DNA from: Pseudohongiella nitratireducens | GTDB lineage: Bacteria; Pseudomonadota; Gammaproteobacteria; Pseudomonadales; Pseudohongiellaceae | Direction of reading: 5' to 3' | Length of the DNA stretch: 64,000 bases | Assembly: GCF_001642735.1 (NCBI RefSeq) | Contig: NZ_LWHM01000032.1 | Location: forward strand, 62,001-126,000 | In this document: positions 1 to 64,000 of the stretch, piece after piece | How positions within the stretch are numbered: position 1 is the stretch's first letter | Layout of the letters: each line of letters opens with the position of its first letter | Made by a program: the position numbers and the translations under genes | The notes under the pieces: model-generated | Told to the model about the DNA's origin: nothing | What the model saw: the letters and a program-made list of their open reading frames with translations, nothing else | Database searches by the model: none

Positions 1-2
1 TT

Positions 3-1913
3 TCGCTGGGTAACTACACGGAACAGGCGCCTGAACCGACTGATGTACCAAACCCGGATGTGGTGTCACTGAACTACGAGCAGGCGGATCTGCGTAGTGT
101 GTTGGCGGAACTGGCTGATGCACTCGATATCTCGATGGTAATTGACCCTACCATTGCTGACCAGGTCAGCTTGCGTACAGCAGCGAATCGTCCATTACAG
201 TATGATGATATCTGGCCCCTTGTTCGCACTTTGAGTCGGGCACACGGTGTGACTATCGAGCAGGCCGGGGATATCTGGTATGCCAGAAAAAGTGAAAGCA
301 ACCTGCCTGTCGAAATAGCTTCGCCGGATACATTGGATGAGACGCTTTCCAGTGAAGTCATGCTGCTGGCACCGCTGACCTATGTGTCGGTAACTGCTGC
401 CATCGAAATGCTGACGCCGGTCCTGGAGCCTGATGGTCAACTTATGCGCATGGGCAACAGCAATGCGGTCGCTATTCTGGCGAATACCGATAAGCTGGAG
501 CGAGTATCAGCAATTCTGGAGGTACTTGATGACGACCCCTTCAGCAATCAGGGAATTCAACTCTACCCATTAATGAACGCCAGCGCAGCTGAGGTCGCCC
601 AGGAATTAACCGATATTCTTGGTGTTATCGAAGGTGCTTCGCCCTCGTATCAGATTCAGGGGCTGGAGCGCATTAATGCAATTCTGGTGACTGCACCGGC
701 AGCGCGCGGGTTTGATGAAATTTCCCGCTGGGTAGCGATACTGGATGCTGATCGTCAGGAACAAAATGAACAGTTGTTCCGCTACCGTGTCAAAAACCTC
801 AACGCAGTAGAGCTGGCAACAACGCTAACGGATGTTTTCAGGATTGATGAAAACAATAATGATGACGATGAGGTTCAGCCCGCCCGAAATATAACACCGC
901 GCGAGATCTTTCGTGACCGTTTTGGCGATGATGCAGCTGGCGAAGCAGCCGAAACGGTCATCGGGATTGAACCTCAGAATAATGGCGTTGAGACTTCAGT
1001 CTCCGCCAACCTTCGGGTAAGCATTGTTGCGGATGAGCCAACAAACAGTTTGCTGATTCGGGCGAACCCCAGGGATTATCGTCAACTGTTGACCACTATC
1101 AACCAACTGGACACTGCCCCATTGCAGGTGATGATCAATGCTGTCATCGCGCAGGTGATTTTGACTGACGACAAATCGTTTGGTGTTGACTGGTCGCGAG
1201 TGCTGGAAGATGCAGACGGGAGCGTGACGCGATTAGGGACCAGTTTCTTACCCACCGCTGGAGAAGACGGTAGCTCACTGGGGGGCTTGTTGTTCAACCG
1301 TGCCTTCCTGGACGGGGCTGCTCGGGTAGAAGCCACCCTGGAAGCGATTGCGATTAATAATGACGTACGCTTGCTGGCGCGCCCTTCCTTGTCGGTCATC
1401 AATAATCAGGAAGGCCTGATTCGTATCGGTGCGGAAGTGCCGGTGCAATTAGGTGAGACTGTCGGCGTGGGTGGTACCGCCACCACCAATATACAGTATC
1501 GCCCGACGGGTATTGAGTTACAGATTACACCGCGTATCAATGATGATGGTGTGGTTAACCTGACAATCCGTCAGGAGTTGTCTTCCGTGTCCGGGACTGC
1601 GGGTGTTAACCAGAACCCGATATTTCAGAATCAGGAAATTGAAACGACGGTGATTGTTCGAGACGGTGAAAATGTTGTCCTGGGCGGTTTGATTCAGGAA
1701 TCAAATGACCGTTTAAATTCGGGGGTACCTTTCTTGAATCAGGTTCCGGTGCTGGGTAAGCTGTTCAGTTATCAGCAGGACAATAACGAACGAACGGAAC
1801 TGTTTATCGTACTACGACCGGAAATTATCAATGTGAACCAGCAAGCGACAGGCAGTTACCAGAATATGATTAATCAGTTTGAGCTGGTAGCAGAACTATT
1901 AAACGAGCTGTAA
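3..1913 (+). CDS. gspD: Type II secretion secretin GspD (5' end outside window)
   Basis: Outer-membrane secretin, the multimeric channel through which the T2SS releases folded periplasmic proteins. The frame is open from the left edge, so the signal peptide and true start lie upstream; the GTG at 60 is inside the N0 domain (SLNYEQADLRSVLAEL). Repeated N1-N3-type modules follow (for example LAPLTYVSVTAAIEML, LYPLMNASAAEVAQEL, RYRVKNLNAVELATTL). The C-terminal secretin domain ends with the typical VPFLNQVPVLGKLF and RTELFIVLRPEI. There are acidic, low-complexity linkers around residues 265-310. gspG begins 20 bp downstream, so this is the first visible gene of a gspD-G-H-I-J-K operon. Identity is firm; completeness cannot be judged. 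Confidence 0.95.
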   Translation, partial: SLGNYTEQAPEPTDVPNPDVVSLNYEQADLRSVLAELADALDISMVIDPTIADQVSLRTAANRPLQYDDIWPLVRTLSRAHGVTIEQAGDIWYARKSESNLPVEIASPDTLDETLSSEVMLLAPLTYVSVTAAIEMLTPVLEPDGQLMRMGNSNAVAILANTDKLERVSAILEVLDDDPFSNQGIQLYPLMNASAAEVAQELTDILGVIEGASPSYQIQGLERINAILVTAPAARGFDEISRWVAILDADRQEQNEQLFRYRVKNLNAVELATTLTDVFRIDENNNDDDEVQPARNITPREIFRDRFGDDAAGEAAETVIGIEPQNNGVETSVSANLRVSIVADEPTNSLLIRANPRDYRQLLTTINQLDTAPLQVMINAVIAQVILTDDKSFGVDWSRVLEDADGSVTRLGTSFLPTAGEDGSSLGGLLFNRAFLDGAARVEATLEAIAINNDVRLLARPSLSVINNQEGLIRIGAEVPVQLGETVGVGGTATTNIQYRPTGIELQITPRINDDGVVNLTIRQELSSVSGTAGVNQNPIFQNQEIETTVIVRDGENVVLGGLIQESNDRLNSGVPFLNQVPVLGKLFSYQQDNNERTELFIVLRPEIINVNQQATGSYQNMINQFELVAELLNEL

Positions 1914-1933
1914 GCCGAACCACGGGTGAAAGT

Positions 1934-2347
1934 ATGGAAAAAGTGAATTCAAACCGAAGAACAATGCAGGGCTTTACGATCATCGAGTTGCTGATCGTTA
2001 TGGCGATTCTTGGCATGCTTGCTGTGATGGTGGCACCGAACCTGTTTAACCAGGCGGCCGGTGCGCGACAGGATGCAGCACGCTCCCAGATGTCGTCGCT
2101 GGGCAGTGCCCTGGACGCTTATCGGCTGGATATGGGTCAGTACCCTGATGAGCTGGAGGGTCTGGTAGACAATGACAACAACCGTGATGCCTGGAATGGC
2201 CCCTACCTGCGTGGCGATGTCCCTCTGGATCCCTGGGGCAATGAATACCAGTATGAATCTTCGGGTCGTAACTACAGCCTGATGTCTTACGGCGCAGATG
2301 GCTCGGAAGGTGGAGAAGATACAGACGCCGATATTCGGGCTCAGTAA
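1934..2347 (+). CDS. gspG: T2SS major pseudopilin GspG
   Basis: Major pseudopilin of the type II secretion system. 137 aa with a short basic leader and the prepilin peptidase site MQG|FTIIELLIVMAILG, including Glu at +5 of the mature protein. The C-terminal half has the GspG signature: LDAYRLDMGQYP, then the DPWGNEYQY stretch and the acidic end (GSEGGEDTDADI) that forms the calcium site in known GspG structures. ATG at 1934 fits the usual length. gspH follows within 10 bp. Confidence 0.96.
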   Translation: MEKVNSNRRTMQGFTIIELLIVMAILGMLAVMVAPNLFNQAAGARQDAARSQMSSLGSALDAYRLDMGQYPDELEGLVDNDNNRDAWNGPYLRGDVPLDPWGNEYQYESSGRNYSLMSYGADGSEGGEDTDADIRAQ

Positions 2348-2354
2348 GTCTGCC

Positions 2355-2879
2355 ATGCCGGTGAAGTGTCAGCTGTCACAGCAGCAGTATGGCTTCACCT
2401 TGCTGGAGTTATTACTGGTATTGAGCATTCTGGCCATGGCTGCCAGTTTGCTGGTGCCCGTGCTCAGTACCCTGGAAGGCCCCAGCTTCAATGCGCAGGT
2501 CCGAGAAGCCAATAACCTGCTCAATTTTGCCCGCCGTAGTGCAGTCGTATCGGGTCAAGTCGCCGGTATTGAGTTTGCAGTGACTGAGCATTCCGGTACA
2601 GAGAATAACGACAGCCGCCGGAGCAGTACTGCTGGCGGTGACGATGATACCCAAACACCATCAGAGTCTGGCATGACAATACTGCGTCGCTGGCAGGGTC
2701 ACGAGATTGAGCTCTGGTATGAAAGTGACAGCAGCAGTTTGCGAGAAATTGCCGATACGCTGTTAATTGAGTTCTACCCTGAAGGTGGCAGCACCGGTGG
2801 CGACCTTACATTTCGACAGGGCAACCGGGAGACGCTGATTCAGATTGACCCGTTTTCCGGACGCGTTACCGTGCCATGA
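2355..2879 (+). CDS. gspH: T2SS minor pseudopilin GspH
   Basis: Minor pseudopilin. From ATG 2355 the protein has a short leader and the cleavage site YG|FTLLELLLVLSILAM, then a variable globular domain. The frame is open further upstream to 2298, but that would overlap gspG and give too long a leader. It contains a low-complexity insert rich in Ser, Asp and Gly (about residues 80-105). The end RQGNRETLIQIDPFSGRVTV is typical of GspH. The stop overlaps the gspI start by 4 bp, so translation is probably coupled. Confidence 0.88.
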   Translation: MPVKCQLSQQQYGFTLLELLLVLSILAMAASLLVPVLSTLEGPSFNAQVREANNLLNFARRSAVVSGQVAGIEFAVTEHSGTENNDSRRSSTAGGDDDTQTPSESGMTILRRWQGHEIELWYESDSSSLREIADTLLIEFYPEGGSTGGDLTFRQGNRETLIQIDPFSGRVTVP

Positions 2880-3307
2880 AGCATTCCTTTTGCAAAAAAA
2901 ACAGTTTTCCTTTCAGCAGCTCTTGCCATCGTCGTCAGCAGCACGGTTTCACATTGCTGGAAGTGCTGGTTGCACTGACGATCACATCGCTGGTGCTGGG
3001 CGGAATTTTCACTCTGGCCGCAGGTAGCAAACGGCTTGCCGTGTCAACGCAAGACAGTGTCCGGGACAGCGCAGCTATTCGTGCAAAAATTAATCTGGCA
3101 TTAATAGACAATCAGTTCCGGGACTTACAGTTACCGCAATCGATGGCAGACAATGCGTATTTGATTGAGACCGGGGAACGCCCGGAAGATCCGATCAGGC
3201 GCACAGAACCCATGCGTGATCTGTTGCAGTACTACCACATCGAATATCCCGACCAGGAAACATCTCTGACCGGTACTCGCTGGATTCGTCTGGAGTTGCC
3301 GGAATGA
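2876..3307 (+). CDS. gspI: T2SS minor pseudopilin GspI
   Basis: Minor pseudopilin, 143 aa, expected to form the tip complex with GspJ and GspK. A leader of about 24 residues precedes the cleavage site QHG|FTLLEVLVALTITSLV with Glu +5. The C-terminal domain is short and ends in TRWIRLELPE. It overlaps gspH and gspJ by 4 bp on each side, the tight packing usual for this operon. Leader length, position in the operon and size all match GspI. Confidence 0.9.
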   Translation: MKHSFCKKNSFPFSSSCHRRQQHGFTLLEVLVALTITSLVLGGIFTLAAGSKRLAVSTQDSVRDSAAIRAKINLALIDNQFRDLQLPQSMADNAYLIETGERPEDPIRRTEPMRDLLQYYHIEYPDQETSLTGTRWIRLELPE

Positions 3308-3948
3308 AGCAGCGCCAGCAGACAGGCTTTACCCTGATGGAAATTATCATCGCGCTGTCCCTGACGGCGATGCTGCTGACCATGCTGACCGCTGGAATGT
3401 TCGGGGTTGTCAGGGACTGGGATGATGACGCCTCCGCATTGGAGGACAGTATGGATCAGGCGATCACCGTGTTGCAGTTGGAAAGAGCCTTGTCAGGTGC
3501 CTTTCCGCACAGCTACCGCAACCAGGAAACGCTGGCACGTGAGATTTATTTCAAGGGAGAAGAAGATTCACTGGCCTGGGTGTCTGAAGTATCCCCGGGT
3601 CGTCAGGGCAATCGAACTGCCTGGCAATTGGTCAACGATAGTGAAGGTGTCATGGCGTACCTGGCACCGGCGATGTCTGATAACCCGGATGAGCGTCTGG
3701 CGGAGGTTGAACCCCGACTGTTGTTTCCAGGCTACCAAGCCAGTTTCGAGTACCTCTATGAAGACCTGGAGTTTGCGCGCCTGTGGCGGGATAGCTGGCC
3801 AGGCGCTGACGTCAATATACTCCCTCTGGCGGTGCATGTGCATCTAAGGCCAGACGATGACATGGTCAGTCAGCCAATTGATATCATTGCAGCCATGCCA
3901 GCCCGCCAGCACCGTGCCATACGTCCCAACCTGGAGCTAATACAATGA
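3304..3948 (+). CDS. gspJ: T2SS minor pseudopilin GspJ
   Basis: Minor pseudopilin, 214 aa, the usual GspJ size. Short leader MKQRQQTG followed by FTLMEIIIALSLTAMLLTML; Glu +5 is present. The rest is a soluble domain with AFPHSYRN and LLFPGYQASFEYLYEDLEF segments as in other GspJ proteins. It overlaps gspI and gspK by 4 bp (ATGA type). In known systems GspI, J and K form the pseudopilus tip. Confidence 0.9.
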   Translation: MKQRQQTGFTLMEIIIALSLTAMLLTMLTAGMFGVVRDWDDDASALEDSMDQAITVLQLERALSGAFPHSYRNQETLAREIYFKGEEDSLAWVSEVSPGRQGNRTAWQLVNDSEGVMAYLAPAMSDNPDERLAEVEPRLLFPGYQASFEYLYEDLEFARLWRDSWPGADVNILPLAVHVHLRPDDDMVSQPIDIIAAMPARQHRAIRPNLELIQ

Positions 3949-5018
3949 AGCGCCAGCAGGGAGCCGTTTTAATCATGGTGTTGTGGCTGGCCATTGTCAT
4001 GACGGTGCTGGTCACGGTGATGGCTGCCAATATCCGGTTGTCGGCAACCACGGCATTTCATCACCAGGAAGGGGTGCGTGAGTACGCGGATATGATCTCG
4101 GCACTGAATCGTGCCGAAATGGAATTGATCCTGGAGCGTATGCCTGTTCCGGCTGACCAGCCTATGGAGTTGAATGAGTTTGGCGAGCAACCGGAACCGC
4201 TGAACCGTTACAATGGGCAAGCACTGACATTGCACTATCCTGCGCCAGAAAATACCGAGATACGTATTATTGACCATGCCGGGAAAATAAACCTGAACCG
4301 TATAAATGCCAATAATCTGCGCTTACTGATTGAAAACCGCCTGGGGCCGGGGTTTGATCCCCGGGAAGTGCAGGCCTATATGGCGGCATGGTCAGACTGG
4401 GTCGATCTGAACAGCCTGGTGACACCGGGCGGTGGTGCTGAGGATGACTATTACCTTGAGCAAGACCCACCCTATCGCGCTCGTAACAACCCGGACCTGG
4501 AAAGTGTGGATGAAATCCTGCTGATTCGCGGCTTTGCAGAGCTGTTTGCCGGCGTCAATCTGGATGCGGCGTTTACCGTTTACGGCAACAGTCGCAATGG
4601 TGCTGTTAACCCCAACCTGGCAACACGTGAAGCGCTGGCACTTTTACCCGGTATGGATGCAGAGCTGATAGAAGAAATACTGGCCTATCGCCAAACACGG
4701 GATATCCGCAACATACCGCAGATAGGAGAAATCATACCGCTGGAGCAACTGGAAGAAGTGTCTCCGTGGCTGGAGATAGGGTGGTCTTCCACTTTCAGTG
4801 TTTACGTATACCCCAAAGAGGCATCATTGAGCGAGGGTGAGGAGACAGAAGTTGACGCTGAAAGTGAAAACCTCAGCACCACATCCGGTACAGTGCCCGG
4901 CACAGCATTTCATCAAATTATTGAGGTCGACCGGGGAACAGCGAGGGGGCGTGTGTTCAAAGCTGACCCTTACGCCCCGCTACCCGATCTGAGGCCACCT
5001 CAACTCGAAGACGACTGA
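3945..5018 (+). CDS. gspK: T2SS minor pseudopilin GspK
   Basis: Large minor pseudopilin, 357 aa, capping the pseudopilus tip. The leader MKRQQG is followed by AVLIMVLWLAIVMTVLV, without the Glu +5 found in the other pseudopilins, which is the hallmark of GspK. The middle has the GspK helical signature (AGKINLNRINANNLRLL, then NPNLATREALALLPGM). The C-terminus carries an acidic, Ser/Glu-rich insert before a final basic-to-acidic tail. No gspL or gspM follows; the gene overlaps the 3' end of the convergent wzt by 19 bp, so the remaining T2SS genes must lie elsewhere. Confidence 0.92.
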   Translation: MKRQQGAVLIMVLWLAIVMTVLVTVMAANIRLSATTAFHHQEGVREYADMISALNRAEMELILERMPVPADQPMELNEFGEQPEPLNRYNGQALTLHYPAPENTEIRIIDHAGKINLNRINANNLRLLIENRLGPGFDPREVQAYMAAWSDWVDLNSLVTPGGGAEDDYYLEQDPPYRARNNPDLESVDEILLIRGFAELFAGVNLDAAFTVYGNSRNGAVNPNLATREALALLPGMDAELIEEILAYRQTRDIRNIPQIGEIIPLEQLEEVSPWLEIGWSSTFSVYVYPKEASLSEGEETEVDAESENLSTTSGTVPGTAFHQIIEVDRGTARGRVFKADPYAPLPDLRPPQLEDD

Positions 5019-6262
5019 TCCTCAGTGTTTGACATATCCCGCACCACATCCCAGGTTGACGGCATGACATATGGCCCCAGACCTTTGTTGGGTTTGATGG
5101 TAATTTCCTTGCTAAGCCGGGTTTCATACCAGAGCAAACCGGAATCATCAGCGACACCGCCCAGCACATGGAACTTGCCAACACGAAGTGTCATGGCGCT
5201 GAGCCGCACCTGTACCGTGATGATTTCTCCTTTCTTGAAAGGTCCGTTCTCCACATCAGGGCGATCCGTTGCCAGGTAAGAGGAAACGATCTCCTCCAGG
5301 TCCTGCATCAGTGCAAAACCGAAGTAGCAATGCGCCGCATCGTTCTGCACTTCGGCCTTGAGCTCCAGAATCACTTCCTGCAGCGGCTCCACTTCCCGGA
5401 TTTCATTGCCATCCACATCACGCATGACGGTATGAATGATGCGGCAGTCTTTAACGGCAGGTGCTTCCGCTGCATCGCCCGCAAGGACTTTGTCATTGGC
5501 ATGCTCATTGGCGTGTGCTTCACCAGTGGTATAAACACGGCGGCTATTACAGTAGTCCTCATAACGGGCCACGATATCTTCACTGGGACCGATTTCGCGG
5601 ATGCGCCCTTTCTCCAGCCACAGCGCCGTATCGCATAGTTCCTGGACGTGATACATGGAGTGGCTACAGAACACCATCGACTTTTGCTGTTTACGAAATT
5701 CGTTCATGCGCTGCACGCATTTCTTCTGAAAAGCGATATCCCCGACAGCCAGCGCCTCATCAATGACCAGCACATCCGGTCGCACCATCGTGGCGATAGA
5801 AAAAGCCAGCCTGACATACATGCCGGATGAGTAGGTTTTCACTGGCTGGTCGATAAAGTCCTCCAGTTCGGAGAAGGCGATAATGTCATTTTCCAGCGCT
5901 TCAATGTCATCATCGGGAACACCGAGCAGTGATGCATTCAGGTAAATATTGCGTCTGCCGCTGAACTCCGGATGGAAACCGGCGCCCAGCTCCAGCAAAG
6001 CGGCGACCTGCCCACGAATATCCACGCTGCCACGGGTCGGCTGCAGCGTGCCCACCAGCAATTTCATCAATGTGGATTTTCCGGCCCCGTTATCACCGAT
6101 GATACCCAGGCTTTTACCTTCCAGGACGTTAAAGGAAATATCCTGCAGTACATGGAAGTCACGGTGCCGTGGTTTGCGTAACAGCAACTCCAGTAGCCGG
6201 TCCTGGGGGCGGGCATAAATGCGGAAATCTTTAAATACGTTTTCGACGGCAATACTGTGCAT
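5000..6262 (-). CDS. wzt: Polysaccharide ABC exporter ATPase with C-terminal glycan-binding domain (Wzt type)
   Basis: Cytoplasmic ATPase of an O-antigen/capsule ABC exporter. Walker A is GDNGAGKST, the signature is YSSGMYVRLAFS and Walker B is VLVIDEAL. After the ATPase (about residues 1-245) comes an extension of roughly 170 residues ending in GLLWYETRLSKEITI and a Ser-rich tail. In Wzt such a domain recognises the capped end of the finished glycan and fixes which polymer is exported. The start overlaps the wzm stop by one base (TGATG), so the two subunits are co-translated. The 3' end overlaps gspK. Confidence 0.92.
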   Translation of the reverse strand: MHSIAVENVFKDFRIYARPQDRLLELLLRKPRHRDFHVLQDISFNVLEGKSLGIIGDNGAGKSTLMKLLVGTLQPTRGSVDIRGQVAALLELGAGFHPEFSGRRNIYLNASLLGVPDDDIEALENDIIAFSELEDFIDQPVKTYSSGMYVRLAFSIATMVRPDVLVIDEALAVGDIAFQKKCVQRMNEFRKQQKSMVFCSHSMYHVQELCDTALWLEKGRIREIGPSEDIVARYEDYCNSRRVYTTGEAHANEHANDKVLAGDAAEAPAVKDCRIIHTVMRDVDGNEIREVEPLQEVILELKAEVQNDAAHCYFGFALMQDLEEIVSSYLATDRPDVENGPFKKGEIITVQVRLSAMTLRVGKFHVLGGVADDSGLLWYETRLSKEITIKPNKGLGPYVMPSTWDVVRDMSNTEDQSSSS

Positions 6263-7065
6263 CAGAGAACGTCTCCGAAAGCATGTTTAATTCGCATGAA
6301 CAGCCAGCCACCGATAAAGAAACTGATCAGGGCTGACACGGTCATGATTTCAAAATGTGGCAGGGAAAACTCCCCCAGCAAAATGGCTTCCCGATAGAAC
6401 TGCACAAAGCTGTGCATGGGATTCATCAACATAAACGGACGAACAGCTTCAGGTAGCAGTGACAGTGGGTAAATAATGGGCGTCATAAAGAACCAGGCGG
6501 TCAGCATCAGGGCAACGAGTTGCTGGATGTCGCGAAGAAAGACACAAAACGCAGACAGGATGGCAACCAGGCCCATAGTAAACAGAAACTGCAGCCCCAG
6601 CGCGACTGGCAACCAGAGCCAGGTGACTTGCACATAACCGTTAAAAGCCAGATACACCAGGAACACGAAAAAGGCGATGCCGTGAACCAGATAAGGAACC
6701 AGCGTGCCAACCATGGGTATCAGTTGCACAGGAAACTTCACCTTGGTGATCAGAGGGGCTTTTTCCAGCAGTAAGCCACTGGCCCGTCCCATGGCATCAG
6801 CAAAAGCAAACCAGGGCAAGTAGCCAATCATCAGGAAAATGACAAAAGACACATCACCAAAGTTTTCCGGTATCGGTGCCCGGAAGACGACACTGAAAAC
6901 AAAGGAGTAAATAATGATATTGACGATGGGAGTAACAAACAGCCACAGAAAACCACCCAGTGAACCGGCGAACTGACCACTGAACTCCTGGCGGACAAAC
7001 TGATAAAACAGGCGGAAATGCCGGACTGGTGACAAAGCCCACTGGCTAAGTAAATTGAGCTGCAT
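6262..7065 (-). CDS. wzm: Polysaccharide ABC exporter permease (Wzm type)
   Basis: Inner-membrane permease of the ABC-2 exporter that moves lipid-linked polysaccharide to the periplasm together with Wzt. 267 aa with about six hydrophobic segments, an amphipathic N-terminus (LFYQFVRQEFSGQ) and the conserved stretch MTPIIYPLSLLPE near the C-terminus. It is the first gene of a two-gene minus-strand operon; the divergent PIG-L gene begins 45 bp away. Most likely substrate is the rhamnose-containing polymer made by the neighbouring genes (inference). Confidence 0.92.
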   Translation of the reverse strand: MQLNLLSQWALSPVRHFRLFYQFVRQEFSGQFAGSLGGFLWLFVTPIVNIIIYSFVFSVVFRAPIPENFGDVSFVIFLMIGYLPWFAFADAMGRASGLLLEKAPLITKVKFPVQLIPMVGTLVPYLVHGIAFFVFLVYLAFNGYVQVTWLWLPVALGLQFLFTMGLVAILSAFCVFLRDIQQLVALMLTAWFFMTPIIYPLSLLPEAVRPFMLMNPMHSFVQFYREAILLGEFSLPHFEIMTVSALISFFIGGWLFMRIKHAFGDVL

Positions 7066-7110
7066 AAGAAATCGCTAAAAATAACTCGAAAAAAGTCCTA
7101 CAATTCTATC

Positions 7111-7875
7111 ATGACTCCTGAACATGTACTTGTCCCCTATCAATGCAGTCCACTCCCGCCTGGGCCCTGGCTGATATTTGCACCCCATGCTGATGATGAA
7201 ACCTTTGGTATGGGGGGCAGTCTGTACCTGGCAGCACGGCAAGGTATAGAAACCGTCGTTGTGGTGATGTCAGACGGGGCTCTGGGTGGTGAAGCGGACG
7301 ATCTGGTCGAGCGCCGGCAGAGCGAAGTCCGTGCGGCCGCCAGCCTGCTGGGTGTAAATACCCTGCATTTGTGGGACTTTCCGGATCGTGGTCTGAGCAC
7401 GGGCGCCGTTGCTGATGCTGCCATCGCCAAGGCGGCAGCCTGTATTGCTGATTGCCAGCCAGGCACAGTATTTATGCCTGGCATGCTGGAGCTGCACCCG
7501 GATCATAGAGCGACTGCAAATGTCGTCTGGTCTGCCCTTCAGCAACTGCATGAGCGGCCCTGGCGTGGGTTACGCCCGGCAAGCTGGTTTTATGAAATCA
7601 GCGTGCAGAGTCCGGTGAATCACCTGGTCGATATCTCTGCTGCCGTGGATGTAAAGAAACAGGCCATGGAAATTTACGCCAGCCAGAACAGTGAGAACAA
7701 CTACCCGGAGCTGATACTGGCCCTGAACAAGGCAAGAACTTTTTCCATGCCCCCTGAGGTTAGTCATGTTGAGGCTTATTTTCAGGTGCCAGAGACCCAG
7801 TGGGGCTGGAGTTTGCAAAAAATCTGTCAGACAGCCATTGATCGCTATTTTGAAGCCGGGGAAACTAAAGAGTAA
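7111..7875 (+). CDS. PIG-L/LmbE-family deacetylase
   Basis: Zinc-dependent N-acetylglucosaminyl deacetylase family, 254 aa. The metal-binding motif PHADDE lies near residue 25 and the second motif ELHPDHRA near residue 130, as expected. In cell-envelope clusters this family deacetylates N-acetyl sugars on lipid or glycan precursors, so a role in tailoring the surface polysaccharide is likely but not shown. It opens a rightward run of polysaccharide genes ending at rmlD and is divergent from wzm. Confidence 0.85.
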   Translation: MTPEHVLVPYQCSPLPPGPWLIFAPHADDETFGMGGSLYLAARQGIETVVVVMSDGALGGEADDLVERRQSEVRAAASLLGVNTLHLWDFPDRGLSTGAVADAAIAKAAACIADCQPGTVFMPGMLELHPDHRATANVVWSALQQLHERPWRGLRPASWFYEISVQSPVNHLVDISAAVDVKKQAMEIYASQNSENNYPELILALNKARTFSMPPEVSHVEAYFQVPETQWGWSLQKICQTAIDRYFEAGETKE

Positions 7876-7876
7876 G

Positions 7877-8731
7877 ATGCTGCGTCTAACAGGAAATAAA
7901 TTTGCGGGAAATAACTCAGCCATGGAGCACACAGTGCCCGGATTGATCAGCCATTCTGGCAAGTCAGGTATCCAGATCACAAACCAGCGCGGCCAGTGCC
8001 TGGCTGCGATCTTGATGGCCGCCGTCTTTATGATGAGTGATGCGGTAGCGCAAAACCCTTTTGCTGCTGCGACATCAACTAATAATGCGCTGCCTGATCG
8101 CCTCTCGCTGTTTGAGCCGCTGGAAGACACCGATGCCGGCTCCTCTTCGGGTACCAGTACGCCGACGGCACCAACGGTTGGTTTCAGTGGCCCTCGCTTT
8201 ACACTGGTGGGTGTCAGCCAGTTTGGCTCGCGTCGTCAGGCCCGGCTTCGTGACCAGTCCGGTGAGGAACTGGCCGTCGAACTGGCTGATCAGGCTGTTG
8301 GTATTCCTGGTTACCCTGGCTTTCGCCTGGAATCAGATGAATCCCGTTCATTGCTGCTGCATTTGCCGTCCAGTGAAAACTGTATTGCCAGCGAGGACCG
8401 CGGGGTGGACTGTGTGGGTGCGCAACTGGCCAGGTTGGAGCTGACCACGCTGGCGCCATTAGCGCCGGCGCCCGTACCCGCAAGTGATGAAGAAAACGCT
8501 GACAATGATGGTGAAGGTGACGATGAAGGTCGCCGCCGCCGTGGTCGTGACAACCCCTTTGCTGCGGCATTGCGCGCCGCGCGTGAGCGAGGCGAAAATG
8601 TTGATCCTGCCGTGATGCGGGCCGAAGCACAACGTTTTCAGCCCAGACGAATCAACCCTGAGGATGTACCGGAAGGTGCCCGCTTGATCCGCACGCCTTT
8701 TGGTGACCGAATCGTACGTGAAGAACCTTGA
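7877..8731 (+). CDS. Secreted or membrane-anchored protein of unknown function
   Basis: Not recognised. With the ATG at 7877, just after the PIG-L stop, it has a long N-terminus and one hydrophobic segment (CLAAILMAAVFMMSDAVA) that could be a signal peptide or an anchor; ATG 7922 is the alternative. A small domain follows (FTLVGVSQFGSRRQARLRD...) that loosely recalls the HR fold of GspC/PilP-type pilus and secretion proteins. Then come a low-complexity acidic linker and an Arg-rich stretch (GRRRRGRDNPFAAALRAARE). The motif NPFAAA occurs twice (after the hydrophobic segment and after the Arg run). It sits between polysaccharide genes but may not act in that pathway. Confidence 0.65.
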   Translation: MLRLTGNKFAGNNSAMEHTVPGLISHSGKSGIQITNQRGQCLAAILMAAVFMMSDAVAQNPFAAATSTNNALPDRLSLFEPLEDTDAGSSSGTSTPTAPTVGFSGPRFTLVGVSQFGSRRQARLRDQSGEELAVELADQAVGIPGYPGFRLESDESRSLLLHLPSSENCIASEDRGVDCVGAQLARLELTTLAPLAPAPVPASDEENADNDGEGDDEGRRRRGRDNPFAAALRAARERGENVDPAVMRAEAQRFQPRRINPEDVPEGARLIRTPFGDRIVREEP

Positions 8732-9623
8732 TATCCCAATTATTCCTGACGTAGCAACCAGCACCTCAACTGTCCTGACAGTGTCAGTTGTGGTTTATCA
8801 GCTGGATGAGCCGGTCCTGCAGGAAACGCTGACTTCCCTGTTGGAGGCTGCTTATGTGGCTTTTCAGCAATCACAGCTGGCGCATTTGCGCTTGTATCTG
8901 GTGGATAACGAGCCCAGTGGGGCCAATCGCCCCGTGCTGGAGAAATTGCTGTCGCGTTGCCAGCGGCAGATCAGCGGGTTGCCGCTGAATACGCATTTGC
9001 TGTCCGGTCATGGCAATATCGGTTATGGGCGGGGACATAACCTGGCATTGCAACATTGCGAGGCGCTTGAAGGCGCAGGCAATCAGGCTGCTTTTCTGAT
9101 TCTCAATCCGGATGTCACACTGGAACCTGAAAGCTTGCTGGAAGGATTGCGCTGGTTGCTCGGTCATGCGGAAACCGTCGCTGTTGCCCCGGCCATAGAG
9201 GAGCGTGACGGCCATCTGGCTTCTGCCTGTAAGCGATACCCCAGCATGCTGGATTTCTTCCTGCGAGGCTTCGCCCCGACCCGCATCAAACAGCGGTTTG
9301 CTGATCGGCTGGCGCACTATGACATGCATGATCTGCCCGAAGACAAGCCCAGTGATAATATTCCGATCATCAGTGGCTGTTTTATGTTGTTTCGCCAGTC
9401 GACCCTCTCTGCCTTGAAAGGGTTCGATCCGGACTACTTTCTCTATTTCGAAGACTTTGACTTATCCATGCGGGCGCGCCGTTTTGGCTCTTTGACCTAT
9501 TTGCCGCAGATGCGTATCCATCATCTGGGAGGCAACAGCGCTCGCAAAGGGCTGCGGCATATCGCCATGTTCGGGCGCTCCGCTTTGCGCTTCTTCACTA
9601 CACATGGCTGGCGCTGGTCATGA
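8718..9623 (+). CDS. Family 2 glycosyltransferase (rhamnosyltransferase-like)
   Basis: GT-A fold transferase resembling WbbL/RfbN-type rhamnosyltransferases. It has a nucleotide-binding start (LTVSVVVYQLDEP), GHGNIGYGRGHNLAL, the metal-binding NPDV (DxD position), the acceptor region SGCFMLFRQ and the catalytic-loop signature YFLYFEDFDLSMRARR, then IHHLGGNSARKG. GTG 8718 is chosen; TTG 8700 and GTG 8703 are other in-frame options. It overlaps the previous gene by 14 bp and the next by 4 bp. It probably adds rhamnose from RmlABCD to the O-polysaccharide (inference from context). Confidence 0.87.
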   Translation: MKNLDIPIIPDVATSTSTVLTVSVVVYQLDEPVLQETLTSLLEAAYVAFQQSQLAHLRLYLVDNEPSGANRPVLEKLLSRCQRQISGLPLNTHLLSGHGNIGYGRGHNLALQHCEALEGAGNQAAFLILNPDVTLEPESLLEGLRWLLGHAETVAVAPAIEERDGHLASACKRYPSMLDFFLRGFAPTRIKQRFADRLAHYDMHDLPEDKPSDNIPIISGCFMLFRQSTLSALKGFDPDYFLYFEDFDLSMRARRFGSLTYLPQMRIHHLGGNSARKGLRHIAMFGRSALRFFTTHGWRWS

Positions 9624-10618
9624 ACTGGGCCGGCCGAAAAGTGCTGGTGACCGGCAGCCGTGGGTTTGTCGGCCAACACCTGAAGCGTCATCTTGAAAGG
9701 GTTGGTGCCGATGTCGTCGAATTGCAGCGTCCAGCACAGGATCTTACACAGCCAGAAACGCTCAAGGGCTGTTGTGACGGCGTTTATGCAGTGATACATG
9801 CAGCAGGTTCAGCGCATGTGAATCACATTAATGCAGAGCAGGTCAAAGCCGTCAATGTTAGTGGCACTGCCAATATACTGGCCCAGGCCCGGCAAAGTGG
9901 CGTAAAAAAGTTCGTCTTAGTGAGTAGCATTCTGGCTGATCCTGCTTATGACACACCGCGATCAAGCTATGGCCAGAGCAAAGCGGATGCGGAAGCCCTG
10001 GTCATAGAGGCCTGTCGAGCTGCAGCGACTGGATCAGCAACAGCGATGTCAGCAGCAATCGCCCGGCCAGCCAATGTTTATGGTCCGGGTATGCGCGGTA
10101 ATTTGCTGACGTTGCTGCGACTCATTCAAAAGCGGCGTCTGCCTCCACTACCTCGCCTGAAAAGCCGTTTATCACTGGTGGGGGTTGATGATCTCTGTCT
10201 GGCCCTGGTAGCGATGGCAGCTACAACTCCCTCCCTGGACAACACAGCGAGGCCATCAACAGACGTGCCAATCTACCCGGTCACGGATGGGCAGCCATAT
10301 CGGCTCAAGGAGATTGAGCTGGGTATTCGTCAGGCCTGCCGCCAGGAAATACCCAAATGGTCAGTTCCTGTCCCTGTGTGTTACGTCTCAGCATTGTTGG
10401 CGGAAGTTCTGGGTCGCCTGTTACCCTGGAAAAATGTACCTGGCCTTCGCACCTGGCGAACCATGACGCGGGATCAGCCAGTTGATGATTCGATAACCCG
10501 TCGTGAACTAAGCTATAATCCGCGCAGCAATTTTTATGATGCATTGCCGTCCATTATTGCGCATCAACAGGCCAGCGACGGCCGGCATTCGCCAAGTGAC
10601 GCAACGCAAAGGAAGTGA
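9620..10618 (+). CDS. NAD-dependent sugar epimerase/dehydratase (extended SDR)
   Basis: Extended short-chain dehydrogenase acting on nucleotide sugars. The N-terminal Rossmann motif is VTGSRGFVGQHL. Active-site features are VLVSSILAD (Ser) and the YGQSK (YxxxK) motif, followed by RPANVYGPGMRGN. Length (332 aa) fits UDP-glucose 4-epimerase or UDP-hexose dehydratase relatives; the exact substrate cannot be read from sequence. It overlaps the glycosyltransferase by 4 bp and is followed after 6 bp by rmlA, so it belongs to the same operon. Confidence 0.85.
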   Translation: MNWAGRKVLVTGSRGFVGQHLKRHLERVGADVVELQRPAQDLTQPETLKGCCDGVYAVIHAAGSAHVNHINAEQVKAVNVSGTANILAQARQSGVKKFVLVSSILADPAYDTPRSSYGQSKADAEALVIEACRAAATGSATAMSAAIARPANVYGPGMRGNLLTLLRLIQKRRLPPLPRLKSRLSLVGVDDLCLALVAMAATTPSLDNTARPSTDVPIYPVTDGQPYRLKEIELGIRQACRQEIPKWSVPVPVCYVSALLAEVLGRLLPWKNVPGLRTWRTMTRDQPVDDSITRRELSYNPRSNFYDALPSIIAHQQASDGRHSPSDATQRK

Positions 10619-10624
10619 CGCCAC

Positions 10625-11536
10625 ATGAGCCAAACAGATCAGACCACCCGGACAAGCAAGGCACAGACGACAAAAGGCATTATTCTCGCGGGTGGCACAG
10701 GCACTCGCCTTCACCCGATGACCATCTCGGTCAGTAAGCAGTTGATGCCGGTTTATGATAAACCGATGATTTACTATCCGCTTTGCACCTTGATGCAGGC
10801 GGGTATTCGCGAAATCCTTATTATTACCACACCGGGTGATTTACCTTTATACAGGCATCTGCTGGGTGATGGCAGCCAATGGGGAATTTCGCTGCAATAT
10901 GCCGAGCAACCCAGCCCTGACGGGTTGGCGCAGGCCTTCCTGATCGGCGAGTCTTTCATCGGTGATGACAGTGTCTGCCTGATACTGGGTGACAATATCT
11001 TTTATGGCAACTCACTGGAAGACAAGCTACAGCGTGCGCTGCAGCAGGAAAAGGGAGCCACTGTTTTTGCCTATTATGTGCAGGATCCGGAGCGTTACGG
11101 TGTTGTGGATCTGGATGAAAACAATACGGCCATCGACCTGGAAGAAAAACCGGCCCAGCCCAAATCCAATTACGCGGTGACCGGTCTCTATCTCTACGAC
11201 AATGATGTCATAGACATTGCCAAGACCATCAAGCCGTCTGCGCGTGGTGAGCTGGAAATTACCGACGTTAATAAAACCTATCTGGAGCGTGGTGAGTTAC
11301 AGGTTGAGCTGTTCAACCGGGGCACTGCCTGGCTGGACACGGGTACTGTGCAGTCCTTGCTGGATGCAGCGAATTTTATCCGGGTACTGGAAGAACGCCA
11401 GGGTCTGAAGATTGCCTGCCCGGAAGAAATTGCCTATCACAGTGGATTTATTGATGCAGCAGCCCTGCGCAAGCAGGCTGCACCGCTGGCGAAAAGCGGA
11501 TACGGTCAGTATCTGTTGAACCTGATCAAGGAGTAA
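10625..11536 (+). CDS. rmlA: Glucose-1-phosphate thymidylyltransferase RmlA
   Basis: Makes dTDP-glucose from dTTP and glucose-1-phosphate, the first step to dTDP-L-rhamnose. Signature [16 protein letters not shown], the Lys-containing [25 protein letters not shown], and [12 protein letters not shown] are all present. 303 aa with a short extra N-terminal tail. It is followed by rmlC and rmlD; rmlB is not in the window. Confidence 0.97.
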
Positions 11537-11543
11537 ATGCTGG

Positions 11544-12110
11544 ATGAAAGTCACCCCGACCGCTATCGCTGATGTATGGCTGATCGAGCCTGCAGTATTC
11601 GGTGATCATCGAGGTTTTTTCATGGAAACCTTTCGGCAATCCATGTTTGAAGAGCGCTGGCCCGGTATTCGCTTTGTTCAGGATAACCATAGCAAATCCA
11701 GTCAGGGCATCCTGCGCGGGCTGCATTATCAGTTAAAGCAGCCGCAGGGCAAACTGGTGCGTGTCGTCTCAGGTGAGATTTATGATATCGCCGTTGATAT
11801 GCGCCGCGACTCACCGACCTTCGGCCAGCATGTCGGGGCGGTGCTGTCAGCCGAGAACAAGCACCAGCTCTGGGTGCCGCCAGGTTTCGCACACGGTTTT
11901 TATGTGATGAGCGAATCAGCTGAGATGGTGTACAAATGCACGGATTATTATGCACCGGATGATGAATACAGCCTGTTGTGGAACGACCCTGAACTGGGCA
12001 TTGAATGGCCGTTGATCGATAGTACGGACGGTCCTGTGTTGTCTGACAAAGACCGGGCTGCCAGCCCGTTTTCTGCTGTGCCTACCTATGAAGTGACGCC
12101 AAAAATATGA
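11544..12110 (+). CDS. rmlC: dTDP-4-dehydrorhamnose 3,5-epimerase RmlC
   Basis: Cupin epimerase of the dTDP-L-rhamnose pathway, 188 aa. Recognisable segments: DHRGFFMETFRQS, FVQDNHSKSSQGILRGLHYQ (with the catalytic His), VVSGEIYDIAVDMRRDSPTF, and WVPPGFAHGFYVMSE. It begins 7 bp after rmlA and overlaps rmlD by 4 bp (ATGA). Confidence 0.97.
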   Translation: MKVTPTAIADVWLIEPAVFGDHRGFFMETFRQSMFEERWPGIRFVQDNHSKSSQGILRGLHYQLKQPQGKLVRVVSGEIYDIAVDMRRDSPTFGQHVGAVLSAENKHQLWVPPGFAHGFYVMSESAEMVYKCTDYYAPDDEYSLLWNDPELGIEWPLIDSTDGPVLSDKDRAASPFSAVPTYEVTPKI

Positions 12111-13045
12111 GTGATAACATCACACCTTCTGATTCGAAATTACGACAAAATGCAGACAATGACCGCGAAAAGTTATTGTTAGTTGGTGCCGCTGGTCAGC
12201 TTGGGCAGACGTTGCTGCAAACCCTGGATCGTGATCGCTACGAGGTACTGACGCTGACCCGGCAAGACGTGGATATTTCGGATGAGAGCGCTATTGTTGC
12301 CAGGCTCAATGCGCTCAGCCCCTCGGTTATTATCAATGCGGCAGCCTATACTGCCGTGGATAAAGCAGAAACAGAAGACCTCGAAGCACGCGCTGCCAAT
12401 GCCACCGGCCCAAAGTTCCTGGCACGCTGGGCGGCAGCCAATGATGCCTGGCTACTACAAGTATCCACAGATTTTGTCTTTAATGGCCACCAGCACCGCC
12501 CCTATACACCGGATGATCAAACCGATCCGCCGGGCATTTACGGCCGTACTAAGTTAGAAGGCGAATTGCATGTTGGTTACCTGGCACCCAAACATAGTCT
12601 GATTTTACGGACATCATGGGTGTATTCGGAATTTGGGCATAACTTCGTCAAAACCATGCTGAAGTTGATGCAAAGTAAAGACAAGCTCGGTGTTGTGGCA
12701 GATCAGATTGGCACGCCAAGTTCGACCTGGGAGATTGCACGTTGCATCAATCACGTTCTGGATGTGCGACCTACCGGCATTATGCACTGGAGTGATGCGG
12801 GCGTTGCCAGCTGGTATGACTTTGCTGTTGCGATTCAGGAAGAAGCCATACAGGCGGGGCTGCTGGAAACAGAAATTCCGGTTAATGCCATTACCACAAG
12901 GGATTATCCGACACCGGCGAAACGGCCACCCTATAGTGTGCTGGATAAGTCCGCCACGATTGAAGCGCTGGCGTGTCAGCCCATTCACTGGCGCCGGGCG
13001 CTCCGTCAGGTAATCAGACGATTGGGTGATAGCCAGACTTCCTGA
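12107..13045 (+). CDS. rmlD: dTDP-4-dehydrorhamnose reductase RmlD
   Basis: Last enzyme of dTDP-L-rhamnose synthesis; reduces the 4-keto sugar with NAD(P)H. The GAAGQLGQTLL nucleotide-binding motif appears after an unusually polar N-terminal tail of about 22 residues. NAAAYTAVDKAE, STDFVFNG and YGRTKLEGE (YxxxK) are typical. It closes the polysaccharide operon; the next gene starts 67 bp later and is unrelated. Confidence 0.96.
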   Translation: MSDNITPSDSKLRQNADNDREKLLLVGAAGQLGQTLLQTLDRDRYEVLTLTRQDVDISDESAIVARLNALSPSVIINAAAYTAVDKAETEDLEARAANATGPKFLARWAAANDAWLLQVSTDFVFNGHQHRPYTPDDQTDPPGIYGRTKLEGELHVGYLAPKHSLILRTSWVYSEFGHNFVKTMLKLMQSKDKLGVVADQIGTPSSTWEIARCINHVLDVRPTGIMHWSDAGVASWYDFAVAIQEEAIQAGLLETEIPVNAITTRDYPTPAKRPPYSVLDKSATIEALACQPIHWRRALRQVIRRLGDSQTS

Positions 13046-13112
13046 TCTCTGCGAGATTGCAGGTTTGCTCTTGCGCTTCCGCTGATGAACAACGACTGAG
13101 GAGCTGCTGAAA

Positions 13113-13778
13113 ATGCGAGACTCAAGCTTGCGATCGATTGCCCTGAGGATGGTGTTATTACTAACCCTGCCCTTCTTTTCCTGTTTGGTTCAGGCGACAA
13201 CCATCACCGAATTGCATTTCTCAGAGGTCGTTGCCAAAGCGCAACTCGTGTTTGAGGGGCGCGTGACGGATGTCCAGGCTCAGCAGACCGGTCCTCGAAT
13301 GATCAACACCCTGGTGACTTTCAAGGTGATTGATGTCATCAAAGGGCAGGTCGAAGAAACCACCATCACATTACACTATACCGGGGGCCGGGTCGGTCAA
13401 CGGCAATTGATGATTGCTGACATGCAGATACCTGAGGTAGGTGAAACAGGTGTGTATTTTGTGTCCAGTCTGCAGAACAATCTGGTGCACCCACTGGTGG
13501 GTTGGTCCCAGGGACATTTTCGGGTTGATGAGCAGAGCCAAAGCGGCAACGTGCCCCCTGAAAATCGACGCATCATGACGGCCAGTGGGCGGCCGGTGAG
13601 TAGCCTGCCAACTACGCGACCTGATGTCGACAACACTGCGCCCCTACCCTTGCTTGCACCTGGTGCTGCAGCAAGAGGGGTGCAGGTTCTGGGCGCCAGT
13701 CAGCCAGAACAGGCCCTGACAGTAGAAGCGTTCAAATCCGGCGTTCGTCAGATGCTACGTGAACAGGAGGGGTCGTAA
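13113..13778 (+). CDS. Secreted protein of unknown function, coupled to a matrixin-like protease
   Basis: Not assigned. 221 aa with a signal peptide (MVLLLTLPFFSCLVQA|TT). The mature N-terminal half has alternating beta-rich segments (VVAKAQLVFEGRVTDVQ, VTFKVIDVIKGQ) similar to the small beta-sandwich proteins often found upstream of matrixin genes. The C-terminal part is Pro/Ala-rich and ends in a short charged helix. The stop shares its last base with the ATG of the protease gene, so the two are translationally linked and may act together, for instance as exported protein and protease. Confidence 0.7.
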   Translation: MRDSSLRSIALRMVLLLTLPFFSCLVQATTITELHFSEVVAKAQLVFEGRVTDVQAQQTGPRMINTLVTFKVIDVIKGQVEETTITLHYTGGRVGQRQLMIADMQIPEVGETGVYFVSSLQNNLVHPLVGWSQGHFRVDEQSQSGNVPPENRRIMTASGRPVSSLPTTRPDVDNTAPLPLLAPGAAARGVQVLGASQPEQALTVEAFKSGVRQMLREQEGS

Positions 13779-15313
13779 TGAGAGTGTTGCAATCCTTCGT
13801 TAATATCATGCCCTTTGTATTAGCCAGATTAGCCAGATTAGCCAGTCTGCGCGCGGTTGTCGTTGTTGGGGTGGCGCTACTTGCTCCGATGACAATTCAG
13901 GCATATGAGCTGGGCGATTTTGGCCAGAAATGGCCGGGTGCCAGAACCACATTCTATATTGGAATGCCAGGGACATCGGGCAGCGGTATTTCCTGGTCGC
14001 AGGCGTTTCGTGAAGCGGCTGAAGAATGGAATGCATCAACGCGGTTCACCTTTGACCTGAGTCCGGAGTACCGTGACCCTTGCGTGGGTTATGACGGCAC
14101 CGAATCGCCTGATTTTGCCAATGCAGTGGATTTCCGCTCCCAGGTTTGTGGTCAGGATTTTGCTGAGGGCACCTTGGCTGTCACGGCTTTTTTTACGGAA
14201 TTCAATACCCTGGGTGGCCTGGAACTGGTTGAGACGGATATCATCTTCAACCAGGGTCGTTTGTTTGATGTTTACGATGGTCCGCTGAGAAGAGCACCTT
14301 CCGGTGCTTTTGAGTTTGATTTCCGGCGGGTGGCGCTGCATGAGCTGGGTCATGCGCTGGGTTTGCAGCATGAAGATGATGGTCAGCCATCCATCATGAC
14401 CAGCCGAATCGGTAACCTCGACTCCTTGCAGGAAGATGATATCGCCGCCGTCGAGTTTCTCTACGGTGGTATTGAGCGTTGTATGGCCAAGCCGGCCGGT
14501 TTCGGCTGGCATAACGACGCCCTTGATGACAGTGACTGTCAGATACTGGAGCTGATGGCAGGTGGCAGTGATGACAGCGCGGTAGATGTCTGGGTGCTGG
14601 ATGTGCCATCCACGCTCGACGTCACCCTGGATACGATCACTTCAGGAGGGCTGGACAGTGTGCTGCTGGTCATGGATGAGGGGCTGGGCATCATATCTCA
14701 GGATGAAGACAGTGCTGGCGATTGTCGCCCCCGTATAAACCAGCAATTGGATGCAGGCCGCTACTATGTGCTGGTGAATACCTTTAGCAGCGATACCCTG
14801 CTGAATTGTGGCAGCGCTAAAGAAGGCCCTTACCGGCTCAGTATCCGCTACGAACACGATGATTTAATCCCCTTGCTGGGCCATGTCAGTTTTCAGGGTA
14901 ATAATGCCGGTCAGGCCGCCTTTTATGGTGGCGTAACAGCGGATGGCGGGCAGACTTACCTCAACAGCGTCAGGCCGGACCAGGTGATTGATGTGCGTGC
15001 TAAAATCGATATCGATCCGAAACACCAGGGGCAACCCGGTTTTGTAGCAGCCGCTGTGTTGTTGCCTGATGGAGAGATCCTGGTGAAAAACCCGGCGGGT
15101 GACATGGTTCCTTATCAGCCAGATGCTGGCGTGCCAATCTACCAGCGGCGTACCTTGAGCGCCGAGGAATCAATCAATGTGCTGGATCAGCTGCGGCCCT
15201 CCGATATCGGCATTACGTCAATCGAAGCAGATTTTCTGGTCGGCTATGGTGTCGACAGTCAGCCAGGTGAGCTGCATTTTCACCAGCAGCCCATTAACCT
15301 GATTGTTGAGTAA
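13778..15313 (+). CDS. Secreted matrixin-like zinc metalloprotease
   Basis: Secreted protease of the metzincin clan. A signal peptide ending TIQA|YELGD is followed by a catalytic domain with the full zinc motif HELGHALGLQH (about residue 189) and a downstream IMTSRIG segment that fits the Met-turn. The rest (about residues 230-511) holds a domain with paired Cys residues resembling bacterial pre-peptidase C-terminal domains and a beta-rich tail. No propeptide cysteine switch is evident. The signal peptide contains a triplicated 9-bp repeat (13819-13845) encoding LARLARLA. It is a good candidate T2SS substrate given the adjoining operon (inference). Confidence 0.85.
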   Translation: MRVLQSFVNIMPFVLARLARLASLRAVVVVGVALLAPMTIQAYELGDFGQKWPGARTTFYIGMPGTSGSGISWSQAFREAAEEWNASTRFTFDLSPEYRDPCVGYDGTESPDFANAVDFRSQVCGQDFAEGTLAVTAFFTEFNTLGGLELVETDIIFNQGRLFDVYDGPLRRAPSGAFEFDFRRVALHELGHALGLQHEDDGQPSIMTSRIGNLDSLQEDDIAAVEFLYGGIERCMAKPAGFGWHNDALDDSDCQILELMAGGSDDSAVDVWVLDVPSTLDVTLDTITSGGLDSVLLVMDEGLGIISQDEDSAGDCRPRINQQLDAGRYYVLVNTFSSDTLLNCGSAKEGPYRLSIRYEHDDLIPLLGHVSFQGNNAGQAAFYGGVTADGGQTYLNSVRPDQVIDVRAKIDIDPKHQGQPGFVAAAVLLPDGEILVKNPAGDMVPYQPDAGVPIYQRRTLSAEESINVLDQLRPSDIGITSIEADFLVGYGVDSQPGELHFHQQPINLIVE

Positions 15314-16721
15314 GGTCAGGGTCTTCCAGGCGCTCACTGATATCAACCAGGTCTTCCGCATCGAGGGTGCCGGCATCGCGCTGCAGTTGCAGGCTCAGGC
15401 GCAAATAATCGTAGCGCACCTGCTGAAGATCGCGCTCGGCAATGAACTCATCGCGCACTGCATCCAGAACATCCACGCTGGTGACCGTGCCCAGCTCGAA
15501 CCCACGCTGACGGGCCTGGGTGGAAATGCGTCGCGATTCCAGTAGTGATTCTGCTGCCACCACTTGTCGTTCCGCCGCCTGCAGACGCAGATAAGCGTTG
15601 CGGGTCTGGTCTTCTACATCCAGGTTGGTCTGACGAAGTTCATGCTGGGCAATGCTGTGTTGGCTGACTGCTTCTTTGACAGCGGCCCTGTTGCTGCCAC
15701 CGGCAAAAAGCGGAACAGATACGTTCAGGCCTACATAGCCGGTATCTGTGCGGTCGATACCGGTGTTATCAAAGCCCAGGTCAGAGCGTTGTTGCTGCAA
15801 GACCAGGCTGACCTGGGGCATGTAACGACCCCGTTGTTCCGAGATACGGTCATCAGCCATGTTGACGGCAAGGCGCCGAGACTGAATGACATGGTTGTTC
15901 TCGCGCGCCCGCTGAATCCACTCTTCCAGCGTGCCATCGATCGGCGGCAGTTCTGCCTCATCACCCAAGGTATAGAGGTCGCCCAGTGCCAGGCCGGAGG
16001 CGGCTCGTAATGCCTCTTTGGCCAGCGTCAGCTCACTTTGCAGCAGCACCTGCTCTGCCTCAACGGCAGATTTGCGGGCCTGAGCTTCGTACAAATCGGT
16101 AATCTGTACCAGTTGCATGTCATGCATGCGCTCAATTTGTTGTAGCTGAGTACTGACCGCATCCAGCTCAGACTGACTGGAGTTCAGTGCGTCCTGAGCC
16201 TGTAAAACATCCAGGTAGAGAATGGACACTTCAGCCAGCAACGCGGCCAGTTCCGCATAATATTCGGCTTCGTACTGATTTTCCTGGTGGTACGCCTGAC
16301 TGCGGCGTTTAAATGTGCCCCAGTCAAAAAGGATTTGCTGGATTTGCAGAGACATGCGCTGGCCATGGTACTCATTAGTGCCAATCGCTTGTTGTTGCCG
16401 GTTGCCCGAGATGGAAGCGTTGGCATTGACCTGTGGCAATAGTTGGCCATTAACCGCTTCGCGTTGAGCCTCGCCAATGTTCATGCGCTCAGCGGCAATT
16501 TGCAGACGAGGGCTGTAATCCAGGGAGGCAAGGAAAAAGTCCTCAAGCGTGCGGCCAATGCCATCATGACGCTCAGCCAGAGAGCCACTGGTCACCGCAT
16601 TGGATGCCGCGTTTCCAGTGGCAGGAGTCTCACCTGTTTCCGGCTGGGCAAAAGCGGTGCCCGTACTCAGTTGCGCTACCAGCAAGGCCAGCGTCAGTCG
16701 CGATTTGCAATTCATAAGCAA
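15294..16721 (-). CDS. TolC-family outer-membrane channel of a type I secretion system
   Basis: Outer-membrane efflux protein, 475 aa, with a signal peptide (LALLVAQLSTGTAFA|QP). It has the two-fold repeated coiled-coil architecture of TolC/PrtF/RsaF: LDYSPRLQIAAERMNIGEAQREAVNGQ near the N-terminus and GYVGLNVSVPLFAGGSNRAAVKEA in the second half. It is the last of three minus-strand genes (ABC transporter, adaptor, channel) and its 3' end overlaps the convergent protease gene by 20 bp. Most likely the exit duct for the S-layer protein encoded at 26356. Confidence 0.9.
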   Translation of the reverse strand: MLMNCKSRLTLALLVAQLSTGTAFAQPETGETPATGNAASNAVTSGSLAERHDGIGRTLEDFFLASLDYSPRLQIAAERMNIGEAQREAVNGQLLPQVNANASISGNRQQQAIGTNEYHGQRMSLQIQQILFDWGTFKRRSQAYHQENQYEAEYYAELAALLAEVSILYLDVLQAQDALNSSQSELDAVSTQLQQIERMHDMQLVQITDLYEAQARKSAVEAEQVLLQSELTLAKEALRAASGLALGDLYTLGDEAELPPIDGTLEEWIQRARENNHVIQSRRLAVNMADDRISEQRGRYMPQVSLVLQQQRSDLGFDNTGIDRTDTGYVGLNVSVPLFAGGSNRAAVKEAVSQHSIAQHELRQTNLDVEDQTRNAYLRLQAAERQVVAAESLLESRRISTQARQRGFELGTVTSVDVLDAVRDEFIAERDLQQVRYDYLRLSLQLQRDAGTLDAEDLVDISERLEDPDLTQQSG

Positions 16722-18098
16722 TCAGTCTTCTCTAAAGCTTCGTGCCAGGGCGTTTGAGATGGGTTTCATCAGGTATTGCAAGAAAGTGCGTGAGCCTGTG
16801 GCAATAAACACTTCGGCCGGCATGCCGGGGATCAGTGTCAGGTTGCCCAGCTCTTCCATACCTTCGGGTGTTACTTCAACGCGAGCGGTGTAGTAGGACG
16901 CCCCGCTATTTTCGTCGACAAAACTGTCAGCAGAAATATGAATGACACGACCAAAGATGGCCGGCACTGAATTATTAAAGCTGGAAAAGCGAATGGTAGC
17001 TTCCTGATCCACAGCAACCCGGTCAATGTCGATGGGTTGGACACGGGCCTCCACCACAAGTTCATCAGACTGGGGGACGACCTCTGCCAATGGTGTTCCG
17101 GGGGAAATAACGGCGCCGACCGTATGAACCTGCATACCGTTAACAACACCCGTGACAGGAGATTTGACGGTAGTGCGGGTCAGGACATCACGTAACGCGG
17201 TCATGCGTTCACGGACATCTTTCAGGTTCGTTTGTGTTTCAGCCAATTGGCTGGCGACATCGTTCTGGAATTCGCGTTGCTGCTGCAGGATCTCCAGGCG
17301 TGTTTCACCGACCTGAATTTCAGTAGAGGAGATATTGGCCGTCATTTCGGCCGCCTCGCCACGCAGGCGTGAGGCATTACGCTCCAGTTCGCGCAGACGG
17401 GTCTTATCCGAAAAGCCTTCTTCTAACAGGGAGCGAACTTCGCCCAGTTCTTCCGAATAGGACGCGGCCAGCTCTTCGCGGCTTTCCTGCTGGGCGCGCA
17501 TGCCCTCAAGGCGCGATCGCAGTTGTCCGATGCGCTGCTCCAGCACTTCCACACTGCCCTCGAGAGAAGCCTTGCGGGTGCGGAAAAGCTGCAGCTGGCC
17601 ATTCATTTCCATTTGCGCGTTCAGATCACCGTTGGTCAGTTCCTCAGGGAACTCAATGGATTCTAGTCCGTCCCGCTCAGCGATCAGCCTGGCTTCCAGT
17701 GCGCGCAGGGCAGTGTACTGGCCGCTGGCAATTTCGAGCTGTGCCAGGGGCTGGGTATCGTCAAGAATCAGTAAGGGATCCCCTGCTGCAACACGGTCAC
17801 CATTCTGGGCTACAATTTCGTTAACAATGCCGCCCTCAAGGTGCTGAACGACCTGTTTGTTAGAGCGCACGATGACTGTGCCCGGTGCATGGGCGGCCCC
17901 TTCAATCGGTGCCAGCACAGACCAGAGCCCAAAAACGCCGAACACCAGAGCGAAGATCAGCAGGCCAATGCGCTTGGGCATTTCCATGCTGGTCTCCACC
18001 TGAACGGCGGCTGTTGAGTCAGGCTCGAATGTCTGTAACTGCTTGCCCTGGTTGTTGGGCTTAGTGGGCAGGTCTTGTTTGGGTGTTAGATTGCTCAT
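16722..18098 (-). CDS. HlyD-family membrane fusion protein of type I secretion
   Basis: Periplasmic adaptor linking the ABC transporter to the TolC channel (HlyD/PrtE/RsaE type). One membrane helix (IGLLIFALVFGVFGLWSVLAPI) is followed by the lipoyl-like half-motifs (APGTVIVRSNKQVVQHLEGGIV and KSPVTGVVNGMQVHTVGAVI), a long coiled coil between them, and the C-terminal beta domain (LTLIPGMPAEVFIATGSRT). ATG 18098 is preferred; GTG 18125 would overlap the ABC gene by 14 bp. The stop abuts the TolC-like start. Confidence 0.92.
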   Translation of the reverse strand: MSNLTPKQDLPTKPNNQGKQLQTFEPDSTAAVQVETSMEMPKRIGLLIFALVFGVFGLWSVLAPIEGAAHAPGTVIVRSNKQVVQHLEGGIVNEIVAQNGDRVAAGDPLLILDDTQPLAQLEIASGQYTALRALEARLIAERDGLESIEFPEELTNGDLNAQMEMNGQLQLFRTRKASLEGSVEVLEQRIGQLRSRLEGMRAQQESREELAASYSEELGEVRSLLEEGFSDKTRLRELERNASRLRGEAAEMTANISSTEIQVGETRLEILQQQREFQNDVASQLAETQTNLKDVRERMTALRDVLTRTTVKSPVTGVVNGMQVHTVGAVISPGTPLAEVVPQSDELVVEARVQPIDIDRVAVDQEATIRFSSFNNSVPAIFGRVIHISADSFVDENSGASYYTARVEVTPEGMEELGNLTLIPGMPAEVFIATGSRTFLQYLMKPISNALARSFRED

Positions 18099-18111
18099 AT
18101 TAGTTTGCCAC

Positions 18112-19824
18112 TCAGTTTGCTGCACGCTGGGCGCCGGATGGCGCCATCAGGCTGGCCAGAATCTGGTCCTTGGGTCCGAAGCTGACCGGCGCGCCCTCTT
18201 TCATAACCAGTAACTTATCCATGCTGTGCAGGATCATGGTGCGGTGAGAGATCACGATAACAGTGCATCCAGCCTGTTTGATGCGTTGCATGGCAGACAC
18301 CAGTTCGCGTTCCCCCTGGTCATCCAGATTGGAATTGGGTTCGTCCAGTACCAGCAGTCGGGGATTGTTATATACAGCACGGGCGAGGCCGATTCGCTGG
18401 CGTTGGCCACCGGAGAGAATGCCGCCGCTGCCACCGATAATGGTGTCGTAACCATTGGGCAGGTGCAGAATCAGTTCGTGAACGCCAGCCAGTTTGGCAG
18501 CGGTGACAATCTTGTCAGGGTCAATGTCGCCGAAACGGCAGATATTTTCCGAGATACTGCCACTAAAAAGCTCGATATCCTGTGGCAGGTAGCCAATGTA
18601 AGGGCCTAGTTCTTCCCGATTCCAGGCACTGACATCCGCGCCGTCGAGTCGCACTTTGCCAGCGGCGCTGGGCCAAATGCCGAGAATCGCGCGTGCCAGT
18701 GAAGATTTACCCGATGCACTTGGGCCAACGATACCCAATGCTTCACCGGAGGTCAGGTCCAGGCTCACACCTCTAACCACTGGCGTTCTGGAGCCTGGTG
18801 GAACAACTGTCACCTGCTCCAGGCTGACCTGGCCGGTTGGTGCCGGCAGGCTCATGGATTCGGGGGCTGGGGGAACATTGTTGAGCAACTCGCCCAGGCG
18901 CTCGTATTGGGCGCGGGCGACCGAGAAGCCTTTCCAGGTACCAACCAGCAGGTCAATTGGCGCTAACGCCCGGCCCAGCAACAGGGAACCGGCGATCATC
19001 ATGCCGGGTGAGATTTCCTGGCGCAATGCCAGAAAGGCACCCAGGCCCAGAATCAGTGACTGAACGACCAGGCGGAACGTTTTCGAGGCACTGGTCAGTG
19101 CGCCCGCCCATCGACTGGCATCAGTTTGCATGATAAGGACTTCGTCGGACTGCGCTTCCTGGCGCTGACGAATATTCTCTGACATACCCATGGCAGCAAT
19201 GACTTCAGCATTACGTATACTGCCGTTTACTTGTGCATTCAGGTGACTGGACTGGGTATTGGCATCTTTCAGTTTGCGAGTGGTCACTTTCTCGTTAATG
19301 ATTGCCAGTACTACCATGACGATGCCGGCGAAAATGGCAACGATGCCAAACCAGGGGTGGAACAGAAACATGATGCCAACATAAATCGGAAACCACGGGG
19401 CATCAAAGAAAGCAAACAGGCCATTGCCAGTCAGAAACTGACGCAGTGAGGTCAGGTCGGATAAGGGTTGAGAGCTACCAGTGCCGCCGCTTAAGAGCGC
19501 ATGCTTGAATGTGGCGTTGAATACCCGTTTGCGTAAATCCTTGTCAATTCGGTTACTGGCGCTGATCAGGATCATGGAGCGAACCCACTCAAAACCGCCC
19601 ATGGCCATCATCATGGCTACCATCAGCAAGGTCAGCATGGTCAGTGTCGACAGGCTGCCTGAGGAAACGACGCGGTCATAGACCTGAAGCATGTAAAGAA
19701 CGGGCGTCAGCATGAGAATGTTGACAGCGGCGCTGAACAGGCCAGCATAAATAAAGTAATGCTTAATGCCTTTAAAGGCTTCGGCAAGTTCAGGATATTG
19801 GGCTGTGTTTTTGCTGTTTTTCAT
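18112..19824 (-). CDS. Type I secretion ABC transporter (PrtD/RsaD type)
   Basis: Inner-membrane permease-ATPase that recognises a C-terminal secretion signal and powers export. 570 aa: a short N-terminus without a C39 peptidase-like domain, a transmembrane domain (about residues 20-290), then the ATPase with Walker A GPSASGKSS, signature LSGGQRQRIGLARAV and Walker B LLVLDEPNSNLD. This short form matches exporters of metalloproteases and of the Caulobacter S-layer protein RsaA. The gene opens the exporter operon; the S-layer gene lies 6.5 kb away in the opposite direction. Confidence 0.93.
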   Translation of the reverse strand: MKNSKNTAQYPELAEAFKGIKHYFIYAGLFSAAVNILMLTPVLYMLQVYDRVVSSGSLSTLTMLTLLMVAMMMAMGGFEWVRSMILISASNRIDKDLRKRVFNATFKHALLSGGTGSSQPLSDLTSLRQFLTGNGLFAFFDAPWFPIYVGIMFLFHPWFGIVAIFAGIVMVVLAIINEKVTTRKLKDANTQSSHLNAQVNGSIRNAEVIAAMGMSENIRQRQEAQSDEVLIMQTDASRWAGALTSASKTFRLVVQSLILGLGAFLALRQEISPGMMIAGSLLLGRALAPIDLLVGTWKGFSVARAQYERLGELLNNVPPAPESMSLPAPTGQVSLEQVTVVPPGSRTPVVRGVSLDLTSGEALGIVGPSASGKSSLARAILGIWPSAAGKVRLDGADVSAWNREELGPYIGYLPQDIELFSGSISENICRFGDIDPDKIVTAAKLAGVHELILHLPNGYDTIIGGSGGILSGGQRQRIGLARAVYNNPRLLVLDEPNSNLDDQGERELVSAMQRIKQAGCTVIVISHRTMILHSMDKLLVMKEGAPVSFGPKDQILASLMAPSGAQRAAN

Positions 19825-20015
19825 GAAAACGACTTACATGGTTGAATTTGAGTGACGTCGCCATATTTACGGGCAGTGACGCATGTATGTTCAGCAGTAT
19901 GTGGGGCTGGACCTGTGTTATTCAAGCCTGATGCCGCAAAACAGGCCAGATCCTGTCAGATCTGTTGCGCGGCGATTATAACCAGCACCCTGACAATTGA
20001 CCATGAGCGCGCTCC

Positions 20016-20732
20016 TTAAAGCTCCTCCTTTCCTTCAGCCAGTCGCTGCAGGCAGGCTGCATCCAGGATAATTAATTTGCCAGGACCATCTCGTCTAACA
20101 ATCTGCCGGGTTTGCAGTACCTGGAATACCCGGCTGACACTTTCGCGGCTCAGACTCAGCATGATGGCGATTTCCATATGCGTAGGCGGGTTGACTATTG
20201 CGACCTCTCCACTGCTGGGCTCTTTTGGGCCGGAATCGGTGTTGCCCGCCAGCAAAAACCAAAGCTGGCAGCAGACACGCTGGCTGATATTTGGCAGCCC
20301 CAGCAAAGATCGTTGCCGGGTCATCTGCCTGACTCGTGAGGCCAGTCGCTTGCCCAGTGCCTGCAGTAAGACCGGGTGCTCCAACGTGACCTCTCTTAAT
20401 ACTGACAGCGGGATAAATACCACCATTGCTGCCGTCAGCGCGATGACGTGCTCCGGTTGCGGGCCATCGTCAAACATGCCAAGTTCGCCGCAAAAGTCGC
20501 CCGGTTCGACAAAATAAAGCCCAACTTCCCGGCCATCAATGGTAAAATCGACACCCTGAAGTCTGCCTTCGAATAAAAAGCAGATGGCATCTTCCTGCTC
20601 TCCCGCGCTTAGCACAACGCCGCGACGGGCAAAGCGTTTGACTGCAGCCTGTTGAGCCAGTTGCGATAGCGTTTGCGCAGGTAAAGGCTTCAGACTGGGA
20701 AAAGCGCTCAATAATTCTGGTGTAACCAGCAT
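20016..20732 (-). CDS. Crp/Fnr-family transcriptional regulator
   Basis: 238 aa with an N-terminal cyclic-nucleotide-binding-type beta roll (GDFCGELGMFDDG) and a C-terminal winged helix-turn-helix. The recognition helix SRESVSRVF keeps the Arg-Glu-x-x-x-Arg pattern of Crp, which reads TGTGA half-sites. The phosphate-binding cassette does not keep the Arg-Ser pair that Crp uses for cAMP (the region reads GPQPEHVIAL), so the ligand may differ. No Cys cluster as in Fnr. It is divergent from the FecR/cyclase operon, with a Crp-type palindrome between them. Confidence 0.88.
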   Translation of the reverse strand: MLVTPELLSAFPSLKPLPAQTLSQLAQQAAVKRFARRGVVLSAGEQEDAICFLFEGRLQGVDFTIDGREVGLYFVEPGDFCGELGMFDDGPQPEHVIALTAAMVVFIPLSVLREVTLEHPVLLQALGKRLASRVRQMTRQRSLLGLPNISQRVCCQLWFLLAGNTDSGPKEPSSGEVAIVNPPTHMEIAIMLSLSRESVSRVFQVLQTRQIVRRDGPGKLIILDAACLQRLAEGKEEL

Positions 20733-20826
20733 GAAATTATCCCGGGGTTGCTTGCGCTGGTGCTAGTGGTTCCGTCCAGTCAGCGCTACCGGGGCATTAT
20801 AGTAACCCCACATCGAATAGCAAACG

Positions 20827-20842
20827 TGTGACCCCAATCACT
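20827..20842. promoter_or_regulatory. Crp-type operator between crp-like gene and fecR operon
   Basis: TGTGACCCCAATCACT, i.e. TGTGA-N6-TCACT, one mismatch from the symmetric Crp consensus. It lies about 95 bp before the Crp/Fnr-like start (minus strand) and 59 bp before the FecR start, so it could serve either promoter. The neighbouring regulator has a Crp-like recognition helix. Function is inferred from the pattern only. Confidence 0.55.
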
Positions 20843-20900
20843 TATTCCTGATCCAGGTTACGGTACGCTATATGGCAAGCTTGAATGAGGTCTGTCCTCC

Positions 20901-22304
20901 ATGAAAATCAAACAACTGAAATTAGCCTTGGTACTGGCCGCGTCTACCCTGGGTACTGTCGCTGCAATGACTGCCACACCTGCGTTGGCGGAGTCAGCTC
21001 AGCCAATGCCTGCAGTGGGCGAAGTCAGCCTGGTGCTGGGTGAAGCGGTAGTTATCCATGCTGATGGCAGTCAGTCCCCGGTCAGTCAGGGTATGAGCAT
21101 CAAGGCATCTGACAATGTGCAGACGGCCAGTAATGGCCACGTCCATATTCATTTTGTTGATGATGCGCTTGTCAGTATCCGCCCGGACAGCCGTTTGCGA
21201 ATCACGCAATACGATTACGATGCGTCGCAGCCAGAAGCTTCAACCATTCGTTTGAATCTCGATGAGGGCATCACCCGCGCCATTTCCGGTAACGGGGCAC
21301 GTTCTGCCAAAGAGCGCTTTCGCCTGAATACACCGATTGCAGCGATTGGTGTGCGAGGCACTGATTTCGTGGTTAGTGCCCGTGATGAAGATTTACGTGC
21401 CCGCGTTAATGAAGGTGCCATTATTGTTGCGCCTTTCTCGGCCGATTGCAGTGCTGATGCGCTTGGCCCCTGTTCCGTCAACGGAGTTGAATTATCCGAG
21501 AGTAACTTGCAGATGGTAGCGATGAGCGGTCGAACAAGCTCGCCACAACTGCTGCCAGCGACGGTCGAACGTGACCCGGAGATGATTGAGGATGAAGCCA
21601 GCGTGATGGTGGCAGATGCCGATACGGGTGCGGAAGAAAAAGCAGCCGGTGTTGATGTTTATCTGGAGAATGTGACTGCGCAACGTGTTCAGGATGAAGC
21701 GGACAACATTACTAGCAGCGTTACACCTGAACCACCGCCAACGATTGCAGAAGTGGATTTCACGCCAGAAGTGGCGTTGACTGCCAAAGATTTGGCTGAC
21801 AACCAGCTTGTCTGGGGCCGTTGGGGCGTTGCTAATGGGGATCTCGAGCGCATGACACTGGCAAAGGAAGAGGCCTGGCCAGATCGTGACCTGGGCAATA
21901 TTGCTATTACTGACAGAAATACAGAGTATGTATTGATCCGTGATGCAGACGGGCGTCAGCGTGTGGACGCTGGTCTGGGGCAGATTGATTTCACCCTGAG
22001 CAGTGCGCAGGCGTTTTATCATGGCGAAGCTGGCGTGTCTGCCATGGCAGTTCGTGATGGCGCGCTGTCCGTGGATTTCAACGGCCGGTCATTCAGTACG
22101 TCACTGGATCTGGATCATGATGTGACGGGTGACATTCAGTTCACGGCCACAGGTAATGTTGACGAGCAGGGCTTTTTACGTGCCAATTCACAAACCGGTA
22201 AAGTGTTAGGTGCGACCAGTATCGACGGAAGTGAGGCTGGTTACATGTTTGAACAACAACTGGAAGCCGGTGGCATCCAGGGCCTGACACTCTGGGGTCA
22301 GTAG
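20901..22304 (+). CDS. FecR-domain periplasmic protein
   Basis: 467 aa with a signal peptide (TATPALA|ESAQ) and a FecR domain at about residues 40-180, recognised by the sequence GEAVVIHADGSQSPV, the SNGHVHIHFVDDALVSIRP run and the closing RLNTPIAAIGVRGTDFVV. The remaining 290 residues are of unknown fold. This type of protein is commonly encoded next to CHASE2 cyclases, with the FecR domain thought to sense or bind cell-envelope components; here the cyclase begins 5 bp downstream. No sigma/anti-sigma pair is present, so a FecI-type role is unlikely. Confidence 0.87.
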   Translation: MKIKQLKLALVLAASTLGTVAAMTATPALAESAQPMPAVGEVSLVLGEAVVIHADGSQSPVSQGMSIKASDNVQTASNGHVHIHFVDDALVSIRPDSRLRITQYDYDASQPEASTIRLNLDEGITRAISGNGARSAKERFRLNTPIAAIGVRGTDFVVSARDEDLRARVNEGAIIVAPFSADCSADALGPCSVNGVELSESNLQMVAMSGRTSSPQLLPATVERDPEMIEDEASVMVADADTGAEEKAAGVDVYLENVTAQRVQDEADNITSSVTPEPPPTIAEVDFTPEVALTAKDLADNQLVWGRWGVANGDLERMTLAKEEAWPDRDLGNIAITDRNTEYVLIRDADGRQRVDAGLGQIDFTLSSAQAFYHGEAGVSAMAVRDGALSVDFNGRSFSTSLDLDHDVTGDIQFTATGNVDEQGFLRANSQTGKVLGATSIDGSEAGYMFEQQLEAGGIQGLTLWGQ

Positions 22305-22309
22305 GTATC

Positions 22310-24367
22310 ATGACGAACTTTCAGCAATTCATCAGTCGGGTTAATCCCCTGCGTCTGGTTTTAGGCCTGACGCCTTCGGCCGCGCGTGGTATCACGCTGG
22401 CGGTTGCGGCTGTGCTGACATTGCTGATTGTCTCCCTGTTTTCTTCAAACCTGGTGACGCTGGAAGAGCGCCTGGGTGCTCAGGGCTGGGTGATGTCAGC
22501 CGATCAGACGCCCGAAGAGCGTGTCACCATCGTTGCGATTGATGAACGCAGTCTGGCAGAAGTCGGTCCCTGGCCGTGGTCGCGCGAGGACATGGCGCGT
22601 CTGGTTGATGCATTGAATCAGGCGGGTGCCCGTCTGCAGATTCACGATATCACTTACCCTGAGCCCAGAGCCGGAGATGCGGCGTTGATCGCAGCGTTGA
22701 ACAATGCGCCCGGCGCTGTTCTTGGTCAGGTGCCTGTATTATCAGGTAATGGTGCCGGTTATGTTGCAGGTCATGGCGTTAGCGCTGCAGGCACTGGCGG
22801 CTCGCTGAGCCAGGACGTTCGCACCGGACAAATGACCCACCCGGTTGCTGGTGGCGTATCCTGTGCAGCGGACAACACTTCAGGCAGTTATGTGGCTAAC
22901 CATGCGGGGTTGGCAGGATTCGCTGCCGGCCATATCACGCCTCGTGTTGATGCGGACGGTGCCGTGCGACGTGTGCCTGCCGTGGTTTGTGTCGATGGGC
23001 AGGCTTATCCCACCCTGGCAATTGCTTCGTTACTGACGGCGACCCAGGCAGATAACTGGCAGGCCAGTATTCAGTCAGGCGAAGGCTGGCTGGCACCCGA
23101 GCAGGAAATGCACCTGGCGTCTTATCCGGGGCTGTCAATTCCACTGGACAGTAACGGCGATCTGAGAATTTCTTACCAGGCAGCCCCGGAAAGCTTCCGT
23201 GCAGTTTCTGCCATTGATGTGATCAATGGCGATATTCCTGATGGCATGCTGAGCAATGGCTGGGCGTTGGTCGGTGCGACAGCGTTTGGCATGGGTGACA
23301 TTGTCCCGACACCTTACAACGGCTCCGTTCCCGGTGTTGAGCTACAAGCCCGTCTGATCAGCAGTCTGCTGGACGCCAACATGCCTTATACTCCAGCTGG
23401 CGCCACCATCCTGTTAATAATGTTTAGCCTGGTTGCTGCCGTGCTGTTGTTTGCCCTGGCCGCTTCGCGACGCGAATCCCTGACTGCCTACGGTTTGCCA
23501 GTCGCCGCAATACTATTGCCAGTGGCCGCCTTGCTGGTGCATTGGCAACTGCTGAGCTACAGCAGCATCTGGCTGGGCTGGATGTCGCCAGCCATTTTCA
23601 CCCTGCTGGCAGCTACCTTGCTGTTGTTACTGGAACAAGGTCGCATCCGTGCAGAGCGCACACGCGTCTTTGGTAACCTGACCAGTTACCTGCCCAGCAA
23701 TGTGGCCCGGGACATTGCTTTCAGCCTGCCGAGTTCGGCAATCAACGCACAGCGTTGTGATGTGACCTTGCTGAGTGCCGACTTGCGTAATTTTTCAGCT
23801 TTCGGTGAGGCGCGTCCACCGGAAGAGTCAGCGGCATTACTGCATTATTTCTTTACCCGGGCGGCAGAGATCATTGCCAGGCATGGTGGCCATATCCACG
23901 AATTCAAAGGCGATGGTCTGCTGGCAGTCTGGGAAGGGCAATCCAGTGCTGCCGCCAATGCGGCGTTCCACGCTGCCCAGGAAATGCAGGACAACATTCA
24001 TAAAGAAATGCCACAGCAACCACCTGCAGGTCTTGAGCCGCTGGCACTGGGTATTGGTATTGAGCAAGGGCCGGCATTGCGCGGCTCCATCGGTCCTGCG
24101 CATCGCCGAACGCATACCTTGTTGGGCGACAGTGTCACTATTACCATGCGAATTCAGGAAATGACGGCAGAACTGGCCCAACCAATTCTGCTTGGTGAAT
24201 GCATTGCTCGTCAGCTTTCCGGTCATCAGCTGGAATCCCAGGGTAGCTATTTGCTCAATGGCCTGCGTATCCCGCATGTGCTTTTTGCCCCGGCAACCGA
24301 TAGTGCCGCGCTGCGACGGGCCCGTCAGGACCAGTTGAACCTGAAAGTCGTTTCCGGCGGCCGATAA
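22310..24367 (+). CDS. CHASE2-domain class III adenylate cyclase
   Basis: Membrane cyclase, 685 aa. One N-terminal helix, a periplasmic CHASE2 sensor (about residues 50-350, starting VTIVAIDERSLAEVGPWPWSR and ending PYNGSVPGVELQA), three more helices (about 365-445), then a class III catalytic domain. Metal-binding Asp residues occur in LLSADLRNFS and FKGDGLLAVW; Lys and Asp at the base-selecting positions (FKGD, LLGDSV) favour ATP. The usual Asn of the VNxAAR motif is Thr (SVTITMRI), which could lower activity. Second gene of the FecR operon; expected to make cAMP in response to an envelope signal. Confidence 0.9.
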   Translation: MTNFQQFISRVNPLRLVLGLTPSAARGITLAVAAVLTLLIVSLFSSNLVTLEERLGAQGWVMSADQTPEERVTIVAIDERSLAEVGPWPWSREDMARLVDALNQAGARLQIHDITYPEPRAGDAALIAALNNAPGAVLGQVPVLSGNGAGYVAGHGVSAAGTGGSLSQDVRTGQMTHPVAGGVSCAADNTSGSYVANHAGLAGFAAGHITPRVDADGAVRRVPAVVCVDGQAYPTLAIASLLTATQADNWQASIQSGEGWLAPEQEMHLASYPGLSIPLDSNGDLRISYQAAPESFRAVSAIDVINGDIPDGMLSNGWALVGATAFGMGDIVPTPYNGSVPGVELQARLISSLLDANMPYTPAGATILLIMFSLVAAVLLFALAASRRESLTAYGLPVAAILLPVAALLVHWQLLSYSSIWLGWMSPAIFTLLAATLLLLLEQGRIRAERTRVFGNLTSYLPSNVARDIAFSLPSSAINAQRCDVTLLSADLRNFSAFGEARPPEESAALLHYFFTRAAEIIARHGGHIHEFKGDGLLAVWEGQSSAAANAAFHAAQEMQDNIHKEMPQQPPAGLEPLALGIGIEQGPALRGSIGPAHRRTHTLLGDSVTITMRIQEMTAELAQPILLGECIARQLSGHQLESQGSYLLNGLRIPHVLFAPATDSAALRRARQDQLNLKVVSGGR

Positions 24368-24415
24368 ACATCAAAGAAATGCAAGTTAGCCACGAGTCTT
24401 ATTGCCTCAACGCAG

Positions 24416-25993
24416 GTGATTCAAGATAATGGCCGGATGTTTAAATTTCCCTGCCAATTCATTCAGCTTTTGTCCTCGGTATTCCGGAGCCGACAGACAA
24501 CCACCTTGGCAGGTTTGCCTCTTCTTGCTTCGCTGACCTGTGCCGTCTCGCTGCTTCCGCATTCAGCACTGGCACAGCCACAAGAGCAACCCGGCTTGCC
24601 TTCTCAGGCACCGTTTCAGGCGCCATTGGCAGCAGAATCAAGTCAGGCCTGCCCTGACCTGACTCACTGGATCCGTCAGACAACATCCGTTAACTGGACA
24701 GTTGAAGATTGGGCAGCACTTGAGCCGCAACTGCGTTCTTTGCAAAGCCGATGTTTGCGCAACGTTGAATACTATGCCTTGCTGGGTGCAGCACAGCTCA
24801 ATAGTGGCCGTCTGGTGTTAGCGCTGGAGTCGCTGGAGCGTGCATTACTGCTGGATCCACAGCATGGCGGCGCACAAATTGATTATGCCCAGGCGCTGTT
24901 TCGGCGCGGGGAGCTCTTTTCCGCCTTGTCGATGAACCAGCGGATCATAGACAGAGAGGATTTGCCGACAACACTCAGGCCGATGCTGACAGAGCGTCAG
25001 CGGCAATGGCGTTCCCTGACCAAACAGCGCACGCTGCGGGCCGAAGTCCAGGCAGGCTATGACAATAACCTCAATGGTGCGCCAACACCCAGCGAAATTA
25101 CCTTGACGCTGTCCGGCGAGGATGTGTTGCTGGTATTGGATGAAAGCTATCAGGCCATTTCTGGGCCTTATATGAATGCTAGGTTAAGCAGTGCCTACCG
25201 GGAAATGGCACCCAGCAGCCAGCAAAACTGGATGTTTGATGTGCGTGGCCGGATTAGTGAAGACGAAGCATCAGACCTGGTGCAGCTGGACGGACGTTAT
25301 GCCTATATCCGGCCCTCCCGGGAGCGAAGCTGGCAGGTTAGCGGCGGGCTCAGTCACTTGATGTTCGGTGGCAAGCCCTTGTATACGGCAGCGGAAGCCA
25401 GTGCACAGATCGCCAGTCAACGGGTACTGTCTTCCTGTACACCGTTTGCTGGAGTCGCTTCCCAGTATCAGCTGTTTCACAATCTAAACACTTTCAACGC
25501 CATTGAAAGCAAAATCACTGTGGGTGTGAACTGTCAAAGTGCAAGTGGTCTTAATGCACAGAGAAATGGCGGATTATTAGGTGGCGGGCAACCTCAGTCG
25601 AGTGAACCTTCAGACCGTCAATGGTGGCAGCGCATGCAATGGACACCGACAGTGAACATCCTGCACAGCGAACCTATCAAGAACAACCGACCCGGGAACC
25701 GGCGCACAGGCTGGCAAATTAGCCTGGACTGGCGGCTGCCGATCTGGTCAGGGACATTGAATGCACAATTCAGCCATACCGAAATGGATGACAGTGATGG
25801 CTACAACCCTTCGCTGGCAAACAATGCTGAGCGGGAAATTGATCGCAGTTATGCGTTGATTCAGTACCGATTACCAGTGACCTCGCAAACCACATTGCAG
25901 TGGAATGCTTTCTGGCAACGCCAGCACAGCAACCTGGATTTGTTCAAAAGTCGCGACCGCACACTGGAGTTTGGCGTGCAATATCGATTTTAG
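24416..25993 (+). CDS. TPR plus outer-membrane beta-barrel protein
   Basis: 525 aa. GTG 24416 or ATG 24437 gives a signal peptide ending HSALA|QPQ. Residues about 75-195 form TPR-like helices (YYALLGAAQLNSGRLVLALESLERALLLDP). The remainder alternates short beta strands and polar loops and ends in LEFGVQYRF, with the terminal Phe typical of BAM-inserted barrels. This layout resembles Slam-type surface lipoprotein assembly modifiers, but no lipoprotein partner is visible, so that name is only a suggestion. It starts 48 bp after the cyclase and likely shares its operon. Confidence 0.75.
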   Translation: MIQDNGRMFKFPCQFIQLLSSVFRSRQTTTLAGLPLLASLTCAVSLLPHSALAQPQEQPGLPSQAPFQAPLAAESSQACPDLTHWIRQTTSVNWTVEDWAALEPQLRSLQSRCLRNVEYYALLGAAQLNSGRLVLALESLERALLLDPQHGGAQIDYAQALFRRGELFSALSMNQRIIDREDLPTTLRPMLTERQRQWRSLTKQRTLRAEVQAGYDNNLNGAPTPSEITLTLSGEDVLLVLDESYQAISGPYMNARLSSAYREMAPSSQQNWMFDVRGRISEDEASDLVQLDGRYAYIRPSRERSWQVSGGLSHLMFGGKPLYTAAEASAQIASQRVLSSCTPFAGVASQYQLFHNLNTFNAIESKITVGVNCQSASGLNAQRNGGLLGGGQPQSSEPSDRQWWQRMQWTPTVNILHSEPIKNNRPGNRRTGWQISLDWRLPIWSGTLNAQFSHTEMDDSDGYNPSLANNAEREIDRSYALIQYRLPVTSQTTLQWNAFWQRQHSNLDLFKSRDRTLEFGVQYRF

Positions 25994-26355
25994 ACGTGAC
26001 CTGGATAACAATACCTGAATAAAAATAGCTGCTTAGCGCGGAAAGTTAAGAAAAAATCACTCATTGGGCGTTGCCTTCAATGTAGACACAAGGTAATATC
26101 CCTGCGCAAGTCCTCTTATATAAGGAAGAACTCTATATAAGTGTGATCTGCCAGGGTGCATGAATTAGCGTAAATACTAGTAAAACGCTGATAATTGCTG
26201 GAATGCGCAAGTCGATTTTCAGCTGTGTGACGACAGTCACAAGCATTTTATATTGACTTGAGTATCCTTGGCATAACCGAATTGGGGTCATCTGCTGATG
26301 TCGGCGTGTCGCAATCGGATAAAACAATCTGGAATTAAAACCAAAGGAGTTACAA
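25994..26355 (+). promoter_or_regulatory. Long leader/promoter region of the S-layer gene
   Basis: 362 bp, clearly more A+T-rich than the flanking genes and with no plausible ORF. It includes a Crp-type palindrome (26226-26241), a TATATT hexamer at 26250-26255 that could serve as a -10 element, and a strong ribosome site AAAGGAG at 26343-26349 just before ATG 26356. An inverted pair, CTTATATAAG at 26114-26123 with CTATATAAG at 26131-26139, could form a hairpin. A long untranslated leader is common for highly expressed S-layer genes (family knowledge). Confidence 0.55.
26226..26241. promoter_or_regulatory. Crp-type operator upstream of the S-layer gene
   Basis: TGTGACGACAGTCACA, a perfect TGTGA-N6-TCACA palindrome identical to the Crp core consensus. 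It ends 9 bp before the candidate -10 TATATT, so it overlaps the -35 region of that promoter, or it would be at about -25 to -40 of another start. Activator or repressor action cannot be decided from sequence. Confidence 0.6.
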
Positions 26356-29052
26356 ATGGCGATTTCAATCGAAGCTCGTGAAGATCTCGTCACCCTGGTA
26401 GTAGGTATGTTTGATGCCGCCCCGGGTGCAGCAGTACTGACTGATTTAACAGTAGCCTATGAAGCTGGCATCGCTGGCGGCGCTAGCTCAGCTGACGTGA
26501 TGGCCAACATCGCAACAAGCCTGGCTTCTTCTGATTTTTACAAATCAATTTACCCAGAGTTCCTGACTAACTCTGAGTTCGTTACTAAACTGGTTGGCAA
26601 CCTGGCTGGCGACACGCTGGACGGAACAACTAAAGCCGATGCAAGCGCTCTGCTGCTGGCTCAGCTGAACGGCATGGACACGTCTACTGCTGCTTCTAAA
26701 GCTGCTGCACGTGCCGCTGTAACAATGACTGCTATCGCTGCCATCGAATCAGCTGCTGCAGACGACGAAACTTTCGGCGATCTGAAAACTCAGTTCACTA
26801 ACAAAGTGGAAGTTGCTACTTTCTATTCTGTTGATCAACAGCAGAACATCTCTGATCTGGCAGACGCTCAAGACGTGATCAAGAACGTTGATGAGACTGA
26901 TGCAAGTGTTGATACTGCAAAATCGGATATTACTGGTGAAACTAACTCAGGTGAGACCTATTCACTGACTGGTGGTGTTGACTCATTAACTGGTACTAAC
27001 TTCAATGACACCTTTACTGCATTGTCAGTACAAGGCAGCACTAGCACTGCTACTACAACTTTCAGCAGCTTTGACGCTATTGATGGTGGTGACGGTGAAG
27101 ATACATTGAACATCTACACCACTGGTGCAGACAACAAATCATTCCCAGCTAATGCAACGGTTAAAAACGTTGAAATCATCAATGTTCATAACAATGCAGC
27201 AGCTGCCGCCCTCGCTGACGCATCCAAGTTCACTGGTGTTGAACAGCTGTGGCAGATCGGCAACAACGCTGCGAACGTCACTAACCTGACAGCAGCAACT
27301 ACTGCTGGTTTCAAAAACTCAGCTGCAGGTACTGCGTTCAGCGTAACGCCTACTACTTCAGCTGCTACTGCAACCGTAGCCTTTGACGGCGCAAGCAACG
27401 TTGGTGACACTAGTTCACTGACAGTTGGTGCAGCTGGCGGTGCAAGCACGGCTCTGGCTGAAGTTAGCATCTCTGGTACTTTGGCAACTGGCTCAGCTGA
27501 CCTGGATACTACTATCAACACAGGTTCCAAGCAGACTACACTGACACTGAACGCTGGCACAGATGTTGACCTGACTATCGGTACTGCAGCAACTGTTAAC
27601 TTGGACGCTTCAGGAAGCACTGCCAGCATCGAGTACACTGGTGGTAACAGCACTCGCAGCATCAAGTCTGGTTCAGGCGCTGACGTTATCGGTACAACTA
27701 CTGCGACTTCAGCTACTGTTGCTTCTACTGTTGAAACTGGCGCTGGCAAAGACAGCATCACTATCAACAACACTGGTTCAGGTACAACTACTGTAGAAGC
27801 TGGTGAAGGTAACGACACTGTTACTGTTACTGCTGTAGGTTCTGGTAAGACAACCATCAATGCAGGTGCTGGTGATGACACTGTATCTGTTGCTGGTGGT
27901 GTTGATTCCATCAAGACAACTGATGCTTACGACGGTGGCGAAGGTACTGACGTACTGAGCGTTGCTGGTAAAACGTTCGACGCAGAAGACTACATCATCC
28001 TGACTGACGTTGTGACTGGTTTTGAGTCGCTGAAAGTGACTGGCGGTACTGCTGCTGTCGTCAATGCGTCCAAGCTGACTGGTTACACTACGTTTGATGT
28101 TGCAACGACTACATCTTCTACACTGACAAAAGTTGCTGCAAGCCAATCTGTAACTGTCTCTGACGGTGGTGCTACAGTTTCTGCTAGCGGTTATGTTGCT
28201 CCTTCTAAAGGCGTGAATGTTGGCACACTGGCTGGCACATTAAACGTGACTTCTACTGATTCAGGTAACACCATCACGGCTAACGCTGAAACTGTTAACC
28301 TGACTGTTGCTCCTGCAAGCAGCAACAACGACGGTAAAACAGACACGCTGACCACTACGCTGACTGGTGATGCAAAAACAGCTAACGTAACCCTGACTGC
28401 CAAAACAGATAACGCTGGTACAGCGACTGTAACAACAGACGACGTTTACGAAGCTTCTAACGTGGCTATCACAACGTCTAACGCTGCTGGCGGTATGGAC
28501 GGACTGACTAGCGTTACACTGAGTGGTAACGGTACAGCCACTATCACTAACGCTGCTAGCACTGCGCTGGCAACTGTTGATGCAAGTGGTCTGGCTTCTG
28601 TTACAACTGCTGGTGCAGCATCAGCTGGTCTGACTTACGATACAGCTAACGGTTCAGTTGCTGAGACAGTCACGCTGGGCTCTGCACTGGATGACATCAC
28701 TGTTGAAAACTCAACTCAACTGACCACTGACACAATTAATGGTCTGAGTCTGGTAGCACAGGCTGGTAGCACAACGAAAGTTGATACTGCCAAGTCTGAC
28801 GACCTGACAGTTGAGAATGCTGGCGTAGCGATCACTACTTTCGCTAAGACAACTACTACACAGACCAGCCTGAACCTGGCTCTGGTTGATCTGGCAGCTG
28901 CAGCTGCAGATAACGTTGTCTTCCAGTTGGGTGGTGACACATACGTTTACTCTGATGTAAACACAGACAACATCCTGAACGACAGCGACATCGTTGTTAA
29001 ACTGTCAGGTACTGTTGATCTGGATCTGCTGATCGATGCTCTGAACACATAA
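26356..29052 (+). CDS. RsaA-like S-layer protein exported by type I secretion
   Basis: 898 aa, very rich in Thr, Ala, Ser and Gly, acidic, with no Cys and no N-terminal signal peptide. Residues about 1-190 form a helical domain like the lipopolysaccharide-binding N-terminus of RsaA. Then come TGGVDSLTGTNFNDTF, repeated beta strands and RTX-like calcium-binding pieces (GGDGEDTLN, GSGADVIG, GAGKDSI, GEGNDTV, GAGDDTV, GGEGTDVLS). The C-terminus FQLGGDTYVYSD...DIVVKLSG closely follows the RsaA end that carries the uncleaved type I signal. Codon choice is uniform, as in very highly expressed genes. Export by the system at 15294-19824 is inferred. Confidence 0.88.
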   Translation: MAISIEAREDLVTLVVGMFDAAPGAAVLTDLTVAYEAGIAGGASSADVMANIATSLASSDFYKSIYPEFLTNSEFVTKLVGNLAGDTLDGTTKADASALLLAQLNGMDTSTAASKAAARAAVTMTAIAAIESAAADDETFGDLKTQFTNKVEVATFYSVDQQQNISDLADAQDVIKNVDETDASVDTAKSDITGETNSGETYSLTGGVDSLTGTNFNDTFTALSVQGSTSTATTTFSSFDAIDGGDGEDTLNIYTTGADNKSFPANATVKNVEIINVHNNAAAAALADASKFTGVEQLWQIGNNAANVTNLTAATTAGFKNSAAGTAFSVTPTTSAATATVAFDGASNVGDTSSLTVGAAGGASTALAEVSISGTLATGSADLDTTINTGSKQTTLTLNAGTDVDLTIGTAATVNLDASGSTASIEYTGGNSTRSIKSGSGADVIGTTTATSATVASTVETGAGKDSITINNTGSGTTTVEAGEGNDTVTVTAVGSGKTTINAGAGDDTVSVAGGVDSIKTTDAYDGGEGTDVLSVAGKTFDAEDYIILTDVVTGFESLKVTGGTAAVVNASKLTGYTTFDVATTTSSTLTKVAASQSVTVSDGGATVSASGYVAPSKGVNVGTLAGTLNVTSTDSGNTITANAETVNLTVAPASSNNDGKTDTLTTTLTGDAKTANVTLTAKTDNAGTATVTTDDVYEASNVAITTSNAAGGMDGLTSVTLSGNGTATITNAASTALATVDASGLASVTTAGAASAGLTYDTANGSVAETVTLGSALDDITVENSTQLTTDTINGLSLVAQAGSTTKVDTAKSDDLTVENAGVAITTFAKTTTTQTSLNLALVDLAAAAADNVVFQLGGDTYVYSDVNTDNILNDSDIVVKLSGTVDLDLLIDALNT

Positions 29053-29080
29053 GTTCTGAGTTAAATCGAGCAATAAAAAA

Positions 29081-29104
29081 CCCCGCGAAAGCGGGGTTTT
29101 TTTT
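29081..29104 (+). terminator. Rho-independent terminator after the S-layer gene
   Basis: GC stem CCCCGC-GAAA-GCGGGG with a run of eight T, preceded by six A, so it can also work on the other strand for the convergent sapC gene at 29165. It lies 28 bp after the S-layer stop. Confidence 0.95.
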
Positions 29105-29164
29105 ATGCCTGAGAGAGGTGCTTAAACCTAAATCAGCAATGGCAACACATGAAGTTATTGGTGC

Positions 29165-29974
29165 CTATAAATTATCAAAATTCAGACTGTCATCATTACT
29201 GGCACCCAGTTTCAAGTCAGTGATGCCTGCTGCGTTTTCTGAACCTGCCATTTCAGCTTTCATTCGTTTCAGGTATGAGAGATGGTTCATGGAAATCATT
29301 TGGCAATAAGCTAAAGCAAGCCCCCCCTTATCACGAAGATTGACGAGTTGATTAGCTGACAGCTCGGCTATTTTTTGTTCGTTTATTCGGTAAAAACCTT
29401 GAACGCGTACCCCTTCACCTTGTATTTCCATGGTGATATCCCAAGGGACAATCAAGCCCAGTTCATCTAATAGCTTCGCTATGGATTGTGCCTGTTTTAG
29501 CCCGTTCCAACGTTCAACAAGGCCATCGAAAACTTGTTTTATTAATGGTGATAACTCGTTTTGATCAGAAAAGAAAGGCTCGGCGCTACTGTCTTCTTTA
29601 ATCTGGTTGTGTGAATTATTAAAACAGAGAATTAACTGATCCTGTTCATTTTGTACCAGTACAAAAGGATGGAAGCGATAATTGGCTGGAACATAATTGG
29701 AATGCCACTGACCGTCAGCTGAGACCAGAACGTTTTCCTGAGGTTGAAAGCCTTGAACAGACACGAGTGTGAAATCGCCTTTATCATTTCGCATAAAAGC
29801 CATTGGCAAATTGGCTGCGGCTTTTGATGCTTCACTCAAACTGAGTTCGCAGGCTGTGTCAGCGGCAGCAAACCAGAAACTGCCAATCTTGCTCCAGGTT
29901 TTACCTGTCACTGTTTCAGGTGCTATCGGTATTATGCCAGTTGGTGTCTCAGCTTGATTATTTTCATCACTCAT
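29165..29974 (-). CDS. SapC-family protein (copy 1)
   Basis: SapC family, named from the Campylobacter fetus S-layer region; the molecular role is unknown. About 270 aa, no signal peptide. Features: PIAPETVTGKTWSKIG near the start, FTLVSVQGFQPQENVLVSADGQW, YVPANYRFHPFVLV, and a helical C-terminal half with VQGFYRINEQKIAELS. It ends in SLNFDNL, almost the same as SLNFDDL at the end of copy 2. ATG 29974 has an AGGA upstream at 12 bp; ATG 30001 is the alternative. Convergent with the S-layer gene and divergent from the methyltransferase operon. Confidence 0.85.
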   Translation of the reverse strand: MSDENNQAETPTGIIPIAPETVTGKTWSKIGSFWFAAADTACELSLSEASKAAANLPMAFMRNDKGDFTLVSVQGFQPQENVLVSADGQWHSNYVPANYRFHPFVLVQNEQDQLILCFNNSHNQIKEDSSAEPFFSDQNELSPLIKQVFDGLVERWNGLKQAQSIAKLLDELGLIVPWDITMEIQGEGVRVQGFYRINEQKIAELSANQLVNLRDKGGLALAYCQMISMNHLSYLKRMKAEMAGSENAAGITDLKLGASNDDSLNFDNL

Positions 29975-30211
29975 TGCTTTATAGATTCCTGTTTTGATCA
30001 TATTGCACTAAATATCAAAAGACCTTAATGCAAAAACCAGCTTATCTACAAGCTTGTTGATGTGTTCTTTGCATTAGCTGACTGGAATATAACTCTCACA
30101 GAAAAAAAAGAGATTTCTATAGAGACTGGGCGCCATAATTACTACAATCTTTGGATTGATATAGCAAAGTCACCTCGTAATGGACAGAAATAAAAGGATC
30201 TGGAGAACATC

Positions 30212-31747
30212 ATGAAAAACTGGACATCAGGCTACATGGCCGATATTGCATATACATACGGCTATTATACTGAATTAAACCCATTACGAATCAAACTGGC
30301 ATTTCTAAGCCAGGGCCTGGAATACCCGGAAGTTGGGACTGCCTGCGAATTAGGTTTTGGTCAGGGTGTCAGTACTAACCTGCACGCTGCCGCTTCGGTA
30401 GTAAGCTGGTCAGGTACGGATTTCCATCCCGGCCAGGCTGCCTGTGCCCAGGAGTTTGCAGATGTATCTGGCAGTAAAGCCAAATTATATGATGACAGTT
30501 TTGAAGAGCTTGCCGCGCGTGAAGATTTGCCTGAGTTTGACTATATCGCCATGCATGGTATCTGGAGCTGGATTTCCGACCATAATCGTTCTGTGATTGT
30601 TGATTTCATTAAGCGCAAATTAAAAGTGGGTGGGGTTCTTTACATAAGCTATAACACGCTCCCAGGCTGGGCGCCGTTTGCACCGATGCGTCATTTGATG
30701 ACCAAGCATGCTGATATTATAGGTGCTGATGGTAGCGGCATTGTTTCAAATATCGGCGGTGCAATTGAATTCGCTGAAAAACTGCTGGATACCAACCCGG
30801 GTTATGCCAGGGCGAATCCGCAAATTGGTGAACGTCTGAAGTCGCTTAAAACTCAAAACCCACATTATCTGGCGCACGAGTATTTCAATAGCGACTGGCA
30901 CCCCATGCATTTCACCACCATGGCTGACTGGCTGGAGTCGGCCAAGCTGACATTCGCAGGTTCAGCTCACTTTCTAGATCATGTGGATGCCTTGAACTTG
31001 ACGAAAGAGCAACAGGAATTTCTTAACGAAATTCCCGACATCATGTTCCGTGAAGCGGTTAGGGATTTCATGATCAATCAGCAGTTTCGACGGGATTACT
31101 GGGTCAAGGGTGCGAGACAATTGTCGAAACTGGAGCAGGCAGAACGCATTAGAGAGTTACGTTTTATTCTTGCCGTACCAAGGGACGATGTCCCGATGAA
31201 AGTGAAAGGTTCGCTGGGTGAAGCGAATATGACAGAAAACATATACACACCTATTCTGGATGCAATGGAGAGCAACAGGATTCATACCCTGGGTGAGTTG
31301 GAACAGGCAGTAGAAGCCAGCCGGGTAACATTTGCACAATTGTTGCAGGCGATCTTGGTGCTAAGTAGTCAGGGCTCCGTGGCAATCGTGAATGAAGAGA
31401 ATGTCATTAAACAATCGGTGAAACAGTCACAAAATATTAACCGCTACCTGATTAACAAAGCACGTAGCAATGGTGATATTGGCTTTCTTGCCAGTCCTGT
31501 CACTGGAGGAGGCATCTCTGTAGGTCGGTTCAATCAATTGTTCCTGCTAGGCGTCTTACAAGGCAAGAAAGAACCCGCCGAACTGGCAGAAACGGCTTGG
31601 CAAATACTAGCCATGCAAGGACAAAAAATAGTGTCCGAAGGCAAAGCGATTGAAAGCCCTGAAGATAACCTGGCTGAACTGACTCGCCAGGCTACTGTGT
31701 TTAAAGACAAAATGTTGCCTGTAATCCGAGCCTTAAAGATTTTCTGA
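30212..31747 (+). CDS. SAM methyltransferase with regulatory domain, PKMT-like
   Basis: 511 aa. The SAM-binding motif CELGFGQGVSTNLHAA lies near residue 47 and a methyltransferase fold runs to about residue 200 (VGGVLYISYNTLPGWAPFAPMRH). A predicted methyltransferase regulatory domain (about 215-300) and a C-terminal winged-helix-like region follow. The same domain order is found in rickettsial protein-lysine methyltransferases that modify the surface protein OmpB, and in uncharacterised genes of Campylobacter S-layer loci. GGATCTGGAG precedes the ATG. It probably starts an operon with SapC copy 2. Methylation of the S-layer protein is an untested inference. Confidence 0.82.
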   Translation: MKNWTSGYMADIAYTYGYYTELNPLRIKLAFLSQGLEYPEVGTACELGFGQGVSTNLHAAASVVSWSGTDFHPGQAACAQEFADVSGSKAKLYDDSFEELAAREDLPEFDYIAMHGIWSWISDHNRSVIVDFIKRKLKVGGVLYISYNTLPGWAPFAPMRHLMTKHADIIGADGSGIVSNIGGAIEFAEKLLDTNPGYARANPQIGERLKSLKTQNPHYLAHEYFNSDWHPMHFTTMADWLESAKLTFAGSAHFLDHVDALNLTKEQQEFLNEIPDIMFREAVRDFMINQQFRRDYWVKGARQLSKLEQAERIRELRFILAVPRDDVPMKVKGSLGEANMTENIYTPILDAMESNRIHTLGELEQAVEASRVTFAQLLQAILVLSSQGSVAIVNEENVIKQSVKQSQNINRYLINKARSNGDIGFLASPVTGGGISVGRFNQLFLLGVLQGKKEPAELAETAWQILAMQGQKIVSEGKAIESPEDNLAELTRQATVFKDKMLPVIRALKIF

Positions 31748-31756
31748 TCCAATTTC

Positions 31757-32578
31757 ATGACAGACTGGACCCCCCTAAACCGTCAGCGCCATCAAACGAT
31801 GCGCTGGCGGCCTCGTCGCGACTATCTGCATTCCTCAGGCCAATCACTGGTTCCTGTTCTGCTGGGGGAGCTGGGTCAGTTGATGTCAGCGTATACCTTG
31901 GCGTTTTCTGAGCAAGGCGGTGAATTTGCTACTGTTGCCATACTGGGGCTGGGACAGGCAGAGCATTTCTATATGGGCCCGAACGGGCAGTGGCTGGCTG
32001 ATTATGTGCCGGCGACACTTCGTGCCTACCCTTTTCAGCTGCTTGGTGCAGGTGAGAACAAACATGCGTTGTGTATCGATTCAACGCAGCTCAATGAAGA
32101 TGAGGCCATGCCTGCGATTTTTGCGGGTGATGGTACGATGGCAGAGCCAGTCCAGGAGATGCTGACGTTTCTGCAGCACTGTGAACAACAGCGCATAGCA
32201 ACCGCACGGGCTTGTGCCGCATTGGCTAAACAGGCGTTAATCGAGCCCTGGCCAGTAACCCTGGCTAATGATGAAACTGTTGAATCTGTTGGTAAAAAAA
32301 CTGTCCAAGGGTTGTATCGCATCAATGAAAGCGCATTGAATGCACTGAATGGTGATGTGTTGGCTGAGTTAAGAAAAAGAGGTGCGTTGGCATTGGCTTA
32401 TGCACAACTGCTTTCCACGCCTCAGCTACAGCAATTACCCAAAAGAGCGCAATGGCAGGCGAAGCTGCAAGCGCATGCGGCACAGGTAAAAGGGGCTACC
32501 GCGCAGTCCGCTGGTGATTCCGGCCTGACAGAGTTGTTCAGCGAGTCAGATGGTTCGTTGAATTTTGATGACCTGTAG
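31757..32578 (+). CDS. SapC-family protein (copy 2)
   Basis: 273 aa, second SapC-family protein. It shares the layout of copy 1: HFYMGPNGQWLADYVPATLRAYPFQLL matches the VSADGQWHSNYVPANYRFHP region, VQGLYRINESALNAL matches VQGFYRINEQKIAEL, and the tail SLNFDDL matches SLNFDNL. Sequence identity outside these blocks is modest, so this is an old duplication. It starts 9 bp after the methyltransferase and is followed after 41 bp by a small unknown gene, all on the plus strand. No signal peptide, so it is likely cytoplasmic. Confidence 0.85.
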   Translation: MTDWTPLNRQRHQTMRWRPRRDYLHSSGQSLVPVLLGELGQLMSAYTLAFSEQGGEFATVAILGLGQAEHFYMGPNGQWLADYVPATLRAYPFQLLGAGENKHALCIDSTQLNEDEAMPAIFAGDGTMAEPVQEMLTFLQHCEQQRIATARACAALAKQALIEPWPVTLANDETVESVGKKTVQGLYRINESALNALNGDVLAELRKRGALALAYAQLLSTPQLQQLPKRAQWQAKLQAHAAQVKGATAQSAGDSGLTELFSESDGSLNFDDL

Positions 32579-32619
32579 TTTATTCACGTAAGTGAGATGA
32601 TGAAGTAAAAGGGCCTGTA

Positions 32620-33252
32620 ATGAGTCGAGTGACCTATCCGATCAGCCAGCAAATCAAAATCAGCTTCAGTGCCTTTGAAGATCGGCTGATCGTGCGAGCC
32701 AATCGCATGGAGGCGGAGCCAGCAACGATACTGTTGTCACGCCGCATGACACTGTTGATTCTGCAACAATTGCTTAAACAGCTCACCGAGATGTCCGAAT
32801 TGGGTAAAACCCCGCGTGAATACTGGCACGATGTTCTGCAAATGAGTCATCAGCATGCCATGCAGGCAAAACACGAGCAGGATAAGGCCCAGGCGGAAGC
32901 CGCACAAAATGGCACTAATGAAGACGGCAGCAGCCAGGAAGCATTGTCTGTCAGTGAACAGTCCATACAGGATAGCACCCTGTATCTAGCGACAGAGTTA
33001 ACGGTACAGCCTCGTGACAAAGAGCTGATGCTTGCCCTGAAGGGCTTGCCTATGCCTGCTGCCATGACTGAGCGAACGACGCATGAACCCATTCTGGCTA
33101 TTCCTCTGCAGAAAGAAAATGTGCACCAAATGATTGAGTTACTGATGACGCGGGCTGCGGATGCGAAATGGGATTTGCCGCTGGAATTGCCCTGGCAGGA
33201 CGCAACAGATCAGCAAGGTGGCAGCAGTGTTGGCGCTAGACTGGACAACTGA
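32620..33252 (+). CDS. Conserved-looking protein of unknown function in the sapC operon
   Basis: Not recognised. 210 aa, soluble, no signal peptide. An N-terminal beta/helix region (QIKISFSAFEDRLIVRANRMEAEPATILLSRR, then a Leu-rich helix) is followed by an Ala/Gln/Glu-rich linker (about residues 85-115) and a C-terminal part with LAIPLQKENVHQMIELLMTRAADAKWDLPLELPW. Position after SapC copy 2, with a GGGCCTG-like ribosome site, suggests co-expression with the S-layer accessory genes. Confidence 0.65.
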   Translation: MSRVTYPISQQIKISFSAFEDRLIVRANRMEAEPATILLSRRMTLLILQQLLKQLTEMSELGKTPREYWHDVLQMSHQHAMQAKHEQDKAQAEAAQNGTNEDGSSQEALSVSEQSIQDSTLYLATELTVQPRDKELMLALKGLPMPAAMTERTTHEPILAIPLQKENVHQMIELLMTRAADAKWDLPLELPWQDATDQQGGSSVGARLDN

Positions 33253-33379
33253 GTTATAATCGGTGGCTGAATTGTGTCTGCAGCGTTAATGCAACGACAA
33301 TCGCGCAGCAGCAATCTCACCGAATGAGCCATATTTTTTGCAAGCTAATAGCAAGCAACACCCAAGTTAGGAGTTAACC

Positions 33380-33829
33380 ATGTTGAAGTTGGGCCTGAAA
33401 TCCCGCGCCGTCAAATTAGTGCTGATTGCCCTGGGTTTTTCCATTGCCGGTGCCGTTGTGGCACAGACGCGTGACGAAGTTATTGCCGAGCGTATTGCGC
33501 CAGTTGGTCAGGTTTGCCTGCTGGGTGAAGAATGTGCACAGGGCCAGGCTGCTGCATCAAGTGGTGGCGCAGCTGCCGGCGGTGAGTTTGACGTCACTGC
33601 AACATTTGATCAGAACTGTGCAATGTGCCATAACACTGGCATGGCGGGCGCTCCCCGTCGTGACGATACGGCCCACTGGGAAGCACGTCTGGCCGATGCT
33701 GGTTTTGACACCATGGTAACGAACGCCATCAACGGTGTGAATGCCATGCCACCACGTGGTATGTGTACAACCTGTAGCGATGAGAACATCGCTGAGCTGG
33801 TGCGCTACCTAAGTGGTACCGAAGAATAA
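33380..33829 (+). CDS. c5-type cytochrome c
   Basis: Periplasmic monohaem cytochrome c, 149 aa. Signal peptide LIALGFSIAGAVVA|QT, haem site CAMCH, then MPPRGMCTTCSDEN, where the Met is the expected axial ligand and the extra Cys pair is typical of cytochrome c5. A Gly/Ala/Ser-rich linker separates the signal region from the haem domain. TTAGGAG lies 6-7 bp before the ATG. Another c5-type gene follows, so electron transfer to a terminal oxidase or other periplasmic acceptor is likely. Confidence 0.9.
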   Translation: MLKLGLKSRAVKLVLIALGFSIAGAVVAQTRDEVIAERIAPVGQVCLLGEECAQGQAAASSGGAAAGGEFDVTATFDQNCAMCHNTGMAGAPRRDDTAHWEARLADAGFDTMVTNAINGVNAMPPRGMCTTCSDENIAELVRYLSGTEE

Positions 33830-34001
33830 AACTGAATCCTGTTCATCCTGGATTCAGGCTTTGCCGGTTACGCTGTCAGTCTGTCATGTTTAAAGCTATC
33901 GCTTTAAGCACTGAAGACACTGCAGTAGTAAGCCAACGCCAATGTCGGCGATTTTAGCCAGGTCACACAAGGGTGACCAAGCAACTGGGGGTGATAGTAA
34001 G

Positions 34002-34373
34002 ATGAAGGCAGTACAACTTGTTAAATCCGCAATCGCAATGTCTGGCCTGACACTGGCCATCGTGGCCGCTAGCAGTGCTTCTGCAGAAGCACCTCTGACA
34101 TTGGCTCAGGTTTCTGATGGTTTTGATCCGGCAGCTACCTATGCCCGATCATGCGGCGCATGCCACAACAGCGGCGCAGCAGGCGCACCTCGCCTGAGTG
34201 ACACAGAAGAATGGCAAGCTCGCCTGGAAGAAAAAGGCAAAGATCAGTTGCTGACGCATCTTATCGAAGGGTACAACAACATCATGCCAGCCAAAGGCAT
34301 GTGCTTCACTTGTACCAATGAAGAACTGGCAGTCGTACTTGACTATGTACTGACTGAGAGCGGCGCTGAATAA
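34002..34373 (+). CDS. c5-type cytochrome c
   Basis: Second monohaem cytochrome, 123 aa from ATG 34002, with signal peptide AIVAASSASA|EA. Haem site CGACH, axial Met in NIMPAKGMCFTCTNEEL with the c5 Cys pair. An upstream in-frame ATG at 33942 would add 20 residues before the signal peptide and is unlikely; GGGGGTGA just before 34002 supports the later start. Similar to the preceding cytochrome, presumably a tandem duplication. A strong terminator follows. Confidence 0.9.
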   Translation: MKAVQLVKSAIAMSGLTLAIVAASSASAEAPLTLAQVSDGFDPAATYARSCGACHNSGAAGAPRLSDTEEWQARLEEKGKDQLLTHLIEGYNNIMPAKGMCFTCTNEELAVVLDYVLTESGAE

Positions 34374-34412
34374 TCCATCTTGCTTTTAAAGTGAGCTGAG
34401 TTCAGCAAAAAA

Positions 34413-34445
34413 ACCGGCGATGCCTCAGGCTTCCGCCGGTTTTTT
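34413..34445 (+). terminator. Rho-independent terminator after the cytochrome genes
   Basis: Stem ACCGGCG (34413-34419) with CGCCGGT (34434-34440), a 14-nt loop holding a small inner hairpin (GCCT-CA-GGC), an A-run before and a T-run after. It is about 40 bp past the stop. Confidence 0.9.
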
Positions 34446-34485
34446 TATGTCTGGTGTTTGCCCAAAAACCCGGAGTGGTAGCACA

Positions 34486-34654
34486 AGGTCAGGGCATCAT
34501 ATATCCGAGGACAGACAGTAAGGCCACGCTTAGCGCATCAGGCATCGCTCGGAACAGCGGGCGGACTGTTTGAAGCCGTCAGGCTGAGTTTCCGCCCGCC
34601 GAGCGATGCCTGATGTGCTGTGGCCGTCTGCCCTCGGATATATGATGCCCTGAC
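34486..34654. repeat. Palindromic repeat, copy A
   Basis: 169-bp near-perfect inverted repeat filling the gap between the cytochrome terminator and the 3' end of rep. Arms run GGTCAGGGCATCATATATCC... to ...GATGCCCTGACC. The centre holds ACTGTTTGA (34564-34572), a 12-nt hairpin (AGCC-GTCA-GGCT) and GAGTT (34585-34589). It ends 16 bp from the rep stop. It belongs to the family described in the findings. Confidence 0.85.
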
Positions 34655-34670
34655 CGCTGCTTATCAAGAA

Positions 34671-36710
34671 TCAGGAACCCAGCAACGACCGCAAACCAGC
34701 CAGCGCCTCCTCCCCTTTCTGCTGCTTCTGTTCTGGCGTGCTGGGATTTCTTCCTTCCCACTGGAGTTGCTCGGCAGGCAGCTCATCCAGAAAACGGCTG
34801 GGTGTGGTCGGCACAATTTCGCCGTACTGCTTGCGCTTGCGCGTCAGCGTGAATATCAGCCCTTGCCTGGCGCGGGTGATACCCACGTAAGCCAGTCGAC
34901 GCTCTTCTTCAATATCGTCTGACTCAATACTGTTGCGGTGGGGCAGCAACTCTTCTTCCATGCCCATGATGAAGACCCAGGGGAACTCAAGACCTTTGGC
35001 GGCATGCAGTGTCATCAGCTGAACCTGGTCAGTGATCGCTTCCTCTTCCTGGCGTTCCAGCAAATCGCGAAGAATCAGCTTGTTGATCGCTTTCTCGATA
35101 ACGGAATCCGTATCATCTCCCGCTTCATTATCCTCTTCAGCCTGCTTGATGCCTCTGGCCAGTGACTCCAGCAGCAACTCGACATTGCCAACCGCGCGTT
35201 CGGCTGCTGCCGGTGTGGCAGCGTTTTGTTGCAGCCAGCCGTCGTAATCCATGTCATGCAGCATATTACGGATGACTTTAATGGGATCGGAACGGTGGCA
35301 GCGTTGATGGATGTCTTCCAGCCAGCGTTTGAACTGCTGCAGTTTTTCGACCTTCTTGGCGCCGAGAATTTCCTGAATGCCCATTTCATCGCAAGCGGCC
35401 ATCATGCTGATGCCTCGATCATTGGAGTAGCTGCCCAGGCCTTCCAGAATGGCAGGTCCGATTTTGCGACGCGGTGTATTGATAATGCGCAGGAAGGCAT
35501 TGTCGTCATCCGGATTCACCAGCAAACGAAGGTAGGCCATCAGATCCTTGATTTCGCTGCGGGCAAAAAAGGAGGTGCCACCGCTGATCTGGTAAGGAAT
35601 CTGGTGACTTTGTAATTTGATTTCCAGCAGGCGTGCCTGGTGATTGCCGCGATAGAGCACGGCGATATCCCCGAAATCAAGCCGCTTCTGAACACGCAGG
35701 GTGAGGATTTCGGTGGCAATGCGCTCTGCCTCGGCTTCCTGGTCAGTCAGCACTAACGCACGCATCGGCTCACCCATGCCCAGCTCACTCCACAGTGATT
35801 TTTCATACACGTGAGGGTTGTTGCCAATCAGCGTGTTAGCCGCGTTCAGGATGGTATTGCTGGAGCGGTAATTCTGCTCCAGTTTAATGAGCTTCAGCGT
35901 TGGATAATCTTCCTGCAACAACAGCATGTTTTCCGGCCGGGCACCACGCCAGGCGTAGATAGACTGGTCGTCATCACCGACCACGGTGAGACCGTTGCGG
36001 ATGCCAACCAGCAGTTTAACCAGTAAGTACTGACTGGTGTTGGTGTCCTGGTACTCATCAACCAGCATGTAATGCACGCGCCGCTGCCAGCGCTCCAGCA
36101 CATCGTTATTGGTCTGGAACAGATGCACGGGCAATAGAATCAGGTCATCAAAATCGACCGCATTAAAGGCACGTAAATGTCGTTGATAGGACGCATAAAC
36201 TCGCGCTGCAAAGATGGCATCCGGCTCAGTCGCCTGCGCCATGGCATCTTCTGGCATCAGCAGATCATTTTTCCATTCCGATATCTGCCACTGCAGCAAG
36301 CGAAGTTGGTCATCACTGACATCGGCTTCCTTGAGCATCAGGCTTTTCAGCAGGGACTGGGCATCCTGAGCATCAAAGATGGAAAAGCCGTTTTTCAGGC
36401 CGAGATGATGACGCTCGTGGCGGATGATAGTCAGCCCAAGATGGTGGAAAGTGGCAATGGTCAGCCCGCGGGTATTGCCCCCGCCATTGCTGCGCACCAG
36501 GCGCCCTACTCGCTCCCCCATTTCCTTGGCGGCTTTATTGGTAAAGGTCACGGCGACAATGCGATTGGCGGGAGTGCCACACTCATTAATCAGGTATGAG
36601 ATTTTCTGCGTGATCACACTGGTTTTGCCGCTGCCGGCACCGGCAAGCACTAGCAAGGGGCTGCTGATGTAGCGCACCGCTTCCTTTTGTCGAACGTTTA
36701 GTTTATTCAC
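34671..36710 (-). CDS. rep: ATP-dependent DNA helicase Rep
   Basis: Superfamily 1A 3'-5' helicase that helps replication past protein roadblocks. 679 aa; motif I AGAGSGKTSVI, Ia VTFTNKAAKEM, II VDEYQDTN, III GDDDQSIYAWRGA, IV EQNYRSS, V/VI LMTLHAAKGLEFPWVF and YVGITRARQGL. The length and the FHHLGLTIIRHE region fit Rep rather than UvrD. Its 3' end faces the cytochrome genes across palindromic repeat A; upstream it is divergent from a GGDEF/EAL gene. Confidence 0.95.
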   Translation of the reverse strand: MNKLNVRQKEAVRYISSPLLVLAGAGSGKTSVITQKISYLINECGTPANRIVAVTFTNKAAKEMGERVGRLVRSNGGGNTRGLTIATFHHLGLTIIRHERHHLGLKNGFSIFDAQDAQSLLKSLMLKEADVSDDQLRLLQWQISEWKNDLLMPEDAMAQATEPDAIFAARVYASYQRHLRAFNAVDFDDLILLPVHLFQTNNDVLERWQRRVHYMLVDEYQDTNTSQYLLVKLLVGIRNGLTVVGDDDQSIYAWRGARPENMLLLQEDYPTLKLIKLEQNYRSSNTILNAANTLIGNNPHVYEKSLWSELGMGEPMRALVLTDQEAEAERIATEILTLRVQKRLDFGDIAVLYRGNHQARLLEIKLQSHQIPYQISGGTSFFARSEIKDLMAYLRLLVNPDDDNAFLRIINTPRRKIGPAILEGLGSYSNDRGISMMAACDEMGIQEILGAKKVEKLQQFKRWLEDIHQRCHRSDPIKVIRNMLHDMDYDGWLQQNAATPAAAERAVGNVELLLESLARGIKQAEEDNEAGDDTDSVIEKAINKLILRDLLERQEEEAITDQVQLMTLHAAKGLEFPWVFIMGMEEELLPHRNSIESDDIEEERRLAYVGITRARQGLIFTLTRKRKQYGEIVPTTPSRFLDELPAEQLQWEGRNPSTPEQKQQKGEEALAGLRSLLGS

Positions 36711-36853
36711 AACTTTCCAGATACAATAGTGCGGGATGAATCAATCGGGGCTGGAAATCAGCATCATTATTATACATGATGCGCCCCCTGTATTTTTCAT
36801 TCTGTGAGCCAGTTCAAGTTAAATAGTCGGATCCGGTTGAAGATTACCTCTGA

Positions 36854-38668
36854 GTGGTCGATAGCAAGATACGAGGTCTCCGGCTTCAGGCCAGAGGCTG
36901 GGGGAAATTTAATGGATTCCAAGGAGGGACCCGTTCAGGGCGTGACGTGGTGCGCATACTTTTAATATCCGAACAGCCATCTGATTTTGGGCTGGTCGAT
37001 CGCAGTTTACAGGGTATCGCTGACATTCCGAGCGAGCTACTCAGCTGCCCGCCCGATCCTGCCGAACTGGCTGCTGTGGATCTGAGTCGCATCACACTGA
37101 TGATCTGGGGTCGAATCTCCGATGTACAAATAGCTGCCCAGCTGTTGGTAACCCTGAGCCAGCAGCAGCGTAAGGTGCCGTTACTGGTGCTCAGTGACAA
37201 GGCGCAACCTGAATCCGGCAACCAACAGGATTTTGGTGTTCTCCCCCGGCAATCATTAAGCGCTGCCATGTTACGTGGTGCTCTGACCCACTATGGCACG
37301 AAACGCCGTGAAGCAACGGTGACTATCAGCCAGTCAGTGGATCCCCTCACAGGTTTAAGTAATCGGCACCATACTCGCGAGCTGTTGAGTGAATGTCTGT
37401 CCAGTCATGAATCCGAAGGCACCGTTGCGTTACTGCTGATTGATGTTGATCACTTCAAGAAAGTGAATGTTTCCTATGGCCAGGGGGCTGGTGATGCCCT
37501 GATTCAGCTAATGGCTGAGCGCATCAAAGGTGCTATTTTGCCAAACCATAAACTGGCCCGTATTGGTGGCAATGAGTTTGCCGTTATTTTCCGTCGTGAT
37601 GATGGCCAGTCGGTGGCGCGTGAGGCCATGCAATGCAGTGATGAAATTATGCTCGCTATGGGGAGGCCTTTTCCATTGGCCCGTCATGCCGTTCGAATGG
37701 CTGTAAGCATGGGTCTGACTATTAAAGACCATGGTTTTGTAACGGCGGATGCCTTGTACAGCCAGGCCGACATTGCCATGCGTCGTGCCAAGCAGGATCG
37801 TGGCAATGCGCTGCAGCACTACACCAAAGACATGACGCACTCAGCTGAGAAAGAGCTGAAACTTGAAGCCGAAATTCGTCGCTCGTTGCGCAAAGAAGAA
37901 TTCGTCCTGCACTTCCAGCCTCGCATCGACATGGGCAGTGGTCGCATCGTCGGTGCAGAGGCTTTGATCCGATGGCAGCATCCAACCCAGGGGCTGCTTT
38001 CACCGGCGGCGTTTATCCGGGTGGCAGAAGACAGTGGTCTGATCGTGCCTCTGGGTTACTGGATTATCGATGCCGCCTGTCGCTACCTCACGGAGCTGAC
38101 AGCGCAAGGTTACGGAGAAGTCCAGATTGCAGTGAACGTCGCCTTTAAGCAGTTCCAGGACAAAAATTTTGTCCAGACGGTTGCCAATATCATTAAAAAA
38201 CATGGTATCCGGCCGGGCCGTCTGGAAATTGAATTAACCGAAACGACCATGATGATCGAAGGTAATTCTGTGGATCACAGCCTTCGTGAATTGAACAATC
38301 TCGGAATTGCCATTTCACTGGATGATTTCGGTACCGGGTACTCTTCCTTTGCACACATCCAGCGACTGCCCATTTCTGCACTGAAAATTGACCGTTCTTT
38401 TGTGGGTGGCGTCAATGCCAGCCATGATGACTCCACCATTGTAAAAGCGATGATCAGTCTGGCCCACAGCCTGGAAATGCAGGTGATTGCCGAAGGTGCC
38501 GAAACAGCTGATCAGGTGGAGTTCCTGCGCGAACACCAATGTGACCAGGTACAGGGTTACTTCTTCAGCCGTCCGGTCAGCTCAGATGACCTGATGGTGC
38601 TGCTGCACCGAGAGGCCACAACCGGCCTGATTGCTGCTGACAATATCGCCTCATTTTCCACTCACTGA
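36854..38668 (+). CDS. Cyclic-di-GMP protein: receiver-like, degenerate GGDEF, EAL
   Basis: 604 aa from GTG 36854; GTG 36947 (starting VRILLISEQPSDF) is a plausible shorter start. Residues about 33-135 look like a degenerate receiver domain. The GGDEF domain has DPLTGLSNRH but the active site reads RIGGNEFAV, with Asn replacing the first acidic residue, so cyclase activity may be lost. The EAL domain keeps EALIRW, the metal ligands around NVAFKQFQDKNF and ELTETTMM, DDFGTGYSS and KIDRSFV, so it probably hydrolyses c-di-GMP. It stands alone between rep and yifB. Confidence 0.88.
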   Translation: MVDSKIRGLRLQARGWGKFNGFQGGTRSGRDVVRILLISEQPSDFGLVDRSLQGIADIPSELLSCPPDPAELAAVDLSRITLMIWGRISDVQIAAQLLVTLSQQQRKVPLLVLSDKAQPESGNQQDFGVLPRQSLSAAMLRGALTHYGTKRREATVTISQSVDPLTGLSNRHHTRELLSECLSSHESEGTVALLLIDVDHFKKVNVSYGQGAGDALIQLMAERIKGAILPNHKLARIGGNEFAVIFRRDDGQSVAREAMQCSDEIMLAMGRPFPLARHAVRMAVSMGLTIKDHGFVTADALYSQADIAMRRAKQDRGNALQHYTKDMTHSAEKELKLEAEIRRSLRKEEFVLHFQPRIDMGSGRIVGAEALIRWQHPTQGLLSPAAFIRVAEDSGLIVPLGYWIIDAACRYLTELTAQGYGEVQIAVNVAFKQFQDKNFVQTVANIIKKHGIRPGRLEIELTETTMMIEGNSVDHSLRELNNLGIAISLDDFGTGYSSFAHIQRLPISALKIDRSFVGGVNASHDDSTIVKAMISLAHSLEMQVIAEGAETADQVEFLREHQCDQVQGYFFSRPVSSDDLMVLLHREATTGLIAADNIASFSTH

Positions 38669-38745
38669 TTCTCTGCCAGGCAGGCAGCCGGTTCCGGTAT
38701 CAGCTACAACAGTATCAGTAGCTATGAAAGAATCGGGAGCGCCTC

Positions 38746-40305
38746 ATGAGCAGCGCCACATCTCTGTCGTTGGTATACAGTCGTGCCAATCAGGGCGTTA
38801 ATGCGCCGCTGGTCACAGTAGAGTGTCACCTCTCTAACGGTTTGCCAGCACTGTCTTTGGTCGGCCTGCCAGAAACCGCTGTCAAAGAAAGTCGTGAGCG
38901 GGTCAGAAGTGCCATCATCAATGCTGGTTTTGCTTTTCCGGAAAGGCGCATCACGATTAATCTGGCGCCAGCGGGTATTCCTAAAAGTGGCGGTCGCTAC
39001 GATCTGGCTATTGCCCTGGGTTTGCTGGCAGCAGATGGTCAGATTGATCCCGCAGTGCTGCTGGATTACGAGATTCTGGGCGAGCTGTCATTAAGTGGTG
39101 GTATTCGATCTGTTACCGGTGTGGTGCCAGCTTTGCTGGCTGCCCGGGATCATGGGCGGCAGCTGATATTGCCGGCAGCGAACCAGGCAGAGGCACGGCT
39201 GGTTCGCGGTGCCGTCAGCTATAGTGCTGAGACCTTAGGACAGGCGCTGTCTCACTTTAAACGCACTGGCACTGGCATCTCGGCTAATACCTTTGAACGT
39301 CCCGACAAGGCTCAGCGATCACTTGCAAGTCTGACATCGGTCCGGGGTCAGGAGGCTGCAAAATGGGCATTAACTCTGGCTGCTGCAGGTGGGCACAATC
39401 TGCTTTTCTGTGGTTCGCCTGGTTCTGGAAAAACATTGCTGGCGCAATCACTGCCTGAACTGTTGCCAGATCTCAGTGAGCAGGAAACATTGTTACTAGC
39501 CTCCATTCGCTCTGTCAGTAGCAAGGTTGCACCTGATACCTTTTGGCAAAGTCCTCCTTTTCGGGCACCGCATCACAGCAGCACCGGGGTGTCACTGATC
39601 GGAGGAGGCAAACAGTTCAAACCGGGTGAGATCAGCCTGGCGCACGGTGGTGTGCTGTTTCTGGATGAGCTGCCGGAGTTTTCTCATCAGGTACTGGAGA
39701 ACCTCAGGGAGCCACTGGAGTCAGGAACGGTCAGTATCAGCCGCGCTGATTATCGCGTGCAGTTTCCGGCTGCTTTTCAGCTTGTGGCGGCCATGAATCC
39801 CTGTCCTTGCGGGTACTACAAAGACGAGAATCGAGCCTGTTGCTGCCCGCCCGATCGGGTAAGGCGCTATCAGGCCTGTGTTTCAGGTCCATTGCTGGAC
39901 AGAATTGATTTGCATGTCCGGGTCCAGCGGCCGGCCCTTGAGGCGTTGTTTCCTGGTGATAACAATACCGGTTTTACTGAGCCGGACTGGCAGCGGGTCA
40001 AACAACACGTGGCGCAGTGCCGGGCGCGGCAGATGAGCCGTAACCAATGTTTGAATGCCCGGATGTCGGTGCAGCAGGTGCATCGCTTTTGTGTGCTGAG
40101 TAAACCCCAGCAGCAGTTAATCAAGGAGATTGCCGGCAAGTGGCAGTTGACAGCGCGAGGTTGTCACCGGCTGCTGAAAATAGCCAGAACGCTGGCGGAC
40201 TGGTCAGGGATGGAAAATATCGCTGACGAGCATCTGATAGAAGCTAGCCAGTATCGTCAAAACCTGGCGGTCACTGAGGGAGTAACTGATCCTCCAGTTG
40301 TTTGA
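38746..40305 (+). CDS. yifB: YifB-family Mg-chelatase-like AAA+ ATPase (ComM-related)
   Basis: 519 aa. An N-terminal Lon-protease-like domain (GLPALSLVGLPETAVKESRERVRSAI) precedes the AAA+ module with Walker A GSPGSGKTLLAQ, Walker B HGGVLFLDELPEF and a C-terminal YifB domain containing a Cys cluster (CPCGYYKDENRACCC). The closest characterised relative is ComM, a branch-migration helicase aiding integration of transformed DNA. The 3' end overlaps the convergent ubiK by 35 bp. Confidence 0.93.
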   Translation: MSSATSLSLVYSRANQGVNAPLVTVECHLSNGLPALSLVGLPETAVKESRERVRSAIINAGFAFPERRITINLAPAGIPKSGGRYDLAIALGLLAADGQIDPAVLLDYEILGELSLSGGIRSVTGVVPALLAARDHGRQLILPAANQAEARLVRGAVSYSAETLGQALSHFKRTGTGISANTFERPDKAQRSLASLTSVRGQEAAKWALTLAAAGGHNLLFCGSPGSGKTLLAQSLPELLPDLSEQETLLLASIRSVSSKVAPDTFWQSPPFRAPHHSSTGVSLIGGGKQFKPGEISLAHGGVLFLDELPEFSHQVLENLREPLESGTVSISRADYRVQFPAAFQLVAAMNPCPCGYYKDENRACCCPPDRVRRYQACVSGPLLDRIDLHVRVQRPALEALFPGDNNTGFTEPDWQRVKQHVAQCRARQMSRNQCLNARMSVQQVHRFCVLSKPQQQLIKEIAGKWQLTARGCHRLLKIARTLADWSGMENIADEHLIEASQYRQNLAVTEGVTDPPVV

Positions 40306-40516
40306 GGACTATCTCCAGTTCTGAAATCCGCTGCTCGGCTTTTTCCAGTGCACGTTGCTGGGCATCAAATTCTTCCCTGCTGACCAAATCCATCGATTGC
40401 AGTGCGCGCTGGGCGGCCATCTTGGCCGACTGCCTGGCCTCCTCTCCCATTGCCTGGGCTCGGGGCAGTGCCTGATTTATTTGCTCGACTAAATCATCAA
40501 GAAGGGACGGTTTCAT
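40271..40516 (-). CDS. ubiK: UbiK/YqiC-type accessory factor (BMFP family)
   Basis: 81-aa all-helical protein: an N-terminal amphipathic segment (MKPSLLDDLVEQINQAL), then a long coiled coil (REEFDAQQRALEKAEQRISELEIVLKQLEDQL) typical of the membrane-fusogenic BMFP family. In E. coli the orthologue UbiK assists aerobic ubiquinone synthesis together with UbiJ. Its start faces glnK, 293 bp away; NtrC sites lie between them. Confidence 0.88.
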   Translation of the reverse strand: MKPSLLDDLVEQINQALPRAQAMGEEARQSAKMAAQRALQSMDLVSREEFDAQQRALEKAEQRISELEIVLKQLEDQLLPQ

Positions 40517-40594
40517 GCTTTGCTCTCAGAAGGCTTCAAATTAAACACAATTCTATTCTCACACAGCCCACAGGAATGATAAATACAATAACTG

Positions 40595-40643
40595 TGTTCA
40601 AAAATGGTGCGCACAGGTTTTTGCTGTGCACGCAATTGGTGCA
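40595..40643. promoter_or_regulatory. Two NtrC-type enhancer sites upstream of glnK
   Basis: 40627-40643 reads TGCACGCAATTGGTGCA, an exact fit to the NtrC consensus GCAC-N5-TGGTGC. A weaker site, TGTTCAAAAATGGTGCG, lies at 40595-40611, 32 bp upstream, about three helical turns. They are 85-120 bp ahead of the sigma-54 promoter, the usual enhancer distance. Confidence 0.85.
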
Positions 40644-40727
40644 CGTGAGCTGTCTGACAAGAATGTGCTGCCTTATTTCTGTGCGTCTATATGGTTATGT
40701 GATTGATATAAAAGAATATTAATTATC

Positions 40728-40743
40728 TGGCACGGCGCATGCA
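40728..40743 (+). promoter_or_regulatory. Sigma-54 promoter of glnK-amtB
   Basis: TGGCACGGCGCATGCA: the GG (-24) and GC (-12) doublets are spaced as RpoN requires. About 67 bp separate it from the glnK ATG. Together with the NtrC sites it indicates induction under nitrogen limitation. Confidence 0.87.
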
Positions 40744-40776
40744 TAGTAGAGAGGCAGGTGTATCTGCACTGAATAG

Positions 40777-41148
<372 letters not shown>

Positions 41149-41183
41149 CACGGTGAGACTATCCAATAGCGGAGGATATAAAG

Positions 41184-42446
41184 GTGGAGAACCAAATTTT
41201 TGAACTGCAATACGCCATGGACACCTTCTATTTCTTGGTGTGTGGTGCATTGGTAATGTGGATGGCGGCTGGTTTCGCCATGCTGGAAGCGGGTCTGGTC
41301 CGCTCTAAAAATACAACTGAGATTCTGACCAAGAACGTCGCGCTGTTTGCGATCTCTTGTACGATGTATCTGATTTGTGGCTACGCCATTATGTACGGCG
41401 GCAGCTACTTCCTGTCAGGCATTGCGGGCGGTGAAACGCTGGTTGCTGATGCCCTGGCCTCTAAAGCTGAGGAAGGTTTTGGTGGTGGATCGGTTTACTC
41501 CGACGCATCTGATTTCTTCTTCCAGGTAGTTTTCGTAGCAACGGCAATGTCAATTGTCTCTGGTGCGGTTGCTGAGCGTATGAAGCTGTGGGCTTTCCTG
41601 GCATTTGCTGTAGTCATGACTGGCGTTATCTATCCGATGGAAGGTGCATGGACATGGGGCGGTGCTTCTGTGTTCGGTATGTTCACTCTGGGTGATCTGG
41701 GTTTCTCTGACTTTGCTGGTTCCGGTATCGTACACATGGCGGGTGCAGCCGCTGCACTGGCGGGTGTTCTGATCTTGGGTTCACGTAAAGGTAAATATGG
41801 CCCTGACGGTTCTATCAAAGCGATTCCGGGTGCTAACCTGCCGCTGGCTACACTGGGTACATTCATCCTGTGGATGGGCTGGTTCGGTTTCAACGGCGGT
41901 TCAGTATTGAAGTTGGCTGATGTGAGCAACGCTAACGCCGTCGCGATGGTATTTCTGAACACCAACGCTGCAGCAGCAGGCGGCTTGATTGCTGCGCTGA
42001 TTACTGCACGTGCCCTGTTCGGCAAAGCCGATCTGACAATGGCACTGAACGGTGCGCTGGCTGGTCTGGTTGCGATTACAGCTGAGCCTTCTACACCTTC
42101 TGCCCTGCAAGCGACTCTGTTCGGTGCAATCGGCGGTGTGCTGGTGGTCTTCAGCATCGTCGGCCTGGATAAACTGAAAATCGACGATCCGGTCGGTGCG
42201 ATCTCAGTACACGGTACTTGTGGTCTGCTGGGTCTGTTGCTGGTACCGCTGACTAACAGTGGTTCATCTTTCAGCGGCCAGTTGATCGGCGCACTGACAA
42301 TCTTCGTCTGGGTCTTCGTAACAAGCGTGATCGTCTGGATAGCACTTAAAGCTATCATCGGTCTGCGAGTGAGCGAAGAGGAAGAAGACAACGGTGTGGA
42401 CCTCTCGGAGTGTGGCCTGGAAGCCTATCCAGAGTTCACCAAGTAA
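41184..42446 (+). CDS. amtB: Ammonium transporter AmtB
   Basis: 420-aa integral membrane ammonium channel with about eleven hydrophobic segments. The twin pore histidines are seen in FAGSGIVHMAGAAAALAG and ISVHGTCGLLGLL, and the Phe gate region in the WAFLAFAVVMTGVIYP segment. It starts at GTG 41184, with GGAGG 8 bp upstream. The N-terminus lacks the signal peptide seen in E. coli AmtB, as in many other Amt proteins. The cytoplasmic C-terminus (EEEEDNGVDLSECGLEAYPEF) resembles the GlnK-interacting tail. Codon use suggests high expression. Confidence 0.96.
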   Translation: MENQIFELQYAMDTFYFLVCGALVMWMAAGFAMLEAGLVRSKNTTEILTKNVALFAISCTMYLICGYAIMYGGSYFLSGIAGGETLVADALASKAEEGFGGGSVYSDASDFFFQVVFVATAMSIVSGAVAERMKLWAFLAFAVVMTGVIYPMEGAWTWGGASVFGMFTLGDLGFSDFAGSGIVHMAGAAAALAGVLILGSRKGKYGPDGSIKAIPGANLPLATLGTFILWMGWFGFNGGSVLKLADVSNANAVAMVFLNTNAAAAGGLIAALITARALFGKADLTMALNGALAGLVAITAEPSTPSALQATLFGAIGGVLVVFSIVGLDKLKIDDPVGAISVHGTCGLLGLLLVPLTNSGSSFSGQLIGALTIFVWVFVTSVIVWIALKAIIGLRVSEEEEDNGVDLSECGLEAYPEFTK

Positions 42447-42554
42447 GAGCTCCGCTCCCCCTGATACTGCTGCTGCCACCCCCGGCAGCAGCAGTTGTCA
42501 AAACGATCGGTTGGCCTACTCTCCCAACTCAGCTTACCGATCGTCCCTTACAAA

Positions 42555-42578
42555 CCCCGGCTCTGCCGGGGTTTTTTT
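42555..42578 (+). terminator. Rho-independent terminator after amtB
   Basis: CCCCGGC-TCT-GCCGGGG stem followed by seven T. About 110 bp past the amtB stop. A second perfect hairpin without a T-run (GACCGCCA-TCCC-TGGCGGTC, 42581-42600) follows directly. Confidence 0.93.
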
Positions 42579-42667
42579 ATGACCGCCATCCCTGGCGGTC
42601 ACTCTTACGGGCGGTCGTTAACGCGACGTGAAAAATCGCTACCGGCTATCTTTTATGACACGGAAAA

Positions 42668-42770
42668 GGTCAGCGCATCCTGTTACGTATCTCAGCCGAC
42701 CACTGCCTGACACGCCTGACCCGTGGTCTGATTGGCTGCGATACGAAACAGGATGTGCTGATCGCTGACC
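42668..42770. repeat. Palindromic repeat, copy B
   Basis: 103-bp imperfect palindrome, arms GGTCAGCGCATCCTG... and ...CGCTGACC. The centre (GACCAC...GTGGTCTGATTGG) is the reverse complement of the CCAATCAGACCA segment found in copies C and D, so B is inserted in the opposite orientation. It lacks the GAGTT core. The rest of the 42447-42870 gap holds only the terminator hairpins. Confidence 0.75.
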
Positions 42771-42870
42771 GCTGACCGTAGATTTGATCTGCTATATAAC
42801 AGTTGTGCGTTGAAAAAAGTATAGGGTTGGCTTGCTGGCTCTTGCAAAACTGGATAACGGTGATCATTTT

Positions 42871-43116
42871 ATGAGTGACAGGCAGAAGGCTCCAGAGCCT
42901 AAACGGAATTTCGGGTACAATCTAAAAATAAACCGTGAACACCTTCAGGAAGACGGGCGAAAGTTGGCTGTTAGTGCAATGACAGCCGGTTTGGTGGGGT
43001 TGATTTTACGGAGCGATCTTTTGTATCACAGGGATGCTTTAGTGCTTTCTGTATTAAGTGTGGTAGTCTGGCTTCTGGTATATATAGAGCCTGCGGGCTT
43101 GAAGGAGGATGAATAA
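42871..43116 (+). CDS. Small two-helix membrane protein, unknown function
   Basis: 81 aa from ATG 42871 (an in-frame TTG at 42832 would add 13 residues). A polar, basic N-terminus (MSDRQKAPEPKRNFGYN) is followed by two hydrophobic segments (AVSAMTAGLVGLILRS and ALVLSVLSVVVWLLVYIEP), suggesting a hairpin in the inner membrane with both ends in the cytoplasm. Not recognised. It is followed directly by another tiny membrane protein gene, with GGAGG overlapping its end. Confidence 0.6.
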   Translation: MSDRQKAPEPKRNFGYNLKINREHLQEDGRKLAVSAMTAGLVGLILRSDLLYHRDALVLSVLSVVVWLLVYIEPAGLKEDE

Positions 43117-43248
43117 ATGGGTGAATATCAAAACACCATATCACTGATAGTAGTGGGTTTAATTATTATCAGCATTCTCTACATTGGTCTGCACACTGAC
43201 CTGGTACAGGATGTCAGTGGCCGTAGGAAACGCAAAAAAAAGAGCTGA
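43117..43248 (+). CDS. 43-aa single-pass membrane microprotein
   Basis: Begins on the base after the stop of the previous gene, with GAAGGAGG 7-8 bp before the ATG, so it is translationally coupled. Sequence pattern: short N-terminus, one transmembrane helix (ISLIVVGLIIISILYIGL), then a strongly basic tail (GRRKRKKKS). A good terminator follows. The ribosome site, coupling and clean membrane pattern support a real gene; function unknown. Confidence 0.6.
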   Translation: MGEYQNTISLIVVGLIIISILYIGLHTDLVQDVSGRRKRKKKS

Positions 43249-43270
43249 TAGAATAGCTCTTAGAACCCCC

Positions 43271-43294
43271 AAAAGGAGCTTCGGCTCCTTTTTT
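43271..43294 (+). terminator. Rho-independent terminator after the microprotein pair
   Basis: AAAAGGAGC-TTCG-GCTCCTTTT, a stem closed by a stable TTCG tetraloop, ending in a T-run. It is 22 bp past the stop of the 43-aa gene. Confidence 0.92.
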
Positions 43295-43319
43295 ATTGAT
43301 CTTATCGGGTGACCAAAAC

Positions 43320-43466
43320 ACAGCAGGCACGGCACAAGGGAAGGGCATCATGTTATGTGTCACAGCCAATCAGACCAGGCAGTGGTCGGATGCGATACAT
43401 AACATGATGTCCTGACCACTGACCTGTAGTCGTCGCCCCTTGACCTATGATGCCCTGACCGCACCC
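43320..43466. repeat. Palindromic repeat, copy C (3' boundary of hipBA)
   Basis: Left end GGCACAAGGGAAGGGCATC at 43330-43348, palindromic arms around CCAATCAGACCAGGCAGTGGTCGG, and a first right end at 43417. A second right-end sequence, TATGATGCCCTGACCGCAC, starts at 43446. Positions 43320-43358 are identical over 39 bp to 45316-45354 in copy D. The right end overlaps the last codons of hipB. Confidence 0.8.
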
Positions 43467-43825
43467 TGCTTTGCTTCCTTAAATCGCCGTATTTGGTAAG
43501 GTAATTCCTCCTCAGCCTGAAAATCGGAAAAAAGCAGCTTGGTTAATTCAGCATTCATGGGTAGCAAACCAAGGCGAATGCCAAAGATGCCAAATGCAGC
43601 ATTTAGCGTAGCAGATGTGGCTGGGCCCCGATCATTTTCCAGGTCAGATAATGAGCGGCGAGCGATACCGGCGATTTTGGCAAATTCACTTTGGTTCAAA
43701 CCCAGAATGCCCTTACGAAGTCGTCTCAGCAACTCCCCTTCGCTTATTCTGCCTGTTAAGGTTTGCAGCAACTGTTGCCTTAGAAAATCTTCACGTTCCG
43801 TCGCACTAAGTGCAGCCCTTTTCAT
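43445..43825 (-). CDS. hipB: HipB-like XRE antitoxin/repressor
   Basis: 126-aa helix-turn-helix protein. The HTH is LNQSEFAKIAGIARRSLSDLEN (about residues 45-66). It lies downstream of hipA and overlaps it by 4 bp (ATGA) if ATG 43825 is used; ATG 43840 would add five residues. It should bind HipA and repress the operon at the sites upstream of hipA. The last six codons (GAVRAS) and the stop lie inside the right end of palindromic repeat C, so the native C-terminus was probably replaced. Confidence 0.85.
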   Translation of the reverse strand: MKRAALSATEREDFLRQQLLQTLTGRISEGELLRRLRKGILGLNQSEFAKIAGIARRSLSDLENDRGPATSATLNAAFGIFGIRLGLLPMNAELTKLLFSDFQAEEELPYQIRRFKEAKQGAVRAS

Positions 43826-45156
43826 GTTAGCAATTGCCATCGTTTGAGTTTTTCATCCAGCCTGGAAAAGCCAAAGGTTGGCATGTTAATAATGTTTGAG
43901 CTGACGCCTCTGTTTCTTAATCTTTGCCCTAATCCTGAAAGTGCACTGGCTTGTGCTTTCAAGGTATTCAGGATCTGTGCCGGATCGGCAATATCTGACA
44001 GTTCACTGCAGATATTAATCCAGTTGAAATTTCCGCCTTCTTCAAAGGGTATGCCCCACTTGGTTGTACGTGTAATCCCCTCCGGATCGGCCTTCATTGG
44101 CGCAAAGTCATAAACTGGAGCCAGATCGATATGGTGAGGCCTTTTAAGTAAAGCACTGTTTCGTCCATGGTTGTCTGAGTTGCCAAAGGCAACATTGAGT
44201 AAGTCTCTGCGTACCCACTCCGCAACAAATGTTGAACTGTCAAATTTATGATTGCATTCGTGAAGCACTTCAACCAGTTTTCTCAGCACATCAAAGTGGT
44301 TCAGAAAACTGCCTGGCTCCTGCTCCATGACTGAATAAATGGATTCAAGTCCAAACCGCTGTTCCCGGCCGGTTTCATAGCTGACATCAAAACGAGGTAT
44401 CCACAAAGAGGGGTAGGTTGAACCTTCCAGTAGCCTGAGTTTGCTAACATCAACCGTTTCCACTCCCAGTGCGTCCAGCTCCAGGTAGTAGTGGTACTCT
44501 GCACGCAGGATATCGCAGTCAATCTCGCTACGGTTATTGCGTGGAAATTTAACCAGATAATGCTGATCCAGATTACAGGCATCATCCTGCCAGGTATCAA
44601 TCCAAACCTCGCCTTTGCTGGATCGCCTTAAAAGCAGTTTCGGGGCTTCACCGCCTGCGCCCGTTGCACCACCGCTGGCAGCTCCGATTTCTTGCGCATA
44701 TTCAAGAAAATCAGTTTGTCGTTCACAGACATCCTCGTCATTGAAGCGGTATTGACGTAATTGTGAACCAGAAACCTTTTCAGGCAGGGCCTCTTTAATG
44801 CGGAGATTGCCAATAGGCGCAATAGTGCCTTTTGATAACAACTCGCTATCTTGAGCAGGTCCGGATTGACCTGAGAGCCCCAGTAATTGCACCCAATAGC
44901 GTCGGGCTGCCCCGGAAGGAATAATATCGTTCAGAAAGGTGAACCAGGTGGGGCGTCGATAGGTTTCGGCAATGGCGACTGGCAAATTAATGCTGCAGGC
45001 AGGTGTATCTCGTCTATCAAGATATTCCAGGGTGTATTCGATTGAAGAGTAAGCCAGCTTTGACGTGCCATAACGTCCCTTCTCCGGGTCACTCAAGGTT
45101 AACTCGGCAATGTCCACCCAGCCACCGTCCAGCAAAGCCTGGATCGTGAGATTCAT
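43822..45156 (-). CDS. hipA: HipA-family serine/threonine kinase toxin
   Basis: 444-aa kinase of the HipBA toxin-antitoxin type; E. coli HipA phosphorylates glutamyl-tRNA synthetase, but targets vary between relatives. Seen here: an N-terminal subdomain with DRRDTPACSINLP, a Gly-rich loop GAASGGATGAGGEAPKLLL, KFPRNNRSEID, the catalytic segment NVAFGNSDNHGRNSALL and the metal-binding YDFAP. All kinase motifs appear intact. It precedes hipB, the reverse of the E. coli order. The operon is bracketed by palindromic repeats C and D. Confidence 0.9.
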   Translation of the reverse strand: MNLTIQALLDGGWVDIAELTLSDPEKGRYGTSKLAYSSIEYTLEYLDRRDTPACSINLPVAIAETYRRPTWFTFLNDIIPSGAARRYWVQLLGLSGQSGPAQDSELLSKGTIAPIGNLRIKEALPEKVSGSQLRQYRFNDEDVCERQTDFLEYAQEIGAASGGATGAGGEAPKLLLRRSSKGEVWIDTWQDDACNLDQHYLVKFPRNNRSEIDCDILRAEYHYYLELDALGVETVDVSKLRLLEGSTYPSLWIPRFDVSYETGREQRFGLESIYSVMEQEPGSFLNHFDVLRKLVEVLHECNHKFDSSTFVAEWVRRDLLNVAFGNSDNHGRNSALLKRPHHIDLAPVYDFAPMKADPEGITRTTKWGIPFEEGGNFNWINICSELSDIADPAQILNTLKAQASALSGLGQRLRNRGVSSNIINMPTFGFSRLDEKLKRWQLLT

Positions 45157-45321
45157 AGCACATCCCTAATAAACTATATGCATTATAGTGCTCATTAATA
45201 GATATAAAGTCAAGATATGAATATTATAGCGCTCATTTATGTCAATGAGATTCATATTTTGAGCATAATAATGCCCATTATATGAATGTCTATAAAGTGT
45301 GCATTAGTCGCCAATACAGCA
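45157..45321 (-). promoter_or_regulatory. hipA promoter region with repeated operator
   Basis: Very A+T-rich region upstream of hipA. The 15-mer ATTATAGYGCTCATT occurs at 45182-45196 and 45223-45237, 41 bp apart (about four helical turns), with related pieces (GAGCATAATAATGCCCATTATA) at about 45259-45280. The centre AGCGCT of the second copy is palindromic. Likely HipB binding sites for autorepression (inference). Confidence 0.65.
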
Positions 45322-45470
45322 GGCACGGCACAAGGGAAGGGCATCATGTTATGTATCGCAGCCAATCAGACCACGCATTGCCTGGCGTTCCTGACCCGAA
45401 AACGCAGCCGAACTGTCTGAACCGTAAGGTGAGTTTTCGGCTGCGATACATAACATGATGCCCTGACCGC
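45322..45470. repeat. Palindromic repeat, copy D (5' boundary of hipBA)
   Basis: 149 bp. The arms GGGCATCATGTTATGTATCG and their complement pair perfectly over 25 bp. The interior has CCAATCAGACCACG plus a full core: ACTGTCTGA (45412-45420), hairpin ACC-GTAA-GGT, GAGTT (45431-45435). The remaining gap to 45635 shows no gene; it probably holds the promoter of the broken higB. Confidence 0.82.
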
Positions 45471-45635
45471 CCCCGGTTGGCGCTGCGATGATGAGGAAAT
45501 TGGTCTATAAACAGTGTGAGGTGAACAAAACGATATCCAGGCTTTCAACAGCGTTGGTGGGATAGTCCGAACTATTGCGCGAGAAAGCTATCGATTGTTT
45601 TTGTAGTTTGCCTTTTATACCCGAACGGATATAAT

Positions 45636-45949
45636 ATGGCAAAGAAACGGAAGATACTGTACTGGGAAGGATCTTCGAAGAAGGATTTCAAGGCATTCCC
45701 TATCGACGTGCAGAAAGACATGGGCGTTGCGTTATTCATTGCCCAGTTGGGTGGTACACCGGATTCAGCCAAGACCTGGAAGGGACTGGGTTCCGAAGTG
45801 TACGAATTGGAGATGCTGTACATGTGTTACATGCGTTCCAGAAGAAGTCCAAGTCTGGCATGGCTACGCCGAGTTTAGGCGTGGATTTGATTGAGAAACG
45901 GCTTAAATCAGTGCTCGCCCGTTACAGGATGGACAGGAGAAAACGATGA
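45636..45949 (+). pseudogene. Broken higB-type (Gp49/RelE-like) toxin gene
   Basis: The first 59 codons read as a Gp49-like HigB toxin (AKKRKILYWEGSSKKDFKAF..., SAKTWKGLGSEVYELEM) and stop making sense near 45814. The family C-terminus then appears in another frame from about 45815 (AVHVLHAFQKKSKSGMATP) and ends with TGA at 45947-45949, overlapping the antitoxin ATG in the classic ATGA way. The roughly 15-20 residues normally between these blocks, which include catalytic positions, are missing. So an internal deletion with frameshift has inactivated the toxin. A naive reading would call an 80-aa protein ending at 45878. Confidence 0.85.
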
Positions 45950-46266
45950 ACCGCAAAGATCATCCTCAAGGCACCGAAGATGTGTTGCTTGATCTGGGGT
46001 TTGACGACGCAGAGGAATTGTCTGCCAAGGCAGCGCTAGCGCTCAAGCTGAATGAACTGATCAATCAACGTGGCCTGAGTCAGACAGAAGCAGCGGTGAT
46101 TACCGGTATGACTCAACCCAAAGTATCCCAGGTACGCCGCTATAAACTTCAGAATATTTCTCTGGAACGCTTGATGCAAGCACTGGTGTCACTGGATCAA
46201 CATGTAGAGATAAGCGTTCAACCGGCGAGAAAGGCATATGCGCCAGGCATCATCGTTGCGGCCTAG
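45946..46266 (+). CDS. higA: HigA-type XRE antitoxin (partner toxin broken)
   Basis: 106-aa protein with an XRE helix-turn-helix (LNQRGLSQTEAAVITGMTQPKVSQVRRYKL... about residues 34-62) as in antitoxins paired with Gp49-like HigB. The frame is intact, although the toxin upstream is disrupted, so it is an orphan antitoxin that could still repress its promoter or neutralise a related toxin. The start is set by the ATGA overlap with the ancestral toxin stop, and ACAGGAGA lies just upstream. Confidence 0.85.
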   Translation: MNRKDHPQGTEDVLLDLGFDDAEELSAKAALALKLNELINQRGLSQTEAAVITGMTQPKVSQVRRYKLQNISLERLMQALVSLDQHVEISVQPARKAYAPGIIVAA

Positions 46267-46321
46267 TCGCTATTGAGGATTCCCGGCTCTGTTACGAGAT
46301 AACTGGCATTGCAGCAGATGT

Positions 46322-46366
46322 GGCACAAGGGAAGGGCATCTGAGCTATGATGCCCTGACCGCACCC
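46322..46366. repeat. Palindromic repeat, copy E (minimal form)
   Basis: 45 bp: the left end GGCACAAGGGAAGGGCATC joined through five bases to the right end (46346-46366), which is identical over 21 bp to 43446-43466. It looks like an internally deleted member of the family. It ends 3 bp from the rsmE stop codon. Confidence 0.78.
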
Positions 46367-46369
46367 AAA

Positions 46370-47092
46370 CTAAAAATCACCCCAGACCATCTGAATAGCA
46401 GTCAACGCAACGACAGGAGCCGTTTCAGTTCTCAATACCCTGGGCCCTAAACGGATTGATTGTAAACCTGCCTGAGTGGCCGCCGCTTTCTCTGTTTCAC
46501 TGATACCCCCTTCCGGCCCAATCAGCAGAAAAGCTGCAGCAGGGCGATCGGTGTTAAAGCCAGTGAGGCCCTGGTGATCCAGCATAAACCCCTGCCCTGC
46601 AGGTACAGTATCTAACCAGGCGCCAAGCACAACAGGTGGATGTATCGTAGGGATGGTGCAACGCCCGCTTTGTTCGCAGGCGTTGATGGCGATCTTCTGC
46701 CAGTGCAGTCTGCGTTTCTCTGCGCGCTCTTCGTTGAGTTTGACTTCACTATGTTCAGTAAAAAGCGGTGTTATTGCCGTGACGCCAAGCTCCGTTGCCT
46801 TTTGCACGGCAAAGTCCATGCGTTCGCCTTTGGAAAGGCCAAGGCCGATATGGACAGGGTAAAGCGATTCCGGTTGCGCAGACGGTTTTTCGGCGAGCTG
46901 GATTTGAACACTGCGTTTGTCGACAGCAATCACTTCGCCCTGATATTCACCGTCATCACCGTTGAACAGTGCGACAACCTGGCCGACTTTGGCACGCAAC
47001 ACCCGGCCAAGGTAATGAGCCTGCTCGTCAGTCAGTGCGATTGTCGCAAGACTCTGTAAGTGTGTCTCAGTGTAAAGACGGGAAACTCTCAA
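46370..47092 (-). CDS. rsmE: 16S rRNA (uracil1498-N3)-methyltransferase RsmE
   Basis: SPOUT-class methyltransferase that modifies U1498 of 16S rRNA. 240 aa: an N-terminal PUA-like domain (HYLGRVLRAKVGQVVALFNGDDGEY), then the trefoil-knot domain with GERMDFAVQKATELGV, INACEQSGRCTIP, LLIGPEGGISETE and LGPRVLRTETAPVVALT, all RsmE signatures. It lies downstream of metF on the same strand. Confidence 0.96.
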   Translation of the reverse strand: MRVSRLYTETHLQSLATIALTDEQAHYLGRVLRAKVGQVVALFNGDDGEYQGEVIAVDKRSVQIQLAEKPSAQPESLYPVHIGLGLSKGERMDFAVQKATELGVTAITPLFTEHSEVKLNEERAEKRRLHWQKIAINACEQSGRCTIPTIHPPVVLGAWLDTVPAGQGFMLDHQGLTGFNTDRPAAAFLLIGPEGGISETEKAAATQAGLQSIRLGPRVLRTETAPVVALTAIQMVWGDF

Positions 47093-47172
47093 CTGAACCT
47101 CCCAGGTTTCCGTATGGTCCGCGCATAATCTTTAGTATACAACTCAGCATACATGACATGATGTCGAGCGTT

Positions 47173-48054
47173 TTAGCTGCGACGACTCAGGTCAAGATTC
47201 GTCCAGATCTGGCGAACCGGCTCGGTCTGATTCATGCTGTAGAAATGCAATCCAGGAGCCCCGCCCTCCAGTAATTTCTCGCACAGTGATGTCACCATAT
47301 CAGCGCCAAATTGACGGATACTGTCAGTGTCATCTCCGTACGACGTCAATCGCTGACGAATCCAGCGTGGGATTTCAGCACCACAGTTATTGCTGAAGCG
47401 TTGCAGGTTGGCGTAATTGGTTATTGGCATGATGCCGGGCACGATCGGAATATCGATTCCGGCTGCCTGACAGGCATCACGAAAATAAAAATAAGCGTCG
47501 ACATTAAAAAAGTACTGAGTGATTGCGCTATTTGCACCTGCTTCCACTTTCTTTTTGAAGAAATACAGATCACTTTCGTAGCTGTCAGACTGAGGATGAA
47601 TCTCCGGATAACAGGCCACTTCTATATGAAAGTGGTCGCCTGTGGTTTTACGAACATGCTCAATTAACTCGTTGGCATAGTAATAACGAGATACGGCACC
47701 GGTACCCGAGGGGATATCCCCCCGGAGCGCAACCAGACGATTGATACCCTGCTCTATATAGTGTTGTAGCAACGCATCAATCTCATGTTGAGGCGAGCCG
47801 CCAAAAGACAGGTGGGGTGCCACATCAGAGCCTTTTTCGCGAATGGCATTAACGGTCTGGCGGGTACCATCTTTGGTAGAGCCGCCAGCGCCATAGGTGA
47901 CAGAGAAAAAGTCGGGGCTCAACTCGGCCAACTCGCCATGAACTCGCATCAGTTTCTCAGCGCCAACTTCCGTACGCGGAGGAAAGAACTCAAAACTGAA
48001 GCGCGCATCCTGTTGCGCGGGTTGTCCGGATTGGTTTTTGCTGCCCTGTGTCAT
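47173..48054 (-). CDS. metF: Methylenetetrahydrofolate reductase MetF
   Basis: FAD enzyme giving 5-methyltetrahydrofolate for homocysteine remethylation. 293 aa TIM barrel: FSFEFFPPRTEVG, SVTYGAGGSTKDGT, LVALRGDIPSG, EVACYPEIHP, AGANSAITQYFFNVD and GIMPITNYANLQRF. It is third in the row metK-ahcY-metF, so methyl-cycle genes are grouped. The start at ATG 48054 gives a polar N-terminal tail rich in Gln. Confidence 0.97.
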   Translation of the reverse strand: MTQGSKNQSGQPAQQDARFSFEFFPPRTEVGAEKLMRVHGELAELSPDFFSVTYGAGGSTKDGTRQTVNAIREKGSDVAPHLSFGGSPQHEIDALLQHYIEQGINRLVALRGDIPSGTGAVSRYYYANELIEHVRKTTGDHFHIEVACYPEIHPQSDSYESDLYFFKKKVEAGANSAITQYFFNVDAYFYFRDACQAAGIDIPIVPGIMPITNYANLQRFSNNCGAEIPRWIRQRLTSYGDDTDSIRQFGADMVTSLCEKLLEGGAPGLHFYSMNQTEPVRQIWTNLDLSRRS

Positions 48055-48110
48055 TTCTTCGTCTTCCTGATATTAATTGATTATCTGCCGTTATCGCTAA
48101 ATCTAACGGC

Positions 48111-49490
48111 TTAGTATTTGTAGCTGTCTGGCTTGAACGGGCCTTCTACGTTGACGCCAATGTAGCTTGCCTGGTTCGGCGTCATTTTGGTGATAACGCC
48201 ACCAAAGCCCTGCACCATTAATGCGGCCACTTCTTCGTCCAGTTTTTTCGGCAACACTTCGACGCGTAACAGTTCCTGTTGCTCTGCCTCAGCCTTGTCA
48301 GCAAAAGCCTGCTTGTACAGGTGAATCTGAGCCAGTACCTGGTTGGCAAAAGAGCCATCCATGATGCGTGACGGATGACCTGTTGCATTGCCCAGATTTA
48401 CCAGGCGACCTTCAGATAACAGCAGCAGATAATCTTCCGGATTGCTGTCCGGGTTGCCACGATAGATTTTGTCGACCTGTGGTTTTACATTCTCCCAGGT
48501 CCAGTTGTCACGCATATACTGGGTGTCAATTTCATTGTCAAAATGACCAATATTACAAACCACAGCGCCTGCTTTGAGTGACTGCAGCATGTACTTGTCG
48601 CAGACATTCACATTACCGGTTGTTGTAACAATAAGGTCTGTCTTGGCCAGCAGCTCTTTGTTGATGCCGTCCAGTGACTCTGTGTTATCCCCGTTTTTAA
48701 ATGGTGAGACAAGTTCAAAGCCGTCCATGCAAGCCTGCATGGCACAGATTGGATCGATCTCGGTCACCTTAACAATCATGCCTTCCTGGCGCAGGCTTTG
48801 TGCAGAGCCTTTACCCACATCACCATAACCCACTACCAGTGCGTGACGACCAGAGAGCAGCATGTCTGTGCCGCGTTTGATTGCGTCATTCAGGCTGTGG
48901 CGGCAGCCGTACTTGTTATCGTTCTTGGATTTCGTGACGGAGTCGTTAACATTGATCGCGGGTACTTTCAGGGTGCCCTGTTTCAGCATCTCGATCAGGC
49001 GATGTACGCCAGTCGTTGTCTCTTCAGTCACACCGTGGATCTTTTTCAGCATATCTGGATACTTGTCGTGCACCATGGCCGTCAGGTCGCCGCCGTCGTC
49101 CAGCAGCATGTTGGCATCCCAGGGAGTGCCATCTTTGAGGATAGTCTGCTCGATACACCAGTCCCCTTCCTGAACCGTCTGCCCTTTCCAGGCATAAACA
49201 GCGACACCTTTGCTGGCGATATAGGCGGCAGCGTGATCCTGTGTAGAGAAAATGTTGCATGACGACCAACGCACTTCGGCGCCCAGTTCAACCAGCGTTT
49301 CGATCAGGACGGCTGTCTGAATGGTCATGTGAATGCAGCCGATGATTTTAGCGTTTGCCAATGGCTGAGCGTCGCGATATTGCTCACGCAATGCCATCAA
49401 CGCAGGCATTTCAGCCTGTGCCAGCAAGACTTCATGACGGCCGTATTCTGCCAGTGACATATCGGCAACTTTGTAATCATTCTGACTCAT
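48111..49490 (-). CDS. ahcY: S-adenosylhomocysteine hydrolase AhcY
   Basis: Splits S-adenosylhomocysteine into homocysteine and adenosine, relieving inhibition of methyltransferases. 459 aa with the N-terminal [36 protein letters not shown], the NAD site [12 protein letters not shown] and the conserved end [10 protein letters not shown]. It begins 43 bp after metK on the same strand. The short leader leaves no room for an SAH riboswitch. Confidence 0.98.
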
Positions 49491-49533
49491 GGTAATTCCT
49501 GTATGTTAAGTTAAAAATAATAAAGAGTTGCTG

Positions 49534-50691
49534 TTAAAGACCGGCAGCGTCGCGCAAGGCGTCGGCTTTATCGGTTCTTTCCCAGGTGAATTCGGGTTCT
49601 TCACGACCAAAGTGTCCGTATGCCGCTGTTGGCAAGTAAATAGGACGAATCAGGTCCAACATTTTAATCAGGCCTTTCGGTCGCAGTTCAAAATGTTCGC
49701 GAACCAGTTCAACAATGCGTGCGTCACTGATCTTGCCGGTACCGAATGTGTCGACACTGATTGAAGTCGGCTCGGCAACACCAATGGCGTAGGAAACCTG
49801 AACTTCGCAACGATCGGCAATGCCGGCGGCAACAATGTTTTTGGCGACATAGCGCGCCGCATAAGCGGCAGAGCGGTCAACTTTTGATGGGTCTTTGCCG
49901 GAGAAAGCACCGCCGCCATGGCGCGCCATACCGCCATAAGTATCAACAATAATTTTTCGACCGGTCAGTCCGCAATCGCCATAAGGGCCGCCAATCACGA
50001 AGCGGCCGGTCGGGTTGATGAAGTATTTGGTATCAGCGCTCAGCCACTCGGCTGGCAGAACCGGTTTGATGATTTCTTCCATCACCGCTTCTTGCAGATC
50101 CTTTTGGGCAATTTCCGGGTCGTGTTGCGTGGACAGAACCACGGCATCGATTCCGGCAGGTTTGCCGTCTTCATAACGGAACGTGATCTGACTCTTGGCG
50201 TCAGGACGCAACCAGGGCAACACACCGTTCTTACGAATTTCTGCCTGGCGTTTAACAAGACGGTGAGAGTACGTGATTGGTGCGGGCATCAGCACATCTG
50301 TTTCATTGCTGGCATAACCGAACATCAGGCCCTGGTCACCGGCACCCTGTTCATGGTCTTCCGTTTCATCCACACCCATGGCAATTTCCGGAGACTGCTT
50401 GCCGATGCCGTTGAGGACTGCGCATGAGTGGCCGTCAAACCCTTTGTCTGAATGGTCGTAGCCAATGTCGATAACCACTTTTCGTGCGATATCTTCCAGA
50501 TCAACATAAGCTTCGGTCGTTACCTCACCGGCAACCACTACCATGCCGGTTTTAACCAGCGTTTCGCAGGCGACGCGTGCAGCGGGATCCTGGCGCAGCA
50601 AGGCATCAAGAATGGCATCTGAAATCTGGTCAGCAATTTTGTCCGGGTGTCCTTCTGATACAGACTCGGAAGTAAACAAGTGTGAGCTCAT
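49534..50691 (-). CDS. metK: S-adenosylmethionine synthetase MetK
   Basis: Makes SAM from methionine and ATP. 385 aa, starting [22 protein letters not shown], with [12 protein letters not shown] and [20 protein letters not shown], the two family signatures. Upstream on the same strand, after 76 bp, lies an ArsR-methyltransferase fusion gene. The gap has an imperfect inverted repeat (GTTGA/TCAAC at 50729-50742). Confidence 0.98.
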
Positions 50692-50767
50692 AGTGTGTAG
50701 TTCCTGTATGTCTGGGCTATCGATCGTTGTTGACTATTCAACGCGGAAAAGCCCGGTGTTAAATCCA

Positions 50768-51808
50768 TCATTGATTAATAAATACGCGTATTTGTACCTG
50801 GAAACCATTTTTAAGCCCGAGATAGACGCGCTGACTGCAATGCAGCCCGGCGGCCTCTGCCCATCCATCAAGGTCAGAATCGGCAAAGCCTAACCAAAGG
50901 TCGCCACAGGACGCTTTAACCCAGTCCTGGTCATGGTGGCTCAGGTCGATCAGTATTAACGTGCCACCGGATGCGAGTAATTGCGCGCAGTCTTTAAACG
51001 TGGTTTGTGGTGATGGAATATGGTGAAGCACCATATTGAATACCATCAGGTCGTAGCGTGCCAGGTTTTGACTGTCTGCCAGTAATGCTGTGGTGTCGCC
51101 ATGAACAAAATCGACGTTGCCAGCAAGCTTGGGTGCCAGTTGCTGTAACTGTTTTTCTGCGCGAGTCAGCATTTCCCGGGAATTATCCAGTGCCGATAAG
51201 TTGGGGAAACGTTCAGCCAACTCACTCAGTAACGGGCTTTCCCCGGGGCCGACTTCGATAGCAGAGCTGTTCTCGGGTAGCCGAAGTCCCGCCAGCAGGT
51301 CATGCAGCGTTTCCCGATACTGGGCATATTCTGCAATCAGGTCCTGCTTTTCTATAAAGCGGTCAGCGTGCCGCTCGAAGAACAGCAAGGATTGCTCCGA
51401 GCGTTCATCATTGATTTGCTGCGCCCCTGCCGCCAATTCTTCCCGCAGCTGTTGTGCGTCCAGTGCCGCGAAAGCAGCGCGTTTAATTTCGGCTGCGGGG
51501 TCGTCATCTAGCACCAGCGCGCGGCGATAAAAAATGCTGTTACCTTCGCGCCGGGTTGAAACCAGGTCAGCCTGGGCCAGTATTTTCAGGTGGTGGCTGA
51601 GTGCCGACTGGCGTACATCGACGATACGGCACAGTTCCAGGACGCCATACGAATCAGTGCGCAACAGGTGCAAAATATCCAGGCGCAACCCATCCGACAA
51701 TGCTTTAAACAAGCGTGTCAGTTCATCCGGCGCAACACCTGCCTGCACGATGTGCGCAGCGATAGTGTCGTCACTCTGAGTTGTCGGTTGAGCGGCAGCG
51801 GTGGTCAT
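50768..51808 (-). CDS. ArsR-family regulator fused to a SAM methyltransferase (SahR-like)
   Basis: 346 aa. The N-terminal ArsR winged helix (about residues 25-110: LFKALSDGLRLDILHLL, VDVRQSALSHHLKILAQADLV) lacks the metal-binding CxC motif. The C-terminal class I methyltransferase has EVGPGESPLLSELAERFP and VHGDTTALL. Related ArsR proteins beside metK/ahcY (SahR) respond to S-adenosylhomocysteine and control the methyl cycle. Position in front of metK, ahcY and metF on the same strand supports that role. A perfect 18-bp palindrome lies 32 bp before the start. Confidence 0.87.
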   Translation of the reverse strand: MTTAAAQPTTQSDDTIAAHIVQAGVAPDELTRLFKALSDGLRLDILHLLRTDSYGVLELCRIVDVRQSALSHHLKILAQADLVSTRREGNSIFYRRALVLDDDPAAEIKRAAFAALDAQQLREELAAGAQQINDERSEQSLLFFERHADRFIEKQDLIAEYAQYRETLHDLLAGLRLPENSSAIEVGPGESPLLSELAERFPNLSALDNSREMLTRAEKQLQQLAPKLAGNVDFVHGDTTALLADSQNLARYDLMVFNMVLHHIPSPQTTFKDCAQLLASGGTLILIDLSHHDQDWVKASCGDLWLGFADSDLDGWAEAAGLHCSQRVYLGLKNGFQVQIRVFINQ

Positions 51809-51839
51809 GGTGGCGAACTATAGCAGCAACCCGGTTCTT

Positions 51840-51857
51840 TATCAAAATATTTTGATA
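51840..51857. promoter_or_regulatory. Candidate operator of the ArsR-methyltransferase regulator
   Basis: TATCAAAATATTTTGATA, a perfect 18-bp palindrome in the divergent region between the regulator gene and tkt. Its size and symmetry suit an ArsR-type dimer. It probably controls the regulator-metK-ahcY-metF row and possibly tkt. Binding is inferred. Confidence 0.6.
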
Positions 51858-52013
51858 TAGATATGGGTGCCAACCGCCGGCAACGGCTTGAGGAAAAGAG
51901 AATTCGCACGATCTATCCGTGTTTTGTCTGGAAAATTAAGCCGATCTGCGGGAAAATACGCCTTTTATTACCACCTGCGACGATTGAACTACGCGAACAG
52001 GAGTCTCCCACCT

Positions 52014-54026
52014 ATGTCGACCCGACAGACCACGCGGCGTGAACGCGCCAATGCGATCCGCGCCCTGAGCATGGATGCAGTCCAAAAAGCTAATTCCGGA
52101 CACCCCGGCGCCCCGATGGGGATGGCCGATATTGCTGAAGTTCTATGGAATGACTACCTGTCCCATAACCCGGTAAATCCACAGTGGATTAACCGTGACC
52201 GCTTTATTTTGTCAAATGGTCACGGGTCCATGCTGGTTTACTCGCTGCTGCACCTGAGCGGTTATGATCTGCCGATCTCGGAACTGCAAAATTTCCGACA
52301 GCTGCATTCACGTACACCGGGTCACCCGGAGTATGGCTATACCCCCGGTGTTGAAACCACCACAGGCCCACTGGGGCAGGGGTTGGCTAATGGTGTTGGC
52401 ATGGCGATCGCAGAGAAAACACTGGCCGCACAGTTCAACCGTCCTGACCACGATATTATTGATCACTTCACCTACGTCTTTGCTGGCGACGGCTGCCTGA
52501 TGGAAGGCGTATCGCACGAAGTAAGCTCACTGGCCGGCACATTAGGTCTGGGTAAACTGGTGGTTTTCTACGACGATAACGGTATCTCCATTGATGGTGA
52601 GGTACAGGGCTGGTTCACAGACGACACCACCAAGCGCTTCGAGTCCTACGGTTGGCAAGTGCTGGCAGTAGATGGTCATGATGCAGAGCAAATCAACGAG
52701 GCGATTAAATCGGCACGTGCTGAAACGTCCCGGCCGACGCTGATCCGCTGTAAAACAGTGATCGGTTTTGGTTCACCGGGCAAGTCGGGTACTTCCGGTA
52801 TCCATGGTGCCCCGCTCGGTGCTGAGGAAATTGAAGCGACGCGTAAAGAGCTCGGTTGGGAGCACGCGCCATTTGAAGTGCCAGAGGCGATTCAGAATGA
52901 CTGGGACGCGCGTGAGCGTGGTTTCCAGGCTGAGTCGAGCTGGAAAGAGCGCATGACCCGCTACGAAGAAGCTTACCCGGAACTGGCTGTCGAACTGGTG
53001 CGCCGCCTTAAAGGTGAGCTGCCCGGTGATTTTGCCGCCAAGGCTGATGAAGTTGTGGCGAAGTTCAATGCTGCTGAAGAAAGCCTGGCAACTCGTAAGG
53101 CGTCACAGAATGCCATCGCCGCATTCAATGAAGTATTGCCCGAGCTGCTGGGCGGCTCGGCCGATCTGACCGGTTCCAATTTGACCATGTGGTCAGGCAG
53201 TCAGCCAGTGTCCGCCGACAAAGCCGATGGCAACTACATTTATTACGGTGTTCGCGAATTCGGTATGTCAGCCATCATGAATGGCATTGCCCTGCATGGT
53301 GGTTTCATCCCTTACGGCGGTACTTTTCTGATTTTCATGGAATATGCACGCAATGCTGTCCGTATGGGAGCATTAATGAAGCAACAAGTGATCAACGTGT
53401 ATACCCATGATTCCATTGGCCAGGGTGAAGACGGCCCAACGCACCAGCCAGTAGAGCAACTGAGCAATCTGCGCACGACGCCGAACATGGCGGTCTGGCG
53501 TCCCAGCGATGCGGTTGAGACGGCTGTGGCCTGGAAGCATGCCCTGCTGCGTTCTGATGGCCCGACCTCTCTGGTGTTCTCGCGCCAGGGGCTGCCTCAC
53601 CAGGGGCGCAACGCGGAACAACTGCAGAATATTGAACGTGGTGGCTATGTGCTGGAAGACTGTGAAGGCACGCCGGACATTATCGTTCTTGCCACCGGTT
53701 CTGAAGTCAGCATTGCCCGGGATGCAGTAAAGACGCTACACCAGGACGGCGTTGCGGCGCGACTGGTTGCCATGCCATCGGTTGAGTACTTCCTGGCTCA
53801 GGATGCTGATTACCGCGAGCAGGTGCTGCCGGCCCAGGTGCGTCGTCGCCTGGCAGTTGAAGCTGGTGCCGCGGATTACTGGTACAAATTCGTTGGCCTG
53901 GATGGCGATGTGATCGGTATGACCACGTTCGGTGAATCTGCCCCAGGCAGTGCCCTGATGAAAGAGTTCGGGTTTACACCGGAAAATATTGTGAACCGGG
54001 CAAAAGCATTGCTGTCCAATGGCTGA
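52014..54026 (+). CDS. tkt: Transketolase
   Basis: Thiamine-diphosphate enzyme of the pentose phosphate pathway. From ATG 52014 it has 670 aa, the family size; AACAGGAG precedes it. The frame is open back to 51867 but that part does not resemble transketolase. Conserved: [30 protein letters not shown], the ThDP motif [12 protein letters not shown]...[21 protein letters not shown], and [39 protein letters not shown]. It overlaps epd by 8 bp. Confidence 0.97.
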
Positions 54027-55071
54027 TACCTCGCGACTGGCGATTAATGGTTACGGCAGAATAGGACGCTGTGTGCTGCGGGCACTGCACGAGCGTGATG
54101 ACCTGTCGTCATTGAATGTGGTCGCCATCAATGACCTGACAGATGCGCGCACGCTGGCGCACCTGACACGGTATGACAGTACGCATGGGCGATTTCCGGG
54201 CAACGTGAGTTTGCAAAGTGACAATGTGCTGCAGGTCAACGGCAGTCACGTCAAGATTTTGCAAACCCCTGGTGTGGATGATTTGCCCTGGCAGGCAATG
54301 GACATTGATCTGGTACTGGAATGCAGTGGCCAATTAAGTGACCGTGCTGCAGGTGAGCGCCACCTTTCTGCTGGCGCCAGGCGCATGCTGTTTTCGCAAC
54401 CGGCCAGTCATGATGTGGATGCCACTATTGTTTATGGTATCAACGATGGTGATTTGCAGGCATCGCACCGCATCATCTCCGCCGCCTCCTGCACCACCAA
54501 TTGTGTGGTGCCGGTGATTAAATGCCTGGATGATGCGTTTGGGCTGGAGTACGGTGTGATTACCACCATTCACTCGGCAATGAATGACCAGCCGGTGATT
54601 GATGCATATCACCATCAGGATTTGCGCAAGACACGTAGTGCCGTGCAGTCCATTATTCCAGTGGATACAGGCCTGGCCAAGGGCATTGGTCGCATATTGC
54701 CACACCTGGACGGGCGCTTTTCCGCACAGGCAATGCGTGTGCCGACAGTGAATGTGTCCGCGATTGATTTGACAGTGACGGTTCGCGAAGGCGTAACCGC
54801 TGACATCGTAAATCAGGCGATCAGAGCAGCTGCCGCGCAATCTGCGCCGGATGTGCTTGCCTGTACTGATGAGCCGCTGGCATCTTGTGACTTTAATCAT
54901 GATCCGCGGTCTGCCATTGTGGATTTAAGTCAGACGCGTGTCAGTGGCAAAAACCTTGTAAAAGTGCTGGCCTGGTTTGATAACGAATGGGCCTATGCCA
55001 ATCGAATGCTGGATGTGGCGCAATTGATTTGCCAGCTGGATTCAACAAGCGGTGCAGGAACCAAACGATAA
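54019..55071 (+). CDS. epd: Erythrose-4-phosphate dehydrogenase (GAPDH family)
   Basis: 350 aa, NAD-binding [15 protein letters not shown], catalytic Cys in [15 protein letters not shown], and the Epd-type segment [17 protein letters not shown], where true GAPDH has a different sequence. It makes 4-phosphoerythronate for pyridoxal phosphate synthesis, though GAPDH activity cannot be excluded. The order tkt-epd-pgk-fba is widespread in gammaproteobacteria. Overlap with tkt suggests coupling. Confidence 0.92.
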
Positions 55072-55165
55072 ATTTTGTTAGGCAGATAAGACGTTTTAGG
55101 CCGCCAAGAAGTTTAGAGAGACCCCGTCGCATAGGGATACATGGCAAAGGAGAGTAGGACTGGCT

Positions 55166-56347
55166 ATGACTAGCTCAAAGACAATCAAACGAATGCAGGA
55201 ACTGAACCTTGAGGGTAAGCGGGTTTTGATTCGCGAAGACCTGAATGTGCCAGTAAAAGACGGCAAGGTTGGTAATGACACACGGATTGTCGCCGCATTG
55301 CCAACGATCAAGCAGGCAATGGAGGCCGGTGCCCGCGTGATTGTGATGTCTCACCTGGGACGGCCAGAAGAGGGCAAGGCAATTGCGGAACAGCCAGAAT
55401 CATCCTTGCAGCCAGTCGCTGCCCACCTGCAGTCCCTGCTCGGTAGCCCGGTCAGACTGGTGGCTGATTATATCGGTAACCCTGACTCAGCCACGCCAGC
55501 AGATGGTGAGGTGGTTCTGCTCGAAAACGTAAGGGTTAACGTTGGCGAGAAAAAAGATGATGAAACACTGGCAAAACAGTATGCCGCGCTTTGTGATGTG
55601 TTTGTCATGGATGCGTTTGGTACAGCTCACCGTGCCCAGGCCAGCACGCATGGTGTGGCTAAATTTGCCGGCCAGGCGTGTGCCGGTCCGTTGTTGTCAG
55701 CAGAACTGGATGCGCTGGACAAAGCATTGCAGGCACCCGAGCGTCCCATGCTGGCAATAGTGGGTGGCGCCAAGGTGTCCAGCAAGCTGGAAGTGCTGGA
55801 AAGTCTGGCTGAGAAAACAGATCAGTTGATCGTGGGTGGCGGCATTGCCAATACCTTCCTGCTGGCAGCCGGTTATTCTGTTGGTAACTCCCTGGTAGAA
55901 AAAGACCTGGTACCTACGGCTAAAGCGCTGATGGAGAAGACCAGCATTCCCCTGCCAGTAGATGTCATTGTTGCCAAAGAATTTTCGGCAGATGCTGAGG
56001 CCACGGTTAAGAATGTGGCAGACATCGCTGATGATGACATGATCCTGGATATTGGTCCGGCAACTGCCGCCCGATTGTCAGAAATCATTGCTGGCATGAA
56101 AACCATTATCTGGAATGGTCCGGTTGGGGTGTTTGAATTTGATGCTTTTGCAACGGGTACTGAGGCCATTGCGCGGGCAATCGCTGAGAACGACGGTTTC
56201 TCTATTGCCGGTGGTGGCGAAACCATCCAGGCAATCGATAAGTTTGGCATTACCGATAAAGTTTCTTATATCTCGACAGGCGGCGGTGCATTTTTGGAGT
56301 TTGTGCAAGGCGAGACATTGCCAGCCGTTGCAATTTTGGAACAGTAA
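55166..56347 (+). CDS. pgk: Phosphoglycerate kinase
   Basis: Glycolytic kinase, 393 aa. Signatures: [82 protein letters not shown] and [18 protein letters not shown] lies before the start. It follows epd by 94 bp and precedes fba by 25 bp. Confidence 0.98.
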
Positions 56348-56372
56348 TTAACGAAAACAAAGAGGATTAGTT

Positions 56373-57416
56373 ATGGCACTGATGAGCATGCGACAGCTGC
56401 TGGATCACGCTGCGGAAAATGGATACGGAGTTCCGGCGTTTAACGTCAACAACCTGGAACAGGTTCGCGCGATCATGGAAGCGGCCAATGAAGTGAATAG
56501 TCCTGTGATTCTTCAGGCGTCTGCTGGCGCCAGAAAATACGCCGGGTCTAATTTTTTGCGTCATTTGATTCTGGCGGCTATCGAAGAGTTCCCTCATATT
56601 CCTATCGTGATGCACCAGGATCACGGTGTCACGCCTGCGGTTTGTCAGCGTTCGATTCAACTGGGTTTCTCCTCCGTGATGATGGATGGTTCACTGGGTC
56701 CAGATGGTAAAACACCGACAGACTACGAATACAATGTCGATGTAACGCGCACCGTTGTGCAGATGGCGCACGCCTGCGGTGTATCAGTGGAAGGTGAAAT
56801 CGGTTGCCTGGGGTCACTGGAAACCGGTATGGCCGGAGAAGAAGATGGCATCGGCGCAGAAGGTAAACTGAGCCATGACCAGATGCTGACTTCTCCGGAA
56901 GAAGCCGAATCTTTTGTTAATGATACCGGTGTTGATGCCCTGGCTATCGCTGTCGGTACCAGCCACGGCGCTTACAAGTTTACACGTCCACCAACCGGTG
57001 ACATCCTGGCTGTCAGCCGTATCAAGGAAATTCACAAGCGTATTCCTAACACTCACCTGGTTATGCACGGCTCCTCTTCTGTGCCGCAGGAGTGGCTGGC
57101 AATCATCAACGAGTTTGGTGGTGAAATCCCTGAAACGTATGGCGTACCTGTCGAAGAAATTCAGGAAGGTATCAAGCATGGCGTTCGCAAGGTCAACATT
57201 GATACGGATCTGCGTCTGGCGTCTACTGGTGCGGTGCGCAAATTCCTGGCGGAGAACAAATCAGAGTTTGATCCGCGTAAATTCCTGATACCAACCACGC
57301 AAGCGATGAAGGGCATTGTTAAAGATCGTCTGGAAGCGTTTGGTACGGCGGGTCAGGCGAGCAAGCTGGGCAAGATCTACAGCCTGGAGGAAATGGCTGA
57401 GAAGTACGGGCTGTAA
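56373..57416 (+). CDS. fba: Class II fructose-bisphosphate aldolase
   Basis: Zinc-dependent aldolase, 347 aa, closer to the Calvin-cycle/Pseudomonas type than to E. coli FbaA. Seen: [19 protein letters not shown] (zinc ligands), [53 protein letters not shown] and [11 protein letters not shown]. It ends the tkt-epd-pgk-fba group; immediately downstream begins a repeat-rich segment. Confidence 0.97.
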
Positions 57417-57455
57417 CGCTTGGGCTTAGTTTAAGAAACACTTCGTAGTGAGTGC

Positions 57456-57627
57456 GGTCATGCTGTTGCATTCGCCCGGCTGCGCGGTCACTTCCCTCCT
57501 CCCTGACCCGGACGCTGCGGAACTCGTTTGCGTGGCAAACTCAGACAGTCCTCGCGTTTGATCCGGGCCAGTGAGGAGGGAAATACGTGACCTGATTGCT
57601 TCGCCGGGTGAATGCAACAGCATGACC
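57456..57627. repeat. Palindromic repeat, copy F
   Basis: 172-bp palindrome whose outer arms (GGTCATGCTGTTGCATTCGC...) pair fully with the end (...GCAACAGCATGACC). The core is on the minus strand: AACTC 57521-57525, hairpin GTTTG-CGTGG-CAAAC, TCAGACAGT 57541-57549. The inner half is almost identical to copy H, while the outer arms differ and remain self-complementary. Segment 57628-57807 holds degenerate pieces of the same family (TCAGATAGT 57671-57679, TCATACAGT 57785-57793) and no credible gene. Confidence 0.85.
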
Positions 57628-57807
57628 TTGGTGCCACTTGTGGGCGGGGTTGCGGAGCTTGCTCACAAACTCAGATAGTTCCACGCGCTTTTTCCGGTCA
57701 GCCCCTGGCGGAGAAAGCGTGCTCTGATGGCTCGGATCCCTAAGCCAATCGCCTTTCTTTTTTTCACCGCTTCTCGGCACTAGCTCATACAGTCCTCGGT
57801 TTGGTTC

Positions 57808-57979
57808 GGTCGTTTCATTGCCTCCACCCGGCTGCGCGGTCACTTCCCTCATGCCCTGCCCGGACGCTGCGGAACTCGTTTGCGTGGCAAACTCAGACAG
57901 TCCTCGCGTTTGATCCGGGCCAGTGAGGAGGGAAATACGTGACCTGATTGCTTCGCCGGGTGGAGGCAATGAAACGACC
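57808..57979. repeat. Palindromic repeat, copy H
   Basis: 172 bp, arms GGTCGTTTCATTGCCTCCAC... pairing with ...GAGGCAATGAAACGACC. Core on the minus strand: AACTC 57873-57877, hairpin 57878-57892, TCAGACAGT 57893-57901. It ends 97 bp before the higBA operator. The stretch to 58075 shows no gene. Confidence 0.85.
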
Positions 57980-58075
57980 TTGGTGCCGGGCTGGGGGTTG
58001 TGCGCTATAAATGGATAGGCGTTTAATTCTTGTTGTGTTTCACGGGAGTGAGTGGGGAATGTGTGGTTTGTGGAA

Positions 58076-58094
58076 TGTATCGTATAGCGATACA
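58076..58094. promoter_or_regulatory. Operator of the higBA module
   Basis: Palindrome TGTATCG-TATAG-CGATACA ending 8 bp before the toxin start. The position over the start region is typical for autorepression by HigA. Inferred from symmetry and location. Confidence 0.7.
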
Positions 58095-58102
58095 ATTATG
58101 TA

Positions 58103-58381
58103 TTGATCATTAGTTTCCGGCATAAAGGGCTTGAGGCTTTTTATCGAACGGGGACTACGCGCGGGATTCAGGCGGCTCATGCTAAAAAGCTTCGGCGTAT
58201 TCTGGGTTTGCTGGATGTGGCTACAGGCCATGTGGATCTAGATCTTCCCGCGTTCAGGCTACATCCGTTAAAAGGAGATTTGGCAGGATATTGGTCGATT
58301 CATGTTAATGGGAATTGGCGGGTAATGTTTCGTTTTAAGGGACAGGATGTCGAGCTTGTTAATTATCTTGATTATCACTAA
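58103..58381 (+). CDS. higB: HigB/RelE-type mRNA interferase toxin
   Basis: 92-aa RelE-superfamily toxin of the HigB (GraT-like) group, starting at TTG 58103 to give the family N-terminus MIISFRHKGLEAFY. Conserved: FRLHPLKGDLAGYWSIHVNGNWRVMFRF and the terminal DYH. The catalytic-type residues are present, so it looks functional, unlike the broken toxin at 45636. The antitoxin starts 12 bp downstream. Weak start codon and an operator overlapping the start fit tight control. Confidence 0.93.
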   Translation: MIISFRHKGLEAFYRTGTTRGIQAAHAKKLRRILGLLDVATGHVDLDLPAFRLHPLKGDLAGYWSIHVNGNWRVMFRFKGQDVELVNYLDYH

Positions 58382-58393
58382 GCAGGGTTAACT

Positions 58394-58678
58394 ATGATGA
58401 AGAATCCTCCGCACCCGGGTGAGTTGATCAGAGAAGATGTGATTGAAGAGTTGGGTCTGTCTGTGACAGAGGCTGCAGAGAGTCTGAGAATGTCGCGGGT
58501 TGCGTTATCGCGTGTGCTGAATTGTCGTGCAGCGATTAGTTCTGATCTTGCATTAAGGCTTGAGCTGGCGGGCGTTGGCTCGGCGAGTGCCTGGTTGGCT
58601 ATGCAGGTTAATTACGATTTAGCTCAAGCCAGATTGCTTCCGCAGCCATCTGTTCGGGCTTTGCGGTCAGCTTCTTAA
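58394..58678 (+). CDS. higA: HigA-family antitoxin
   Basis: 94 aa with the HigA signature NPPHPGELIREDVIEELGLSVTEAAESL and HTH MSRVALSRVLNCRAAIS. Two adjacent ATGs (58394, 58397) are possible. It neutralises HigB and should bind the palindrome at 58076. The C-terminus ends close to the next repeat array, which begins within 35 bp. Confidence 0.93.
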   Translation: MMKNPPHPGELIREDVIEELGLSVTEAAESLRMSRVALSRVLNCRAAISSDLALRLELAGVGSASAWLAMQVNYDLAQARLLPQPSVRALRSAS

Positions 58679-58708
58679 TTCAAGCTAAGGCAGTCCTCGG
58701 TTTGGTTC
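58679..58708. repeat. Partial repeat unit before the tandem array
   Basis: AAGCTAAGGCAGTCCTCGG at 58682-58700 matches the tail of the array units (AAGCTCAAACAGTCCTCGG), so a truncated unit abuts the higA stop. Confidence 0.6.
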
Positions 58709-59126
58709 GGTCGTTTCATTGCATCCACCCGGCTACGCGGTCACTCCCCTCATGCCCTGCCCGGACGCTGCGGAACTCACTTGCACCGCTTCGCGGCACA
58801 AGCTCAAACAGTCCTCGGTTTGGGGCGGTCAGATCGTTGCATTCAACCCGCTACGCGGTCACTCCCCTCATGCCCTGCCCGGACGCTGCGGAACTCACTT
58901 GCACCGCTTCGCGGCACAAGCTCATACAGTCCTCGGTTTGGTTCGGTCGTTTCATTGCACCCACCCGGCTACGCGGCCACTTCCCTGTCACCTGCTCCGG
59001 ACGCTGCGGAACTCACTTGCACCGCTTTGCGGTACAAGCTCAAACAGTCCTCGCGTTTGATCCGGAACAGGTAACAGGGAAAGGCGTGGCCTGATTGCTT
59101 CGCCGGGTGGGTGCAATGAAACGACC
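58709..59126. repeat. Tandem array of palindromic-repeat units (118-bp period)
   Basis: Units start at 58709, 58827 and 58945. The first two are 118-bp half elements (left arm plus core); the third is a full 182-bp palindrome closing with ...GCAATGAAACGACC. Each carries the core on the minus strand: AACTC at 58774, 58892 and 59010; TCAWACAGT at 58804, 58922 and 59040. Inner hairpins are CTTG-CACCGCTTCGCGGCA-CAAG-like. Apparent reading frames across this array repeat with it and are not genes. Confidence 0.85.
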
Positions 59127-59235
59127 TTGGTGCCGGGTTTAAGGTGTGTGGCTTTATTTTCTGGACTATGTGGGTTTGTAGTTTTTTCAGAGTTTCAGGG
59201 CGGTTTAATGGAATGGCAAAGGATTGTGGCACCAA

Positions 59236-59417
59236 GGCCGTCGTACTTATATCGTCGCTCATTCCAATAGGGCCGCGCTTTTTTCTTCTCTGGATGTTCG
59301 ATAAAGTGCGAGCACTGTCCGAATCCCGAGCGGCTTTGCCGCGAGGATGAGTTGCGCAGCACCGAACATCCAGAGAAGAAGGTGGCTGGAATGAGCGACG
59401 ATATAAGTACGGCGGCC
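59236..59417. repeat. Palindromic repeat with ACTGTCCGA core
   Basis: 182-bp inverted repeat between the array and the serine hydrolase 3' end; arms GGCCGTCGTACTTATATCGT... and ...ACGATATAAGTACGGCGGCC. Core on the plus strand: ACTGTCCGA 59314-59322, hairpin ATCC-...-GGAT with GCGGC-TTT-GCCGC inside, GAGTT 59349-59353. Nothing else is seen in 59127-59451. Confidence 0.83.
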
Positions 59418-59451
59418 GTTGCTAAGTAAATGGGTGAATTGCTGCAAAAGA

Positions 59452-60699
59452 TCAGTCCAGGAGCGCCTCATAAACCCGATTCTTGAAATCCTCCCGAAAC
59501 CCATTCCCGCCCGAAGGTGAAACCTGAGCCATGATCACAGTTACCATATTGTTGACCGGATCAATCCAGAAACGCGTGCCAGCCGAACCGTCCCACCAGA
59601 CTTCGCCCTGGCTCACGGTGTGATCGTAGTTCTCTGGATGAAGTGCGTATGCGAATCCGCCCAGCGTCCAGCCCGATGCCGCCATGTAGCCGCCTCGGCC
59701 AATGGGTAACAGTTCGTCGGCTATGCTGTTCTCCATCATGAGTTCAACCGTTTCCGGCTTGAGTATGCGAGTGCCGTCGATCTCGCCACCGTTGAGGAAG
59801 AGCTGGGAGAAGCGTGCGAAATCAAGCGTAGTTGATAACAGCCCGACGCCACCTTCTACTAAAGGAACCTGTTCAGTAAATGGGATGTCTTCCATCTGAT
59901 GAACCTGCAAGGTGCCATTGGCATCTGGACGGTAGACGGTTGCCAGGCGGTCAATGCGTGACGGATCTGCCCAGAACACCGTGTCGGTCATGCCCAGTGG
60001 TCCGAATACCCGTTCTTCAAGAAACTGGTCGTAAGGCTGGTCTGACCAGATTTCAACTAACCGTCCCAGAATGGTGGCGGAAATACCATAGCGGAAGCGC
60101 GTACCGGGATCATCGAAAAGCGGAACGCGAGCAGCATTATCTGTCATCTGTGCCAGCGTGATAGATCGCAGGCGAACCTGTTCCTGTACATAAATATCTG
60201 AACTGCGACTACCTAACCCAGACGTATGGCGCATCAGATCGGCAACAGTGATGTCACCTTGTCGGGGGCGGGTTTCATCCATGTTGGGTGAAGCAGCGTC
60301 TTGAAAGACCTGCTGGTCTGCAAACTGTGGGAGATACTGGCTGATCGGGTCGTCCAGTTGGAACCTGCCTTCCTCCCAGAGGATCATGGCAGCCAGACTG
60401 CTGACCGGACGCGTCATGGAGTAAATACGAAATAGCGCATCTTCCGGCATCGGCGTATCTGAGGCGATATCCTGCTGCCCCAGTGCTTCCCGATAAACCA
60501 GCTTGCCATCTTTCAAAACAGCCGCCACAACACCGGCAATATGCTTCTGCTCAATATGCGCCTGAAGACTTTCAGTAGCGCGCTCAAGACCGGCGGAAGA
60601 AACCCCGACACTCTCAGGCGAAACAGCCTCAAAAGACTGTGAAACAGCAGCATGGGACAACAGACCGAACGCGAACAAACCAAAAGCCAGCTTCTTCAT
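59452..60699 (-). CDS. Beta-lactamase-family serine hydrolase with altered SxxK motif
   Basis: 415 aa, signal peptide LFAFGLLSHAAVS|QS. Fold and motifs follow the class C beta-lactamase/EstB esterase family: LVYREALGQQDI, RIYSMTRPVSSLAAMIL, DLMRHTSGLG, FRYGISATILGRLVE, and WDGSAGTRFWIDP near the C-terminus. The catalytic SxxK is SMTR here (codon CGT), so the general-base lysine is replaced by arginine. Activity may be reduced or changed. Likely periplasmic; substrate unknown. It stands between two palindromic repeats, with serA beyond. Confidence 0.85.
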   Translation of the reverse strand: MKKLAFGLFAFGLLSHAAVSQSFEAVSPESVGVSSAGLERATESLQAHIEQKHIAGVVAAVLKDGKLVYREALGQQDIASDTPMPEDALFRIYSMTRPVSSLAAMILWEEGRFQLDDPISQYLPQFADQQVFQDAASPNMDETRPRQGDITVADLMRHTSGLGSRSSDIYVQEQVRLRSITLAQMTDNAARVPLFDDPGTRFRYGISATILGRLVEIWSDQPYDQFLEERVFGPLGMTDTVFWADPSRIDRLATVYRPDANGTLQVHQMEDIPFTEQVPLVEGGVGLLSTTLDFARFSQLFLNGGEIDGTRILKPETVELMMENSIADELLPIGRGGYMAASGWTLGGFAYALHPENYDHTVSQGEVWWDGSAGTRFWIDPVNNMVTVIMAQVSPSGGNGFREDFKNRVYEALLD

Positions 60700-60805
60700 A
60701 CACCATCACCTGAAACGTTATACGTTGTTATTACCCCTCAATATATCCCACCTGCGACACCACGAAAAGAACAGAACGGCACCACAGCCAAAATCATGCT
60801 ACTAA

Positions 60806-60986
60806 GGGCGTTGTATGACCTCCTCAGGGTAAACCAGTAAAGCCACGTGTTCATCCGCACAGCATGTTCGGAAATGAGCGAGCACTGTCCGAATCCCGAG
60901 CGGCAAAGCCGCGAGGTTGAGTTGCGCAGCGCCGAACATGCTGTGCGGATGGTGGCGGTTTACCCTGAGGAGGTCATACAGCGCCC
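60806..60986. repeat. Palindromic repeat with ACTGTCCGA core, second copy
   Basis: 181-bp inverted repeat with arms GGGCGTTGTATGACCTCCTC... and ...GAGGAGGTCATACAGCGCCC. Core: ACTGTCCGA 60884-60892, hairpin with GCGGC-AAA-GCCGC, GAGTT 60919-60923. The core is nearly the same as in the 59236 element but the arms are unrelated in sequence. Confidence 0.83.
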
Positions 60987-61100
60987 GTGCAATCGAGGGT
61001 GAGTTGCGCAGCACCGAACACCTTCAGTGAAAGGTGGCCGGGCTGTCTGGATTGATGGTGTGACGCCCGTGCAACTCGAGGTTGAGTTGCGCAGCGCCGC
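60987..61100. repeat. Degenerate repeat pieces next to serA
   Basis: Two partial copies containing GAGTTGCGCAGC at 61001-61012 and 61084-61095, each preceded by CGCCCGTGCAA. The second reaches almost to the serA stop at 61101. Nothing else is seen. Confidence 0.65.
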
Positions 61101-62330
61101 CTACCAAAGCACCCGGCACTTGATGGTCCCATCAACACTGTTCAGCTTATCCAGCGCAATGTCACTGTGCTCTTCATCAATATCCATCACCACATAACCA
61201 ATTTTGTCATTGGTCTGCAGATACTGTGAGCGGATATTGATGCCATTGTCCGAGAACAGGCTGTTGATCTGGCTAAGTACACCTGGCACGTTTTCATGAA
61301 TGTGCAGCAGACGGTGCATGTTCGGATGAGACGGAAGTGCCACTTCAGGGAAGTTGACTGACGCCTGGGTCGAGCCATTGTCGCAGTAGCGTGTCAGTTT
61401 CTCTGCCACTTCCAGACCGATATTTTCTTGAGCCTCCATGGTGCTGCCACCAATGTGCGGGGTCAGGATGCAATTGTCATACTTGCGCAATGGTGAAATG
61501 AATTCGTCATCGTTGGAACGTGGCTCTACCGGGAATACATCGATGGCAGCGCCAGCGATCTGGTTGCGTTCCAGGGAGTCAGCCAGTGCGTCTATGTCGA
61601 CGACTGTGCCGCGTGAGGCATTAATCAGAATACTGCCCTGCTTCATCCAGCTAATTTCAGTGGCGCCGATCATGTTGGCTGTCTGCGCCGTTTCGGGAAC
61701 ATGCAGGCTAATGATGTCGCAGGTTTCCATCAGCTCTTTGAGGCTGCCAACCTGTATGGCATTGCCAAGTGGTAATTTGGTGATAATGTCGTATAGGTAG
61801 ACTTTCATCCCCATGGATTCAGCCAGCACACTCAACTGAGAGCCAATATTACCGTAGCCGACAATGCCGAGTTTTTTGCCACGGGTTTCAAATGAACCCT
61901 TGGCATGCTTTTGCCATTCGCCACGATGAGCAGCAGCGTTCTTTTGAGGGATGCCACGTAGCAACAGGATGATCTGGCCAATGACCAGTTCAGCAACACT
62001 GCGAGTATTGGAATAAGGCGCGTTGAATACTGGAACACCCTTTACCAGTGCCGCATTGAGGTCCACCTGGTTGGTGCCAATGCAGAAACAGCCAACAGCC
62101 AGCAGTTTTCTCGCGGATGCAAAGACCTTCTCGTTTAGTTGGGTCCGGGAACGAATGCCTACGAAGTGAGCATCCTTGATCTTCTCAATCAGTTCGTCTT
62201 CGGACAAGGAAGTCTTGAGGTACTCGATATTGGTATAGCCAGCAGCATTGAGGCTATCAATGGCGCTTTGGTGTACGCCTTCGAGCAGCAAAAAGCGGAT
62301 TTTGCTTTTATCCAGTGAAGTCGGTTTCAT
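61101..62330 (-). CDS. serA: D-3-phosphoglycerate dehydrogenase SerA
   Basis: First enzyme of serine synthesis, 409 aa. NAD site LGIVGYGNIGSQLSVLAESMG, catalytic Arg in INASRGTVVDIDAL, His in LTPHIGGSTMEAQENIG, and a C-terminal ACT domain (HIHENVPGVLSQINSLFSDNGINI...) for serine feedback. Length and ACT domain match the E. coli-type enzyme, which also reduces 2-oxoglutarate to D-2-hydroxyglutarate. Divergent from a D-2-hydroxyglutarate dehydrogenase-like gene. Confidence 0.97.
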   Translation of the reverse strand: MKPTSLDKSKIRFLLLEGVHQSAIDSLNAAGYTNIEYLKTSLSEDELIEKIKDAHFVGIRSRTQLNEKVFASARKLLAVGCFCIGTNQVDLNAALVKGVPVFNAPYSNTRSVAELVIGQIILLLRGIPQKNAAAHRGEWQKHAKGSFETRGKKLGIVGYGNIGSQLSVLAESMGMKVYLYDIITKLPLGNAIQVGSLKELMETCDIISLHVPETAQTANMIGATEISWMKQGSILINASRGTVVDIDALADSLERNQIAGAAIDVFPVEPRSNDDEFISPLRKYDNCILTPHIGGSTMEAQENIGLEVAEKLTRYCDNGSTQASVNFPEVALPSHPNMHRLLHIHENVPGVLSQINSLFSDNGINIRSQYLQTNDKIGYVVMDIDEEHSDIALDKLNSVDGTIKCRVLW

Positions 62331-62445
62331 AGTGGGGCCGTATCTCTTGAGTGTTGCGAATCGGTTTGGATGCGCCAGTTTTCAGGCGCGCTATGTTAAC
62401 ATATCCCGTTTTCTACGTCCGCAGCTTGCAAAGGTATTCCTGGTA
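62331..62445. promoter_or_regulatory. Divergent promoter region serA / FAD dehydrogenase
   Basis: 115 bp with two symmetric elements: TATGTTAACATA (62392-62403, perfect 12-bp palindrome) and GCGCC-N8-GGCGC (62372-62389). Either could be an operator shared by the two divergent genes. No regulator is identified. Confidence 0.45.
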
Positions 62446-63858
62446 ATGAGCATTATGCAACAGTCATTGTTGGTCGCCCTGGCCGAAATTGTTGGTGCCG
62501 ACAGAGTGTTAACTGACGCTGAGTCGTTAGCGCATTACGGTAAAGACTGGACTCGGATGATCGAGCCAGCTCCTTCGGCGATCGTTTTTCCTGGCAGTGC
62601 CGAAGAAGTCCAGGCCCTGGTTAAACTGGCAAACGAGCATAAGTTTGCGGTGGTGCCTTCCGGTGGCCGGACCGGATTAAGCGGCGGTGCGGTAGCCAGT
62701 CAGGGCGAGGTGGTCATCGCCTTTGATCGCATGAACCAGATTCTGGACTTTAGTGCGGTTGATCGTCAGGTGGTTTGTCAGCCAGGTGTGGTCACTGAGC
62801 AATTACAGCAGTTTGCTGAAGATAAAGGGCTGTTCTACCCAGTCGACTTTGCTTCATCTGGTTCCAGCCAGCTCGGTGGTAATGTGGCCACCAATGCTGG
62901 TGGCATTAAAGTGATTCGCTATGGTCTGACCCGGGACTGGGTGATGGGTATGAAAGTCGTCACTGGTACTGGCGAAATGCTGACGTTGAACCAGGGGCTG
63001 GTGAAAAATGCCACGGGTTACGATCTGCGTCACCTCTTTATTGGTTCTGAAGGCACTTTGGGGATGATCGTGGAACTGACCATGGGGCTGGCAGCAGCAC
63101 CCAAGGACCCCACTGTGCTGGTGCTGGGCCTTGAGAGTATGGAAGCGTCAATGTCAGTCCTGCAGACATTCCAGGACAATATGCCGATTACGGCGTTTGA
63201 ATTCTTCTCAGAAAAAGCGCTCGGTCATGTCATGGAAGAAAAAGGCCTGCCGCGTCCGTTTGAGACGGCAACCGACTACTATGCGCTGATTGAGTTTGAG
63301 AATACCGGAGAAGCCGCCATGGATGCCGCCATGGCGGTGTTTGAGAAATGCATGGAAGAAGGCTGGGTGCTGGATGGCACCATGAGCCAGAGCACGTCCC
63401 AGGCGGAGAACTTGTGGCGTCTGCGTGAAGATATCTCGGAAACCATCTCCAAATTCACACCTTACAAGAATGATATTTCTGTTCAGGTGTCTCAGGTGCC
63501 GGCTTTCCTGAAAGAAGTGGATGAAGTGGTCTCCGCCCAGTATCCCGATTTCGAGATCATCTGGTTTGGCCATATTGGTGACGGTAATGTGCACCTGAAT
63601 ATACTGAAGCCCGATGATCTGGATAAAGACACGTTCTTTAAACAGTGCAATGAGGTCAGCAAAGACGTTTTTGCCGCCGTTAAGCGCTTCAAGGGCAGTG
63701 TGTCAGCTGAACACGGCGTTGGTTTGCTGAAAAAACCTTATCTGGCTTATAGCCGAAGTGAGGCGGAAATCGCCTGCATGAAGCAATTAAAGCAGGTGTT
63801 TGATCCCGCTAACGTCCTGAATCCGGGGAAAATATTCGATCAGGACCAGAAAATGTGA
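62446..63858 (+). CDS. FAD-linked D-2-hydroxyglutarate dehydrogenase-like enzyme
   Basis: 470 aa from ATG 62446 (ATG 62455 also possible; the frame is open back to 62248 but that part overlaps serA). FAD-binding domain PCMH type with VVPSGGRTGLSGGAV, SSGSSQLGGNVATNAGGIKVIRYG and GSEGTLGMIVELT. The C-terminal domain has the metal-binding WFGHIGDGNVHLN and AEHGVG, found in D-lactate/glycolate and D-2-hydroxyglutarate dehydrogenases. Pairing with serA favours the last: it would reoxidise D-2-hydroxyglutarate and pull SerA forward, as described in Pseudomonas. GlcD-like function remains possible. Confidence 0.85.
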   Translation: MSIMQQSLLVALAEIVGADRVLTDAESLAHYGKDWTRMIEPAPSAIVFPGSAEEVQALVKLANEHKFAVVPSGGRTGLSGGAVASQGEVVIAFDRMNQILDFSAVDRQVVCQPGVVTEQLQQFAEDKGLFYPVDFASSGSSQLGGNVATNAGGIKVIRYGLTRDWVMGMKVVTGTGEMLTLNQGLVKNATGYDLRHLFIGSEGTLGMIVELTMGLAAAPKDPTVLVLGLESMEASMSVLQTFQDNMPITAFEFFSEKALGHVMEEKGLPRPFETATDYYALIEFENTGEAAMDAAMAVFEKCMEEGWVLDGTMSQSTSQAENLWRLREDISETISKFTPYKNDISVQVSQVPAFLKEVDEVVSAQYPDFEIIWFGHIGDGNVHLNILKPDDLDKDTFFKQCNEVSKDVFAAVKRFKGSVSAEHGVGLLKKPYLAYSRSEAEIACMKQLKQVFDPANVLNPGKIFDQDQKM

Positions 63859-63890
63859 TCGCCGTCACGTTTTGCTGTGAAAAAATCACA
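63854..63890. promoter_or_regulatory. Two Crp-like palindromes at the right edge
   Basis: TGTGATCGCCGTCACG (63854-63869, N6 spacing, overlapping the stop codon) and TGTGA-AAAAA-TCACA (63876-63890, N5). They may control a gene beyond the window. The second has non-standard spacing, so confidence is low. Confidence 0.4.
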
Positions 63891-64000
63891 AAAAACCGAC
63901 CAAAAAGTGGCATTTTTGCTTGCATTGTATTCCCAGCGACAAATTTAGGCGGTACACTGCTTTGAGAAGTCGATGTTGACTTCAGCGGTTGTAGCCGGAA

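Follow-up and report, generated by a model that had tools for sequence, protein, structure and literature searches.

In the attC sites of integrons the structure is conserved while the sequence varies, and the strand is marked by extrahelical bases. REP/BIME/REPIN sequences are palindromic, intergenic, mostly located 3' of genes, abundant and frequently arranged as inverted pairs. The repeat family described here has all of these last properties, but whereas a REP/BIME hairpin measures 20-40 bp and bears a GTAG or CGTC foot tag, this element is ~170-200 nt long with ordered one-sided bulges and no such tag, and some of its carriers lack a RAYT gene. With attC it shares variable helices, constant extrahelical bases and the use of one strand; it differs in the absence of R boxes, the lack of a link to integrases, its greater length and the facing orientation of its pairs. 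For CGTC-tagged palindromic repeats and the Rickettsia palindromic elements, the available part of the source gives no transposase of their own (PMC3733652). To that extent our element is like them; it has no CGTC (0/35 host copies), is far longer and its arms are unrelated between loci. The OTH-22-1 attC-like motif is described, in the part of the report available, as a structured single-stranded element of several phyla with RYYYAAC at its 5' end (PMC8632094). As far as that description goes, the present element resembles it in being structured, probably single-stranded and found in several phyla, and differs in that the R-box pair occurs in 0/35 host copies. No description of the element was found in the literature on its motif letters, palindromic repeats and structured RNAs (titles and abstract openings). 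It is easily missed, because the arms have no common sequence between lineages.

In the window, by which we mean the whole 64-kb stretch of DNA analysed (window position = contig position minus 62000), at least nine palindromic copies sharing one layout of outer helix, core and inner hairpin had originally been predicted. All nine cores listed are present, eight as exact pattern matches and the one at 58892, a TATGA variant, by eye, and all belong to units built as a single long hairpin. Six of the nine are full-length, but the copy at 45412 is damaged and those at 58774 and 58892 are mere 3' halves. The predicted core arrangement was recovered; ACTGTYYGA-hairpin-GAGTT is, however, the innermost part of a far longer hairpin, whose 5' strand alone carries an ordered, one-sided series of bulges. 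The layout is near-constant, and its commonest form consists, from the outside in, of a 30-bp outer helix, a 5-nt bulge, 6 bp, a 4-nt bulge, 20 bp, a 5-nt bulge, 9 bp and the core. An inverted-repeat search in the window returned arms of 25-31 nt each, separated by 75-122 nt. The hairpin is preceded by a 5' leader of ~30-45 nt, often reading ...GGCACAAGG. Within the core, GA stands opposite GA in 35/35 host copies, although the search pattern itself included these letters; GUYY or UGUYY, a loop of 4-5 nt, comes before the GA. The kink-turn originally suggested would have tandem G-A pairs after a bulge of usually 3 nt; the loop here is longer.

The first full-length hairpin (type A, 34478..34665, plus strand) was matched by the model with 195.1 bits and also recovered as inverted repeats. 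Its neighbours by Pfam are a cytochrome-c gene on one side and a UvrD/Rep helicase gene on the other, and a terminator-like stem at 34407-34446 immediately precedes it. The damaged copy at 45325..45511 (plus strand, 39.3 bits) retains, by eye, the 5' arms, the core and the outer 3' arm, and its 3' inner arm is gone between two GGCTGC repeats. As a correction to the original prediction, it is the minus strand that carries the five cores from 57521 to 59010. Directly 3' of the fba gene lies a full-length type C element at 57446..57636 (minus strand, 148.1 bits); in a second one at 57798..57988 (minus strand, 140.5 bits, supported by its fold) the inner 3' arm is from a different subtype and pairing is partial. 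The cores of the tandem 3' halves, neither of which has its own 5' arm by eye, were located at 58770..58816 (minus strand, core pattern match and sequence) and, with approximate limits assigned by eye, at 58888..58934 (minus strand). Full-length elements at 58935..59135 (minus strand, 155.7 bits) and 59227..59427 (plus strand, 138.1 bits, 31-nt arms 97% complementary) form a pair with the 5' ends facing. The remaining full-length element was found at 60797..60996 (plus strand, 124.9 bits, inverted repeats), and more 3'-half fragments were seen by eye after it, up to ~61100. Beyond the nine, two extra copies have outer arms without a core. In the remnant at 42658..42772 (58.7 bits on the minus strand, 41.3 on the plus strand; placed on the minus strand) the outer arms still pair and the inner helix and core are deleted; the one at 43329..43427 (plus strand, 64.1 bits) keeps the leader GGCACAAGG and the outer arms.

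The claim that the unpaired parts stay constant while the helices covary was borne out. We aligned 35 host copies, chosen from 46 distinct core matches for folding at less than -95 kcal/mol. Covariation was very strong, with double changes at 58 of the 67 pairs. Paired cells amounted to 95.9% (shuffles 71.1%). The covariation score was 0.678 (shuffles 0.200 +/- 0.008), and 0/500 shuffles reached it; since the selection by energy favours pairing and the copies are related, these shuffle figures are not probabilities. Sliding the partner by 1-3 columns gave scores of at most 0.136. The core and the bulges are constant while the paired arms change jointly. At public loci the arms beat 99% of shuffles in complementarity in 63/112, compared with 0.4% for arms taken from different loci. 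The hairpin energies had a median z of -3.3 and were not always unusual, 53/112 falling short of -3.

Counted without the model, G-U mismatches outnumbered A-C ones by 85 to 16 in the host, the genus and a few family or order loci. Among 55 strong-arm elements of this set, G-U exceeded A-C in 43, the reverse held in 5 and 7 were tied. From this excess it follows that the strand reading ACTGTYYGA is the folding strand; for this genus at least, we concluded that folding is confined to one of the two strands. Outside these taxa the asymmetry was weak (35 vs 25 in 16 elements, and 5 vs 2 in 5 more). In a replication-strand test the sense strand was slightly C-rich (52/131 positive, p 0.02), a result confounded with gene direction.

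The model search detected 45 full-length copies in the host genome, intergenic and scattered, and 15/15 genus members were positive. The core GAGGACTGTYYGA...GAGTTCCGC occurred in at least 120 stretches of public genomes from many bacterial groups, and the titles of the carrier genomes cover about a dozen phyla among the matches listed. The element crosses phyla and is abundant in carriers, with 1-99 copies per genome in 15 of them. Only 7/274 genomes of a Gammaproteobacteria sample contained the core; a reversed-pattern control gave 0 in the 274 and 0 in 15 genomes. A 40-nt core query against plasmids and phages, weak owing to the variable loop, gave no match, and two viral contigs contain the core.

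Several observations point to mobility. The cytochrome and helicase neighbours of the 195.1-bit host element are kept in 14 congeners, where the model detected no element at any of the 14 loci (the gap in one of them, G006, is partly N). Near-identical copies at unrelated places share leader and hairpin: the C14 and C23 copies have 174 nt of the hairpin and ~30 nt upstream in common, the upstream part being split by 34 nt in one, and three copies are alike in leader, hairpin and following 3' half, with different surroundings. Target duplication was unreadable because the congener flanks are too diverged. Where two full-length host copies were spaced by under 500 bp, their 5' ends faced each other in 7/8 cases, as did those of adjacent pairs at public loci in 20/23. 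The gaps between model matches varied from 24 to 229 bp among the 15 pairs listed, and a fixed two-ended transposon was therefore rejected for the pairs. A terminator was found only upstream of 16 of the 35 host copies, only downstream of 3 and on neither side of 16 (p 0.004). Host copies thus tend to follow an intrinsic terminator. No clear polarity of this kind was seen in congeners (sense terminators upstream in 2 and downstream in 1 of 30), and it was absent from 125 cross-phyla loci (sense 8 vs 7, antisense 6 vs 13). One terminator flanked by two copies could be the source of some facing pairs.

We favour, with a probability of about 0.6, a new superfamily of non-autonomous, mobile, structure-dependent palindromic repeats that act in single-stranded, folded form, either as RNA or as ssDNA. 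The working form would be the folded strand reading ACTGTYYGA; its constant core and one-sided bulges would be what a protein or mobilising machinery reads, and the arms would need pairing only. A dedicated or host enzyme may mobilise this strand in trans, with the bulges as its recognition marks. More tentatively, the family may be a hitherto unrecognised mobile-element class, present in genomes with titles from about a dozen phyla, and its transferable identity may lie in a 3D single-strand fold with core and bulges at set helical distances, nearly all paired sequence being free and the mover enzyme undescribed. Against the favoured reading count the lack of a partner gene, RAYT being found in 27/43, reverse transcriptase in 17/43 and integron integrase above cut-off in 15/43 carriers, the unreadable target duplication, the weak strand asymmetry in other taxa, the terminator polarity missing from congeners and cross-phyla loci, and the often ordinary hairpin energies at public loci. 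So does the gap after fba, which holds elements with paired arms in five genus members, host included, an arrangement unneeded by selfish insertion. The same loci favour a non-coding RNA or a 3'-end RNA element that is functional and retained for the host's benefit, e.g. for RNA protection, processing or protein binding, its spread being a by-product; the G-U over A-C asymmetry would suit RNA, and copies of the Gallionella group are extended 3' by a conserved stretch that includes a terminator-like stem (by eye). This is a serious but clearly less probable explanation, as neighbouring genes differ, presence is patchy (7/274) with 1-99 copies per genome, and in tandem gene contexts 37 copies run against gene direction and 20 along it. 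If the repeat is mobile, it would imply an as yet undescribed enzyme able to read folded strands; if it is a host RNA, an RNA class not yet known would be implied. Bulge spacing and core are direct handles for testing either. It is rather unlikely that arm complementarity is kept mainly by mutation, template switching copying arm onto arm, in which case covariation would be no sign of a working fold. At 10-20% divergence double Watson-Crick changes (316) already equal single ones (303; 51 comparisons, not independent), and the weak asymmetry outside the genus (35 vs 25) would suit such copying. Being strand-symmetric, however, it would not yield G-U 85 vs A-C 16, and it would erase the one-sided bulges, which persist; at the lowest divergence single changes prevail (12 vs 3, 3 comparisons only).

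The original view that the repeat is neither REP, attC nor a named RNA held when RAYT, foot tags, R boxes, integrase and Rfam were tested. Rfam 15 gave 0 gathering-score matches in the window, and all matches from E-value scans, which covered 9 loci and 3.7 kb of window sequence, were far below gathering. If the repeat were a single-strand recombination site resembling attC, served by an integron-type system or another tyrosine recombinase and enclosing cargo in its pairs, it would follow the same logic of variable helices, constant extrahelical bases and one strand, and five public facing pairs 0.9-1.3 kb apart do enclose ORFs (of six checked, four have no Pfam match, one is an 8xMP membrane protein and one a formiminotransferase-cyclodeaminase). 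We regard this reading as improbable, since the pair RYYYAAC/GTTRRRY was found in 0/35 host copies (shuffles 0.06), the sites face each other rather than running one way, and no integrase above cut-off was detected in the host. Carriers show no excess of integrase either (15/43 vs 103/274 class genomes); within the class sample 5/7 carriers and 98/267 others have it, too few to judge. Least probable of all is a giant REP/BIME variant moved by a RAYT (Y1 HUH) transposase, even though facing pairs, place after genes and abundance resemble REPs as the available text presents them (PMC3733652) and the host has one RAYT-like gene. PF01797 is absent from 16/43 carriers, including G081 (100% complete) and Dechloromonas hankyongensis (G335), and RAYT was thus rejected as a required partner; moreover, the model detected no element in the 3.3 kb surrounding the RAYT gene of the host, and GTRG-like tags occurred in 4/35 and CGTC in 0/35 host copies. 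A retroelement mobilised by reverse transcriptase was likewise rejected, as the host genome (100% complete) has no PF00078.

In all, 245 ORFs lay no more than 500 bp from a core. The neighbour scan covered 141 of them, namely the 140 closest among those not exceeding 450 aa and one more; of the other 104, 51 are longer than 450 aa and 53 lie farther off. No recurrent neighbour gene was detected among the 25 commonest Pfam families of each scan, none exceeding 3/92 or 2/49, and the families listed near elements belong to ordinary enzymes and regulators. Convergent gaps accounted for 43/113 near elements, compared with 160/711 of adjacent ORF pairs.

Folding of the full copies gave a single long hairpin of near-invariant layout for each, and the nine cores of the original prediction are all present in the window sequence. 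In the commonest layout a 30-bp outer helix and a 5-nt bulge (AGTAA or ATCAG) precede 6 bp (GACCAC/GTGGTC) with a further bulge of 4 nt; then come 20 bp, an AAAAA bulge of 5 nt and 9 bp before the core, in which ACTGTYYGA and GAGTT enclose a small hairpin; the bulges are confined to the 5' strand. Sub-types A and B form the majority of host copies. Sub-type C makes up the cluster at 57-61 kb, and most of its copies have a longer small hairpin. Several full hairpins (L003, L013, L032-L034) are followed by at least one tandem 3' half without a 5' half, as at 58774/58892 in the window, and by eye the tandem halves of A/B copies are often of alternating type. In the 45412 copy the 3' inner arm has been lost. 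Core-less remnants lie at 42658 and 43329, and a HipA-like kinase gene (43822-45156, minus strand) is located between these remnants and the damaged 45412 copy. By eye, the Gallionella-group copies (L136, L141, L145, L148, L162, L167, L205, L281 and L282) share a long extension on the 3' side, at the end of which stands a terminator-like stem, and their unit is therefore larger.

Covariation was evaluated on 35 mutually related host copies, picked by fold energy out of 46 distinct matches. Double changes were found in 58 of 67 pairs, 95.9% of cells were paired, and the covariation score was 0.678 compared with 0.200 after shuffling; when the partner was slid, the score did not exceed 0.136. 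In the same helices G-U and U-G pairs numbered 70 against 17 A-C and C-A. Model-fitted matches from relatives gave 83 against 6, in an alignment that leans towards the model and whose 38 rows include one pair of opposite strands. A model-free arm-to-arm alignment of the host, genus and family set gave 85 against 16, with a G-U excess in 43 elements, the reverse in 5 and 7 ties. Because of this asymmetry we concluded that one strand is the selected strand within the host's genus. For public loci of other taxa the asymmetry was only weak, with counts of 35 against 25 (16 elements) and 5 against 2 (five further elements).

The model search detected 45 full-length matches in the host genome, plus fragments and opposite-strand echoes, and matches in 15/15 genomes of the genus; with genus, family and order pooled, 21 of 56 genomes and 5 of 29 genera matched. 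The core pattern occurred in at least 120 stretches of public genomes, against a chance expectation of about 4 by our own arithmetic. Titles among the matches listed include Proteobacteria, Nitrospira, Lachnospiraceae, Coriobacteriia, Bacteroidales, Patescibacteria, Myxococcota, Omnitrophota, Chloroflexi and Spirochaetes, many of them metagenome bins whose individual taxon assignments may be wrong. An even class sample contained the core in 7 of 274 genomes and the reversed control pattern in none of the 274; fifteen chosen carriers held 1 to 99 copies each. At 63 of 112 public loci (one core each) the arms beat 99% of shuffles in complementarity, a mark reached by 0.4% of arms taken from different loci. 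MFE z-scores were mixed (59/112 below -3), and at least 20 pairs spanned the core in 103/112 loci, a span without shuffle control.

The 5' ends face each other in 7 of 8 full-length host pairs less than 500 bp apart, the exception being 57446/57798; for public loci this holds in 20 of 23 adjacent pairs. In a set of 35 host copies, counted after removal of duplicates of a key, a terminator-like stem with T-run lay only upstream of 16, only downstream of 3 and on neither side of 16. An earlier scan, of 33 copies, found 12 sense and 12 antisense upstream, and 1 and 3 downstream. Scanning of this kind is blind to longer-loop terminators such as 34407-34446. The same kind of scan detected no such polarity in congeners or cross-phyla loci. 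Convergent gaps were preferred in public loci (43/113, genes by an uncurated ORF rule). Copies occupy the gap after fba in five genus members; in two of these members (L097, L100) the gap and one of the outer arms seem, by eye, to be inverted relative to each other. A HigBA-like toxin-antitoxin pair (58100-58677, plus strand) lies within the repeat cluster, its second gene resembling HTH_3 (E 0.0003, under the curated score) and its first named by eye.

The 34.5-kb copy is flanked by a cytochrome-c gene and a helicase gene; a model search of this gap in 14 congener loci gave no match. There the gap holds 72-992 bp of other sequence (partly N in G006), in some with other inserts. Copies on contigs 14 and 23 have the hairpin and a leader of about 30 nt in common, and a set of three (contigs 27, 1 and 25) agrees in leader, hairpin and 3' half but lies in differing surroundings. 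No target duplication was readable. REP/RAYT, attC/integron, RT element and Rfam family identities were each rejected, as the element lacked at least one tested defining feature of each. We consider it probable, at roughly 0.6, that this repeat is mobile and non-autonomous and that it is read in folded, single-stranded form. The form read would be RNA or single-stranded DNA, with a putative enzyme and target rule.

By eye, the gap between the cytochrome and helicase genes is occupied in several congeners (loci L228, L230, L231, L232, L238 and L239) by toxin-antitoxin-like gene pairs and by a further palindromic repeat family (GGGGACGGAGG ... CCTCCGTCCCC); it looks like an insertion hot spot. 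The host's sole PF01797 gene (L046:892-1929, minus strand) has QYH in place of the usual HUH motif, and a C-terminal DnaA-like domain. Short sub-cut-off matches to the N-terminal part of an integron integrase lie in the host at G000:C23:206201-206452 and C30:6552-6749; the integrase is full in genome G009 and broken in G014. Close to elements, an 81-bp stretch with 96% identity joins an Arenicellales bin (L132, 566-646) with two congeners (L084, 2148-2228; L101, 2307-2387) and is perhaps another shared repeat.
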